A stretch of DNA of 64,000 bases, from NCBI GenBank assembly GCA_029582155.1, contig CM055898.1, positions 21,236,839-21,300,838 on the forward strand. The letters are read 5' to 3'. Source of the stretch: Panopea generosa. Its lineage: Eukaryota > Mollusca > Bivalvia > Adapedonta > Hiatellidae. The position numbers and the translations under genes are program-made. The notes under the pieces were generated by a model that saw nothing but the letters and a program-made list of their open reading frames with translations, was not told the origin of the DNA and made no database searches. Within the stretch, counting starts at the first letter, position 1; each line of letters opens with the position of its first letter. Shown here in pieces: positions 1 to 64,000 of this stretch.

Positions 1-710
1 GATATGGTATTTGAACAATAAATAAAAACAATACACTTATGCACTTAGTATAGTTTTCAATATGGTATGTGAACATTAAAATTAATCATTACACTAAACA
101 CACATAGGTTGTATATACTTATTTTGGCTTTTAAAATGGCATGTGTACATTGGTAGAAAACAATACACCAAACTCATATACATGTAGGTTGAATGCACTA
201 AGTCTATTTTTAATATGGTATGTGAACATTAATAGAAAGCAACACACCAAACACATATAAGTTGTATGCACTTAGTTTATTTATTAATATGGTATGTGAA
301 CATTAATAGAAAACAATACACCAAACACATATAGGTTGTATGCACTTAGTTTGTGTTTTATATGGTATGTGAACAATAATAGAAAGGTTGTATGCAATTA
401 TTTTGGTTTTCAATATGGTATGTGAACATAAGTAGTAGGCAACGAATTAAATATATGTAGGTAATATGCACTTAGTTTGGTTTTTAATATGGTATGTGAA
501 CATTATTGGAAAGCAATAAACAACACACATATAGGTTGTATGCACTTATTTTGGTTAATGATATGGTATGTGAACATTAATCAAAGCAATCCACCAAACA
601 TATGTAGTTTGTATGCACTTATTTTGGTTTCCAATATGGTATGTGAACATTAATAGAAAGCAATAAACTAATCATATGTAGGTTGTATGCTCTTATTTTG
701 GTTTAAAATT
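1..710. repeat. 74-bp minisatellite, about 9-10 copies
   Basis: Units start at 'tatggtatgtgaacatta' at about 61, 214, 288, 361, 414, 488, 562 and 635, mostly 73-74 bp apart, one shortened to 53 bp. The inner part of the unit reads 'ccaaacacatataggttgta'. The array enters from beyond the left edge. 711-1367 is AT-rich with nothing recognisable. Confidence 0.9.
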
Positions 711-1367
711 TAAAACAAAATAACATTTCTAGAACTAATTATGTGATTTGAAGACGGTAAATCAATTAATTAAAAAGCAATCTTCCAAACGTCCTCATGC
801 CTAAAATACGGTACACACATGATACATACAGTAGTACACTATGAAGTTACATGTTAGAAATTAGGATACTAATATCATTCATCTTTTATACTACACATAA
901 CAGATAATCAAATGAATACGACATGCACATATTTTTTCCGGCACCAAAAGGCGCATATATGCATACACACAAACTTATTTTCCCTAATCGTCTGAAGAAC
1001 ACATTTTAAATAAGATACATGTTATTATATATGCAAATTTAAATGTAATGAAACCCAAACAGCATATTATTATTTTACTTAAAACACAAACAATAAGTAC
1101 GTTATTTTATTAAGCACACAGCTGGTAAGTTTTTTTTCTTATTTCCTTTATATCCAACTTAACATTTTGTTGCAAAATCATTTAATGAACATACGTTTAT
1201 TATGTTAATCAACCAGCATGTGAAGGTTATATACATTAATCTAAGATAAATACGATAAAAGTCAACAATGGTCTAAAGATATAGAGTTGACATATTTTAC
1301 TTGTTTTACATGTTTCCTGCATGTTTATGTAAAGCAGTATGTTACAAAATCAACACTAAGCCTTGTG

Positions 1368-1373
1368 TTTATT
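1368..1373 (-). terminator. Polyadenylation signal AATAAA
   Basis: A canonical hexamer 36 nt past the receptor stop codon on the minus strand. If used, the 3' UTR is only about 50-60 nt. Confidence 0.55.
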
Positions 1374-1408
1374 GACATCAATATAATAAATCGTTTTCCG
1401 TCACATGA

Positions 1409-1536
1409 TTAGGTCTGTAAAGCACCCAGTGCATCTTTCATTTTTAAATCAATAAATAAATGTTCCATGTATGTTTTGGTATATCCCTTCTCATCAAGTA
1501 AATCGAGGAAAGTGATGCCCGGTTCATTCGATTCAT
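1409..1536 (-). CDS. Receptor exon 20: second half of death-like domain and stop
   Basis: Residues 1207-1248, TAA at 1409-1411. ITFLDLLDEKG matches helix 4 with the usual acidic loop, YMEHLFIDLKMKDALGALQ matches helices 5-6 including the L-x-x-L...M-x-D/x-A-L pattern of death domains. Acceptor TTTTTTCTAG. The domain is the extreme C-terminus, as in many death-domain receptors. Confidence 0.77.
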
Positions 1537-4500
1537 CTAGAAAAAATGAACAAGTTTAAAAAAACACTTGGATCCAAAATTTAAGGTAATGCTAAATAAT
1601 CATATTCCATAAAACATTAGTATTAGTTATGATATGTTAAGGAATACTTATATATAAATTTGAAATATGTTCTTACTTATTTGCCTATATTCTTGTCTAC
1701 TAATGTTTAAATCGCAGTTGTCCACGATGTACATCCACCAAGTTTCTTCATTGGTCTCTTGTGTAGGTCGCTCTAATATCTTGGCAAGTTTCTTATAAAC
1801 AGTATGCATGGTGTTTGAGAGACGGTCACCTGTAATGGTCACCAAATAGCAAGATAGAATAGTATGATCCAATAGAAGAAAACAAATATTTTTATATCAT
1901 TTTTAATATATTTTTTTCGAATTGATTTTATCCTCTGCAAACAGCATATTATTTAACTTTAAGTATTAAACATATAGTAAATTTAAAGAAATGCTGAATA
2001 TATTAAATGTAAAATTTTTCATTTTATCAACAATGACCCGGATTCAATTTACCTGAAAACTCATTTCAAGTTACTTGTTTCGTGTTAAAACATTTACATA
2101 AAATTTCTTCCAAATAATGAGCGTAAGAAATAAAAGTAATCAAGCGAAAACACATTGTCTACATATTGTAACAGTGACATTGACTCGTTTAACTTCAATG
2201 TCAATCATAAGGTTCCTTTCCAAGCTAGTTATATATATACAGAAATGCATCTTAAGTTATTGCTAGGAATTCCTTTTCCGGGCGGTGAACGGGTAAATTG
2301 ACAGACAGACAGGGGTTACACTATATGCACACCCCGCTGGTTACTATTCGAATTGTTGGTGGATAAAAAGTTTAACTTAATCATATAACATGCGATAGTA
2401 CGAATGCAATGTACCTGGCTTATCCCTATTAACGGGTACTTGATCTGCTTGTACATAAACATGCGCGTCGGATTGTTTCTGGTCCAAATTGAGATAGGTA
2501 TTACTTAAGCTGGTGTTGGTAGTAACCATGATCTTATCGTAATCGTTAACTCTAGTGACATCATCAAGTTCCATATACGGTCCTGTGCGTTCCGTTTCAT
2601 TTTCTCCTGTTCTTGAATTTGTCCCGTTTTTCCTACAATATATTTATACAATATTCTTTCAAATATATGCATTTGCAACTATTGCATATACATGAATGTA
2701 ACAAACATCCTACTTAATAGATAGCACATCTAATAATAAGTTGGACAAAACATGTCAACTTAGGTGACCCATTAACTAAAGAATAATATATTAGAGAATA
2801 TGTTTAACTTATTGTTTACGTTCGATTACAATATCATTTGTGGTAACTACTATCTGTTATGTACTTGCATCTCGTCAATAAGACTGTCTAGATAATGACA
2901 AACTGAAACTTGAAAAATAAAATGTAATTCGTCTTTGTTTAATCAAATTTTGTTAATGACTTTCAATTTATATGTGAAATTTAAATGACGATAATATGGA
3001 TGTTGTATACATATGTTGGGGCTTAAAAATCAAAATGGTTAAAAGAGCCGCTAATATTAATAAATAAAGTATTGGGACCGTCTTTTTCAAATTACTTGAT
3101 TTGTCATCTTTTTACAGGTAAACGTTCCTACATTTACGGATGTTTACAATATCATTATTTAATCCAGTTCATACTATAATATTAATTATTAATAACTAAT
3201 CACCATATAAATATATCTAAATAAGCAGTACTTATTGTACATTTATAAATACTCAATTATTGTTATTGAAACCCTTTCTTTAATGTACATCATTTGACGT
3301 AAACCAACATAAATCTTCAAATATAATTATATTTTATAACTTAAAATATATGGGGGGGGGGGTAACTGAAATCACATCAACGGAATTTCCTATAATTGAG
3401 ATTTTTCATATGCACAATGTATGGTTTGGCAGATGCCTTGATATAGTTAAATTCACAAATAATTATCTCAATATATATATATATATATATACATACATAT
3501 TCCTGCATATTCCTTGTCTTCGTATATACCAATAAACCAAACAAACAACGACCAAAGTGACAACGATAGTTGCAGACACGACACCAGCAATAATAGGCGC
3601 CGGATTAACGCTGCTTCTGATTTCTGAAAAAAAAACACACACATATAAATAACTTAGAAGCTTCTTAAAAGCAGCGTTGCCAATATATATAAAAGGTGAC
3701 ATACATAAAATGATTTCCTGGCTGGAATAGTAACGAAGCAAGTAATCATTATAGCAACAAACATATATATATTTAACACAAAAGGTATCAAAGTAAAAGT
3801 GCCTGAGATAGATATGTTAAGCATTTCCAGCTTAAAATATGTGATTGTTTTATATATACTGTGGACATTCCTTGAACTGTCTATAAACTACAATCAATCC
3901 AGAAGAGATACTTTTTATAAGATAGAAATAGCTTTTTTCTCAATTTTATTCTAATGGATCACTGTTAATAACGAATAAATACTGTTTAAACTAAGACATG
4001 GAGTTTAAAAACAGTAAAACGTTGATATACGAGTTGATGTCATGAAACGAGCACTGCACAAATTGAATTTTTCTTCAAATTTTAAAATATAACGTCACTG
4101 TTTTTTGACGTTAACGTTCGTGATATTTTTAAGCAACAAACATACGTCATTATGCTTTAATGAATATAAATATTACCGATATATACAAATGAAATTGATA
4201 CGTTTAATGCTACTGCGCCGATCAAACACATGTTATGAATCAATCGCTTGTAAAATCGATAAAAGATTGAACTGTTTTAATCGAAATGGTATTTTTTTAT
4301 TTTATGCTCTTTGATAAATTATAGAGATATACTTTATTTCTTTTGATTAATCCAATAATATCTAATGGCAAATTGAGCTCACAATAAACAAAAATGTCTG
4401 CAAATGCATAAAATAAAAAGAAAATTTGTTTGTTTTGGTGTAAGATCAAATAATATTCTCACGAGCCACTTGGCTAAGCACTAGTCAGAATATAATTTTT

Positions 4501-7500
4501 GGTGATCACGAAAATATAATTTTGGTGATCAAATGAAAAAAATGAAATAATGAAATATAATGTAATCATGAAATATTATTCGATCTTACACCATAACAAA
4601 CAAATATCTTCTATATCATCTATATAGATAACAGTTAACTAACGCATATTCATCTTCTGTTACTTGTCCATGCCATTGTTTGAACCAGTGATATTTTAAA
4701 TGAAATCAGCATGGGAGTCTCGGTGATGATAGCAGTTCAGTATAGAAACCTTCGGTGATGTTAGCAGATGAAATGAATTATAGAAAATCTTTTGATATAA
4801 TTATTGAAATTCAGGGGAAAGGAAGCATTGGTGATAGTATCACTTAGACATTAGTGTAGGACCTTGATGATGTTTCAACTGAACATCGATGAAGGAACTT
4901 CGGTGATGTTAGCATTTGGACTTTTTGTAGAACCTTCATTGATATTATCAAATTGACTTAAGGGAAAGATGAAGGAAACCTTGGTGAAGTTATCAATTAG
5001 ACTTTATTATCATGACGTTACAGTTGTAAACATGCAGAAGACCTTGATGCTATTACCAGTTGGACTAGTGTAAATGAATAAAACTGAGTTAAAACTATTA
5101 GATATTTTAAGTAATTGTGAAGGTGGTTGATATGAATATATACAAATACAAGAGGATGACGTACAATACGTGATATATTTCTTACCATCTGGATCAAGGG
5201 TTATAATGTCAGTCACGTTGGATCCATTTGTAACACTCGTAACTGTAAATACTTTAGGATATTTATATGTATTTAATATGATTTCAAATCGCAGTCAGTT
5301 ACATTCCCTTGCTTTTTACTAGGGGCGAAATGGTTGCGCTATGATACAAATAAGTGAATTAGTTTATGATATCATTTTCACTTCGTCTACACAATAAAGC
5401 GTGTGTAAGATACAATTTCATCGGCAAGGAAGTTATCTTGCAGCAACACGTAAATCAATGATGCCATTGTTTTGCGCTGTGTTAAAACACTTTTATTTTT
5501 ATTGATTAGTATACATAAAAGCTATATTTTATTTTCTTAATGTCATCAATAGCATTTTGAACAATGTCCATGCACTGTTTCCCTTGATGTACACAGATGC
5601 TATTGTTTGCTGGACTAAATTCAATTTACAATAAATAAAACATGATATTTTGCGCTTAGATGGTATTCTCTGTATCTGCAAAATTACCACCTTGTATTTC
5701 TACAAAAAAACAGTAGAATCAAATTTCGGAAATCTTACTGCAGTACTTGATAAAAAAAGCAGACTAGCAGAAAAAAACGTGCTAAGAAATCCTGAAGGAA
5801 GAAGAAATGTGTTTAAAGGGCCATATATCATATTAATCAATACGGTCAGGTGATGACTGAGTCGTTCAAGTGTCAACAAAGAATGGCAAACGTCGATTTA
5901 TATTTTGATTTCATTGAAATAAAGGCAAAATCTTTTAAATCATCTTCATGATCAAAAACACAATACCTCCTATAAATATATTGACATAAAGGAAGAAAGC
6001 TTAATTTATTTCATATTTTATATCAACTTTTGGAGCCGTAATACAAAAACTTAAGGCAGCAACTTTATTCTTTGACCTGGTGGACTTGTGTTTCTAATGC
6101 ATTAATTTTGATATATATAAATTACTCACATATGGTATAATCAATTGACTATATGGTATAAATATTTGTTTAAATATCAATTTGCTAATATATATCAACA
6201 ATAATGTTATATACTTAGCAGTTGGAAACAAAAATGTATTGCGAGAATTTTGTTGTTTGTTAACAGTGCTGACATTTAATTTAAAAGTTCACATAATAAT
6301 ATTCATGGCGGATACAAGAAAGATTAAGACAATCAACCATGCATGGTAATCTACATAATAAACATACTTTCCGTGTTACGAAATTATTCCATAGACTCAA
6401 TATTCACAATCCATACCCTCCTTCTAAAATACATGTTATACTTACTAGTATCCATATGTATCACGTATGTATTTTCAGCTTGAATGTTACCAACAACAGA
6501 GTAAATCTTGATTGTGTATATCGTTCCAATCGACAATCCAGTAATGGGTTCTAATAAAGATGTTAAATACCAATGGACATTGGTCCTTGTTTCATTATGT
6601 AAACCGGGATCAAACGTAAGAATATATTCCTGCCATGTACGGTCTATGTCTGTAATGGTTATACTCGTTTCTTCAACCATATAAGTTACGTAACTGGGAG
6701 GTGCAGGCCCTGTAAGATAGTTTAGCATATGTTTCTCATAAGTAAATTGTTTAAAACTAGGAAACAATGTATTATCAAACTAACTTACTTAACAAACACA
6801 TGTTAAACTGCTGCCATACTGGGATTTGTTCACTCATCTCTTTAATTATATGAGTACATGTGTAAGGTGGTGTGGCCACTGCAATACAATTATGCATAAG
6901 TTTTATTTTACTTTTTTATATATAATAACACTAGGTGTCACTCGTAAGATGCTACTATTTGTTACATTGTTAGGTGGTGAAGTTTATGAATCTCAAGTTG
7001 CTATAATATGTTACATAACTAGGTGGTGTGAACCCTTCAAGTTAACTAATCGTAAGTGGCTATAATTTGTACTAGGTGGTGTGAGCCATGCAAGATAAGA
7101 AAGTATATGTTACTATAAAATGTTCTAAGTGGTGTGAGTCATGCAAGAGAAGAAATTATATTTTACTATAATATGTACTCGGTGGTGAGAATCATGCAAG
7201 ATAAGTAATTATATCTTACTATAACATGTACTTAGTTGTGTGAGTCATGCAAGATAAGTAATTATATCTTACTATAACATATACTAAGTGGTGTGAGTCA
7301 TGCAAGATAAGTAATTTTATGTTACTATAATATGTACTAGATGGTGTGAGGCATGCAAGATAAGTTAGTATATGTTGCTATAATATGTACTAGGTGGTGG
7401 GAGTCATCCAAGATACGTAATTATATCTTACTTTAATATGTTACTGTACTTAGTGATACAGGATAATGTATGACATATATCGCTTTAATAAGTTACTATG

Positions 7501-10500
7501 TGGAACGCGTGGTACAGTGTTAGAACACCGAACCCATGATCAGAGGGTCGGCTATGTGTGGTGTCCTTGAGCAAGACAACTTTTCTGCATATGCTTAGTA
7601 CTTGTTCTACCAAGGAAAATTTTGAGTGTATTTTGTATAAGTTGTAATAACTTGTTCGCAATCGAAGTAAGAATAATAAGTTTGAACTTTTATGTTACTA
7701 ACACTACTAGGTTGCATGGGACTTGAGATATAATTACATGTAAACGTTCACCGCTTAAGTAAGTTACAGTACTAGTTGGTAAGGATTCTGCAAGATAATC
7801 AAACATACATTGCTTTTTCGTTTCTATGGTATTTAAAAAGAAAATGTAAATTACAAAGAAAGGTAAATAACAAAGAAAGGTATATTACAAATTTAAAGTA
7901 TTTAAAACTACGAAAAAGCATGTCATTAAAATATAACGTATCAAAATTGGTTTGCTTATACAAATGCGTTTATCCATTATAATCTATAAAAACGGCCGGG
8001 TCCGATTAGCTCATTCGGTTACACGTCTGTCTACCAATCCAGGGCTCGTGAGTTCGAATCCCCCGTCCGGCAACAGTCTCTGTGATAATTGATATACGAC
8101 ATTGTGTCTCATTATCATTCGTCTCTCGCCACTGATTCAAGTGGAAAGTAATCAAATTCTTGCGGAGATAAGATGTGCTCGAGTACTGGTTAATCCCAGG
8201 AAACAGTGGTTAGGTTAACTGATCGTCTGTTAGCCCTCGATTGCATAAAAATGACGCTAAATATTCAATCAATCATTTAATATAAACGTGTATGGAAAAA
8301 AATATTCAGTAACCACTAGTAATAATACTATACAGAATAGTTTTTCAACCAACTAGTTCTTTGTTCGCCATTGTATTATTGTATATAGGAATAAATCAAG
8401 ACATAAAGGCGACCTTTGATTTTTTTATCAAAACATAATGAACAATTGTGTTACTATCAAGAGTTTGATTGAAAATACATGATTATAAGATAGTTTAGGA
8501 TTTGTCAAAACAAACATACTTGTATATATTGAAGGAAATGTAATGTTGATGGTGCTATATAGTCCAATCCATAATAACATAATAGCACCGTCATATAAAG
8601 TCCCTGGTGTCAATCCATCGAAAGTATAAGTATTCAAGTCTTTTCCAACGACTGATGTTTTATTACAGCTTAAATCAACAGATTTTAACCATGCCTTGTA
8701 CATACTGACGCCTGCAACTGACTGCCAGAACACTGTCAAGTTACGTTCGTGTATATGCTCGAGTGGAACAGTTCCGGCAGGTAGAGGTGATTCGTCTATA
8801 TAGGTATATAAGAATATGTAACGATACAGAGAATTTCAGCATTAAATGTAACATCTTATTAAACATTCTACATAATTTGTCGATTTATAGATAACATTAA
8901 ATGGGTTGGTTTACCGTCATTTCCAAACCAGTACACGTGCCATATTATAAATGGCATTCAGTTCTTATTGAGAAGGAATTAATCTGAGCAGAAACAGCAT
9001 CCTTCCGCAAGGAACAGGTAGAAATCGCATTTATCATTAAAACTACCTAAAAAGTTTCAACTATTCAATTACATACTAGTTTTTAATTACTGCAGCAAAT
9101 TTATAGCATTAATAGCATTTTTGAAATATTAACATTACAAATTATGAATGTGACACTATTACCTTTTTGATTATCCAACAGATAAGTTGCCGACACGTGT
9201 TATTATAATATTTATCAAATGGATATGCAGACTTGCATGCATTATAATTGAGTAAATCAAGTTTGAGCTATATATTTTCCTCATTTTATATTTTACGCTA
9301 TCTGTTTAGATTTTTCTAACAATTTGAAGTTAAATGGTTTAACAGACAATGCCTTAAAGCAGCGTTTATAGCAAATAAAATACAAGAGCACCGCGAGCGG
9401 GTGCTGACGATCGTCTGTATTAAAGTATATTAATGAATTTGTTTATGAAGTCTAGTCACTATTACATTAGTAATTTGTTCAGAATCAAAGAAAAAAAAAT
9501 GGCTGAACATTAATATTAACCAAGTCCACTAAAAAGGTCAAGGTCAGTGATGTTAACTTTTTTTAGATAGTGGTGATCAGTTTACAGAATAAACTGAATA
9601 TTACGGAAAAATAAAAAAGATTAAAAAACCGAGCTCAACAAAAAGATTTTAACCTAAGGTTTAAGAGCACTACACGTATGTATGGAATTTAGGTAAGTTA
9701 GGTTTATATATATTGTTTTAATAAAAGTGTTAATGATGTTTAGTCACCAAACCATGAGTAGTTCGTTCTTAAACAGAGACAATAGCTCTTCAGGGTATTT
9801 TGTTTTTCAAAGAGATGAGCTAATACTATATGAATGGAGATACATGTGATTTAAACATCCAGTTGAGCTACCGATTGTTAAAAGGTTTGACGATTTTTAT
9901 CATTTCTTCTTGATTTGTACCCACTGCTATGATTCAGTATGTGCTATTGTCGTGGCTATGTTTTCTGCTGTTTCAGGTCATAGTTGTTGATAGAACTTTA
10001 AGCTCAATGTTCGTATAGCTTGTATATACCGGAAAATATAATGTTAACTACTTGAACTCAACAGTGTATGAATTTGTAAAACAGTGTATTCAATGCGTTA
10101 TCTACATTAAATATAATTTCTCGGAAAGGAGTATAATTAGTAAAGCAGACAATCAGTAAAATTCTCGTAATTGTATCATGTCATGAATGAATGTACACTG
10201 TTATTGTATTGAGAGTCCAAACTTAGCGCTATATAATGTACAATGCTATAAAACATTGTATTGTTTTTAACTTTAGTATGATTAAGTTTATAATAATAAT
10301 AATACTAGAAATAGTAATAATGACAAAGATCAATATAATTATAATCATAAAAGTTATAATCATAATCATGATAAAAATAATGATAATGATATTAATGAAA
10401 ATAATAATGATAGTTATAATAATGATTACAATTTTAGTAATAATAATGATATTAATGAAAATAATAATGATATTGATAGTAATAACAATGAGTACAATTA

Positions 10501-12328
10501 TAGAATACTAATTATAATTATAATAATAATAATGATAATAATTATAAAATAATAATAATGAATTCAGTTCATTCATGGAACGTTGATTTCAAAATATAGT
10601 AATGAATACTTCATATCTTTCTGAAAAATCTTACAAATATATAACATTTTTGCTTACCAGTTTGCGCAGTAACAGTAATGTTTCCTGAACTTTGTAAGTC
10701 CCAAATTCTAGTGAATACAATAAATGTGTAAGGTGTTCCGGAAGTTAAACCAGATATAATGCTGATAGTTGGACCTTGTATATCTGAAGGAAATCTATCT
10801 ATCAAACGTGTTTGTTGTTGACCAGATCTATCATTGAATGTTGCAAAGTATTTGTTAAACATTCTGTCAGCGTCTTCAGGAAACGTCATGATAATATTCG
10901 TGTGAAGTTGAGTTATAATCTGTACAGAGGATGGTGGTAAAGGCCCTGAAATCGTTCATATATACAATACAAATCGTAAATAAACTAATAGAACAATTTA
11001 AACATTCATATATTATCCAAAGAAACAGTTACATATCTATCAAGTAGATAAATTTCAGAATTAATATAATAACATATATATGCTTTATGTTGTTGATAAT
11101 ATTCATAACCTTCTTAATCAATAACGAAATGCTACTGCTTTGGGAGTGTTCTTATGGAATGTTCGAATGTAGATCTAATCCCTAGGTTATTTTTATTTTT
11201 ATCTCAAATTTATACTCAAACACAATTTCCATGATTCATATAAAAATACCAATTAAAGTGCAAACACTCGACTCGGCCTCGACTTTGAAAGTATTAAAGC
11301 ATTAAAGCAGATTTTAGGTAAAAAGTTATTGTATTTACATTGCTTTTGTTATAATTTAGTTTCAAAACATCACGCAGTATACCCGTATAGAAAGTTACAA
11401 AATGGTCACGCATAGAAACACTATAGAATTAAAATTTATTCTATAAGAATTAATGTTAATTATAAAACAAAAACTTATGACTGTGGAATATCTACAGGGT
11501 ATGATGCGTAGTTGCAAACGACGTCAACAAAGGCACATGAAAACATATAGTGTCTAGTATCAGTTGACTGCTAAATATTTACTTTGAGTTTCATTAAGTA
11601 TAGTATGAATATACACAGTGTATTGCGTCCCTTCTTAAAATTGTCCCACGGATTTTTATTATGAATTTTATTGTAATAAACTTAATATTTTTTGATGATT
11701 AAACATATTATTCAGTAAAATCCAAAATTACAGCTCAAAATCTTCGTAAAATACTAAGATAAATGGAATTAAAGTAGAAGAAAAAAAAACCCTGTCCATA
11801 ATTGGAATTATTATTTTCTAATTGGCATTAGTTTCCAATGGGAAATAACGATTTCCAAGTGGTCAATTCTAATTTGAAACACAAGATTCCATTGGGAGTG
11901 TAAAGGTCCCAATGGAAGATTCTATTTATAGATTCTGTAATATAATCGTCCAATTGGAATGTAAACAATCTAATTGGACGATTCTATTTATAGATCAAAT
12001 ATTTTTGTACAAGTAAAGTAGGAGCGTGTGTATGTGTGTGAGTGAATGTGGGCATGCGCTTGTATAGGAGTGCAGCGTTGGTGCTTGTGTAAGTGCGTTA
12101 GTGTGTCCGTCAGTGTGTGAGTGAAACGTACGTGCGTTTGAACGTTTCTATATGTAGCATGGGCGTGAATGCATGTGCGTGCATACAGTAGTAGTAATAA
12201 TAGTAGTAGTAATGACGGTGGTGATGGTGGTAAAAGTATAAATGGTAGTAGTAGTAGTAGTAGTAATAGTAGTGGTAGAATAGTAATAGTAGTAATAGTA
12301 GTAGAAGTAGTAGTAGTAGTAGTAGTAC

Positions 12329-12366
<38 letters not shown>

Positions 12367-15300
12367 TATGTTGTTAGTGTATGTATTTTAGTAGAAGTAG
12401 TCGTGGTAGTAACAGAAATAGCGGTACTTGTAATAAAATCTAAAGTCCTTAAAATATTTTGACTCAAAGTTAACACCGCTATTAAAATATGTTTTCTTTT
12501 GTTGCCTAAACATATTATAAATACTTACCTTTTAAAACAATGGCGAAAGTGTTAATAAGCCACACAGTTTTTTAAACGATAAATGCCGGAACAGTATGTC
12601 TTAAAATAATTTGGACACTATGGTGTCACACAGCGTGAGCTAATTAGTGACAGTGCGATTTTTGTGTTCCCCTCGTCCAATGCTGTGGGGCAATGTGGGC
12701 TAACAGAAGCTAGTATCGATGTCCAATATGTACTTTAAGAAAATCCACTTTATACCTCACTGATCGGCAAACTAAACACTTGAGAACAGATAATAAAATG
12801 GAAATAGTATTTTAAAAAACGAACGTCTATAATAAATTTCGAATCCTATTATATAATCTGAATATGTGCCAAACTGTGCTACGAAACTTTTAAACTTACG
12901 CGGAACAAAATTGTATAAATAAGGTTTAGGATATCGGTTAAAGTACATATATTTAAAGTGTAACGATAAAATACATTTTATAATCTAGGTATACTATTTT
13001 GCTGGTATTTAAGTTATGTCCACAGCTGTGAAGATTGCTTTTATTCTGGAACGAGTAAATTCGATTTGCGACATTGTCGTATATATCCCTTTAAATTGCT
13101 ATGGCCCCCGAGACATTGATGTATGCTGATAATAAAAATACACATATATCCATAATCAAGTTATCATTTACGAGGATGCTCTTAAAATCTGATAGTGCTA
13201 TAAAAAGGACGAAAATACTTTAAATATATTTCAAAATATAATCAGAAATTAAGACAATTTGTAACTAACTTGTGCAGAAATAAAATTCATTATTAAATGT
13301 GTTTAGTTCTAGTCAGGACGACCCCGTGTCAGTATAATCGGACTGAAAGGGTTTCATGCCATGTGTGTCAGCGCTTAGAAAAGACGTGTCTTAAGTAATC
13401 TATAATAGACACCATCGCGATATGATTTTTTTTTGTTCAAAGTGACGCTTAACCCTATACAACATTTATCGTTCGAGTATTCATGTAGCTTATAAAATAA
13501 CTAATTTTACTCCATTAATGAAACCCTCACATATAAACAAATTATTTGTACCAAATTTATCAATTAGAATTACAAAGAAGTATAGCATACAAAAAGGTCA
13601 TAAAACTTGTATGATTGTGTGATTATGGGGATACTTGGAATAAAATAATATACCCCATGCTAGGAACATATCTTAGGGTCATATTTTATTGTTAACGCTC
13701 TTGCAGCAGGGGGAGAAGGTAGGGGGTTCTATGGTTAATAGAACATGTGACAGTTTCTATCGGTGGTTTAATTACAAATGGTATGTCAATGTATATATTA
13801 AACAACTATATTCTTTGGAACTGTTAATTAACTTACAAACATTCTTTGATTCTTTAAATTGTAAAAGAAAAGTTCATCCCAAACACTACAACTCATTCAT
13901 TTTGCGTTTGATTGCTTTTTTTAGTTTATTTTTGTTTGCGTGATATTGATATACATAATACAGTTTAACCAAACAGAATAATAATAAATATATCCAAAAT
14001 TTGAATAAGATATGAAACGTTTTTATTTAAGCTAACAAATATTTCTTATGAATTGTATTGAATGTAATTATGGATTTATTAAATAACAGAACATGTAATG
14101 TCTTAACGTCTCACACCACTATTACATTTCCCATAGGGCTCCATTGTAACATGTATGTCTCAAGGGAAGAAAAAGAGAAATAAAGTTTTATTTCTACCTC
14201 CTTCATCTGTAGGTCTGGAGTACTCGAGGGAGATAATAGTGGTGTGAGTCCTGAAAAGGACTTTTTTTTAATTTTAAGATTCTACATTTACATATTATGT
14301 AACAATAATCAATACAAGTTCAATAAAGCTAAATGCATCTACATATCTGAACTAGTTCTGAAATAAGATAAGTTTGAATGACACATGGTTTCAGTCAAAA
14401 TGCTACTATTTCTTGTAAAAAAAGCAAGAATTCACATCCATACAGTCTAAGTTTCATGATAACTTGACCAATTGTGTCTAAAAAGGTCTGAAACTTTCAC
14501 AACTACGTGGTAAAATGAAAAGGTGTCTGAAAATAGGAAGAAAACCAGACAAAAAATGATATTTTCGGAACAAAACTTATTTTAGATAAAATTTCAATAT
14601 CAGAATGATATGGCAGCTACAAAAGCAAACAATTCAAACTATTTTCATGCTAAAGTACTCCATTACCCTGTTTACACATCAATTCAAATATAAAAATGAC
14701 AACACAGGCCCAATAGATAATGCATACATGACATTTAATGTGAAATTCTGCATAATTATCTATAGCATTTTCTATAAAAATGGAGTACAATGATTCGACG
14801 CAGAATTTAATGCGACAACAACCAAAAACAACCGAAGTTAACCGTAAACTGGCCTCTTTTCAGATTGCAACTACTGCCTTTTCATAATTAAACAATAAAA
14901 ATTAGTACAAACTCCCAGTCCAGTGCAAATATGCAATTTATTTCATTTTGCAAACAGTTCTATTTTTGTATGCAGAAATAAGTGGGTGGGGTAATAAATT
15001 AATGTAAATATCAACTTAAAATTCACAATCTGAGTAATAAGCATGCCCATGGGAATTCAGTGTGATCTTGCAGATATTTCAACTTGAATTAAGGGTTGGT
15101 AGCTCTACAGAAATATGGCAAAACCACATATGATGGAGAGAGTGTCACAAATGGGATATGTCTATGAGGACAGGTGTTCATGAAATATGAGACTGGACAC
15201 TGCTCATAAACCTAAACTAAGGGTAAGGAATCACCAAAATGACAATCTACAGAGTAAACCAGCATCTTGCCATGCATTAGACATGATGTATCTCTCTTTT

Positions 15301-16075
15301 TGTTTCCACATTTAACAGAATACTAAATCATACATAGATAATATGAATATCAATAAATTGACATATACAATGTTTGGTCAATGTGTGTAATCTCTACCAT
15401 AAATGCATGAAAAAAATGTAAATCTGTACCATCAGTTATATTAAAATGATTATAAACTCAGATTGTGTTCAACTATTCATAACATGTCCAAATAATAGTT
15501 TAATACATTCTATTTAAAGAAATCAGTATCCCTCAATTCTGCAACATACAGATCTGTCAGTTTCTGTTAACGTCTCACACCACTATTACATTTCCCGTCG
15601 GGCTTCATTGTAATATTTATGTCCAAAACAGAGTGAAAAATTAAATTCTGCAGCATGTGTCTGGGCTCAAATTCTTCATTGGTTCAAGATATGCAATTAT
15701 AAAGGAAAAAAATATACCTTGACCAGGTTTGTTGTTTTTTTTAAATTCAATGTATCAATTTCCAGAGTCATACTATGTCAACTAATCGCCCTAGATGCGG
15801 TTCGAACCAAATGACACAGAATTGTCCAGAAAGCTGGCATCAGCATCAAATTTTCAGAGGTGATTTCTAAAATACTGATTTAACTCATGCTAGCTAAAAA
15901 CAAACCATTGCAGTACAAAGCTCTAAAAAAGGAGGAAAAGAGAACTTAAGTTTTATTTTAACCTCCTTCATCTGTAGGTTAGGAGTTCTCAAAGGATATA
16001 ATAGTGGTGTGGTGTGAGTTCTTAATCATCATCATCATCATCATCATCATCACCACCATCATCACCACCACCGTT

Positions 16076-16115
<40 letters not shown>

Positions 16116-19100
16116 GTAATCAAGCAAATGACGGTGCGAAAATATATTTAGACTTACTTCTTATATATATGGATTACAGAAAGAAGTATAAAATATTATA
16201 TAATAATGCATATGCGCTTCAATTACATACATTTACCATGCAAACAATATTCTTTACAATATTATAAGATACGATTTATATCATAGCGAACGTTCATAAT
16301 TTAAACATATTGTTCATGCAATAAACCATCAAAATGTATATCATTTATGTACACTTTATCCCAACATCCCGTGGAGAATTGCCCTTAGGACATTTGCCGC
16401 TTCCCTTTATTTTCCAAATGTACAAGTTGTCAGTTAATCAGTAATTATCAGCCAGCATTTGCTTCCACGGATTGAAAAAATAAGATGAACAATTTACTTC
16501 AATTGCAATAGGATTAAAATCATTTATAAATTAGAAGTTAAAAAAAAAGTATAATCAAAATAACAAGTTTCAATTCTATTTAAAATATGCACTAAAACTG
16601 TAATTTATTAAGAAACTGAAATTATATCATGGGCACTTTCGCGCCAATTTCGAAAATTATGTAAAAAACGAGTATCACATTTGATTATATATGCTAGACA
16701 AATCTAGAGAGAAAATACAGATAACACCATAGTAGGTATCCTCCAGGATATGCCAAATGTGACCGATGCATTATTTGTCACACCTCACACTCACCTGTTA
16801 ATTGCTCATTGATTAGTTAGAGTCGGATATACAAACTAATTAAAACATGTGTTATGTACATAGTGGCATTTACCAAATTAAAACATGGTTTCTGTCTTAA
16901 TCCTGAAGGCTGTGATGATTTTTTTATAATATATGTAATTCGGCGTCGTTACGCAAAACGTCTGCATATACACCAGTGTTTGAAGAAAAGTTATACAGAA
17001 ATATTTTATAAAACTATCGATCATTTTTTTATAATAACAGTTATGTATTCCGTTTTAAGAAGTCTTATGCATAATAACATCCTTTTAAAATCCTAATAAT
17101 TAATAAAGTACATAAACATATAAATACAATGACCATAGAATTGTTGTGTTATTTTGATGTGCGTGTACGCATTTACCCAATACATGTAACACAATTTAAA
17201 TTGCTTTAAAACTTTATTAACAGACAAGAAATAAAGACAAAAAATGTCCCCATCATCTCCCCTGGTGGGCGTCATCATAATGATATAAATAACAGTGCGG
17301 TCATCTGGTATATGGACAGTCACGAGAATTCCCGAAGATTGCCGATGTTTGCCGACTTATAGAATATAAAATATAGTAGTGTTTCTAAAAATTGTAAAGG
17401 ATCAAAGAGATAAACTCTTATTTTAATATAAATAATATCATTAGAAAGCTTAATACAATATCTTGTTATGCTAATAAGTACAAATTTGGAATAATGTGGC
17501 TGAAATAAGGTGTCGGAGATAATAAATCCAGCTCCAAAAAAATATATTCAATTTGTAAAAAACTTATAGTTGTCTTAAACTTTAAAAAGGACCAAAAAAT
17601 AATTAATTGTAAATTATGAAAAAATAATCAACTCGTAGAGGGCATTTTAAACAACATTTTGTGATAAGTACAAATTTGATATTTTAAACGGTTATTGATT
17701 GGTGAAGATAAAACTAAAACCGTCCTTCTTTGTTTATAGTAAAAATATTATCGGATTTTCACGTGACACAGATATCGAAAGTTGGGTATGTATATTTTCA
17801 TACGCGACACAAGATTTTCTCACTCAATACACAACATCCTTACTTGACTATAGATTTTTCTTACTGGGCACTAGATTTTCTACTCTATATACATTCATCT
17901 TTACAAAACATTCAAATTTCTTATTCAACACTATATTTTCATACGCGGCACTAAATTTTCTCACTTGATACACACAATTCATACAAGACTATAGATTTTT
18001 CTTACTAGGAACTAGATTTTCTAATCTATATATACTCATTATCCTTACACAATATTCAAATTCTTTATTTGACACTTTATTTTCATACGCGACACTAGAT
18101 TTTCTCACTTGATACACAAAATCCTTACTAAACTATAGATTGTTCTTACTGGGTACTATAATTTCAAATCTATATATACACAACTTCCTTACACAATATT
18201 CAAATTCCTTGTTTGACACTTTATTTTCTCACTCCTCGATACACAACATTCTTACTCAGCTAAATATTTGTCTTACTGAGCACTAGATTTTCTAATCTAT
18301 ATAAACTGAACATCCTTACACAACATTCAAATTCCTTATTTGACACTCTATTTTCAAAGGCGACACTAGATTTTCTCACTCAATACACATCATACTTACT
18401 CCACTATAGATCTTTCATACTGGGCACTACATTTTCTAATTTTAAACAAAAGATGTTTTATTCTAAAGGTTTGTATGTGATTAAAATTACTGCATGTTGC
18501 TGTTGTATTACGAATGTATATCAATAAAATACATTCTATATTGAGATCGATCATATGGATTATACTCTATGTCACAAATATGCAATATAAAGAAACGTAT
18601 TTTCACAATTTCAATCTAATTCCAATGATTTAACCGATAAATAAAATAGATGTAGATCTAATGACCCTCCGTTTCTGGGCCCATTATTAGACTGCGCGCT
18701 CCATAAGCGTTCAGTTTAACTTCGAAATTGTTTGATTTGAAAACTACTGAAAGGCAGTAAAAATAGATCTAGATTATATTTTAACGATACTTACTCGTAA
18801 AGATTTCGAGTTCAACATACTTCTCACTTTTTCGTCCTTGGAGATATGTGTATATTTTTATGGTATACAACGTTCCTGCCTTCAAATCAGTTACATCATA
18901 CGTATCATTATAGGCAAATACTTCCAATTCATCTCCAGACAGCGATGGACTAACATTTAAACAATAGCTATCTTTTGCTGTGTTAGATTCCATATAAAGC
19001 GTCAAACTGTGCTCGTGCTGTTCCTGAATATAAGCACGTGATACTGGCTTTGGCCCTGTGTAATAGAACAATTATAGGTACTTATTTAATGATTAATCAT

Positions 19101-22100
19101 TATTATCTCAAAAACACATTTTCATTTAATGAAAATAAAATCAAAACTATGGAGAATCTTTACAGTTCGTGGTCAACAACATATAATATATGGAGCAGGT
19201 TATAACATAACTGACAAGAAGCACCACTTATATTAATATAGCAAGAAATACATTTAATCTGGATGAGCAATTCATCTATCTATAACAAAAGCTTATATGT
19301 GTCGGATTTACACATGCTTTACAAAACTGGGACATGTACATATATTGCTTTGTAAATAAGCATTTCATGCATATAGTATGAAGGAGAGAATTAGAATAAC
19401 GACAGTCATTCAAATAATAGGATTGAACAGATGCCATAATACTCGATCTATCAAAATATAAATATTTCCCGAATGGTTGCAACTATAATCTACTTATCAT
19501 ATTGCTTTGCTGCAACAAAAGACAAAAATAACATATACTGTTACATAATCTATTTTGTTGTCAATATTTTATTATATTCATGTTTAATACGATTTTAAGA
19601 CAAAACCTGTAGTACACATTTCTATTTAGAATAGTTCGCCCGGTAATAAATAGTTACTGTCATAATATGGTACCTAGCCGCATATTCTTTTTGTTATATA
19701 TGTTATTAATATTTTCAGACTAAAACTAAAATATTTGAAGTGCTCAAATGCAGATTATAACCAAAAAGTCCGATAGTCTCCAAGTATGGAACAATTTCAG
19801 CAGTGGAAATAACATTGTGTGCTCTGAATAAACTACATATTATTTTATTTATTATGTATTTATACTGGTATCGTAGATTTGACATAATAATAACAGAGAG
19901 TCCAGTCCACGGGTGAATCCTAACAAATACTTGTTTTAGTGAGTGTTTGAATTGTTAACTCTTACTTGTATAGTTCTTCAGTTTGGGATTGTTTTCACTT
20001 GTATATCCGGGTACATGAGACTCCATTGTAATCGTATATTCAGTTCCACCTTCAAGATTGTAAACTATGTGGGAAGTGGTATCATCACTACAGGGTATTA
20101 CGTCTGTTCCATTTCCATAATTTGGTGCTGGGTCAATAGTTAATATGTAGTTATCACACTTTCCATCTGTATTATTTTGCCATGTGACTGTTAGGTTTTG
20201 CTCCCAAATATTCGCTAAGGCAAGATTTGTAGGTGAATCTGGTACTGAAAAAGATCGTTTCATAAATTTATCCGGAACACGAATAACGTACTTGATTATT
20301 TATCTAATTATTGTTACTTATATTCAGCATGTTATTATAATTGTTTAATTACTTGTAATAACAGTAGCACATTAAACTAATTTTGTAAAGTTTCTTTTAG
20401 CACCAATGTAAACTGATTCCGACAATCTAATAATAACATACCGTATCATGTGTTTCATTTCATATGTGTATTATGATATCAGCCCTCAATTATTTACAGC
20501 ATTCTTTTAAGTTTACATTGTTATGCAATTCTGTAAACTCTTAATTTACTATTTTAACATATGATCTGGCAGTAAGAGAACAATGACTATATAAATATAC
20601 TAGTATCTATGACGTTGCCTTTTACGTATACTTCTCATATGTTACGAGATGCATCTAAACAAATTAATATTGCAGTATACGCAAAAACGAAATCAGGAGC
20701 AGGATGACTTCTTAAAATAATTTTAAAATACGGAAAAAAACTAGCTCGCATTGCTACGTGATAAGAAGTTCGATAGATGGACAATTTACTTTATCGGTTG
20801 ACATAATACAATAACTGATCATGAATTTACATTATTATGGCATACTATTGAGCAAAATGTTTAGTGTACGACTTTAAAAAGTAAAGTTTGTTTTAGGACA
20901 AATATGATTAACTGTACGTAGTATACATACTTACTGGTATATGTAGAAACGTTAGAATAATTTCCACTGAGTACACCATTCACTTGTATATAGAGACGTA
21001 TGTCAAAGTTTGTTCCAGATGGCAACATATGTATCGCTAAAACTGTTGAATATTCATCCCAAGGTTTGTTGAAAGTTGTTTGACCATTCTTATCTGGCGG
21101 TTGAATAACTATAACTACCATTGTGTTTTCCGTAAAAGTTGATGCACCTTTCCATCCGACCGTAAAACTGTTAGTTGTTATACTTGTTTTTGAAACGACT
21201 ACTGTTGTGTCTTGTAATATAGGGCCTACAAGATTATAAAAAAAAGAAATATGACACTGTTGATATATTATAATTCCTTCTCAACATTCCCAATACTTTT
21301 GCTTAATACAAACAATATTTTTGATATATGGGTAGTGTTATGTAACAGACGTATTTCTTAAACTACAAATAAACTGTAATTTAAAGTGCGGTGTGTTCAT
21401 TGGGTTACAGAGGAAGATCCAGAATTTCAGTTTAGAGGGGGCGTAGTCAGGGGGCGCAAGACGAATTCTGAACATGTGTCTAAGCAGAAACATAGTGGAT
21501 TTTAATAAAATATTAGAGTTTAGGGATGGATGCGTGCGCCGAGTTTTTTAAAAAGTTGATCTGCCATTTATATATATTAACTTAATAATTCAATAATTCT
21601 TGAAAATTAAATTCCCACGGAGTCCTTACTTGTATGATCTATCGTAAAGGACAACTAAAGGAATATATCATTGGTATATGCGACTTTAAATTAAGATTAA
21701 AGAGTAGTGACATTTCATTACAGTTGGCTTTATCGGATTCGACTTGTCGTGCTGGCTCAAACCCTACAAAATATCACACTTCACATGTGTAGTTGATAGT
21801 AATAACCGTCAAATATAATCCTATTTACGTCAGGGAAATGCATTTATCGATATCTGAAACCAAACACAACATCGCATCAATTCAAAATGTTTAAAGAGAC
21901 ACACAGCAATGTAGTATTATTAAATTACATAAACATATAATATAAAAAGTGGCATTCATTATGACCCTATTCTCATCTACTGTTATGCCACCTTTCCACT
22001 GAATCTTATATATTTACAATCGAAGAATTTGAAATATATGTAGTATTGTCGTTGACATAACAACCACAACTTGTATCAACAAAACATTACGTACATGGTC

Positions 22101-25100
22101 TCCTGCTTTCTCCCTATATGCAAAGATTTGTAAATATATCTAGACTAATACATTTTGTTCTCAGAATCCACATTGCCCGTATTCCTTGGCATATCTTTAC
22201 CATTTTTGTCTTCATAGCAATCACATATATTTCTATGCGAAGTAACATGACGTGCATATTTTCCTCATTGCGCTCTAGCTACGAATCAAGGACTTATAAA
22301 TATATGTCTAGTGTTTAATTTGGTTATTGCGGAAGCCATATGTTTGCGGACAGAAATATGGTTTCCCAGCGTCAAACAGGTGCATGCAGTTTTAAACAAT
22401 TATTCGATGGTCATTTGTGGTTCACCATAGCAAAATCCAATTTTTTTTTTCTAATCGCCCCGTGTCCAACGTCCATCCGTCTGTGTATATGCATATCCCT
22501 AAAGTGTACAGATTGTTTTCTCTCTAGCACCTGTATTTTTCAATGGATCTTAATAAAAACATACACAGCTAGTGTGCCTCTTGAATACTAAACAATTTCG
22601 CATTTTACTGCTGTGCTTTCTCTCCTCTTATGCACTCTAACACTGGAATTTATAACTGAATCCCCACCAGTGCATAAAAGATACATAATACCATAGCTTA
22701 TCGAATCATGTTTCCAACAGGCCTAATTTGAAAATAAATATTTGTGTTGTGGCTTATTGTTCCAAGGCTGTTTCTCTGCCTTGCACATTTTGTATGTAAA
22801 TTCAAAGGCTTATTATTGTATATCAGTTTTATCAAGTTTAACATTTCATTAATTCTTTAAGTAGATTACATCTTCTAATTTCCGTCTTTATTATGTAGCC
22901 TTAGACCTCAATGCGATTATGCTTTTAGATATTGTAGTCTTTATATGTATTTAAGGTGTCTTAATTTCTATGACAACAGTTTTAATACATTTTACTTTAT
23001 GTCTGTAGTATAAATACAAAACCTTCCAAAGAGTTCGGACGTTATGTAATTATACTGTCTCTAAGAAGTGGATATTTTCCGTTCTTACTTAGCTTTCAAA
23101 AACGTTTATATGTTCTAAATTCAAGTTGGAAAACCATAACCAACTTTATTTATTTACTTCAATTAATCACAATTGAATACTCCGATTACTTAATATTTTT
23201 AGAAACTTCGTTACTGGACATCAATACTACATTCATCACGATGACTGGACTTAAACAAGTATTGTGCTGTTATACGACTACATGTGTTACTATTTATAAT
23301 TCGTACTTTATACGTGCTCTACTCGATATATTAACATTTACAAATAACGAATACAATTAATAAACTTTATTTCATAAAGTGTTGATTACTTCTCCCACAA
23401 ACCACAGCAGTACAATCACCGTTCCATTACTATCGCTCCGGTGCCGCGATGAGGCACATAACGCATCATATAGAAGAAACTAGCTTGGTTTTATATAGCC
23501 GCCTGTATATGAGGAGTAATAAAATACGCAACACCCTTCACACCCATAGACCTGCTTAACAGTTTCGAAGAACACGAAGTGATCTTCTTGATTCCAGTGA
23601 ATCAGAATTAATAACAGCACTGAGTTAATTGAACTTATTGATTGATTGAATATTTAGTGTTATTCTAATGCCATAAAGGACTAACAGACGGTCAGTTAAC
23701 CTAACCTAACTTTTTCTTGGGATCCTGGAAGGTTAACCAGTACTCGAGCACACCCCATCTCAGCAAGTTACTGATAACCTTCCCATTTGAATCAGCGGTG
23801 AGCTACGAATGATAATGAGACGCAATGCCGTATATCAATCATCAAGGAGACATCTGCCTGACGGGGATTCGATCTCACGACCCCTGGATTGATGATCAGA
23901 CCCACTATCGACTGAGCTAATCGGGCCCGGCTGCACGGGGCGACTTTCCACGGCCGTCATAAAAGTACGTTATTAAAAACGTTATTATGTATTTGTGAGA
24001 GTCATTACTATCAGTGCTAGGGCATGTCAGAGGTGTTGTATATTGTATAATCACTCATAAACTGGATTGTCACTAACACCGGAACTCTTCTTTTTATTCA
24101 TGGATGTGTTCTGTGCTAAGGATCACTTTATCGGATAGAATATGCTTTTTTTCGTAAATGCGGTTTTATTGACTATGTGGCGTCCATAAAGTATCAGTAC
24201 TTACTTTGAATTGTTGTTATGGCGTCCGTAAAATATCAGCCCTTACTTTACGTTTATTTCCGGTTTTTAGTAATCATCAGGCTCATTCGGTGAATATCGC
24301 TTCAACAGTAACAACTTATCTACCGAGAGCTGGACGACTAAATATCAGTTTTTGGGAGCAACAAGTAGCATCAGGAATAAAATATTCAGAGATAACTAGT
24401 ATCTTACTAGAAATGTCATGATTCTCAATCACTAGCCCATAACTTAGAAAGCAGCAGCCTATATTGTTTATGCTATAAAATGTTTGACATTAAACTGTTT
24501 GAGGCTAGTAAGTTTAATATAACAGACTGAGCAAATCGTATTTGATAATATAAAGTCACCATATCCTTATGTAATAATGTTTAGTCTGTTCTAATGATGT
24601 TGTTGTAGTTGTATGGTGTTTAGCGTCGCTTTCAACAATTTTTCAGTAATATCGCGACGGTGTCTACTTGAGACAGTATTCTGAGCGCTGTCACACTGGA
24701 GTATCATGCCGCAGACACGTGGTATGATACCCCACCCAGTCACATTATACTGACACCGGGCCGACCAGACCTAGAACTATCCTCTAAATCCTGAGCTCCA
24801 AGCGAAGAAGCTTCTAGTACCATTTTTAAAGTCTTTGGTATAACCCGGCCGGGGATCGAACCCACAACCTTCTGCATGCGAGGCGGACGCTCTACCACTA
24901 GACCACGCTGCGGTCTCTGTTCTAATGAATAATGTAATATGGCTAAGATTTGTGTTTTACATTATTTTAATTACTCGATATCTCTATCTTTATAAATGGA
25001 CATTATATTGTAATATAACTCGTAGGAATATTATAGTAAACGAAAGCATCCTTTGGAAGCACAGATGTAAGTTTATGTTTTCATTTAGTCACTATCATAT

Positions 25101-28100
25101 TCAACTTTTGGTACAATGTGCCAATATGTTTTATCCGAAGGATTGAACTGGACAAAATGCAATAAAAAGTTAAGCATATTTCTTTTCCAACCATGAAACA
25201 GTTTTGGTTGTTTTGCGTATATTGGTTGCAAGAAGAAAATTTTATTCAGGTTTATTCGTTATATTACGACTGGTCGTTTTGTTGCATAGAGCATGTTAGC
25301 ATTTATATGTCAAAAGCTGTCCTTATCATCGTTGTGCCATACATTTGACCCGAGTTAAAAAAATATTATCGCGTTTTCACTTGTCCTGTTTTTTTTTGTG
25401 TTTTTTTTTTGTTGTTGTTATTTCCTGTTTTTGAATAAGATCGTGTCCGTTGTCATAATTATGTCTCCATAGTAACATATTTCTCCATATAATATCAACT
25501 TGCGCATGCCTACATCGTTTGACATTGTTAATTTGATATATTTTAAAAAGTATACATCATAAGCACTTGAGTATTTATACAATCTATGTCATTTGGGTGT
25601 TGTTGTTGTTTTTTTTTGTCTCTTTACTTTAAATTAATTTGTCCTTTTTTCAATTTAAATTTAATGTTAAATTGTTTCTCTTACACATTTGCTCCCAGAG
25701 TAAAAAAAATCAAATTTTAAGGCTACAAAATGTGCATTATCAATATTATTTGTTTACATTCATATTTTAAAGTTTTGCAATATAATTATATGAGGCCAAT
25801 AGTCACGAAGACGAGTACCCACCTGGTTTTAAAAGCATTAAAGGTTCAAAATTGCTTGGCTATAAAAACTTTGATAATTGAAATCGTATTGAAGGGTAGG
25901 TAAACAAATAATCAGTAATACCGACGTTACTCCAATCTATTTTATCACTTTCTGAAAAGATTACCTACTAATGCATTAAATATAACTCTCAAATAGAATT
26001 TTTTCGTGATATTTCTAAATATAATTCAAATAATACACCATATTATATAACACTTGAATTATGTCAAACTGATATATTAATATATTTTTGGTACAGTAGC
26101 AGCATGTTCAAGAGATTTAAATATGCGTCTTTTAACAGTACTAGTATGAAAACCCTGACATTTTCTGCAATATTTTCGGCCAAGACTACGTTCATTCTTT
26201 TCAATAAGTTTTGTTCATTATCAATACTACCTTTTAATGAGGAGATTCCGTGCATTAGAATGTCGGCATATCGCAGTCGATGTAATCCAATTTTGCTGCT
26301 GATCAACAAAAGTAGTCCATGTAAATGATGATGGAGTAACGTTTTATGCAAGTTTCGTTTCGGTATAATGGATACCAGTCCATGTAGTGGTAAGATAAAC
26401 TTTCTTGTTCAAAACAAAACAATACACAGACTGAATGAGTTTTAAAAATGTAAACTAGTAATATAATATCAGTCCTTTATAATTAAGCAGGTGAGTTATT
26501 TGATGCTGCAAGCTGAGAGGTACGAATATATACACATCTATGTAAATTACTGTAAAATATAATAGTTTTCTAGATTCTCGTTAGTCAAGTATAACGTTCA
26601 TCAATATCAATTCTGTATTGACAAAGTATGGACTTTGTACAACTTGCCTCAAGTTTGACAGTACGTTAATTATCACCGACTATATAGTATTAAAATAACG
26701 GTATTTACCTCAATAGTTTAGATTATTGTTGGTTTAACTATGAATAAACAGTTTTATAAGTACAGTATTTTTGTAACATACAAATCAAGTTTCACATCGG
26801 ATCGATAGTCATACGTTTAGGCATCACACGTAGATACTATTTAAGATAAGAATATAAATAGTTTTGGATAATTGCTGAAACATTTAATATAAGGGCTGCT
26901 CGATTATTAATCAACTTAGTAGCTTATCTCTTAAAATACTGATTTGAGGGCTGTTATATTCTATTTCATCCTTTCAACATATTCTCCATCATTAAAAACA
27001 CACAATTTAGCCTTCGAATCAACTTCTGGAATGCGCTTCATAATGTGTGATCAGATATAAACTCGTTCATGATGTTTTGGAAAAGAAACATTTTTTCTCG
27101 ACGCGAAACTGCCTTATAAAATAGCGTTTCTTATCCAAATGCACATTGAATTTCATGTTATATTTGCCTTATCGAAAAGTCTAGTTGAAAGTTAACTACA
27201 GTTAGTTCGACCTAACTCACAGTACTCACTCGTTATGCACACGAATTTCGTTTGAAGGTTACTATGCTAGCATGTTGAGCTGCAACATGCTATAAACATT
27301 GACTGATATAAATTAATGTAACGGTTCACATGCTTTTAATAAAAGGGAAATGCGCACAGTTTCTCGCACCCCATAATATTCTACATTTTGCAAATGAAAC
27401 AATAAGCGATGCTCAATTATACTTTAATTAATATCTAATTAACTCAATTTTATTAAGCAATCAGCTACAAAATAACCTTTGACCATTTACGAAACAAGTA
27501 TTGTGAAAATATGGTCATGACATATAATACACATTAGCAAAGGATTACATAACTCATGAAATACATATTACACATCAACTTAACAGAATTAAGTCTTAAG
27601 TTACAAAATAACTTGTCAGAGAGAGCGAGAGCGCGCGCGAGAGAGAGAGACAGACAAAGAGACAGACATACTGCAGACAGACAGACAATTATATATTTAG
27701 CTAAATTAACATGTTCTTTATTTGATAAAAATCTTTTTTTTAACTGTAGAATAGTTGCCCAAGCTTGATTGTATATATGCATGTAGATTGTTCTTATAAT
27801 TCTATATACTGGACAAACAAGTGCAAATGATATTCCGACTCTACTTAGTTTTGAATACAAAATATGCATTCTCATTTCCATCAATGTTGTTGAAACGCCC
27901 TGCTCTACCTTTATAAGTTAATGTATATTTTTTCACAATAAAAATATACTTGACTATATACTTTATTCACAAGAAAACGTGCTCCCATAAATATCTTTAT
28001 ACCAGGAAACAAAATTAAAATACCTTATATTAAGAACTTACGCGGAAGACAAATATCCTTATTCTTGTCTTTGTAATTCCACATGTCACACTGACATGTA

Positions 28101-31100
28101 AAGAAACCTCCGTTATTGTATTCCAAACAATGGGAATTATTTGTTTTACACTGTCCTTGATGTCCATCCTTTGTGCATGTATCGTTGAACTTATGAACTG
28201 GAGGAAAAGAAGATGTTTTATAACCACATTGCTTTTATTTTCAATCGAAGAGTTTAACTTCACTCGTGTCATAAATAACCAAGCATAAACAAACATGTTA
28301 AAGTTTTTCCCTGGAGGAAATTCTTTAGAACATTTCACAGTTCGTTAATTTATTGTGTTTATTATTTAATATATGTTAATGATATTTTGGCACATAGATG
28401 CTTTACTTTGGTGACACTGTTATGGCACATTTTTAAGATGCATTATGATACTCGTATTTTATGACCTACCTGTGTTTTTGATATACTGCATATAAACCAG
28501 CATTGATTGCAGCCTCTTCTTAGTTAGTTTTCTACTACTAGACACTATTAATGAACATATTTACGCTGGGCCCGGAAAGCTCAGTCGAAAGCACGTATGA
28601 TTATCATCCAGGGGTCCTGAGTTCGAATTCCAGCCCGGCAACAGCTTCCGTGATGATTGATATACGACATTATATATATACCAATGTCATTATGAGTTTA
28701 CTAAGATATTGGTCAACACTACAGGATCCCAGGAAAGAGTGGTTACGTTAACAGATAGTATGTTAGCCCTCGATGCCATAAAATAACGCTAAATATTCAA
28801 ATAACCAAAAATACATAATAAAAATTATAAGCATGAAATTGGTTGTTCAAAAAAATCCAGTTTAAGTTGTAGTAGTATATGAAATAGAGAAGTATACATA
28901 GTGTTCATTTGTTATTGGATTTAATAGAAAATACAAAGTATAGTATGCGAGGTGCGTGCGTGCGTGCAAGTGTGTAAATGAGACGTTCCGTAATGCATAA
29001 ATAGATAAAATTCAAAGTAAAGGCTTTTAAGAAAAAAAATCTAAAACTACATCGTTAGGTTAATGTCCTTACTTTGCTATTATATATGCTTAACTGTAAT
29101 GTTATATCATATACAGAAATGTACATTTTGCTCAGCATACGAGCACAAAACGAACTTACATTCTACTGACCTGTAATTCTTAAAGACTGTTCCATACTTA
29201 GTCACTCCGTAATAATTTAAACCCAAGATATAATACTTATGTGGAATATTTCATAGTTAAGGCGAGACAGCAATAATCATTAGTATACAGTGATGTCTGT
29301 ACTGGACAAATAGGAATACTTCAGATGTCACTTCTGATGAGTGATAGGCTGTCTTCAGGATAACGTTTGTCCAATTTCACGTAAAACAGAGATGTGAACT
29401 TGGTTTATGATGAGTTAGCGGTCACTAAAGCCAACATCTATCAAGCATGTGCATGGAAACATGACTTGTATATTAATTAGCTGACTTGTATGATAATGAG
29501 TGTGCATTAGAGATGATTATAAAAGGTTTTAGTTTTAGTCGGAGGATGGGAGACAGTTTAGATCTGGGAGTCGAGCATTGAATATTTGGTTTTTAGACAG
29601 GATGGTTGGGGTTGGTAGGCTGTGAGATTCGTGTTTAGACTCCAAGATTGGTGTTTTGTCTGAACTAAGTTTTGTAGCGTATATCTTGTATAAGTAGTGA
29701 CCATTATAGTTTAAACGAAAGATGCAATAATGTAAAATAAATGTCGAAAAAGCGCTTTCTATTAGTTTGTGTGTTGATGTTGGAACAAGACGCAGATGCT
29801 TTTAAATTGAAATCAACTAGTTCTAATTGAAAACTACCTAGATTTGTATTTATAATAATAATACTATTTAACTACTAGTGACTTCAGCTTGACATATTGC
29901 ATAACAGCCCAGTTGAATTATTCATTTATCATCGTCTAATGTAAAGCAATTTCATTAAAGGAAATATTTGTATCTATTTTTATTCATGGATGATGACCAA
30001 AACAACATATATCTGAAAGAATATCAATTAAAGACAGTTTGTTTTCTATTTTGCCTAAATAATTGCATGCCATTTTTGCGTATTGAATACTTAACAAGAA
30101 TAAAAGAGCACCACCTTGAAAATAATGTCGCCTAGTTTGAATGACATACTGAAATCATATTTACAGTTGCCATTTTTAAAAAGTTTCATATAAAACGCAA
30201 TGTTAATGTCTTACATACATCAGTAATGACAAAATCATTAATTTAAAAAAGGCAGTGTGGTTAACATGAGTATGAGGTTTCAATTGCGGTTTGTTTAAAA
30301 GTTTTCTAATTTATGGATGTTTTAAGAAATATCAGTCATAGATAGTAGATATTGTATAACAATGAAATTTTGCAAAGAGCAATATGATCCAATTTTTATA
30401 AAACTATTCAATGCAGTTTACTTAGCTGTAATTTCCATACATTGTCCTATATAGCTTGATTTAAGCATCCCATCTTGGAATTTATTAGTCGACATAAACG
30501 TTGAAATAGACTTATTCAAGGACACACATGTGCGTTGGTTAAACATTTATGATTCTGTGGTTATGTGATTTAAATTTACCATACGACATTATAATTGGAA
30601 ATATTTATATCTAAATACATTTATTAACTAATGTTAACTAGTCAAATAGTGTGATATCGACCAAGACCGCAATGTCAAATAATGATTCTGCACAAATTGA
30701 TAAAAAAATGTGAATTTTCCTTTTTCCCATAGACTTCCTATGTAAAACTCAAAGTCCCCTAACAGGGCCCGTATAAATACTAGCCCCTTGATTTGTACAA
30801 ACTCCAAACCCCTATTCATAGGGATAATTTATATCAAATATGAACTAATTTTACTGACCGGTTGTAGAGGAGAAGATTGTTGAAAAATTTCAAATTTAAG
30901 CCTTTTGTGACCCCACCTGGCCCCATATGGAAATTTAATCCTGCTTATTGAACCAAATCTTATTTGCTATGACTAGATGATGCTTCAAAACTCAAACTGA
31001 ATACTATTTTTGCACAAATGGATGAAAAAATGAGAATTTTTCGTTTTCCCATTGTATCCCTATGTAAAATTCCAAGTCCCTTCACAGAGCCCTTATAAAT

Positions 31101-34100
31101 ACTAGCTCCTTGATTCTTATCTTGATTCAAATCCCGAATCATAGTGATAATTTATGCCAAATATGAACAAATTTTCAGACTGATTCTTAAGAGAAAGATT
31201 TTGAAATTCCCAATTTTTACCCTTTTGGGGCCCCTCCTGGCCCCTTCAGAAAGTGGAATACAGTCATTTTAACAAATCTGAATCTCCTTGACCAAACAAT
31301 GCTTTTGTGAAAATATAGGCAATGTCAGTTCAATTTCTAAAAATTGTTTTATTGATGTGTATTATAATCACGTGTCCCCTAATTGAGCCCTTGGGGCGAG
31401 GTCATTTTTAACCCTAGGGACACCATTTGAACAAATCTAATAGAACTATAGTCGGTGACCATTACTACATAAATATTTTCACAATTTGTTTGGCGGTTCA
31501 CGAGAAGAAGATTTTTTTAAGTTTTATACTATTTTAGTAACAGTGACCATCTTGAATTTTAAATAATTATAAAAATCTTCTGTATAATCTCCTATTCATG
31601 AGAAACATCCATGTTAAGTTGAGTTTAACTGGCCTAGTGGTTTCAGAGAAAGTGCTGCTAACGGACGACAGACGACGGACAACGCACCATCGCAAAAGGC
31701 CTTTTGGCCTTTGGCCAGTACAGTAAACAAGAGGCTCATGGGCCTTAACGGTCACCTGATTATCCTTGATGACATAAAGCTATATGAATCTTTTTTTTCT
31801 GTCCTTCAGGAAGCGGCAAAAATTCAAACATGAATTTTGAATGTCATATCTGCATGAACAAATCACATCATTTTCTCTTATATAGATTTAGTAAAGTAGT
31901 ACCCACCCCAAGGGTCAAACCGTGAGACCCAGGAGCACACAATAAAACATAAGTATTAACCGTCATATTAGCAACAACAAGTCACATCAAAATCCATTCA
32001 AATGAGTATTCAGTCATAAGAAATGACCCATAGGCGTCCATAATCATGCTCACCAATTATTTCCCAGTGCTTCCTATAATAAGAAGAAGATTTTTAAAGT
32101 TTACCTTGAATTTGACTGTTTTGGCTCCGCCCCTAAAACCTTATGGGGGTTGGGACCATGAAATTCACATAAGTATTTACTGTCATGTCAGCAACAACAA
32201 ATCACACCAAAACAAAAAAAAATCACATAAGTCTCTTCAGTCATAAGAAACAACGTTTTTTGTCATTTTCTTTTATATAGATTTAGTAAAGTAGGCCCCA
32301 CCCTCAGGGCCAAACCGTGAGACCTAGAGGTATGAAATTCACTACTTTTATAAAAGACCCATAGGCGTCCATAATTGTAAAATTATCTAATAGCAAACAT
32401 GCTGTACACTTCTGAATCAAAATAGCAAAGTCTACTTTGAAAAGAAAATTCGATATGACTATCAAATAAGATCATCTTACACAAAAATAATTTAAATTGA
32501 TATATTAATTCCTTTTTTCAAATGACGAAACGTTACTCAATTTCTAGATTGTATAAGGAAATGATTTCTAGTAAATATTGGATACCAGTGTCCTTGACAG
32601 GGTCTAAAGATAATCTAAATGACTGCATGTGTGAAATTGTGACGTAACAAAACACGAGTGTACACATTTCAGCAGAAGTAAATTAAACATAACTATAATT
32701 TATTTTGAGTTACTGAACCATGTTCAGGATTTGTGAGGGCTCCTAAATCTTAATTAAGATAACTTTGTATCATGAACACCCCTAACGTCCTCTCTAGCAC
32801 CAGATTCAGCGTTGTATATAAGCGACAATATATTTCCCAAACAACACAGCATTAGCTCCATCACTTAAAGATAATAATAAGCTGTAATATGTAACAACTA
32901 TTTCTCTGGATGATACCTAATTTAACATCCTTTACGATCATACAAACCTTTCAATTCACAAGAAGGATATGTTCCACTCCATAAACCGTCAGCCTGACAT
33001 AGTCTGTTGTTGTTACCAATTAAATCATATCCTTCTTGACACGTGTATGTCGCTGTAGAGTTGTATTTGTTAGAATTTGTATCCGTAGTTACTGAACCAT
33101 GTCCGGGATTTTTGAGGTTTCCACAATCTAAAAACAAAAGTATACCAATGTAAGAAAATTATATTTTGGTATGAAAATAGTTTCAATATTTAAAGCGGAA
33201 AATGTACTTACCTCCTGTTGACCTTTATTAATTTTATTGTTATTATAACTTAGTTCTGAATTTTTAAAATGAATCGCTTGTATTAAATAATGATTTTATT
33301 TAACAATCAGTCGCGTTATCTTTACACTTGCTTTATTACTCTCGTTTACCGTTTGTCGAACACAGCGTTATCCAGCAATCAAGTCAATGTCTTGCATAAT
33401 TATTTACCCCGTTTATATATGTATGAAATGACTTTCATCATGGTCAATAAGAAAATGTTCTGATATAAACATTAGTTGATGTGATATCGTCTGTTACCGC
33501 AATGTCAAACAAAAATAAGAAATATATGTCCAACAAGATTATTAGGACACATCTTATATAATCTAAATATAGGCAGTATATATAGAGAAAGAGGGTATAC
33601 TCATCATAAGTACAAAATACATATACTAAAGTGACAACAGGTCTTGATGATCGGTATGAACAATATGGTATGGCAATTGTCTGAAAATGTATTTGTTTAT
33701 ATAAATAAAGTCATTGTGAAAACGTAACTTTAATGACAGCAGTACATAAAGTCATTTCCGCAAATTTCGACAATCATTAGTATAAGTATCGAACGTACCA
33801 AATATTTCTCTGGATCATACCTGATTTACTATCAATAACGAACATACAAACCTTTCGATTCACAAGAAGAGTTAGTTCCACTCCATGTACCATTAGCCTG
33901 ACACAGTCTGTTTTTGTTACCACTTAAATCATACCCTTTTTGACACGTGTATGTCGCTGTAGAGTTGTATTTGTTAGTTTTAGTATCCGTAAGTACTGAA
34001 CCATGTCCGGGATTTTTGAGGTTTCCACAATCTAAAAACAATAGAATACCTATATCAAAAAGAATATTTTGATCTGAAAAGAGTTTTCTGCATTTTAAGC

Positions 34101-37100
34101 GTTTTAACATGTCTTTTACTAATCTTTAAAAATAAAACTTATATTTACCACGATTATAACCAAGTTTTAAGGGTCAATAATTTGTATTGAATAAAACTAG
34201 AACTTTTGTCATATTATAGGTTGCTGAATTGTCCTCGTTAAATCATTCGTTTACACCTGGTTGGGCACAGCGACAACGACCATTATATTTACTAGCATGT
34301 ATATATAAATGATTTAACTTTCATTATGGTTAACATAAAGTCTTAGATGAGTTGACAGAAAAAAATACTGATCTGATATTGACTGTTAGCGAACAGATCG
34401 AAACCATAATCAGAAAAAGGCAGACTCTGTTTCATTGAATCATGATATGTACTGAAACATGTAACACAGCTCAGTGCCTTTAGTGCTGGCATCAGCGGCG
34501 TACAAGCAGTAGTGTATTCCAAAACAACACAGCATTAGGTCCATAACTAAAAAATAACAATAGGCTGTAATATGTAACATCTATTTCTCTGGATCATACT
34601 TGATTTACTATCATATACGAATATACAAACCTTTCAATTCACAGGAATAGTTAGTTCCACTCCATGTACCATTAGCCTGACACAGTCTGTTTTTGTTACC
34701 ACTTAAATCATATCCTTTTTGACACGTGTATGTCGCTGTAGAGTTGTATTTGTTAGTTTTAGTATCCGTAAGTACTGAACCATGTCCGGGATTTTTGAGG
34801 TTTCCACAATCTAAAAACAATACAATATCTAGATCAAAAAGAATATTTTGATCTGAAAAGAGTTTTCTGCATTTTAAGCGTTTTAACATGTCTTTTACTA
34901 ATCTTTAAAAATAAAACTTATATTTACCACGATTATAACAAAGTTTTAAGGGTCAATAATTTGTATTGAATAAAACTAGAACTTGTGTCATCTTATAGGT
35001 TGCTGAATTGTCTTCGTTAAGTCATTCGTTTACACCTGGTTGGGCACCGCGACAACGACCATTATAATTACTAACATGCATATATATGTGATTTAACTTT
35101 CATTATGGTTAATATAAAGTCTTAGATGAGTTGACAGAAAAAAATACTGATCTGATATTGACTGTTACCGAACAGATCGAAACCAAGATCAGAAAAAGGC
35201 AGACTCTGTTTCATTGAATCATGATATGTACTGAAACATGTAACACATCTCAGTGCCTCTAGCGCTGACATCAGCGGCGTACAAGCAGTAGTGTATTCCA
35301 AAACAACACAGCATTAGGTCCATAACTTAAAAATAACAATAGGCTGTAATATGTAACATCTGTTTCTCTGGATCATACTTGATTTACTATCATATACGAA
35401 CATACAAACCTTTCAATTCACAGGAAGAGTTAGTTCCACTCCATGTACCATTAGCCTGACACAGTCTGTTTTTGTTACCACTTAAATCATATCCTTTTTG
35501 ACACGTGTATGTCGCTGTAGAGTTGTATTTGTTAGTTTTAGTATCCGTAAGTACTGAACCATGTCCGGGATTTTTGAGGTTTCCACAATCTAAAAGAAAC
35601 AATAGAATACCTATATCAAAGAGGATATTTTGATCTGAAAAGAGTTTTCTGCATTTGAAGCATTTTAACATATCTTTTACTAATCTTTAAAAATAAAACT
35701 TATATTTACCTAGATTATAACCAAGTTTTAAGGGTCAATAATTTGTATTGAATTAAACTAGAACTTGTGTCATCTTATAGGTTGACGAATTGCCCTCGTT
35801 AAGTCATTCGTTTACACCTTGTTTGGCACCGCGACAACGACCATTATATTTACTAGCATGCATATATATGTGATTAAACTTTCATTATGGTTAACATAAA
35901 GTCTTAGATGAGTTGACAGAAAAAGATACTGATCTGATATTGACTGTTACTGAAAAGATCGAAACCATGATCAGAAAAAGACAAACACTGTTTCATTGAA
36001 TCATGATATGTACTGAAACATGTAACACATCTCAGTGCCTCTAGCGCTGGCATCAGCGGCGTACAAGCAGTAGTGTATTCCAAAACAACACAGCATTAGG
36101 TCCATAACTTAAAAATAACAATAGGCTGTAATATGTAACATCTGTTTCTCTGGATCATACTTGATTTACTATCATATACGAACATACAAACCTTTCAATT
36201 CACAGGAAGAGTTAGTTCCACTCCATGTACCATTAGCCTGACACAGTCTGTTTTTGTTACCACTTAAATCATATCCTTTTTGACACGTGTATGTCGCTGT
36301 AGAGTTGTATTTGTTAGTTTTAGTATCCGTAAGTACTGAACCATGTCCGGGATTTTTGAGGTTTCCACAATCTAAAAGAAACAATAGAATACCTATATCA
36401 AAGAGGATATTTTGATCTGAAAAAAGTTTTCTGCATTTGAAGCATTTTAACATATCTTTTACTAATCTTTAAAAATAAAACTTATATTTACCTAGATTAT
36501 AACCAAGTTTTAAGGGTCAATAATTTGTATTGAATTAAACTAGAACTTGTGTCATCTTATAGGTTGACGAATTGCCCTCGTTAAGTCATTCGTTTACACC
36601 TTGTTGGGCACCGCGACAACGACCATTATATTTACTAGCATGCATATATATGTGATTAAACTTTCATTATGGTTAACATAAAGTCTTAGATGAGTTGACA
36701 GAAAAAGATACTGATCTGATATTGACTGTTACTGAAAAGATCGAAACCATGATCAGAAAAAGACAAACTCTGTTTCATTGAATCATGATATGTACTGAAA
36801 CATGTAACACATCTCAGTGCCTCTAGCGCTGGCATCAGCGGCGTACAAGCAGTAGTGTATTCCAAAACAACACAGCATCAGCTCCATAACTAAAAATAAT
36901 AATAGGCTGTAATATGTAACATCTATTTCTCTGGATCATACTTGATTTACTATCATATACGAACATACGAACCTTTCAATTCACAAGAAGAGTTAGTTCC
37001 ACTCCATGTACCATTAGCCTGACACAGTCTGTTTTTGTTACCAATTAAATCATATCCTTCTTGACACGTGTATGTCGCTGTAGAGTTGTATTTGTTAGTT

Positions 37101-40100
37101 TTCGTATCCGTAGTTACTGAACCATGTCCGGGATTTTTGAGGTTTACACAATCTAAAAACAATAGAATACCTATATCAAAAAGGATATTTTGATCTGAAA
37201 AGAGTTTTCTGCATTTTAAGCGTTTTAACATGTCTTTTACTAATCTTTAAAATTAAAACTTATATTTACCACGATTATAACCAAGATTTAAGGGTCAATA
37301 ATTTGTATTGAATAAAACTAGAACTTGTGTCAAAAAAAATAGTATTGTTCGCCATCAACCCGAAATAGAGTAGTGAAAAGATGTAATTTTTCAATACACT
37401 GCAACATCTTGTTAACGATGTACTTAAAAAAAAAATAACCATTTGTATAACTCTGTACAAAATCGTTTTGTTTTGTTTTTTCAAATACATGTTTGCTTTG
37501 AAGCTTATTTTAAGACATAAAAATATTTTTATTTCGCTGTTGTGACAATGATAATGATAGTACATTTTTTACACTTTTTTAACACGTGGTCGAATTAATT
37601 GTTTACCGATTTACTTACTGCCATATTTCCGGAAGAGAGTTTTCGTTCTTTATTAAAAGGGGAAACTCTTAAATCAGCTGTCACCTCAGAAATTCATGAA
37701 TTGATGGAGTTTCTTTTAATATAGGATAAGATTTATTTACAAAACAAGTACAAGCAGTTGTCGATCATCGATTATGCAACTTTACGTTGGCCAATCTTTT
37801 ATACGAAATACATAAAATACAATTTAATTGCTTTTGTTTACATTTCGTCAGCTGAAATGTCAAGCAAATCACATGCAAGCAAGCACATGTTAAAAGGTGA
37901 TGCATAGTGTTCTAATGTTGTAAAATATCCATTTATTTATACATGTAATTGTTTTGAACTGTTTAAAGTATGTTAGCTGCACGTTTTGGAGAGCTGGTTA
38001 ATCGTTCTATGCAACAAGGAAATACAATTTCCATGCATTGAAATGTGATTTCAAGCAAAGTACACAAGTGATGACTTCAGTACTTGTTACTGCGTAATAT
38101 TTACCTGGCACTCATGAATAGTTCGTGTAAATTCCGTAAGTAAGTTTTCGGTGTTCAAGCCTAAATAATGATATGAGTTTTGATACCAATACATTACTAA
38201 ACAGATAGCTGAATGGATAAAACATTTAACTGTAAATCTTTTTGTTGTGGGTTCGATGCTTGTGTCTAACCCGCAATCATTTTTTATGTTTGATCTACAT
38301 AACGACCAACTCAAATGATAAGATACAAACTTTTATGTATAGCTGGTATGAGATATTACAGATTAAACATTAACTATGACGGCAGTAGCACGGACACAGC
38401 CAGAAAAGGCAAATGCATTTTATTTTATTTGATATTACGGTATTTATTTACTGTAACGAAAGGCCGAAAAAAAACAGGAATTATTAAATTTTGTTATAAT
38501 ATATATATATATTACAAATAAAGACTGCTGTCCGGTAGTGCATTTTAAATAATGTAAATATAAAATGCATAATAAGACATTTAAAATACAAACAAAATTG
38601 TATGAATCTGGATTCAAAAATATGGTATCTAACGTGAGTCAGATAATATGCACCACTGGGTTATTAGTTGATTTAATTTATTACATCAGTTTGTAAAAAC
38701 ATTTTTCTGATACAATTATTGAATGAAACACTCGAACGTGTTGATGAAGATTTATAAGTGCCAGGCAATAGCATTGTGAATTAATATTTTGAAGTTAAAC
38801 GCTTTCTTTTCTTTTTTTAATGTGGTCTAAGGTGCTGTGTCAGTATCACTTATCACTCCCTTCTATGGTCGTAGGTTTGGGTCAAGCGCGCTCAAAAAAC
38901 TTAATATAAGAATGTTTGCGAGTTACTTGCACAAGGACGGTGGTTCTACTGAGATTAAAAAAAGAACGTGGATTTATATATAACTTTAAGGCAATCACAA
39001 CTGGACATAAAAGAATACGAAAAGCAATGTTCAGAAAAAGTAAATTTTAAAGGATGTATATCATGAAAATGTTTTAAAAAACAAAATAATTATTACAATG
39101 ATTAAAAAGCATCTATTATCGTTAATAAATAAAATCTGAATGTCAAATCAATCAAAACGTGACACAATCAATATTTAAATTGGAGTGATAAACTTGATAC
39201 GAAATTACCATTCTAAAAGTAGACAGCATGTAAATACTGCTTGACGACCTCGCATTGTCACTCAGACTCTTTCTAAGATGAAACAATGTTTACTACGTGT
39301 AAATTTGTATAACGGATATATTGAAATCACGTGACTCCATACAATACGTCACAGAATATGTTGCAATTTTTAGAGGGAAATCTATTTTAGTCTTACCTCG
39401 GCACGTAGCATAAGTAATCGAATCCCTTTATAATATATTATACAATAAAGGGTCAATGAGTACATATAGGCATGCTATAATGGAAGAAAATGGTTTAAGC
39501 CAATTTTAAAAGTTAGAAAATTCTGATAAATTCCTTTTAATACCTCCAACAAAGCTTGTGGATATAATTCAAAGCTGGTTACACTGGTTAAATGAGTTTG
39601 TTGAATCGTATTCTCATGACAAATTGAGTTGTGCAACAAATGAGATAATATATAAACAACAATCTGTGACTGGAAACCAATCTGTGATTTTAACCCCAAG
39701 AAACATTCCAGTAGCGTTTTAAAGAAAAAAGTTTATTGGGAGTCAATGATAATAGTTTAAACTAATATATATATTTTAGCTCGATTGCGCAGAAAGTTTA
39801 AACTTTATAGGAATCATATGTAAGTACATATAATAATAGTGTTCATGAAAAATATTGTTTTTTCATATTATTATATCAGGTAAACTATAATTTTACAATT
39901 ATATAAAACTACATGTATTTCGTTTTTCGAAAGACCTATACAGGAACCTCGCATTTTTGTATATGACAGTTTTATCATCATTGGACATTAACATATGAAA
40001 TGTTTTGCTGTAATGCTGAAGAGTCTCTTCAATTAAGATAATTTTCACCAAAAACATCTTTTTTCAAATGTTCATACACTGTATATTCATGAAAAATTGA

Positions 40101-42726
40101 AATTCAGACTCAATTACAAAAAGATTTCTCTATAAACATAATGGACAAAATCTAAAAATTTTAGCTAGCCCAATATGACGACTTTTTTTCAATTATAAGA
40201 TTATGCGTGGACTTTTTAAATTTTGCCAACGTTTGTCTTAAAGGAAATAAAAATAAATATTTTTCAGGATTCAGTAATAATTTTAAGTTTTTATATATAT
40301 CGGCTTTACTTGTATCATTCAAACAACTTCTGCAAGTAACAGTCGCGTATCCTTTGTTTAACATTTCAATGAATATACTTGCATTGCCAACACCTTGAGC
40401 AATCCAAGCATATCTAAAGCCTAGTTAAAATAATACCGTATATGACTAGCTTTAGTTTTGCGTCCAGCATCATCAAGCCGTTTTAGCATAATATAGCATT
40501 AATATGGATATCTTTTCCGATCCATATGTAATAGTTTGATCCTGGGCCCGGTTTCTCGAAAATACTTAAGTCTGCTATTTTACTTAAACTCAAATAGTGT
40601 GCTCAATTTAAGTAAAATAAGAGACTTAAGTATTTTTGTGAAACCGGGGCCAGTAATTAATACACTGTGACACATATGTAGTGCAAAGTGGTAAACGGCC
40701 ACATTCGCCATAAACAGAACAACTAGCTGTCTGTTGAGTTTAAGCACAATATTGACTGCAGAATTTTAAATGAACTTTCTCCAGCCTATCAATAAACTGA
40801 TACTTCCATATTTCTGCACCATAGCATAAAATGGGTTTGACCATGCTGTCAAATAATTTGAAAATATCTTTTCGGGATAAACTATCGAAAATTATGCTGA
40901 TATATAAATTTATATAAAGCACCTCCATTTCTAAAGACCATTATTTAAGTTTTAGTTTCATCTAAATTGATGTTCATGTGGACGGAATCACAAAAATTAG
41001 ATATAAATTGATTTGTCTTTAATACATAACAACTGCATTATCCTGCTGTGTATGACCGTAGACCTAAAGACATCAAAAGAAAATTGAACGTTGAATTTTA
41101 AGTTTTAACTTAAACAATCAAAACCAGTAGTTTGAATCTGTAGTAACCGATTTTGTCAAAATTTGTTTTACTATAATAAATTTAACGAGGGTAATTTAGG
41201 TAAACAAAATTAAGTGAAATTATGATGTTAATTCCCTACCTGCAATAGTTGATGCTGTTAATGAGGATGATGATGATTCTGAAGGCGCTTCTAATGTTGA
41301 AGATATAGGATCGCCTGCACTCTCTTTTTGTGCTAATACAACAGTTCTTGTATCCAGCAAAACAACTAAAGTCTAAATATAGTTAATGAATAGCTTTATT
41401 TAAACTCAAGTGAACAATGTTTATGTTTAAATATTACATGAACATAGGACTTATGGTTTCAAGTGGAAACAAATAGTTGTTAACAAATAAGGAATTACTA
41501 ATAAATACTACTTCTTGAGTCACCGGAGCTTGTTTTTCATTTATTATGTTACTACTTTTTTAATCAAACCTTGAATATATTTAAAATGCTTTTACTTTTC
41601 TTGTTTTGTTAATATTACATAACCGTTTAAAAGTCATATCGATATTCAAGTGTGTGTGCTTAGTTTTAATTTGATTTTATGCCTTTTCAATACATTTAGG
41701 TATATTGCAATTTGTTTTGCCAGCCATGCTTGTAATGCAAATAGTCATTGTATGTCATAAATTGTTGTATTGGTGTATTTTATCCGTGTTTCTCTTTTTA
41801 AAAGATATATAAGTATATTGTTCCAAAAATGATAAAGTTCTTCATGTTCCTTTCATTTTTTTCTGTTTCATTAGTTCCAAAGTTACAGTTCTTACATTCA
41901 AATAAATATTTCATCTTAGTAATGTATTTAAAACATATGAAACTCCTACAAAAATTGATGAACACGTATACATTCCTAGAAGAGATTATATAAACAGTCA
42001 CGTAAAAAAATTCACAAAGGTTTGAGTAATCAAATTTGCATTTGAACAAAGATTTGTACGTAGCTATGATTTTCATTCTATTTATATTGGGAATTTCTGA
42101 GTTTTGTAATTATAGTTGATTTAATCGGCAAACGATATGTATATTGTTCCTTCTGTGTGTGTAATCATGGCTTCGTTTAAGTCTTAGTTCTATTTTAAAG
42201 TCATATAAACAATGATTTCTTATCATTTATATGCAAGTTCAAAATATGAGTTACATGTATTGCGGTTAACAAAATGCACTTATCTGATTGGTCAGTAATA
42301 GTCACTTTGGTTGGCAGCGCAGGTCCATAATTATTAGAATTAAGAAAATCAAAGATTATGATTGTGTCAATTCAAGCCGATATAATTTATTAATTTATTC
42401 TAAGAGAATCATTGTAAACATCAGGGTAAAATTATCGGTCATGATAAGGCTTAACAGGCGAAAGAGTGTGGTTAGGTTCGAACCCTCACCACCTTCCTCA
42501 CCCACACACACACATCTTGTCTTTTCGTGTTCATCATCCGATAGCAGTCGTTGCCTGACAAATGTCCTTCGTGCACTTTATTCGTACTTACAGTATCGAA
42601 CATCCGGATCCATGTTCAACATAAACAGCATGGCTAGTGTTATCTAATAGACAGGACTTCAATTTCTGTGATAAAAAAACAGCTACTTACCACCAGAACC
42701 ACAACCGTTATATAAATCTTCCCCAT
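1409..42726 (-). CDS. Sushi-EGF-FN3 transmembrane receptor with ITAM-like tail and death domain (20 exons)
   Basis: Predicted type I cell-surface receptor of 1248 residues. Exons from the start: 42691-42726, 41240-41372, 36973-37152, 36192-36371, 35410-35589, 34631-34810, 33852-34031, 32948-33127, 28042-28197, 20935-21225, 19966-20244, 18795-19055, 10658-10945, 8520-8795, 6446-6709, 5186-5242, 3497-3623, 2415-2632, 1677-1829, 1409-1536. All introns are GT-AG and the codon phase matches at all 19 junctions. Domain order: signal peptide (about 1-27), Ser-rich linker (to 56), CCP x6 (57-416), EGF (417-468), FN3 x6 (469-1021), stalk, TM helix (about 1051-1074), tyrosine-rich tail, death-like domain (about 1159-1246). 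Ligand and function are unknown; adhesion or immune/phagocytic sensing is inference. The ectodomain resembles mollusc receptor-type tyrosine phosphatases, but I see no phosphatase active-site motif. Exons in the long introns could have been missed. Confidence 0.88.
1677..1829 (-). CDS. Receptor exon 19: first half of C-terminal death-like domain
   Basis: Residues 1156-1206. The pattern is an amphipathic first helix (LSNTMHTVYKKLAKILERP), then ETWWMYIVDNCDLNISRQEY, where the W and the I-x-R-Q-E segment match death-domain helices 2-3 (Trp, then LA, then a short helix before a polar loop). Acceptor CATTACAG, donor A|GTAAGAAC. The nearest look is the IRAK/Pelle or UNC5-type death domain; assignment is by motif reading only. 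Confidence 0.75.
1830..3496. other. Two short receptor introns (1830-2414, 2633-3496)
   Basis: AT-rich intron sequence apart from exon 18. A G-run of 11 at 3351-3361 and an (AT)n run at about 3470-3492 next to the exon 17 donor are the only marked features. Confidence 0.6.
2415..2632 (-). CDS. Receptor exon 18: tyrosine-rich cytoplasmic tail with ITAM-spaced motif
   Basis: Residues 1083-1156. Contains YMELDDVTRVNDYDKI, i.e. YxxL, eight residues, YxxI, with Tyr at 1102 and 1114. This fits the ITAM consensus (YxxL/I-x6-8-YxxL/I) bound by tandem-SH2 kinases of the Syk/Zap70/Shark type. Two more Tyr follow: YLNL (1129) and YVQA (1142). Acidic and Asn/Thr-rich otherwise, so probably disordered. 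Acceptor ATTGTAG at 2633-2639, donor CAG|GTAC. Phosphorylation is inference. Confidence 0.85.
3497..3623 (-). CDS. Receptor exon 17: transmembrane helix
   Basis: Codes EIRSSVNPAP, then about 24 hydrophobic residues (1051-1074: small GVVSAT core, then VVTLVVVCLVYWYI), then basic RRQGICR, giving a type I stop-transfer. The acceptor has a nine-T tract before CAG. The donor AT|GTATGTA abuts an (AT)n run and leaves phase 2, which matches the single G that opens the next exon. Confidence 0.85.
4424..4605. mobile_element. MITE-like element with 36-bp terminal inverted repeats
   Basis: Left end 'atttgtttgttttggtgtaa' and right end 'ttacaccataacaaacaaat' are inverted copies, matching over about 36 bp with few mismatches. 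The 182-bp element has no coding capacity and an internal direct repeat 'aatataattttggtgatca'. No clear target duplication seen. It lies in the intron between exons 16 and 17. Confidence 0.6.
4700..5080. repeat. Degenerate short tandem repeat
   Basis: Repeats of a 'cttcggtgatgttagcagtt' type motif at about 4708, 4749, 4826, 4899, 4978 and 5040, with irregular 40-75 bp spacing. Confidence 0.5.
5186..5242 (-). CDS. Receptor exon 16: short juxtamembrane stalk
   Basis: A 57-nt phase 1-1 exon giving ITSVTNGSNVTDIITLDPD (residues 1022-1040). Two overlapping sequons (NGS, NVT). Acceptor ATTTACAG, donor G|GTAAG. Its reality rests on good splice sites and on phase agreement with both neighbours; if it is skipped the frame is also kept, so it could be alternatively used. 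Confidence 0.7.
5243..6445. other. Receptor intron, nothing recognisable
   Basis: 1.2 kb of AT-rich intron. Short open frames on either strand have no motif or splice support. Confidence 0.5.
6446..6709 (-). CDS. Receptor exon 15: fibronectin type III domain 6 (membrane-proximal)
   Basis: 264-nt phase 1-1 exon, residues 934-1021. PAPPSYVTYMVEE start, EYILTFDPG (C strand) and TGLSIGTIYTIKIYSVVG (F strand). Sequon NET. Acceptor CTTACAG, donor GTAAGTAT. Confidence 0.88.
6930..7450. repeat. 53-bp intronic tandem repeat, about 9 copies
   Basis: 'aggtggtgtgagtcatgcaa' recurs at 7021, 7074, 7127, 7180 and onward at 53-bp spacing, each followed by 'gataagtaattatatcttac' and 'ataatatgtact'. The first units at 6930-7020 are more diverged. 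Lies in the intron between FN3 domains 5 and 6. Confidence 0.85.
7501..7697 (+). mobile_element. tRNA-derived SINE, family 2, B box deleted
   Basis: Matches 51234-51448 ('cgtggtacagtgttagaaca', 'ccgaacccatgatc', 'gctatgtgtggtgtccttga', 'tgcttagtacttgttctacc'). The B-box segment present in the other copy is missing here, so it cannot be transcribed from its own promoter. Confidence 0.6.
7994..8275 (+). mobile_element. tRNA-derived SINE, family 1
   Basis: A box 'tagctcattcgg', B box 'gagttcgaatccc', then a unique body with 'gatatacgacattgtgtctc' and 'aggaaacagtggttaggtta', and the tail 'cgctaaatattcaatcaatc'. Other copies at 23637-23932 (minus) and 28565-28800. Confidence 0.8.
8520..8795 (-). 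CDS. Receptor exon 14: fibronectin type III domain 5
   Basis: 276-nt phase 1-1 exon, residues 842-933. DESPLPAGTVPLEH start, LTVFWQSVAG (B-strand Trp) and DGLTPGTLYDGAIML (F strand). One Cys next to a sequon (SCNKTS). Acceptor CTATATAG, donor A|GTATGTTTG. Confidence 0.85.
9385..9670 (+). repeat. Interspersed repeat beginning 'caagagcaccgcgagcgg'
   Basis: The GC-rich start with the small hairpin 'gcaccgcgagcgggtgc' stands out in AT-rich intron. A related 'ataaaagagcaccaccttga' occurs at 30101. I associate this kind of start with mollusc repeats, but the class is unknown. The rest of the intron 8796-10657 shows only low-complexity DNA. Confidence 0.4.
10270..10560. repeat. AT-rich (AAT)n low-complexity tract
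   Basis: Long run of imperfect ataataat/gataatgat units. The open frame across it (10236-10511, plus) is Ile/Met repeats and is not a gene. Confidence 0.85.
10658..10945 (-). CDS. Receptor exon 13: fibronectin type III domain 4
   Basis: 288-nt phase 1-1 exon, residues 746-841. PLPPSSVQIITQ start, NIIMTFPE in the B strand, ISGLTSGTPYTFIVFTR as the F strand. Acceptor CGATTTCAG and donor GTAAGCAA. The B-strand Trp is absent. Confidence 0.88.
11790..11998. repeat. Cluster of CCAATTGG-like palindromes
   Basis: At least seven variants of 'tccaattgga' or 'tccaatggga' in 200 bp. 11947-11985 forms an inverted repeat ('atcgtccaattgga' against 'ctaattggacgat'), and 'gattctatttatag' occurs at 11918 and 11981. 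Confidence 0.5.
12186..12366. repeat. (TAG)n microsatellite
   Basis: Imperfect gtagtagtaat repeats. They create open frames on both strands (12169-12462 and 11988-12476) that are pure repeat translation (Ser/Val or Thr runs). Confidence 0.92.
13308..13466 (+). mobile_element. SINE family 3, 5'-truncated copy
   Basis: Matches the body and tail of the complete copy at 24598-24915 in reverse orientation: 'cgtgtcagtataatcgga', 'tttcatgccatgtgtgtc', 'gacaccatcgcgatatga', 'gacgcttaaccctatacaac'. The tRNA-like head is absent. Confidence 0.65.
14104..14249. mobile_element. Palindromic non-autonomous element, short copy
   Basis: Ends 'ctcacaccactatta' and 'taatagtggtgtgag' are perfect inverted repeats of 15 bp. 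The interior 'cctccttcatctgtagg' is shared with the longer copy at 15568-16019. The two could also be the outer ends of one ~1.9 kb element. Confidence 0.6.
15568..16019. mobile_element. Palindromic non-autonomous element, long copy
   Basis: Same left end ('taacgtctcacaccactatt') and a right end with 'taatagtggtgtg', where 'gtggt' is duplicated. About 300 bp longer in the middle than the copy at 14104-14249. No open frame. Confidence 0.6.
16025..16112. repeat. (ATC)n/(ACC)n and (CT)n microsatellite
   Basis: Pure 'atcatcatc' then 'accacc' then 36 bases of 'ctctct', directly after the palindromic element. Confidence 0.95.
17795..18440. repeat. About 142-bp tandem repeat, 4-5 copies
   Basis: 'catacgcgacactagatttt' recurs at about 17800, 17941 and 18085, and in weaker form near 18222 and 18357. 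Each is followed by 'ctcacttgatacacaa', 'gactatagatttttcttact' and 'ttcaaattccttatttgaca'. Two overlapping plus-strand open frames here are repeat artefacts. 16113-17794 shows no gene or repeat. Confidence 0.85.
18795..19055 (-). CDS. Receptor exon 12: fibronectin type III domain 3
   Basis: 261-nt phase 1-1 exon, residues 659-745. PKPVSRAYI start, LTLYMES in the B strand (Trp replaced), DLKAGTLYTIKIYTY as the F strand, ending ELEIFT before GTAAGTATC. The shortest FN3 of the six. The next exon lies almost 8 kb away. Confidence 0.88.
19056..20934. other. Introns between FN3 exons 10-12
   Basis: 19056-19965 and 20245-20934 are AT-rich with no recognisable element. Confidence 0.55.
19966..20244 (-). 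CDS. Receptor exon 11: fibronectin type III domain 2
   Basis: 279-nt phase 1-1 exon, residues 566-658. PDSPTNLALANI start, LTVTWQNN (B-strand Trp), NYILTIDPAP (C strand) and LEGGTEYTITMES (F strand) give a clear FN3 pattern. Contains two Cys (GKCDN and IPCSDD) that could form an extra disulfide. Acceptor TCTTTTTCAG, donor GTAAGAGTT. Confidence 0.9.
20935..21225 (-). CDS. Receptor exon 10: fibronectin type III domain 1
   Basis: 291-nt phase 1-1 exon, residues 469-565. Starts RPILQDTTVVV after a TTGTAG acceptor. It has the B-strand Trp (FTVGWKG) and the SGTNFDIRLYI version of the F-strand L-x-P-x-T-x-Y motif. Ends VSTYT before GTAAGTATG. One complete FN3 module per exon, as in the five exons that follow. 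Confidence 0.87.
21226..23636. other. Long intron between EGF and FN3 exons, left part
   Basis: No exon, RNA gene or clear repeat recognised. A short G-rich patch at 21434-21462 ('agagggggcgtagtcagggg') breaks the AT-rich background. Confidence 0.5.
23637..23932 (-). mobile_element. tRNA-derived SINE, family 1, reverse orientation
   Basis: On the minus strand: 'gattagctcagtcgatagtg' (A box), 'cgtgagatcgaatcccc' (B box), shared body 'gatatacggcattgcgtctc', tail 'aacactaaatattcaatc'. The head is flanked by GC-rich 'gccgggcccg'. Confidence 0.8.
24598..24915 (-). mobile_element. tRNA-derived SINE, family 3, full length with 13-bp target duplication
   Basis: Minus strand head 'gcgtggtctagtggtagagc' (A box) and 'gggttcgatccccgg' (B box), a body with the inverted pair 'ggggtatcatacca' and 'ggcatgatactcc', and tail 'gcgacgctaaacaccataca'. 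The 13-base direct repeat 'tctgttctaatga' at 24585-24597 and 24916-24928 marks the insertion. Confidence 0.88.
24929..27610. other. Long intron, unassigned
   Basis: AT-rich. Antisense-overlapping open frames at 26064-26351 have no motif, no splice context and no repeat match I can see. Confidence 0.5.
27618..27690. repeat. GA/CG-rich simple repeat
   Basis: 'gagagagcgagagcgcgcgc' followed by 'gagagagagacagacaaaga' and 'cagacagacagac'. Opposed open frames (Arg/Ser runs) are artefacts. Confidence 0.85.
28042..28197 (-). CDS. Receptor exon 9: EGF-like domain
   Basis: 156-nt phase 1-1 exon, residues 417-468. Six Cys with EGF-like spacing (CTKDGHQGQC, then C, then FFTCQC, then DIC), with GG before the aromatic pair. 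The acceptor is TTTTCCTCCAG and the donor GTAAGTTC. No obvious calcium-binding D-x-D/N-E start. It sits alone between two long introns and links the sushi array to the FN3 array. Confidence 0.87.
28565..28800 (+). mobile_element. tRNA-derived SINE, family 1, third copy
   Basis: 'aaagctcagtcgaaagcacg' (A box), 'gagttcgaattcc' (B box), 'gatatacgacattatatata', and tail 'ataacgctaaatattcaa'. Internally shorter than the 7994 copy. Confidence 0.78.
28801..30640. other. Intron between EGF and sushi 6, right of the SINE
   Basis: No gene or strong repeat recognised. A short 'gtgcgtgcgtgcgtgc' run at 28952-28967. Confidence 0.5.
30640..31765. repeat. Imperfect ~325-bp tandem repeat plus GC-richer tail
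   Basis: 'tgcacaaattgataaaaaaa' at 30687 recurs as 'tgcacaaatggatgaaaaaa' at 31011, and 'gggcccgtataaatactagc' as 'gagcccttataaatactagc'. A third partial unit follows. The end, 'gacgacagacgacggacaac' with 'caagaggctcatgggcctta' and 'cggtcacctga', has the look of an abundant bivalve repeat. Open frames inside are repeat-derived. Confidence 0.65.
31860..32365. repeat. Two direct copies of a 'tatatagatttagtaaagta' repeat
   Basis: 31877 and 32272 share 'tatatagatttagtaaagta', then 'cccaccc', 'aaaccgtgagacc' and 'gacccataggcgtccataat', at roughly 395-bp spacing. Confidence 0.6.
32707..32752 (-). pseudogene. Relic of a seventh sushi exon (5' part only)
   Basis: On the minus strand this stretch lines up with the acceptor and first ~14 codons of the live sushi exons: AG, then D-L-G-A-L-T-N-P-E-H-G-S-V-T in place of D-C-G-N-L-K-N-P-G-H-G-S-V-T. 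The first Cys is lost and the match ends after the VT. It sits about 200 bp downstream of sushi 6, so it is probably a decayed edge copy of the array and not part of the mRNA. Confidence 0.6.
32948..33127 (-). CDS. Receptor exon 8: sushi/CCP domain 6
   Basis: 180-nt phase 1-1 exon, residues 357-416. The most diverged copy (TNSNKYN, GNNNRLCQADGLWSGTYPSC), with one fewer downstream sequon because NSS is replaced by YPS and NGT by DGL. The terminal G joins TT of the EGF exon to give Val. Confidence 0.9.
33852..34031 (-). CDS. Receptor exon 7: sushi/CCP domain 5
   Basis: 180-nt phase 1-1 exon, residues 297-356. Inner-copy signature (VLTD, QKGYDLSG) with ESK instead of ELK after the last Cys. The upstream intron still matches the ~780-bp unit; the downstream spacing to sushi 6 is longer (904 bp). 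Confidence 0.92.
34631..34810 (-). CDS. Receptor exon 6: sushi/CCP domain 4
   Basis: 180-nt phase 1-1 exon, residues 237-296. Identical to sushi 2 and 3 except NYS for NSS just before the fourth Cys; the sequon is kept. The acceptor is TTTTTAG and the donor GTTTGTAT, as in its neighbours. Confidence 0.92.
35410..35589 (-). CDS. Receptor exon 5: sushi/CCP domain 3
   Basis: 180-nt phase 1-1 exon, residues 177-236, with the same protein sequence as sushi 2. It carries VLTD and QKGYDLSG, the inner-copy signature. Like the other inner copies it has three N-glycosylation sequons (NST, NGT, NSS). Confidence 0.92.
36192..36371 (-). CDS. Receptor exon 4: sushi/CCP domain 2
   Basis: 180-nt phase 1-1 exon, residues 117-176, four Cys and the Trp of the sushi fold. 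The protein is identical to sushi 3, and the surrounding introns are almost identical too, so this is one of the newest duplicates. The acceptor tract reads TTTCTTTTAG, two to three bases longer than in sushi 1, 4 and 5. Confidence 0.92.
36973..37152 (-). CDS. Receptor exon 3: sushi/CCP domain 1
   Basis: Exactly 180 nt, phase 1-1, one complete sushi module (residues 57-116). It has the four canonical Cys (positions 2, 30, 44, 57 of the module), the GYDL segment and the conserved Trp before the last Cys. It differs from its neighbours by DCVNL instead of DCGNL and shares VTTD and QEGYDLIG with sushi 6 rather than with sushi 2-5. Confidence 0.9.
37271..40154. other. Intron upstream of sushi 1, left part
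   Basis: Mostly AT-rich unique sequence. 38198-38290 (plus) has a tRNA-like A box 'tagctgaatgg' and B box 'gggttcgatgc', and 38823-38890 a 'tggtctaaggtgctgtgtca' head; both are probably old SINE heads. Confidence 0.45.
40155..40990 (-). pseudogene. LINE (non-LTR retrotransposon) ORF2 C-terminal remnant
   Basis: Two frames on the minus strand look like the end of a non-LTR reverse transcriptase. 40740-40928 has 'LFDSMVKPILCYGAEIWKYQ' and 'LEKVHLKFCSQYC'. 40161-40420 has 'AWIAQGVGNASIFIEMLNKG' and then 'LAKFKKSTHNLIIEK'. These are the conserved segments after the RT palm in this order. The frame is broken, the Cys-rich end is missing, and a MITE splits the copy at 40543-40652. Confidence 0.75.
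40543..40652. mobile_element. 110-bp palindromic MITE
   Basis: Left 'tgggcccggtttctcgaaaa' and right 'tttttgtgaaaccggggcca' are inverted copies, and the match continues inward through 'atacttaagtc'. The arms are about 30 bp. It is inserted in the LINE remnant. Confidence 0.72.
41240..41372 (-). CDS. Receptor exon 2: rest of signal peptide and Ser-rich linker
   Basis: Acceptor ATATTTAG at 41373-41380; phase-0 entry continues the hydrophobic run (TLVVLLDTRTVVLAQ), so cleavage is likely just after the VLA at residues 25-27. The rest (to residue 56) is acidic and Ser/Thr-rich (PSESSSSSLTAS), a likely O-glycosylated spacer. A competing acceptor seven bases downstream (after TTTAG) would put a stop in frame after exon 1, so the upstream site was chosen. 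The donor leaves G, which joins AT of the first sushi exon to give Asp. Confidence 0.8.
41373..42690. other. First coding intron
   Basis: 1.3 kb with a donor GTAAGT and acceptor ATATTTAG. The plus-strand open frame 42288-42647 shows no domain. A (CA)n run lies at about 42500-42513 beside a B-box-like 'ggttcgaaccctcacc'. Confidence 0.5.
42691..42726 (-). CDS. Receptor exon 1: start codon and signal-peptide core
   Basis: Codes MGKIYITVVVLV and ends at a consensus donor (G|GTAAGT) in phase 0. The ATG has A at -3 and G at +4. An in-frame TGA lies upstream at 42757-42759 with no other in-frame ATG between, which supports this start. With the next exon it forms a short basic n-region followed by a hydrophobic core, a typical secretory signal. 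Confidence 0.78.
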
Positions 42727-42785
42727 GATACGGCGGAAAGCCAATACTTCACTTACTCATTTATACGTTATCTACAAATAAAATC
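42727..42785 (-). promoter_or_regulatory. 5' leader: splice acceptor or TATA-like candidate, with a 3-codon uORF
   Basis: GATTTTATTTGTAG (42772-42785) is a good acceptor and would give a 45-nt leader segment before the ATG. TATAAA at 42760-42765 is the alternative reading but would leave almost no 5' UTR. The leader has a tiny uORF (M-S-K-stop, 42749-42760) out of frame with the main start, and an in-frame stop at 42757-42759. The true transcription start is not visible. Confidence 0.4.
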
Positions 42786-44147
42786 AATGTGCATAATTGC
42801 ATAACGTATCAATGGTCAATATATCGATAATGAAAATATTTATTTTCTATCCGTTTGCCATAGAAACTACCAGGATATGTGCTACATTGACCGTGACTCA
42901 ATATATTCATTTTAAGTTTTTTAGTTTAGATTTACTTTTTTGTGTATCGAAATGTTTTAAATTGAATGAATACCAAACGTATCAAATTGCATTTCCCGGC
43001 AACCTTACTAATGTTTATCTAAATTTAGAAAATTAATAACCAACAGGAGACGTAGCATTGAAAGGAAAAAGCCACCAAATCAGCATGGACACAATTGATA
43101 TATACTGACAGGGATTGTGAATTTTAAAAGTAACTGAAGCTTGGAAACTGGGGTATGAAAACTTGAATTTTAGAGTCTACTTTCACTTTGTCAACACTGA
43201 ACAGAAAAACCTTCTCTTGGATGATATAATGATCCCTATTTTTTCTCATCATATTTTGATAGTGCAGAGGTTGACAAACAATACAATGTAAGTTTCATTT
43301 CTTTCATTTGGATTTCTCTAAGAATGACAAGTATGTAAACATTTTTATTTACCATAGCATAAAGAACAATAATTAATGGTAGGGTTATACACCTAAACTT
43401 TTGAATAGAGAATAAGCTAGGGGAATATTCTCTGAAACTACATGTATGCTGGCATAAGTTCATGGTCTACCCGTCAGTCAGGTTATTCAAACCATAAACC
43501 CCAATTTTTTCATAGGCATATAAATGGAAACTTTAAAAGGCCTTAGGACTTATATACATATTTTATTAGTAGCAAATGTAATCTTAGTATACAAGTCAGA
43601 TCAAACCATGGCACTTGGGTAATTTGTTGCCGCGCCTGGAGGGCACTGAACGTTTTAATAGAAACAAAAACTAATATTCTTCTCTGAAACTACATCTGTT
43701 TTAGCTTATATATTGTGCATGTATCCAGAGGCTATGGTTCCCAACCAAGCGTTCTCAAACGATGACTTTGGTGAAGATTCAAACATTTACTCAGAAAATA
43801 CTTTTAAAGCAGTCTCTAATATTTTGACCAAACTTCGTTTCGATATCGGCCGTATTAAAATGCATAAACAATATTTCTATCTGACTGTAATTTTTTTTTA
43901 AATTTAGGGCATGCGCATTTAAATAAAATGGATATAGTTTTTGTGTTCGTTCAAGGAGAAAAACATACCGGGTTTGTACAGGCCGTTTTGAAGTGTTTAT
44001 CTGACACAACGTTTTTAAATGATTTATTTGTATGTTAATTAAATATAATTTTGTGATTTATTTAGTAACTACTTAATAATGTTTCATAACTAATGTTTAC
44101 TCTTTGTTTTTTGTTCATACAATAACCTCAAGAACATATATATATAT
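42786..44147. other. Upstream flank of the receptor gene
   Basis: AT-rich, no second gene and no clear promoter element on either strand. Confidence 0.45.
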
Positions 44148-44301
44148 AAATGTAGATCATTACTTACATTCGCAATATATCGGCAGTACTGTTTGATCAA
44201 TATATATATGTACTGTTTGATCGATATATATATATATATATATATATATCGATCGAACAGTACTGCCGATATATTGCGAATGTAAGTAATGATTTACATT
44301 T
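44148..44301. repeat. 154-bp near-perfect palindrome with (AT)n centre
   Basis: Left arm 'cattcgcaatatatcggcag' and right arm 'ctgccgatatattgcgaatg' pair as part of a ~50-bp arm running from 'aaatgtagatcattact' to 'agtaatgatttacattt'. The centre has 'tactgtttgatc' twice and then (TA)n. It may be a foldback MITE. An open frame across it is an artefact. Confidence 0.85.
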
Positions 44302-46879
44302 AATGAACGTTCACGAAATATGACCTTACATGTAACGAACAAGTCTACGTCAGTCCATGCGTGAGCCCATTGCCTCTCTTTATGTGTTAAGTATGTAAGT
44401 TCATATCACATATCTCGATAATATTATTTAAATATCATCACGCGTGTGGGACCTGTATATATAGTTCTGCTGTGTCAACTTTTGTTACACGAGATATACC
44501 AACGCACGAAGTATTTCGTTATAGAGGAAGTATAAGTATATCAGGTCATAACTTTTGTACAGATGTTACGAATATATGGGCATTTATGCACATATTTTAT
44601 TGTGCAAGCAATAAAAGTGTGAACTAGATATATATATATAGATACAAGCACATTAAGAATGTGCTGTGGCTTAACCTGTATCTAGATGTTATAAATGGCA
44701 TCCAGGGAAGACCTCAGAGTCACATAATCATAAATAGGAGTGAAACCAATGATATTTTAATGTCTTTATCTTGAACTATGTTCATTATAACTGAATCATC
44801 AGTTTTCTGCCATATCAAGAGTAAAGGCAGTATGTAAGGACAGCACGCTACAAATGTGTAAAGATATAACTTTAGTTTAAATTGACAATTTATTTATAAA
44901 TATAATAATACAAATGATCCTTAGTCTAACAATAAATATAACAAAAGTCAATAAATGTTTTGGATAGTTGCAATTTGATTAGGTAGAACAAACATGTTTA
45001 AGTACGGCCTTAAATAAAACAAAATTCTACCACATGTAACCAATATGAAAAACTACCATATTTCGTTATGGTGCAGTTAAGAACAGCAACACCACGCTGG
45101 GTGTCAGAAATCACGTACGTTTTTCTAAGGACATGTCATGCTTTCTTATTAACAAACTTAATTTGGATTTAGCTAGTTTCTGTTTAATGTAATTAAAATC
45201 AAGAATTGACATTCCTAAGGTATACATTATATTCATCAGACCAATAGGACTAAAAGTTGATTTAATTTTAAATTATCTATGAAGGATATGGCATTGTCTC
45301 AGTGTCACCAAAATATACGAGTAATTACATGGTAATTAGTTTTATTAGTTGACTGAAGGAAGACGCACATATACATGAATCTGTGTACAACCGCCGTCAT
45401 TTCGCACGTTACTGACGAAGTTTCTCACTTAATGTGTTTGTACCGAGCTGAACTCGAACCCACGACCTCAGTGGACAGAGGTTAGCAACCACATTTGAGT
45501 GGTCAGTTACTGTCGCTTGGGGAACCTTAATTTTATTCATGGCGCGCCAATCTCGCTCTTTCCTCCGTCACCAATCATTTCATATAAAGGCTACAAATTT
45601 AAAGTATAAATTTCAACCTTTTTTGAGAGGCTATCTAACATACAAATGGTTAAGCAGAAACAAGTGACATAACTGCATACCGGACGAATAATGAAACGTG
45701 CATTTCATATAAGGGCTACACCGTATACACATACAAATGGCTAACTAGAAACAAGAGACACAACTATGTAGTAATATCTAGATGGAGTAAGGACATATAT
45801 GAAAATGAGCACGTGTGTACGTGTACGCCAATAAGTGTTTACTTATAAACGAAATAATATTTTAACATTTAACCAGAAATATCCTGCCAAACGAATTAGA
45901 TAATCATAAAACCCATGCATGCATGTATGTGTAATTTCTGATAATTAAAACATACACTTATATAGTCATTCAATTTCACCTGGAGGTAATTTAGCTTACA
46001 TACGAAAACTCAAATGTTTAAAATGAATTAATGAGTTTAATAACCTATTTGAGAGTGAACACATGTGTAAAGTTTGTTTAATCCAAGACTCCCCCGTAAC
46101 CAATATTAAGAAATAAGCCTATATGCAAATATGTGACACTTGATAGTTAACAGATGTGAACAGTTTTGGAGGTTCAATTTATTGTTTAGTAGTTACTTAA
46201 ACACCAGCCCAGGGTGACTGATTCTGAGTATAAGCACGTCCATCAAGTAGGAAATAACTGGACAATTTACTTATCTATAGTGTCTGCCTTGAATTCGAAG
46301 TGAGGGGTAAGTGACATTCAGACAGCGCCTCAGATCACTCGGCCACGGAGGACCATTGTAATGTTTTTGGTATATATTCCAACGCTAATATAAGAAATAA
46401 ACTCCATAGTACTATAACTTACTACTTAAGTGGTTATTACCATATGTAATTAATATCCACATGTTATAGCTAATATCAATCCAGGGCTGCGTTCAGTACC
46501 GTTAAATAGCAAATGTGTTCGTAATGCGTTCATATTTGAAGTTGGACCCAGGAATATAAATAAGAGAGTGTTAGCAAACGTTTAAAGGTACTGATCGTAG
46601 CTCTGGTGTGGCTAACTGGATAGCAGGGATCGTAGTCATCAATCTTTCTTGAGAATACTAGTATTCTTAGACTTGAGCTTGAAAATCCAAAATATATCTT
46701 TTTCGTTTACCATGACAGATAGTATGATTGTGAGAGTTTATTTGAGTATATATTAGGTGCACATACATGCTTGCATGTCTTGGTCACAAAAATGGCTTTA
46801 AGTGTGTTTTTCAACATCATTCTTGAGTTGAAGAAGGATATTCTTGAATACCACTCCAGATGACTACTCCCATGACTAT
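44302..46879. other. Intergenic DNA with tRNA-like fragments
   Basis: 45440-45500 (minus) has a B-box-like segment next to 'gaactcgaacccacgacct'. 46305-46360 (minus) has 'ccgtggccgagtgatctgag', an A box of Leu/Ser tRNA type, with 'ttcgaattcaaggc' behind it. Both look like SINE heads. Otherwise nothing recognised. Confidence 0.4.
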
Positions 46880-48559
46880 TGGATTTCATGACGCTACATT
46901 GCTCTGTTTAAAATACATTCTCATATTTTCTTTATATTGGTCATCTTACGTTGGAGGAAAGTTCAAGTTCAGATATTGAACTGTTGAAACAAATGCAAAA
47001 ACATCGATTGACCGAATAAAATGTGATAAATTCCAACATAATAAAATAACAATAAATGCCACTTTGTATTTATATGCTCTTGTTTTGATTTATTGACTTT
47101 CATAAATGCTCCAAAGCAGTTTATCTTCATTTCCTGTACGTTTTTATTTATTTTAGACATCATTTGTTCATAGAATAAAATTGTTGAATAAGGTATCTAT
47201 ATTTTGTATAAAACATGATTGAGGCAACGGTAATACAAGTAATGAATGTAAATGACATATTAAACATTTTCCTAAAATTCTCGTTTTGTGCATGTAGTGT
47301 TCATAGTGTACGACTGTATAAGTTCTATTGAAATAAGTTCCTTTTCTATTACGTTATCGTATTCTTAACAGTACGTTTTAAATCATCAACATCAAATAAA
47401 TTGTTAACCCATACCTAATAGATTATATTATTTCCTAATGTGGTATAAGACTTAAAAATAACGGACTTTTCTCAGTAAGTATATATTATGTCAATTTTGT
47501 GAACATTTTAAAGTAGAATAGAAACATTATACTAGTACATGTGAAATTCGAGTAGAATAAGTACCCAAGATTTTTAATCTGCTTATATAAGATAACATGA
47601 AAACATATATATTAGTTTGACTTTTTCAAACATGTGTTCATGAATTTCAACAAGAATCCAAACGAATATGTACCTGAAGTATTTTTGTCTTCCCATATTA
47701 GATTACATGCAAAAAATCATCGCATTATGTTGCAAATTCTAAGTATATACATTGCGTACATATTAAACATATTAAAATAAGAATAATAATCGAAATAAAA
47801 ATACAACCATTTAGAATGGATACATGAGTTTTTATCAGCTTATAAAGAAATATATCAGTATGTTGTCGGATTTCAGCTTGTTTTACTATCGCCTCTTATT
47901 GGTTTGAGTTTGCGTGCCATGCAGACACGGAAGTTGAGAGACGTTAAGTTTGTAAATTTTATTTTATGTTCTAGTTTAACTATGTAAAAGATAAGAAGTG
48001 GTACATTTGCAATTTTCAAATTGAGTTGATAACAAAAGTGATTGTAATTCCCCTTTCATTAACAACAACGGAATAAAAATCATTTAAAAATGTATAACAA
48101 AATGTGTTAAAGTAGCTAGATGATGCACAAAAGAGTTAACAAAACGGTGGTGTTAAAGCTTAGAAATTTAGAAGATAAAACACTTATAAATGTGAATTAT
48201 AAAGTGAATATAGTTTGTTCGTTTTTCTATATCTTGTTAAATTACTTTTTTTTAATTTTAAATTATTAATTTCATATGCGAAATGAATTTGATACATTTG
48301 TCATTTATTGTTAACATTGATTTGGTATCAATTGTAATTGCAGATGCAGCAATTTAATATATAAAAACTGGATTATTTTTAATAGAATAAAGGCAAGTTT
48401 GTTATTTTTAGGTGTTTTGGTGGGGCGGGGTGTAATTAGCGCACGTTTATAATATAGTTGAACTTACTTCCGTTATGGCAAATTTTTTAAGTATTTTAGA
48501 TGAATGAGTGTTGTGTTGACTATCTCTTGGATTTCAATTTCCAAAACCTGGCCTTTATG

Positions 48560-49018
48560 TAACATTTTGTGTTAATATGTCCTAGTTATCAGGATATCCG
48601 TAAAAGTTTTATTAAATCATATTATTATAAACGGCCAAGTATGATAAAATTCATTGAGTTAATACAAAGTAAGAAGTATTCAGTCTTGTTAAATTTGTGT
48701 AAGTTTATTCATCAAGCTTTTAGTACTCGCAATTCCTTGTACAATCAAAATACATAATATATACATCTATCTTTTTGTGTTGATCTACTCAAGTATTTAT
48801 TTGACAAAGTATTTAAATGTTTAATTTATATTTGTCCAACCTCAAAACCTATTAAAATATATGTATTTAAATAACGTAATTTTCTAATTTAAAAGAATCT
48901 AAAATAATATTGATCTATTATCTATGTGTCATGTGTAACATTTATTATCTGAATTTGTATGTAATGAGAAACATTATATGTTTAAATTACTGAATAAAGA
49001 ATTTGAATCTTAAATCTT
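48560..49018 (+). mobile_element. 5'-truncated LINE insertion (3' end)
   Basis: The frame 48569-48757 (CPSYQDIRKSFIKSYYYKRP, then MIKFIELIQSKK) matches the extreme C-terminus of LINE ORF2 proteins. A ~250-bp 3' UTR follows, ending 'tgaataaagaatttgaatct'. The parallel position in unit B (about 54882) lacks it, so unit A was hit after the units separated. Confidence 0.72.
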
Positions 49019-49096
49019 GTAAGATCATACAATGGCGATATCAAGGGAAATGTGTAAATGATGTACGCGACTGCCCCAAGTAAGGCTTATACCTTT

Positions 49097-49392
49097 TAGG
49101 ACTGGCTCAGCCGGTAACGCAACTCTTTGTCATTACAAGGCACGTGAGTTCGAATCACCACGGCTACAGTCACAGTGATGTGATGATTGGTCATGAATTT
49201 AGTTCTACGGCCATGAGTCTGCTTCCTCTGATTACGAATATGTTAAAAGGTAGTCAATAATTTGCAGTATTTTGCTTAGATATGGAGTGTCTAGTGCAGG
49301 TTGGCCGTCTAACGGAACCCGGGAATGGTGATTAGGTACAGTAACTGTCAATACTGCCAAAAAGGACGTAAAACACCACATGAACAAATTAA
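49097..49392 (+). mobile_element. tRNA-derived SINE, family 4 (in unit A)
   Basis: A box 'tggctcagccggtaacgc', B box 'gagttcgaatcacc', then 'tgattggtcatgaattt' and 'acggccatgagtctgctt'. Also at 54957-55212 and, inverted, 60861-61120. Its position is shared by all three units, so it was present before they were copied. Confidence 0.75.
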
Positions 49393-51233
49393 ACTTTTAC
49401 TTATCCTCACACGTAATTGGCCAATTAAGATTTATTTCGTGAAATTATTCTAATATACATGCTAATCTACATAGAAGCCATTGAAAACTGCTTCAAATGA
49501 GACCATTTTACAGTCAATTGCTTACATGATGATTTGACTGGTTTGTCAATTGAAATTTTTAATAGGGTTTAACGTCATTTTAACACATTTCAGGTTGTAT
49601 ATGGCATATACAGTTATAAATATAGGGGGGACTGCGCCTTAGACCACACGGTCACGCTGGACCCTCATTAACAATCAAATCGAGAGTATATATTTTAAGA
49701 CGGTGGTATTGCTTTTTGTGTATGGGCGCATTTAAAAAATGAAAACGACACTATTTTCTCGAAACCGTTGGGTTTTTTTAAACGCAGAGACCATTACTTG
49801 ATACGCTTACTGCATGCGTAGATATGTTCTTGTCCACTCAGACCCGAGTTGTTTATTGGCTATTTAAAATGTTACGTTTATAGAAGTTATCATTAAAGTA
49901 ATCTGGCTGACCCTAAATGGCTTTTAGATATATCGATTAATATTTGGCAGTTTTACTTTATAAACAAACGTCGTTGGAACATGTGACTATACCCTTTTGA
50001 TAACTTGTAAGATATAAAGCGATACATTATGTTTAAAGGGAATTTGTCATGGTTTTCAAACTTTTAAAATTGGCTAAAACATTTTTTTCTGTTCTGTCCA
50101 AAATAATATATTGAAAAGGGATTTCCTAACTTGGGCTACACACCTAGGTTAGACTAAATTATGTTTAAAATTGCAACGTATTTTGTGACGTATTAAATGA
50201 GTCGCCTGATTTCATTTTGATTTCAATTTGATCTGTTGTACAGGTGTGCACGTAGTGAAATTTGTTTCATCTTTACATGCGAAGGTTGTCAAACAATATT
50301 TAAGAACTGTCTGTTTTTAATGGGGATTTCGTTTCAAGTTTACCACTCCAATTCAAATATTGGTATTTTTTCACGTTTTGACGGATTTGACGGTCAACTG
50401 ACCTCGTGAACAACGCTCAATAGTTAAACCACGCCCCTCTGCTGGTTTTCATGATAACTTCATATACCTAAAATTTAGAAACGTGTGGATTCTCAAATAT
50501 ATTTGTAAATGAAGAACTAAACGCTGCTTAAGCAGAATTAACAGACATATAAGCAATGTATTATATAGGGAATTAAAGGCAACTAACTGAGATTTTTGTG
50601 AACGCTCGCGTATTTAAGCAAAATCTTGCTATGCCTGGTTTTCAATTATCTCAACTTTCGTTCATCTTAGGTACACAAATCAAAATTCTTACACTGCAGA
50701 ATGAAATTCTCATCAAAACAATATCATTTCCAACATTTTGTGTTTAAAATTGTTGAAGTACTTCTGATTATTAAATGTGAATACTTCAGCTTAAATAACA
50801 ACAAAATTATGATAAATTTTACTTCAAACTTCAATACCTTTTATTCAAGCCATTGTGCGTGGTCAAAACATTTAAAGATTTTATGTACAAACAATTTTTT
50901 CTATCCTTCTATTTACGTCCTTGTAAATAATTATTAACGCTACTTTAAAGTTCATTCAAAACACAATTAGATAGTATACAAGTGTATTAACACAAAGGTC
51001 ATGTTACAGTTTGAAAACACATATATGCATTGTAGAGATATCTGAATTAATCATTACCTATTAAAGGGACACATGGACATGTTGGGAAAATGTTAACTGG
51101 ATAAAGAATGTTCCGTTGCTTAGATAATATGGTCCTTTCAACGGCTTGGATTTTGTTTAAAGGCGACGCCTTTACAATTATAACCGAATACATCCTGTAT
51201 TTTTACATAGTTGATCCCTTTTATAGTACAATT

Positions 51234-51448
51234 TGTGGAGCGCATGGTCCAGTGGTGGAGCACCGAACCCATGGTCGGAGAGACGTGGGTTCGATCTTCC
51301 ATCACGGCTATGTGTGGTGTCCTTGAGCAAGACACTTTTTCCGCATATGCTTAGTACTGGTTTTACCCAGGAAGACTTCAGGCGTGATTTTTCCAAGTTA
51401 AAACATTTCACAGTCGAAGTAAAATGAATAAGTTTAAACTTCAAGTAT
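51234..51448 (+). mobile_element. tRNA-derived SINE, family 2 (with B box)
   Basis: 'gcatggtccagtggtggagc' (A box), 'gtgggttcgatcttcc' (B box), and body 'gtggtgtccttgagcaagac'. The same family as 7501-7697. Open frames on both strands across it are artefacts. Confidence 0.7.
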
Positions 51449-51619
51449 AATGCACTTAACTATTATGTAAGCCATCTTTAAACTCCGTTTGCATCAATAT
51501 TTATATTAATTTACCTGTAAAATTTATTTTTTTAATCAGGAAGTGACATATAAAACTTAACAAGTAACCATTAAAAGTTGGGCATTTAAAATACGCATTT
51601 TTGCCAAGACTTCACCAAG

Positions 51620-51790
51620 TTATTAAAGGGGGTGGTAGTGCAGTGAATAAAATGTTGGTAGCTCACGCCAGTGGTTGCGGGTCCGAACCTTGCTCGATCC
51701 TATCCGAAACACTTAGCACTTGTTTTATCCAGAAAACGGACTCGAAGGCGATTCATATAAGCCCTGCGCTTTCTTCGAAATCGAGCTAAA
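51620..51790 (+). mobile_element. tRNA-like head within unit A
   Basis: 'gggtggtagtgcagtgaata' and 'gcgggtccgaacct' resemble tRNA A and B boxes. Matches 57088-57400 in unit B and, inverted, 59310-59480 in unit C. Confidence 0.5.
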
Positions 51791-52557
51791 ATAAAATTTC
51801 AAAAATAGCATTGTCATCCATTTCAACCACAAGTCTTTCGCAATAAAATACAATAAATGAAAAAATGTAAAAGCGATAAATATGAAGTTTTATAGAGCAA
51901 CATAGATTTAAAAGAATGGTTGGCGAGTACCATCCCAAATAAAAGAATACACTTATGGTTTTGGTTTGTCATGACGCTACGTCGCCCTGTTAGAATAAAT
52001 TCTCATATTTTCTGTAAAGTGGCCATCTTACATTAGAGGGAGGTACAACGATGTTCTGATATTTAACTGTTAAAACAAATGAAAAAAAAACATTGCTTGA
52101 CCGAAATAAAAAGGGACATATGCCAACATAATAAAAATAAATGCCACTCTGTATTTATATGTTCTTGTTGTGATGTATTGACTAAGAAATATTCTCCAAA
52201 GCGGTTTATCTCTTGTACGTTTAGATTTATTTATTTCAGTCGAATAAAGTTGTTGAATCATGTGTCTTTATTTTTAAAAAAAATACCTATCTACAAGTTT
52301 ATTCAGCAATTGGCAAAGTTTTACAAAGAAATATGGCGGAGGCAATACATGTTGTAATACACATTACATAACATACATAACACATTTAACAATACATCAA
52401 ATGACTGTTCTTATGCAACTATCATACAGTAAGGGATATTTTTTCTTACTACTAGGACTCCTTCCTTAAATCTTTGTTTTTATAAACATCATTTTCCACT
52501 TTTCAGACGACATGATATGTGTGTAACTTTATTGAGTGTTGGCCAAGATATGCAACC

Positions 52558-52896
52558 TTAATATTTAGTTCGAATATCGTTGTATTTAGTACAACACGGC
52601 ACGAAATGGTATTCCGACTCAAACGCGTTCTGGTTACAAAGTTTAGAAAACCTATAAGCACGATCAACACCATTTAATCGTCCGGTCTCAACTTCCTGGG
52701 AATGCGAGCTTGATATCAGGCATGTAAAATATTTTCGTAGTGAATTGATTAGATAATCGTCAAAACTAAACTGCCGTTTAAGATTAACATAATAATCAAG
52801 TTTCGACGATCTATTTATGAATTTATTCCTTTTGGGGAGTAATTTGATCACGTTAACGTCGTTTAATGAATACATACACTTCGTACCAGCAAACAA
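52558..52896 (-). pseudogene. LINE ORF2 C-terminal fragment in unit B
   Basis: The 112-codon frame ends with SHSQEVETGRLNGVDRAYRF, CNQNAFESEYHFVPCC and YNDIRTKY. This is the SSH-x-L-x-x-E-x-G-R then C-x(n)-E-x-H-F-x-x-x-C then Y-x-x-I-R pattern of LINE C-termini. The 5' part is missing. Opposite orientation to the fragment at 48560. Confidence 0.75.
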
Positions 52897-53879
52897 ATCA
52901 TTTCATATATTTGAGTATCCAAAATTGTTAATAATATGCTTAAACAGTTTGCCCCGCAATGAGGCAAATGTATAAAAGTTATGAATGCAAATGACGGATT
53001 AAAAATGTTTCGTAAAAGTCGCGTTTTGTGCATGTAGTGTAACATCGTAGTGTATAATTATGTTCAAATTATATTGAAATAAATTCCTGTTCTATAACGT
53101 TATCATTTTCTTAACAATATGTGTTAAATCATCAAAAACCCAAACATGCTTAATGTATTATATTATTTCCTAATGCGGTATAAGACTTAGAAACAAAGGA
53201 CTTTGACGTCCTTTTTTTTAATTATATTATGCTATGTGTGCTTTGCATGCTTACTACTTTTCTAAATAAATTACTATTTTCTTTTATTATTCAAGTTTTA
53301 AAATACACCTGTATGATGAGGTAGCCATCCTCAATTGCAATTCCTAAGTATTTACTCGAAGTATATTATACAAATAAAAAAAGAATAGGAGCGTGAAATA
53401 TACGAAAAATATAAGTGTGTATATGATTTTGTATTTAATGTGAATTTATAAAAATCCCGTGTACATTTAAAAAGTAAAATAAAAACCTTATATTAATAAA
53501 GAAAAATGGAGTAGAATAAGTATCCGATTTTTTTTATAATATAAGAAACATAAACATATATTTTAGTTTTTGTTCTTGTTTTTTTTTCAAAAATGTCTTC
53601 GTTAATTCTAACAGCGTCCATTTCATTTTAGACTAGTGTCAACAGCACGTGACCATATCTATCAGTTTCAAAAGTGGTCACGTTACCTTGCCTATTCCAA
53701 GTATTATCTTTGAGTAAATATTTAACTTTGAAAAGATAACTAACTACCAAATAAGAAACGAATATGTACTTGAGGTATTTTATCTGTCCATATCAGAAAA
53801 CATATCCATTACTTTAATTTAGTTTATACTAATTTATTTTATATGAACCACATTCAAGCCCGTTTCCTGAGTACAACCT

Positions 53880-54062
53880 GTACTGAGTGTTTTTGAGATG
53901 CATTGGGTCTAGCTGGTGATCAGGCCCGCAACATCTGGCGTGAACGGTCGACCCTCTATCCACAACACCATCGCCCCGCTTAAAAGTTAGGTGATAGTGG
54001 GGATTGAACCCCAGACCGTTCACGCTAAAATCCCCACTGATAACCACTGCGCCATTTCGCCA
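53880..54062 (-). mobile_element. Dimeric tRNA-like SINE head
   Basis: On the minus strand: 'aaatggcgcagtggttatca' with 'ggggttcaatcccc', followed at once by 'ggggcgatggtgttgtggat' with a weaker 'gcgggcctgatc'. Two tRNA-like units in a row, sharing 'cgtgaacggtc' and 'gaccgttcacgcc', which are complementary to each other. Confidence 0.6.
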
Positions 54063-54956
54063 TTACTTTCACCATTCCAAATGTGGTCGCATCATGTTGC
54101 CATTTCTAAGCATATACACTGAGCACATATTACATAATATTAGACTGAAAATGATAACCGAATTAAAATACAATCAATAAGAATAGATACCTGAGATTTA
54201 ATTAGCTCATGAATAAATATTTAGTACATCAGCATGTAGTCGGATTTCACCTTGTCTCACTATCGGGGATCCCCTTATCGATCGCAGTGGTGGGTTTGTA
54301 TTGACACGGAAGTTGGGAATTGTGATTATGTATACTTTAGTGTTACATTCTAGTTGATAAGAAGTGATCAGAAGTGATAAATTTGACATTTTCAAATGTC
54401 GTTGATGACTGAAGTGATTCTTTTACAACAACGAAATAAAAAAATATACAACAAAAAAGTTATGTTTAAATAAAGCTTACAAGTAAACACATGATTTACA
54501 TTAATTTAAACGCAAATAATTATTATTAATCATTTCTTATAATTACATTTTTAAAATGTAAATTATTCATTTCTTATACGGAATGCATATTATACAGTTG
54601 TCATTTATTGTTAAACTGGATTTGTTTTGTAGTAGAATGAATGCAAGTTTGTGTAATTTTGTTGTTGTTGTTCTGTTGTTGTTATTTTTATTTTGTTGTT
54701 TTTTTTTCGGGGAAGGGGGGTTGTGTGTGGGTGTTTGGGGGTGGGGGGGATGGAACGGTCGTATGGCTATAAAAATAGTTTAACTTTCTTCCGTTATGGC
54801 GGTGTTTTTAAGTATATTAGATGAAGGAGTGGGTGTTTACTATCTCTTGCATTTCAATTTAGATAACCTCTCCTTTATGTAAGATCAAACAACGGCGATA
54901 TCAAGAGAAATGTGTATATGGTGTAAACGACTGTCCCAAGTAAGGCTAATACATTT

Positions 54957-55212
54957 AAGGGTAGCTCAGTCGGTAACGCAACTCTTTGTCATTTCAAGGG
55001 TCGACAGTTCGAATCACCACTGGCAACAGTCCTAGTAATGATTGGTCATGAACTTTGTTCTACGGCTATGAGTCTTCTACCTTTAAATACTGAGATGTTG
55101 AATGCAGAGATATGGTATGTCTTCTGCAGGTAACCCGGGAATAACGATTAGGTACGCTAACAGGCGTTAAGTACTGAAATATTCTTAAAAAAACACCACA
55201 CGAGCAAATCAG
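54957..55212 (+). mobile_element. tRNA-derived SINE, family 4 (in unit B)
   Basis: 'gtagctcagtcggtaacgca' and 'cagttcgaatcacc', followed by the shared body. The best-preserved A box of the three copies. Confidence 0.75.
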
Positions 55213-56739
55213 ATTTTTACGTATCCTCACGCGTAATTGGCCAATTAAGATTTGTTCTCGTGAAGTTATTCTAATATGCATGCGAATGTACGTAGAGGCC
55301 ATTGAAAACTGTTTCAAATAAGACCATTTAATAGTTAGTTGACTACACGATATTTTGACTGATATCCGGTTTTCATTGGTTTATCATTGGCAATCAAGTC
55401 GCGATGTTGTTTTTTTGTGTATGTACGCATTTAAAATATAAAAACGAGTTCTAATAGTGCCAAAAATATTTCTCGACAGAATGGAGAGAACATATGCGAA
55501 ATTTTTATTTCATATACCTGTAGATATAAACTTGTCGACCAACCTTTTTGGATATTTATATCAGTTATCACCGAAGTAACTGGCTGACCCTCATTAGCAT
55601 TTAGATAAAAGTATATCGATTAAAATTCAGCAGTTTTAATTGATAATCAAACGTCGTTGAAATTTGTGGCCCAATCGTTTTGCTAATTTGTAAAACATAA
55701 AAATAAGTTTAAATTAAACTAAAGACACGTATGTGTATATTCGAGAGCGTCATGTGCAGTACCAAGAACGTACATATACAGTGCAAATACAGTACTTTGT
55801 TAAGTATATCATTTTAAGAAATCGTGTTAATTGAACATGTGTCAATGTTGCCGTTTGTCACTTTATTAGTACAAGTACTTGCACTAGACCCTGTGACCCC
55901 GTTGACTACGCTTAATAGTTAAACCACGCCCCTCCGCCACTTTTCTTGATAACTTAATATACTACTTAAAATTAAAAACATGTGCATCTCAAATGTATTT
56001 GTAAATAAAGAAAAGTAGACAGTAATCTAACAAGAATTAAACGCAGCTTTAGCAGTCATAACAAACATATAAATAGTTAATGTTGTACGTAATTACACGT
56101 ACATATTAATAAGTCAAATGCTTCCTGTTTCACATTTAACTAAACGGAATAGAATTTTTTAAAAAAGGAATCAGATATTGGTCTGGTATTCGTTTTTCGT
56201 CTGTCGATAATTAAGGGTTTATCTGCTCAATATTGGAGACTTGGCAGGTTGTGGTTAGGGTTAGCTCAGTGTCGAATATAAAAACAAAACACTATACACG
56301 ATAATCAAACAATTCTAGTCTGCCCATATAAATGTGTTAACACTGAAATGCAACGCACGACAAAAAGGTGTGTTGTTTATGAATTCTTCATATATACTGT
56401 GAGTCTAAAATAATAGTTTTACTACACTGAATATTCGGCAGTTTTTGCTGCCTTAAGTTCACTCAAAACACAATGTCATGTTACAGTCTGAAAACAAATA
56501 TATGCAATCTAGAGATATCTGAACTAAGCATCGCCTATTAAAGGGATACACGGACATGTTGGAAAAAATGTTTACTGGAAAAGTAAAAGTAAAGTGTTCT
56601 TGTTGTTTTTTTTTCATTATAGTGTCACCAATATTGAAAGGACCAGCTGAAAAACATTTATGCTGTATACTATAACTTCCCGAAACATTCTTTGCTAAAC
56701 TAGCTGTTATATAAGCAACCGGCCGCATCAGATAAAAAC

Positions 56740-56815
56740 TTGATTCTACCGGGATTCGAACCTTCGACATTTCGCGTCCTAGTTGTACGCTTTAATCACC
56801 AGACCACTGAACACT
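56740..56815 (-). mobile_element. tRNA-like head in unit B
   Basis: Minus strand 'gtggtctggtgattaaagcg' (A box) and 'aaggttcgaatcccgg' (B box). The inverted partner in unit C is 59762-59825. Confidence 0.55.
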
Positions 56816-57185
56816 TAATAGAATTTTCCGTTAAAGGAAGAATGTGGTCCATTAAACGGCTTGACTTTTGTTTAAAGGCCACGCGTTAAACGGCATATAA
56901 CCATGTACATCCTCAAAATTTATAATTTGACATATAAGCTCATCTTACAGCTCCGTTTGTGTCGTTATGTTAATTTATCTGTAAAACTTATTAATCAAGA
57001 AGTGACACTTAAAACTTAAGCAGTAAACATTAAAAAAGAAAGTGCATTTAAGATACAAATTCACATAAGACTTAAGCATAGTGATTACACGGGGTGATAG
57101 TACAGTGGATATATTGTTGGCAGCTCACGCCAGACGTCCCGGGTTCGATCCCACACTCGATCAGATGGCCTCTCATAAAATAAAA

Positions 57186-57330
57186 TCCTCAGTACTGGTT
57201 CTACACAGGAAAAATCCTCAGTACTGGTTCTACCCAGGAAAAGGACTCAGTACTGGTTCTACACAGGAAAAGGACTCAGTACTGGTTCTACACAGGAAAA
57301 GGACTCAGTACTGGTTCTACACAGGAAACC
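57186..57330. repeat. 29-bp tandem repeat, about 5 copies
   Basis: 'ctcagtactggttctacaca' with 'ggaaaagga' repeats exactly at 29-bp steps (57243, 57272, 57301). Unit A has no such array at its parallel position. The 100-codon frame across it is an artefact. Confidence 0.92.
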
Positions 57331-57470
57331 GGGGACTCGAGATGGATTCATATAGTTTTCTAATTTTTTCGAAATCGAGCTAACACAAGTTTTAAGTATA
57401 GGCATCCGTTTCGATTACCACTACATGTCCTTCACAATAAAATGGAAACACTAGAGCAACATAGATTTAT

Positions 57471-59300
57471 TAATGCTACATAATATATTAAGTTACATTT
57501 ATTTCAACTGCAGCCTGCTCTTGTATCAAGGCAGTGTTTATAACAATAAAAAACTATACAGGCATTGATGTCAAGGTACTACAATCTGGGGAAATTAATC
57601 TTAAGAAATAATTAACAGTTTTCTTAATATATAGCAGACACACCAGTGTTTAAATTATGAATACAAAACAAATTCTAAAGTTTAATTATTTCCTTAGTTT
57701 TTTTTCTATCGTTACGATAAAAGTTGATGATATTGAACAGATTACACATTTGAGTAAAAATTCACCACACGCGTACTTGTAAACTAGGGTACCTCCTTAC
57801 ATTTGTTGCAGTTGTATACCTCAGGGTAAAACATGACATACATGATATTCGATTTTTAAAAATATTTTTTAAGATTTAAGTAGCAGATACGTTAGCATTT
57901 CTTCTCCTCCCTACATCGTAATTTTAATAACATTTTAGACAATATGTCAAGATTAGCACCGGCCTCTTATATATATGTTAAAACGTGGTGTGTTATATAT
58001 GCTATTCTGCAAGTATGTTTGCTATTCTGTAAGGTTATCAGTAAACATGCAAATATATAAACAGCAAGATAAATTGGTTTAAGATATGTATTGATATGTT
58101 TTACATGTAAATATAGTATCTTATAATTCTTTATAGAATGGCGTGTCTAATTGTTAAATATAATGTTTTATTAAATGTATAAACTGTGTATTAACCATGA
58201 TAAGACTTAAATAAAGATCTATCTACAGGGATGTAGCGTGACAAATTTGGATGTTTGGAAATGGTGTCGGAGGGCAATACACCTTTTTGTTTAGAAATAT
58301 AAATATAATTGGTGTTTTCTGCTAACTTTTAAAACTGTTATGCTTCATTTGGCTAGAAAATACAGCTACTCAAACATAATGCTTACAATCGGCGGGAAAT
58401 GTCATATGTTACTCAGGAGAGCAACTGGGTATGCCATGTCACACGCCTGACATGTAAAATACGGCGACCTATTGATTTTAACGTTTGTTATGAACTACAG
58501 TAAATTGTTAACTTTATTGTGTCATGTATTTTTATAGATATAAAACACTGTTATTACAGTACTGTATCACTCATATACCATATAACACTATGTAACGTCG
58601 GTGTGATGGTGTGTAGACTTTAAACAACCGAAATTAAAATCTATATATGTAATAAATGTCAACTGAGTTTTGTAAATAGAGATAAACTTATTTTACAACA
58701 GTGGTGTTAGATCAGACGACAATATGAGCTCGTATATCAATACAGTATCTAACAAGTGTTTAGATCAGATGAAACCCCTCTGATAAAGACCGCCAATCAT
58801 GACATGTATCAAGTCAAGATTGCCGTCTGCCTGTTGTACAGATATTTCTCTTCCTCTATTGTTTATAATAAACTTTACCTAAACTCGCTATCGTGAAATA
58901 TCAATTACACAAACTATATAAAAATACAAGTATTGTAAGTTACCTTTGGTGCTGAACGAAATGTAAACTGTGGTGCTGATCTGATTTTACGACACTGTAG
59001 TCTTACCAGGAACACAAAACAGAAAGACGTATCGTCTGCCGTTCACTGTATTATCACACACACCCTTACGCATTAACTTCCGCACAAAAGTTAGTAATAA
59101 ATTTTAAAAAGAAAGTTATTTACAAATGTTCAAATCTTCCGCGGTTACCAACTGTTGAATTAATTATCCTGTGTCCAAATATCAAGTAGTTTTACTTCAT
59201 CAAATAAACACATGTCAACGTCTCTTTACTTCCCGACTTTAATTGTCATGTGACGGACACCTGTTAAAAAGATAACGATAGCGGTAAGTTTAACCTTACA
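57471..59300. other. Spacer between units B and C
   Basis: About 1.8 kb, AT-rich, no gene or repeat recognised. It would be the loop of the B/C inverted repeat. Confidence 0.5.
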
Positions 59301-61865
59301 CTGGTTATCATGCCAGAAAACTCCGGGCGTATATGAATCGATCTCGAGTCCCCGGTTTCCTGGGTAGAACCAGAACTGATTGTTTTGTTTGTTTTTGAAA
59401 GGCCATCGGATCGTGCACAGTATCGAACCCAAAATGTCTGGCGTCAGCTGCCAACAATATACACTGTACTACCACTCCGGTTAATGACTGTGTTGAAGTA
59501 TTATGTGAATTTGTATTTTAAATGCACTTTTCTTTTTTAAAGTTTAGTGCTTAAGTTTTAAGCGTCACGTCAGAGATTAATACGTTTTTCAGATAAATTA
59601 ACATAACGACACAAAGGGAGCTGTAAGATGAGCTTATATGTCAAATTATAAATGTTTAGGTGTACATGGTTATATGCCGTTTAACGCGTCGCCTTTAAGC
59701 AAAATTCAAGCCGATAAAAGGACCACAATCTTCCCTTAATGGACAAATCTAATACAGTCTTCCGTGGCCTGGTGATTAAGGCGTACACTTTGGAAGCGAG
59801 CGGTCGAAGATTCGAATCCTGGTGAAAACTTATATTTGTTTTTATCTGAAGAGGCCGCCTGCTCACCCAACAGCTAGTTAAATTGAGGGGTATCAAATGT
59901 CTAACAGCCTGGCGTCTGGCGTCTGAAAGAAAAAACACTACTTTTACAGTTAACATTTTTATGAACACGTCCGTCTATCCCTTTAATAAGTGATGCATAT
60001 AACGATATCTCTAGATTGCATATGTGTTATCAAACTGTTACATGACCTTTGTGTTACTATACACATATGTACGTTTTTTTAATTTAAATTAAACTTAATT
60101 TATTATTTTACAAATTAGCAAAACGATAGGGCCACAAATTTCAACGACGTTTGTATATCAAGTAAAACTGCTGAATTTTAATCGATATACTTTTATCTAA
60201 ATGCTATTGAGGTTCAGCCAGTTTACTTCGGTGATAACTGATATAAATGTCCAAAAAGGTTGATCGACAAGTTTATATCTATAGGTATATGAAATTAAAA
60301 CTTTCGCATATGTTCTCTCCATTCTGTCGAGAAATATCGTTTTTTTTGGCACTATTAGAACTCGTTTTTATATTTCAAATCCGTACATACACAAAAAACA
60401 ACATCGCGACTTGATTGCGAATGATAAACTAATGAAAACCGGATATCAGTCAAAATATCGTGTAGTCAACTAACTATAAAATGGTCTTATTTGAAGCAGT
60501 TTTCAATGGCCTCTACGTACATTAGCATGCATATTATATCTACAAATGGCATATATCAAGTAAAAGATTTGCACATGTTCTATCCGTTTTGTCGAGAAAA
60601 TAGTGTTTGTTTGCATTAATAGAATTTGTCGTTGTTATATTTCAAATGTGTACATACATCAAAAGCAACATCGCGACTTGATTGCCAATGATAAAACAAT
60701 GAAAACCGGATATCGGTCAAAATATCATGTAGGCAATTGACTGTAAAATGGTCTCATTTGAAGCAGTTTTCAATGGCTTCTACGTACATTAGCATGTATA
60801 TGAGAATAATTTCACGAAATAAATCTTAATTGGCCAATTACGCGTGAGGATACGTAAAAGTTTAATTTGTTCTTGTGGTGTTTTTCAAGAGTATTTCAGT
60901 TACTTAACGCCAGTTAGCGTACCTAATCGTCATTCCCGGGTTACCTGTAGAAGACACATCATATCTCACTGATCAACATCTCCGTATTCAGAGGTAGAAG
61001 ACTCATGGCCGTAGAACAAAGTTCATGACCAATCATAGCTGGGACTGTGGCCAGTGGTGATTCGGACTTGCGACCCTTGAAATGACAAAGAGTTGCGTTA
61101 CTGACTGAGCTGGTCCTTAAATGTATCAACCTTACTGGGGACAGTCGGGTACACCATTTACACATTTTCCTTGATAATGCAGTTGTTTGATCCTACATTA
61201 AGGCAAAGCAATCTAAATTAAAATGCAAGAGATAGTTTACATCCACTCCTTCATTTGAAATACTTACAAATGCCGCCGTAACGGAAGACAGTCAAACTAT
61301 TATAACCATATCATAAGAAATGAATAATTTACATTTAAAAATGTAATTACAAGAAATTTCCAAAAACATTTATTTGCGTTTAAAATAAAATAAATCATGT
61401 GTTTTTTGTAAGCTTTATTTAAACATAATTATTTTGTTGTAGATTTTTTTTTTCGTTGTTGTAAAAAAAGAGGAATTACTATCACTTCTGTCATCAACGT
61501 CATTTGAAAATGGCAAATTTATCACTTCTTATTTTTGACATAGCTAAACGAGAATGTAAAAATAAAGTATACAAACTCGCAATACCCAACAAACGTGTCT
61601 ATACAAACCTCCTACTGCGACCAATAAGAGGATCTCCGATAGTGAAACAAGGTGAAATTCGACCATAGCTGATATATCTATTTAAGAACTCAGGTTTCTG
61701 TTCTTATTGATTGTATTTTTAATTCTGTTATTATTTTCAGTCTAATATTTTGTAACATGTACTCAGTGTATATGCTTTGAAATGGCAACATGATGTGACG
61801 AGATTTGGAATGGTGAAAGTAATGGCAAAATGGCGCAGTGGGGATCAGTGGGGATTCTATTAGTT
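59301..61865 (-). repeat. Composite repeat, unit C (inverted partial copy)
   Basis: Runs backwards relative to unit B: 59330 pairs with 57340, 59700 with 56880, 59990 with 56540, 60190 with 55620, 60500 with 55310, 61090 with 54990, 61270 with 54800 and 61830 with 54055. The segment 'gcagttttcaatggc' occurs twice here (60499 and 60764), so unit C has an extra internal duplication of about 265 bp. Confidence 0.78.
60861..61120 (-). mobile_element. tRNA-derived SINE, family 4 (in unit C)
   Basis: Minus strand 'ccagctcagtcagtaacgca' and a mutated B box 'caagtccgaatcacc'. Same body as the copies at 49097 and 54957. Confidence 0.72.
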
Positions 61866-62785
61866 AACCACTTTTCTCCTAAGGGGTAACGTGTTGTAAC
61901 AAAATAGCTTTTTTTAGTAGTGTCAGCTAGTACGTGTCTATTGGAATGATAAAGGATATATTTAGAGGAGGTAGCATGGTTTGATAAAACGTATCGATAG
62001 CTCGATAGGGTAGCGTTTTCATGATATTTTAACATATTTAGTCTTTGATTAAAGAATAAATCATTTTGATGTTTATTTAATGAAATAATATGAAGTATTC
62101 AGAAAGTTAGAACATTTAAACGGGTTTCTTATTTATAAAACTAATTTAGATTTACATTGGGCCTAATAGCGTAAAATCCGCATTGTACCATATCGTACGA
62201 TATATTGAAAGTTGTTTCATAATTTGCACGAAATTCACTAAGGTATGTGGAGTGTTTTATTATATATAAATATCTGACTGTGTTATGGAAACACCGTCCA
62301 GTCTAACAGAAACATATTTCGGAACCGTTTCGACGAGAAGGATTAAGAATGTTACTGTTCCATTACATAACGGCTGATGGGATGAGAATGTTATACTATT
62401 TAAATGTCTGATAGATATATTATGTCGTAATCAGATCTAAGTAAAGTTAATGTATAAATTGTTCATTCAGACGAGAATGTCTGTTATTTAATTTCACATC
62501 CGTGGTATTAAGAGTAGTTTTGTTAGAATATAGGCCGAGAAATCTGAGAACGTATTTTGAGCTGTTGATATCGTATTTATGATGAAGTATTGAATTCATC
62601 ATGTTAGAATTGATTGGATACTTATTCTGATATTCGCAAAGTGAATAGATATAGAATTTGTCCGTGATTGTTTATATTATTAATGAGAAATTAGGTTGAG
62701 ATATAATTGCTAGTTTGTGATTGATGGAGGTCATATATGAGATGTTGTTTAAACTACCATGAAACTGCAGATGAACTTCTATAAT
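61866..62785. other. Unassigned sequence
   Basis: No gene, RNA or repeat recognised. 62281 'tgttatggaaacaccgtcca' might begin an LTR (see findings). Confidence 0.4.
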
Positions 62786-62940
62786 ATATTGATAAATCTA
62801 CCATAAAACTGTTAGATGGTGAAAATGAATGCACTGTTATAATATGCTGATAAATCTACCATGAAACTGTTAGATGGTAAGAATCGAATGCACTGTTATC
62901 ATATATTGATACTCCCATGAAATTAATAGATGGGAAGTAG
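62785..62940. repeat. 58-bp tandem repeat, 2.5 copies
   Basis: 'gataaatctaccatgaaact' at 62791 and 62849, then a weaker 'gatactcccatgaaattaat' at 62908, each with 'gttagatgg' and 'gcactgttat'. Confidence 0.75.
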
Positions 62941-63544
62941 TAGACGCCATGTCATTACGTGTTGAGTAACTAGTAAATCGGAGTTTATATATATTGTAGC
63001 CGTTTTTGGACGTACGCGAGACATGTGTCCGCTACGTTAACGACGTATAGACGTGACAGGAAGCCAGCTGGTGGTAGTACCGTCATAAGGACAGCAACCC
63101 ACATACCCGTTATATGGACGACTTGACTATTCTGGCGTCGGAGTACAGTCAAAGATATTCGGTACGAGGCGACGTCAAGTTAGATAACTTAGTACAGAGT
63201 TCTGGGGAAGATAATCTTGTTTATATAGCCATCGCTACGAGGAACGATAAACGCTAACCCTACGATAATCCGGACGCGGTAGTAGTATCTTAAATACAAC
63301 ATTAATGTATTTTAAAAACAGTTATAGCATTCATATGATGTAAGCAGTTTGCATCGCGATATAGATGTACGGAACGTGTATGAGGAAGAACTTGTGATTA
63401 AGAACGTGTTCATTCCATCAAAGGAAGTATACCTAATGCGATATAATATCGGTTTTAAACTATTCGTTGGATATAAGTTTAAATGCATAAAGTATATGAA
63501 ATAAATAAAAACACGCTATCTATTTTGGAGGTGTTTTAAGTTAT

Positions 63545-64000
63545 TACAGATAATTCACTGCTATCTAAGCTATTACACATATTACATATTTGCATACAGA
63601 TAATTCACTGCTTTCTAAACTATTATACATATTACGGATTTACCTACAGATAATTCACTGCTATCTAAGCTATTACACATAATACGGATTTGCATACAGA
63701 TGATTCACTGCTTTCTAAGTTTTTATACATATTAAGGATTTGCATACAGATAATTCACTGCTTTCTAAGCTATTACACATAGTATGGATTTGCATACAGA
63801 TAATTCACTGCTATCTAAGCTATTACACCTATTGCGGATTTGCATACACATAATTCACTGCTTTCTAAGCTATTACCCATATTACGGATTTACATACAGA
63901 TAATTCACTGCTTTCTAATCTAACCCATATTACGGATTTGCATACAGATAATTCACTGCTTTCTAAGCTATTACACATATTACGGATTTGCCTACAGATA
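63545..64000. repeat. 50-bp minisatellite, 9 copies, reaching the window edge
   Basis: 'taattcactgctttctaagc' recurs at 63551, 63601, 63651, 63701, 63751, 63801, 63851 and 63901 exactly 50 bp apart, then 63948 after a 3-bp deletion. The unit continues with 'tattacacatattacggatt' and 'tgcatacaga'. Confidence 0.95.

Follow-up and report, generated by a model that had tools for sequence, protein, structure and literature searches.

The 64-kb stretch of DNA analysed here (C5:21236839-21300838; hereafter, the window) carries on its minus strand a predicted receptor gene that runs from 42726 to 1409 in 20 exons and that, rebuilt independently from the DNA, yields a single chain of 1251 aa. Every junction is GT-AG, the exon phases agree and the frame is open throughout. 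In these respects the one-chain, 20-exon receptor of the original prediction stands, its length of 1248 aa being the part that had to be corrected. The predicted chain begins with a signal peptide and continues through six sushi (CCP) domains, one EGF-like domain, six FN3 domains, a stalk, a transmembrane (TM) helix and an ITAM exon to a helical C-terminus; the six sushi, EGF, six FN3, single TM and YxxL-x8-YxxI motif previously claimed for it are all present in the rebuilt version. Neither a tRNA search nor the Rfam families gave a match within the 64-kb window. Minisatellite arrays with units of 50-159 bp lie in or beside the gene, at window positions 38-704, 7018-7503, 17793-18355 and 63545-64000.

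The signal peptide is encoded by exon 1 (42691..42726), which holds the ATG and the first part, and by exon 2 (41240..41372), which supplies the remainder together with a Ser-rich stretch. Six sushi exons follow (exons 3 to 8; 36973..37152, 36192..36371, 35410..35589, 34631..34810, 33852..34031 and 32948..33127), each assigned from the gene model and Pfam, the sixth being the most diverged copy. Over the whole chain, Pfam reports six Sushi stretches (E 6.3e-69) and five fn3 stretches (E 1.5e-18). Between window positions 32948 and 37152, five of the six sushi exons lie within tandem repeats of ~780 bp that include intron sequence. Copies 2-5 differ by 0-4 in 180 nt, and copies 2 and 3 are identical in DNA over the 180-nt exon, a pattern that suggests recent duplication or conversion and possible variation in copy number.

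The EGF-like exon (exon 9, 28042..28197) has six cysteines with a spacing of 8-6-10-1-12, and has no match in Pfam. The FN3 exons, FN3_1 to FN3_6 (exons 10 to 15), lie at 20935..21225, 19966..20244, 18795..19055, 10658..10945, 8520..8795 and 6446..6709. When searched singly against Pfam, one of the six passes the fn3 cut-off (FN3_2, E 2.5e-9), four more match below it (FN3_1, E 0.0053; FN3_3, E 7.9e-4; FN3_4, E 0.0054; FN3_5, E 0.046) and the sixth matches solely another model, the torso FN3 (E 0.076). FN3_2 also shows a weak resemblance to the FN3 model of DEP-1 (E 0.0014), short of the cut-off.

A membrane-proximal stalk of 22 residues (exon 16, 5186..5251) and the TM exon (exon 17, 3497..3623) lead into the predicted cytoplasmic tail, the TM helix being the only one apart from the signal peptide. 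The tail comprises (i) exon 18 (2415..2632), with YMEL-x8-YDKI, YLNL and a fourth Tyr; (ii) exon 19 (DD1, 1677..1829), the first half of a death-like module; and (iii) exon 20 (DD2, 1409..1536), its second half and the stop. An AATAAA polyadenylation signal lies 36 nt past the stop (1368..1373, minus strand); between exons 18 and 19 there is no AATAAA, and a single ATTAAA occurs at 1907. By a rough hand-set splice matrix, the acceptors of the second signal-peptide exon, the stalk and the ITAM exon are poor and the TM donor is middling. Codon usage in DD1 and DD2 is modestly coding-like, with 39 and 45 of 454 open noncoding segments scoring as high, and some FN3 exons behave alike. Because of these weak splice sites and the modest codon usage, the model drawn from the window alone is plausible, not secure; its weak points are settled by the paralogues, since the 11 exons from FN3_1 to DD2 are all open in a second copy of the gene.

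Across the 1.47 Gb of the window's genome, the ITAM, DD1 and DD2 exons occur in the same order and on the same strand at seven loci of C5, namely the window and 21.36 (copy 2), 19.717, 19.787, 19.852, 20.968 and 19.949 Mb. A match to the TM exon precedes the ITAM exon at all seven; at 19.716 and 19.786 Mb the similarity is weak (E 0.13 and 0.75, respectively), and these two are included because of where they lie. At an eighth ITAM locus, C5:19.648 Mb, the ITAM exon is accompanied by a weak match to DD2 (E 0.034), and DD1 was not found; this locus is counted among the eight ITAM exons and excluded from the seven full sets. A ninth ITAM match at C5:55.38 Mb (E 2.0) was dropped as chance. An additional DD1/DD2 pair is present at C5:0.5 Mb, and C6 carries a broken relative. 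A related C-terminal module also occurs as intronless copies (L012, L016 and L018) on C9, at C3:43.72 Mb and at C5:8.70 Mb; the copy at 8.70 Mb contains one stop. As these intronless copies run through the exon 19/20 junction, they lend independent support to that splice. They may be retrocopies of a related gene that lies outside the cluster. No relatives were found in viral contigs or prokaryote genome contigs.

Copy 2 retains all 11 exons from FN3_1 to DD2 and differs from the window gene by two coding indels of 6 nt each. Overall pN/pS between the two is 0.43; FN3_1 and FN3_4 taken alone are near 1, and DD1 alone shows 0 synonymous and 2 other changes. Among the paralogues, dN/dS ranges from 0.18 to 0.58 for the DD exons and from 0.20 to 0.76 for the ITAM exon, and is <1 in every estimated pair, the pairs being those with the window gene plus two preset pairs per exon set; for DD1, dS was unusable in four of nine pairs (one zero, three saturated). 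As judged from sequence comparison, the ITAM, DD1 and DD2 exons are coding, linked and jointly under purifying selection. The original prediction had allowed that exons 18-20 might belong to another gene, and this is very unlikely given that ITAM, DD1 and DD2 stand together behind a TM match at seven loci; the same co-occurrence with the ITAM exon led us to reject exons 19-20 as a separate gene.

Our results show that YMEL-x8-YDKI conforms to the ITAM pattern YxxL/I-x6-8-YxxL/I. When the 79-residue linker is shuffled 20,000 times, a motif of this type arises in 36 cases; shuffling the whole 177-residue tail yields it in 474 of 20,000. YxxL-x8-YxxI is conserved in eight of eight paralogous ITAM exons (the window's included), as is the third motif, YLxL, and each exon has at least four tyrosines; the linker surrounding the ITAM is variable among the paralogues. 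A typed query for a Syk-like tandem SH2 gave five weak matches in the window's genome and no locus with both SH2 domains: the first SH2 is matched twice, in order, on C8 (at E 1.4e-6 in a stretch interrupted by stops, and at E 3.5e-7), and the second three times on C13. Reading on past the exon 18 donor, over window positions 2377-2415, adds GTLHSYYRMLYD after KP and then a stop (2377-2379), and the same is seen in copy 2. An ITAM-only isoform that would lack the death-like module is therefore possible.

The C-terminus had been predicted to form a death fold, with Pfam Death as the proposed check. That check was negative, as the window sequence has no match to Pfam Death (PF00531) up to E 10, with search filters that discard most hits weaker than E 0.1. 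Among nine family members, the cut-off of 22.6 bits is passed by none (best, 15.0 bits); weak matches of 13.2-15.0 bits occur in three of the nine, over the same part, and one member scores better with the PHLPP RA domain model (E 0.002, 18.9 bits, below that model's own cut-off). A family profile against the PDB at E<=10 gave four chance matches and no death domain, a PDB phmmer search of the C-terminus a chance SNARE match only, and an NCBIfam search nothing useful. Structure prediction, looking for the six-helix bundle of death domains, covered the exon halves folded separately: DD1 gives three helices (2-18, 27-37 and 44-49; mean pLDDT 84) and DD2 two (9-15 and 20-40; mean pLDDT 80.7). Foldseek and VIA-align listed no death domain for these exon-half models, a result of little weight for half-domains.

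Profile comparisons provided a mixed picture. By hhalign, the nine-member profile aligns end to end with a profile of 12 known death domains over 81 columns (P 0.0011, probability 21%), and its score of 23.3 is equalled by none of 399 column shuffles and by a single one of 400 block shuffles; once nine native death domains from the window's genome join the twelve, no shuffle of either kind (399 and 400) scores as well. The profile of the nine native domains alone leaves the family unrecognised, with 21 of 399 shuffles as high. If only the seven two-exon members are used, without the two intronless ones, the score against the twelve is 17.7, within the shuffle range, and stays at 24.2 with the native domains added. 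Scored with the 12-domain profile, the window tail by itself comes 143rd among the 1892 sequences reported (of 2003) and does not beat its shuffles, and the reversed tail outscores the forward one; as a positive control, the 12 known domains score 18-61 bits, each against a profile built without it. A six-domain short-loop profile yields 8.3 bits, which is second place among the 1856 sequences reported (of 2003); being a post-hoc subset, this profile is excluded from the evidence. Taken together, the C-terminus is death-like and not a member of Pfam Death. We regard it as somewhat probable that it adopts a death fold, an estimate lowered by the PHLPP RA match and the seven-member score. What stands of the previous claim is a helical module; its naming as a death domain stands less firmly, as none of the nine members passes Pfam and the profiles disagree.

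In the original prediction, receptor tyrosine phosphatases with comparable ectodomains entered as a contrast from other animals. Here, at C5 19.5-21.6 Mb, at least nine phosphatase loci (19.54, 19.88, 20.00, 20.22, 20.39, 20.58, 21.01, 21.08 and 21.52 Mb) are interleaved with the eight ITAM loci, which shifts the reading from an isolated oddity toward a possible paired system. The matched phosphatase exon contains a stop at two of the nine loci (19.88 and 21.01 Mb), and a later stretch does so at two others (20.21 and 20.57 Mb). The ITAM/phosphatase pairs at 19.85/19.88 and 20.97/21.01 Mb resemble one large segmental duplication. At C5:20.099-20.131 Mb, ten EGF exons, 3.4-3.9 kb apart and 68-74% identical to the EGF exon of the window, lie by position upstream of a phosphatase locus and perhaps belong to a receptor with an expanded EGF array. 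Phosphatase exons are also numerous on C1, C3, C14 and C19 (860 first-look candidates genome-wide, 150 scored), so that receptor phosphatases look expanded in this animal.

One of these loci, which we call RPTP-A (C5 21.068-21.146 Mb), is on the same strand as the window gene and about 97 kb away. Our reading covered most of it, with 5 kb inside read as N, and found a signal peptide, seven sushi exons, an EGF exon, several FN3 exons (three by tblastn, the others by eye), a TM exon and phosphatase exons. Two pieces, joined from adjacent exons, match Y_phosphatase (E 1.8e-29 and 4.4e-32), with HCSAGVGRTG running across one join. On the basis of strand, order and the homologous TM exon, the RPTP-A front probably joins its own phosphatase exons. 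A tblastn search for the ITAM exon in the sequenced parts of the fetched locus (5 kb being N) gave no match. The earlier concern that exon 17 might splice to a phosphatase is likewise improbable, and we rejected splicing of the window gene into the RPTP-A phosphatase exons because RPTP-A has its own start and signal peptide, ectodomain and TM exon.

The 5' half of the window gene and the DNA upstream of it (20545..47295, minus strand) are common to RPTP-A in collinear gapped pieces, whose identity is 82-97% overall, about 94-97% beyond 27.2 kb and about 97% beyond 30.7 kb. The alignment includes 4.5 kb upstream of the start codon, and 47295 is the end of the compared DNA. Exon by exon, identity to RPTP-A is 91-100% for the signal peptide (12 of 12 residues in exon 1, 91% in exon 2), 98% for EGF and 84% for FN3_1, and in the RPTP-A sushi array (21.131-21.136 Mb) the seven exons match the window-type repeat at 85-100% identity, with 100% in two cases. 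Sushi copies 2-5 are nearly identical to one another, as are the two arrays, which suggests that they were duplicated or homogenised recently. Beyond FN3_1 the similarity falls, to 27% for FN3_2, 55% for FN3_4 and 50% for the TM exon.

Copy 2 shows the opposite trend, with 73-83% identity in its sushi exons (21.408-21.425 Mb), 86% in FN3_1, 91% in FN3_2, 95% in the stalk and 93-98% over FN3_4-6 and the tail. With a front like that of a phosphatase receptor and a back like that of ITAM receptor copy 2, the predicted window gene is a mosaic. FN3_2 is closest to copy 2 (91%); exons lying upstream of phosphatase loci come next (84, 77 and 73%), followed by neighbours of other ITAM loci (71 and 66%). 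FN3_6, which has nine genome matches, itself included, is less telling (95% to copy 2, with phosphatase-side exons at 75, 69 and 69% and ITAM-side exons at 72, 69 and 70%). These patterns, in which neighbours were assigned to genes by position and strand only, suggest that the same mixing extends to these exons.

Two features of paired receptors can thus be recognised in the exon-by-exon comparison of one ITAM/phosphatase pair, the window gene and RPTP-A. A near-identical putative ligand-binding region is found on two linked genes, and their tails are opposed, at the level of sequence alone, as ITAM against phosphatase exons. Since the front formed by the six sushi, EGF and first FN3 domains is nearly the same in RPTP-A, both receptors may bind the same ligand. 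Common front, opposed tails and linkage make up the anatomy of paired receptors, and from this we infer an activating receptor whose threshold would be set by a phosphatase. That the window gene is the activating member of such a system, with the same front and the opposite tail, is a reading we hold in even balance.

In such a system, clustering by ligand would allow a Src-family kinase to phosphorylate the ITAM, which in turn would recruit a tandem-SH2 kinase of Syk/Zap70 type. A second output would come from the death-like module, through oligomerisation with an adaptor of the death-fold type. RPTP-A, if co-expressed and co-engaged by the same ligand, would strip phosphates and set the threshold; on this reading, the two tails would signal in opposite directions.

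Tentatively, and at rather less than an even chance, we propose an undescribed class of receptors that would combine an ITAM and a death-fold tail, would be paired with phosphatases bearing the same sushi-EGF-FN3 front, and would have had its fronts swapped by recombination, the inhibitory arm being the phosphatase itself. Among the literature matches listed, as judged from titles and the beginnings of abstracts, we found described neither a receptor with both ITAM and death domain nor a phosphatase/ITAM pair with one ectodomain, which is no proof of absence. New with respect to the original prediction is the presence, in the same 2-Mb cluster, of phosphatase genes, one of which shares the front of the window gene.

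A possible though rather doubtful alternative is that the gene encodes an adhesion or phagocytic receptor, whose tyrosines are ordinary docking or endocytosis sites, whose C-terminus is a lineage-specific helical module unrelated to death domains, and whose likeness to the phosphatase receptor reflects common descent without a common ligand. Such a receptor is consistent with the failure of all nine members to pass Pfam Death, with the better score of another model for one of them, with the native death-domain profile that finds no match, and with the third YLxL motif and the fourth Tyr, which are as conserved as the ITAM. It accounts less readily for the YxxL-x8-YxxI spacing, kept in eight of eight copies and rare in linker shuffles (36 of 20,000), and for a family profile that aligns end to end in the death-domain register.

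It is unlikely that the gene represents, as originally proposed, a stand-alone class coupling Syk-type signalling to death adaptors such as MyD88, FADD or IRAK, without a phosphatase partner. Phosphatase loci are interleaved in the cluster and one of them carries the same front half and upstream DNA, and nothing points to MyD88, FADD or IRAK in particular; the coexistence of an ITAM and a death-like module in one tail is what speaks for this view. Finally, a non-functional mosaic produced by unequal crossing-over, as a by-product of an expanding cluster of phosphatase receptors, would agree with the near-identical sushi exons (0-4 differences in 180 nt, copies 2-5), the segmental duplication, the broken relative on C6 and the intronless copies on C3, C5 and C9, but is highly improbable in view of the open frame, the coding indels of 6 nt, the overall pN/pS of 0.43 against copy 2 and the dN/dS <1 in every estimated DD and ITAM exon pair.

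The putative paired system, with its ITAM and phosphatase arms, can be compared with several known receptor families. R3-type receptor tyrosine phosphatases (PTPRJ/DEP-1/CD148) have an FN3-rich ectodomain. The window gene is likewise rich in FN3, with FN3_2 weakly DEP-1-like, and RPTP-A has phosphatase exons; however, Pfam finds no PTP domain in the 1251-aa model, and sushi and EGF are added. Draper, CED-1 and MEGF10 are single-pass receptors with their own ITAM-type tail, as the window gene is predicted to be. Unlike Draper and MEGF10, it has no EMI or multiple EGF domains (over the Pfam cut-offs, Sushi and fn3 only), and its C-terminus is a death-like addition. The death-domain receptors of the TNFR family, p75NTR and UNC5 are also single-pass and end in a death fold, to which the death-fold-like end of the window gene corresponds, whereas Pfam detects in it no TNFR repeats or ZU5, the module is below the Pfam cut-off and the same tail carries an ITAM.

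In vertebrates, the paired immunoreceptors KIR, SIRP and PILR are linked paralogues whose ectodomains are nearly identical and whose tyrosine-based outputs oppose each other. Linked, near-identical fronts with opposed tails are common to them and to the system proposed here. Their opposing tail, however, is an ITIM, whereas here it would be a built-in tyrosine phosphatase; also unlike them, the putative activating tail adds a death-like module and the ectodomain is of the sushi-EGF-FN3 type.

With regard to downstream signalling, a survey finds Syk/Zap70 homologues in invertebrates only together with CARD-CC and Bcl10, and it infers that ITAM-bearing receptors of ancient origin stand upstream of Syk/CARD-CC/Bcl10 in these animals (PMC5978004). 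Any link of the present receptor to the ITAM-Syk-CARD-CC/Bcl10/MALT1 pathway would be a candidate one, by way of its ITAM.

According to a review, candidate allorecognition molecules in a cnidarian and in a tunicate carry ITAM and ITIM motifs (PMC12065747). The same review describes the fester genes of Botryllus and their co-receptors as clustered sushi-bearing receptors with activating and inhibitory roles, in which the co-receptor tails have ITIM, hemITAM or Y-x-x-I/L/V motifs (PMC12065747). Fester ectodomains combine Ig and sushi, each gene is paired with a co-receptor and not with a phosphatase sharing its front, and some tails have SH2; within the text consulted, the account mentions neither a death domain nor a phosphatase-tailed partner with the same front (PMC12065747). 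This is the closest published system we found, in that both have clustered sushi receptors with tyrosine-motif tails. If the reading of the window gene as the activating member of a pair is true, its cluster would add to these a concrete, testable recognition system in which the phosphatase that sets the threshold is built into one of the partners.
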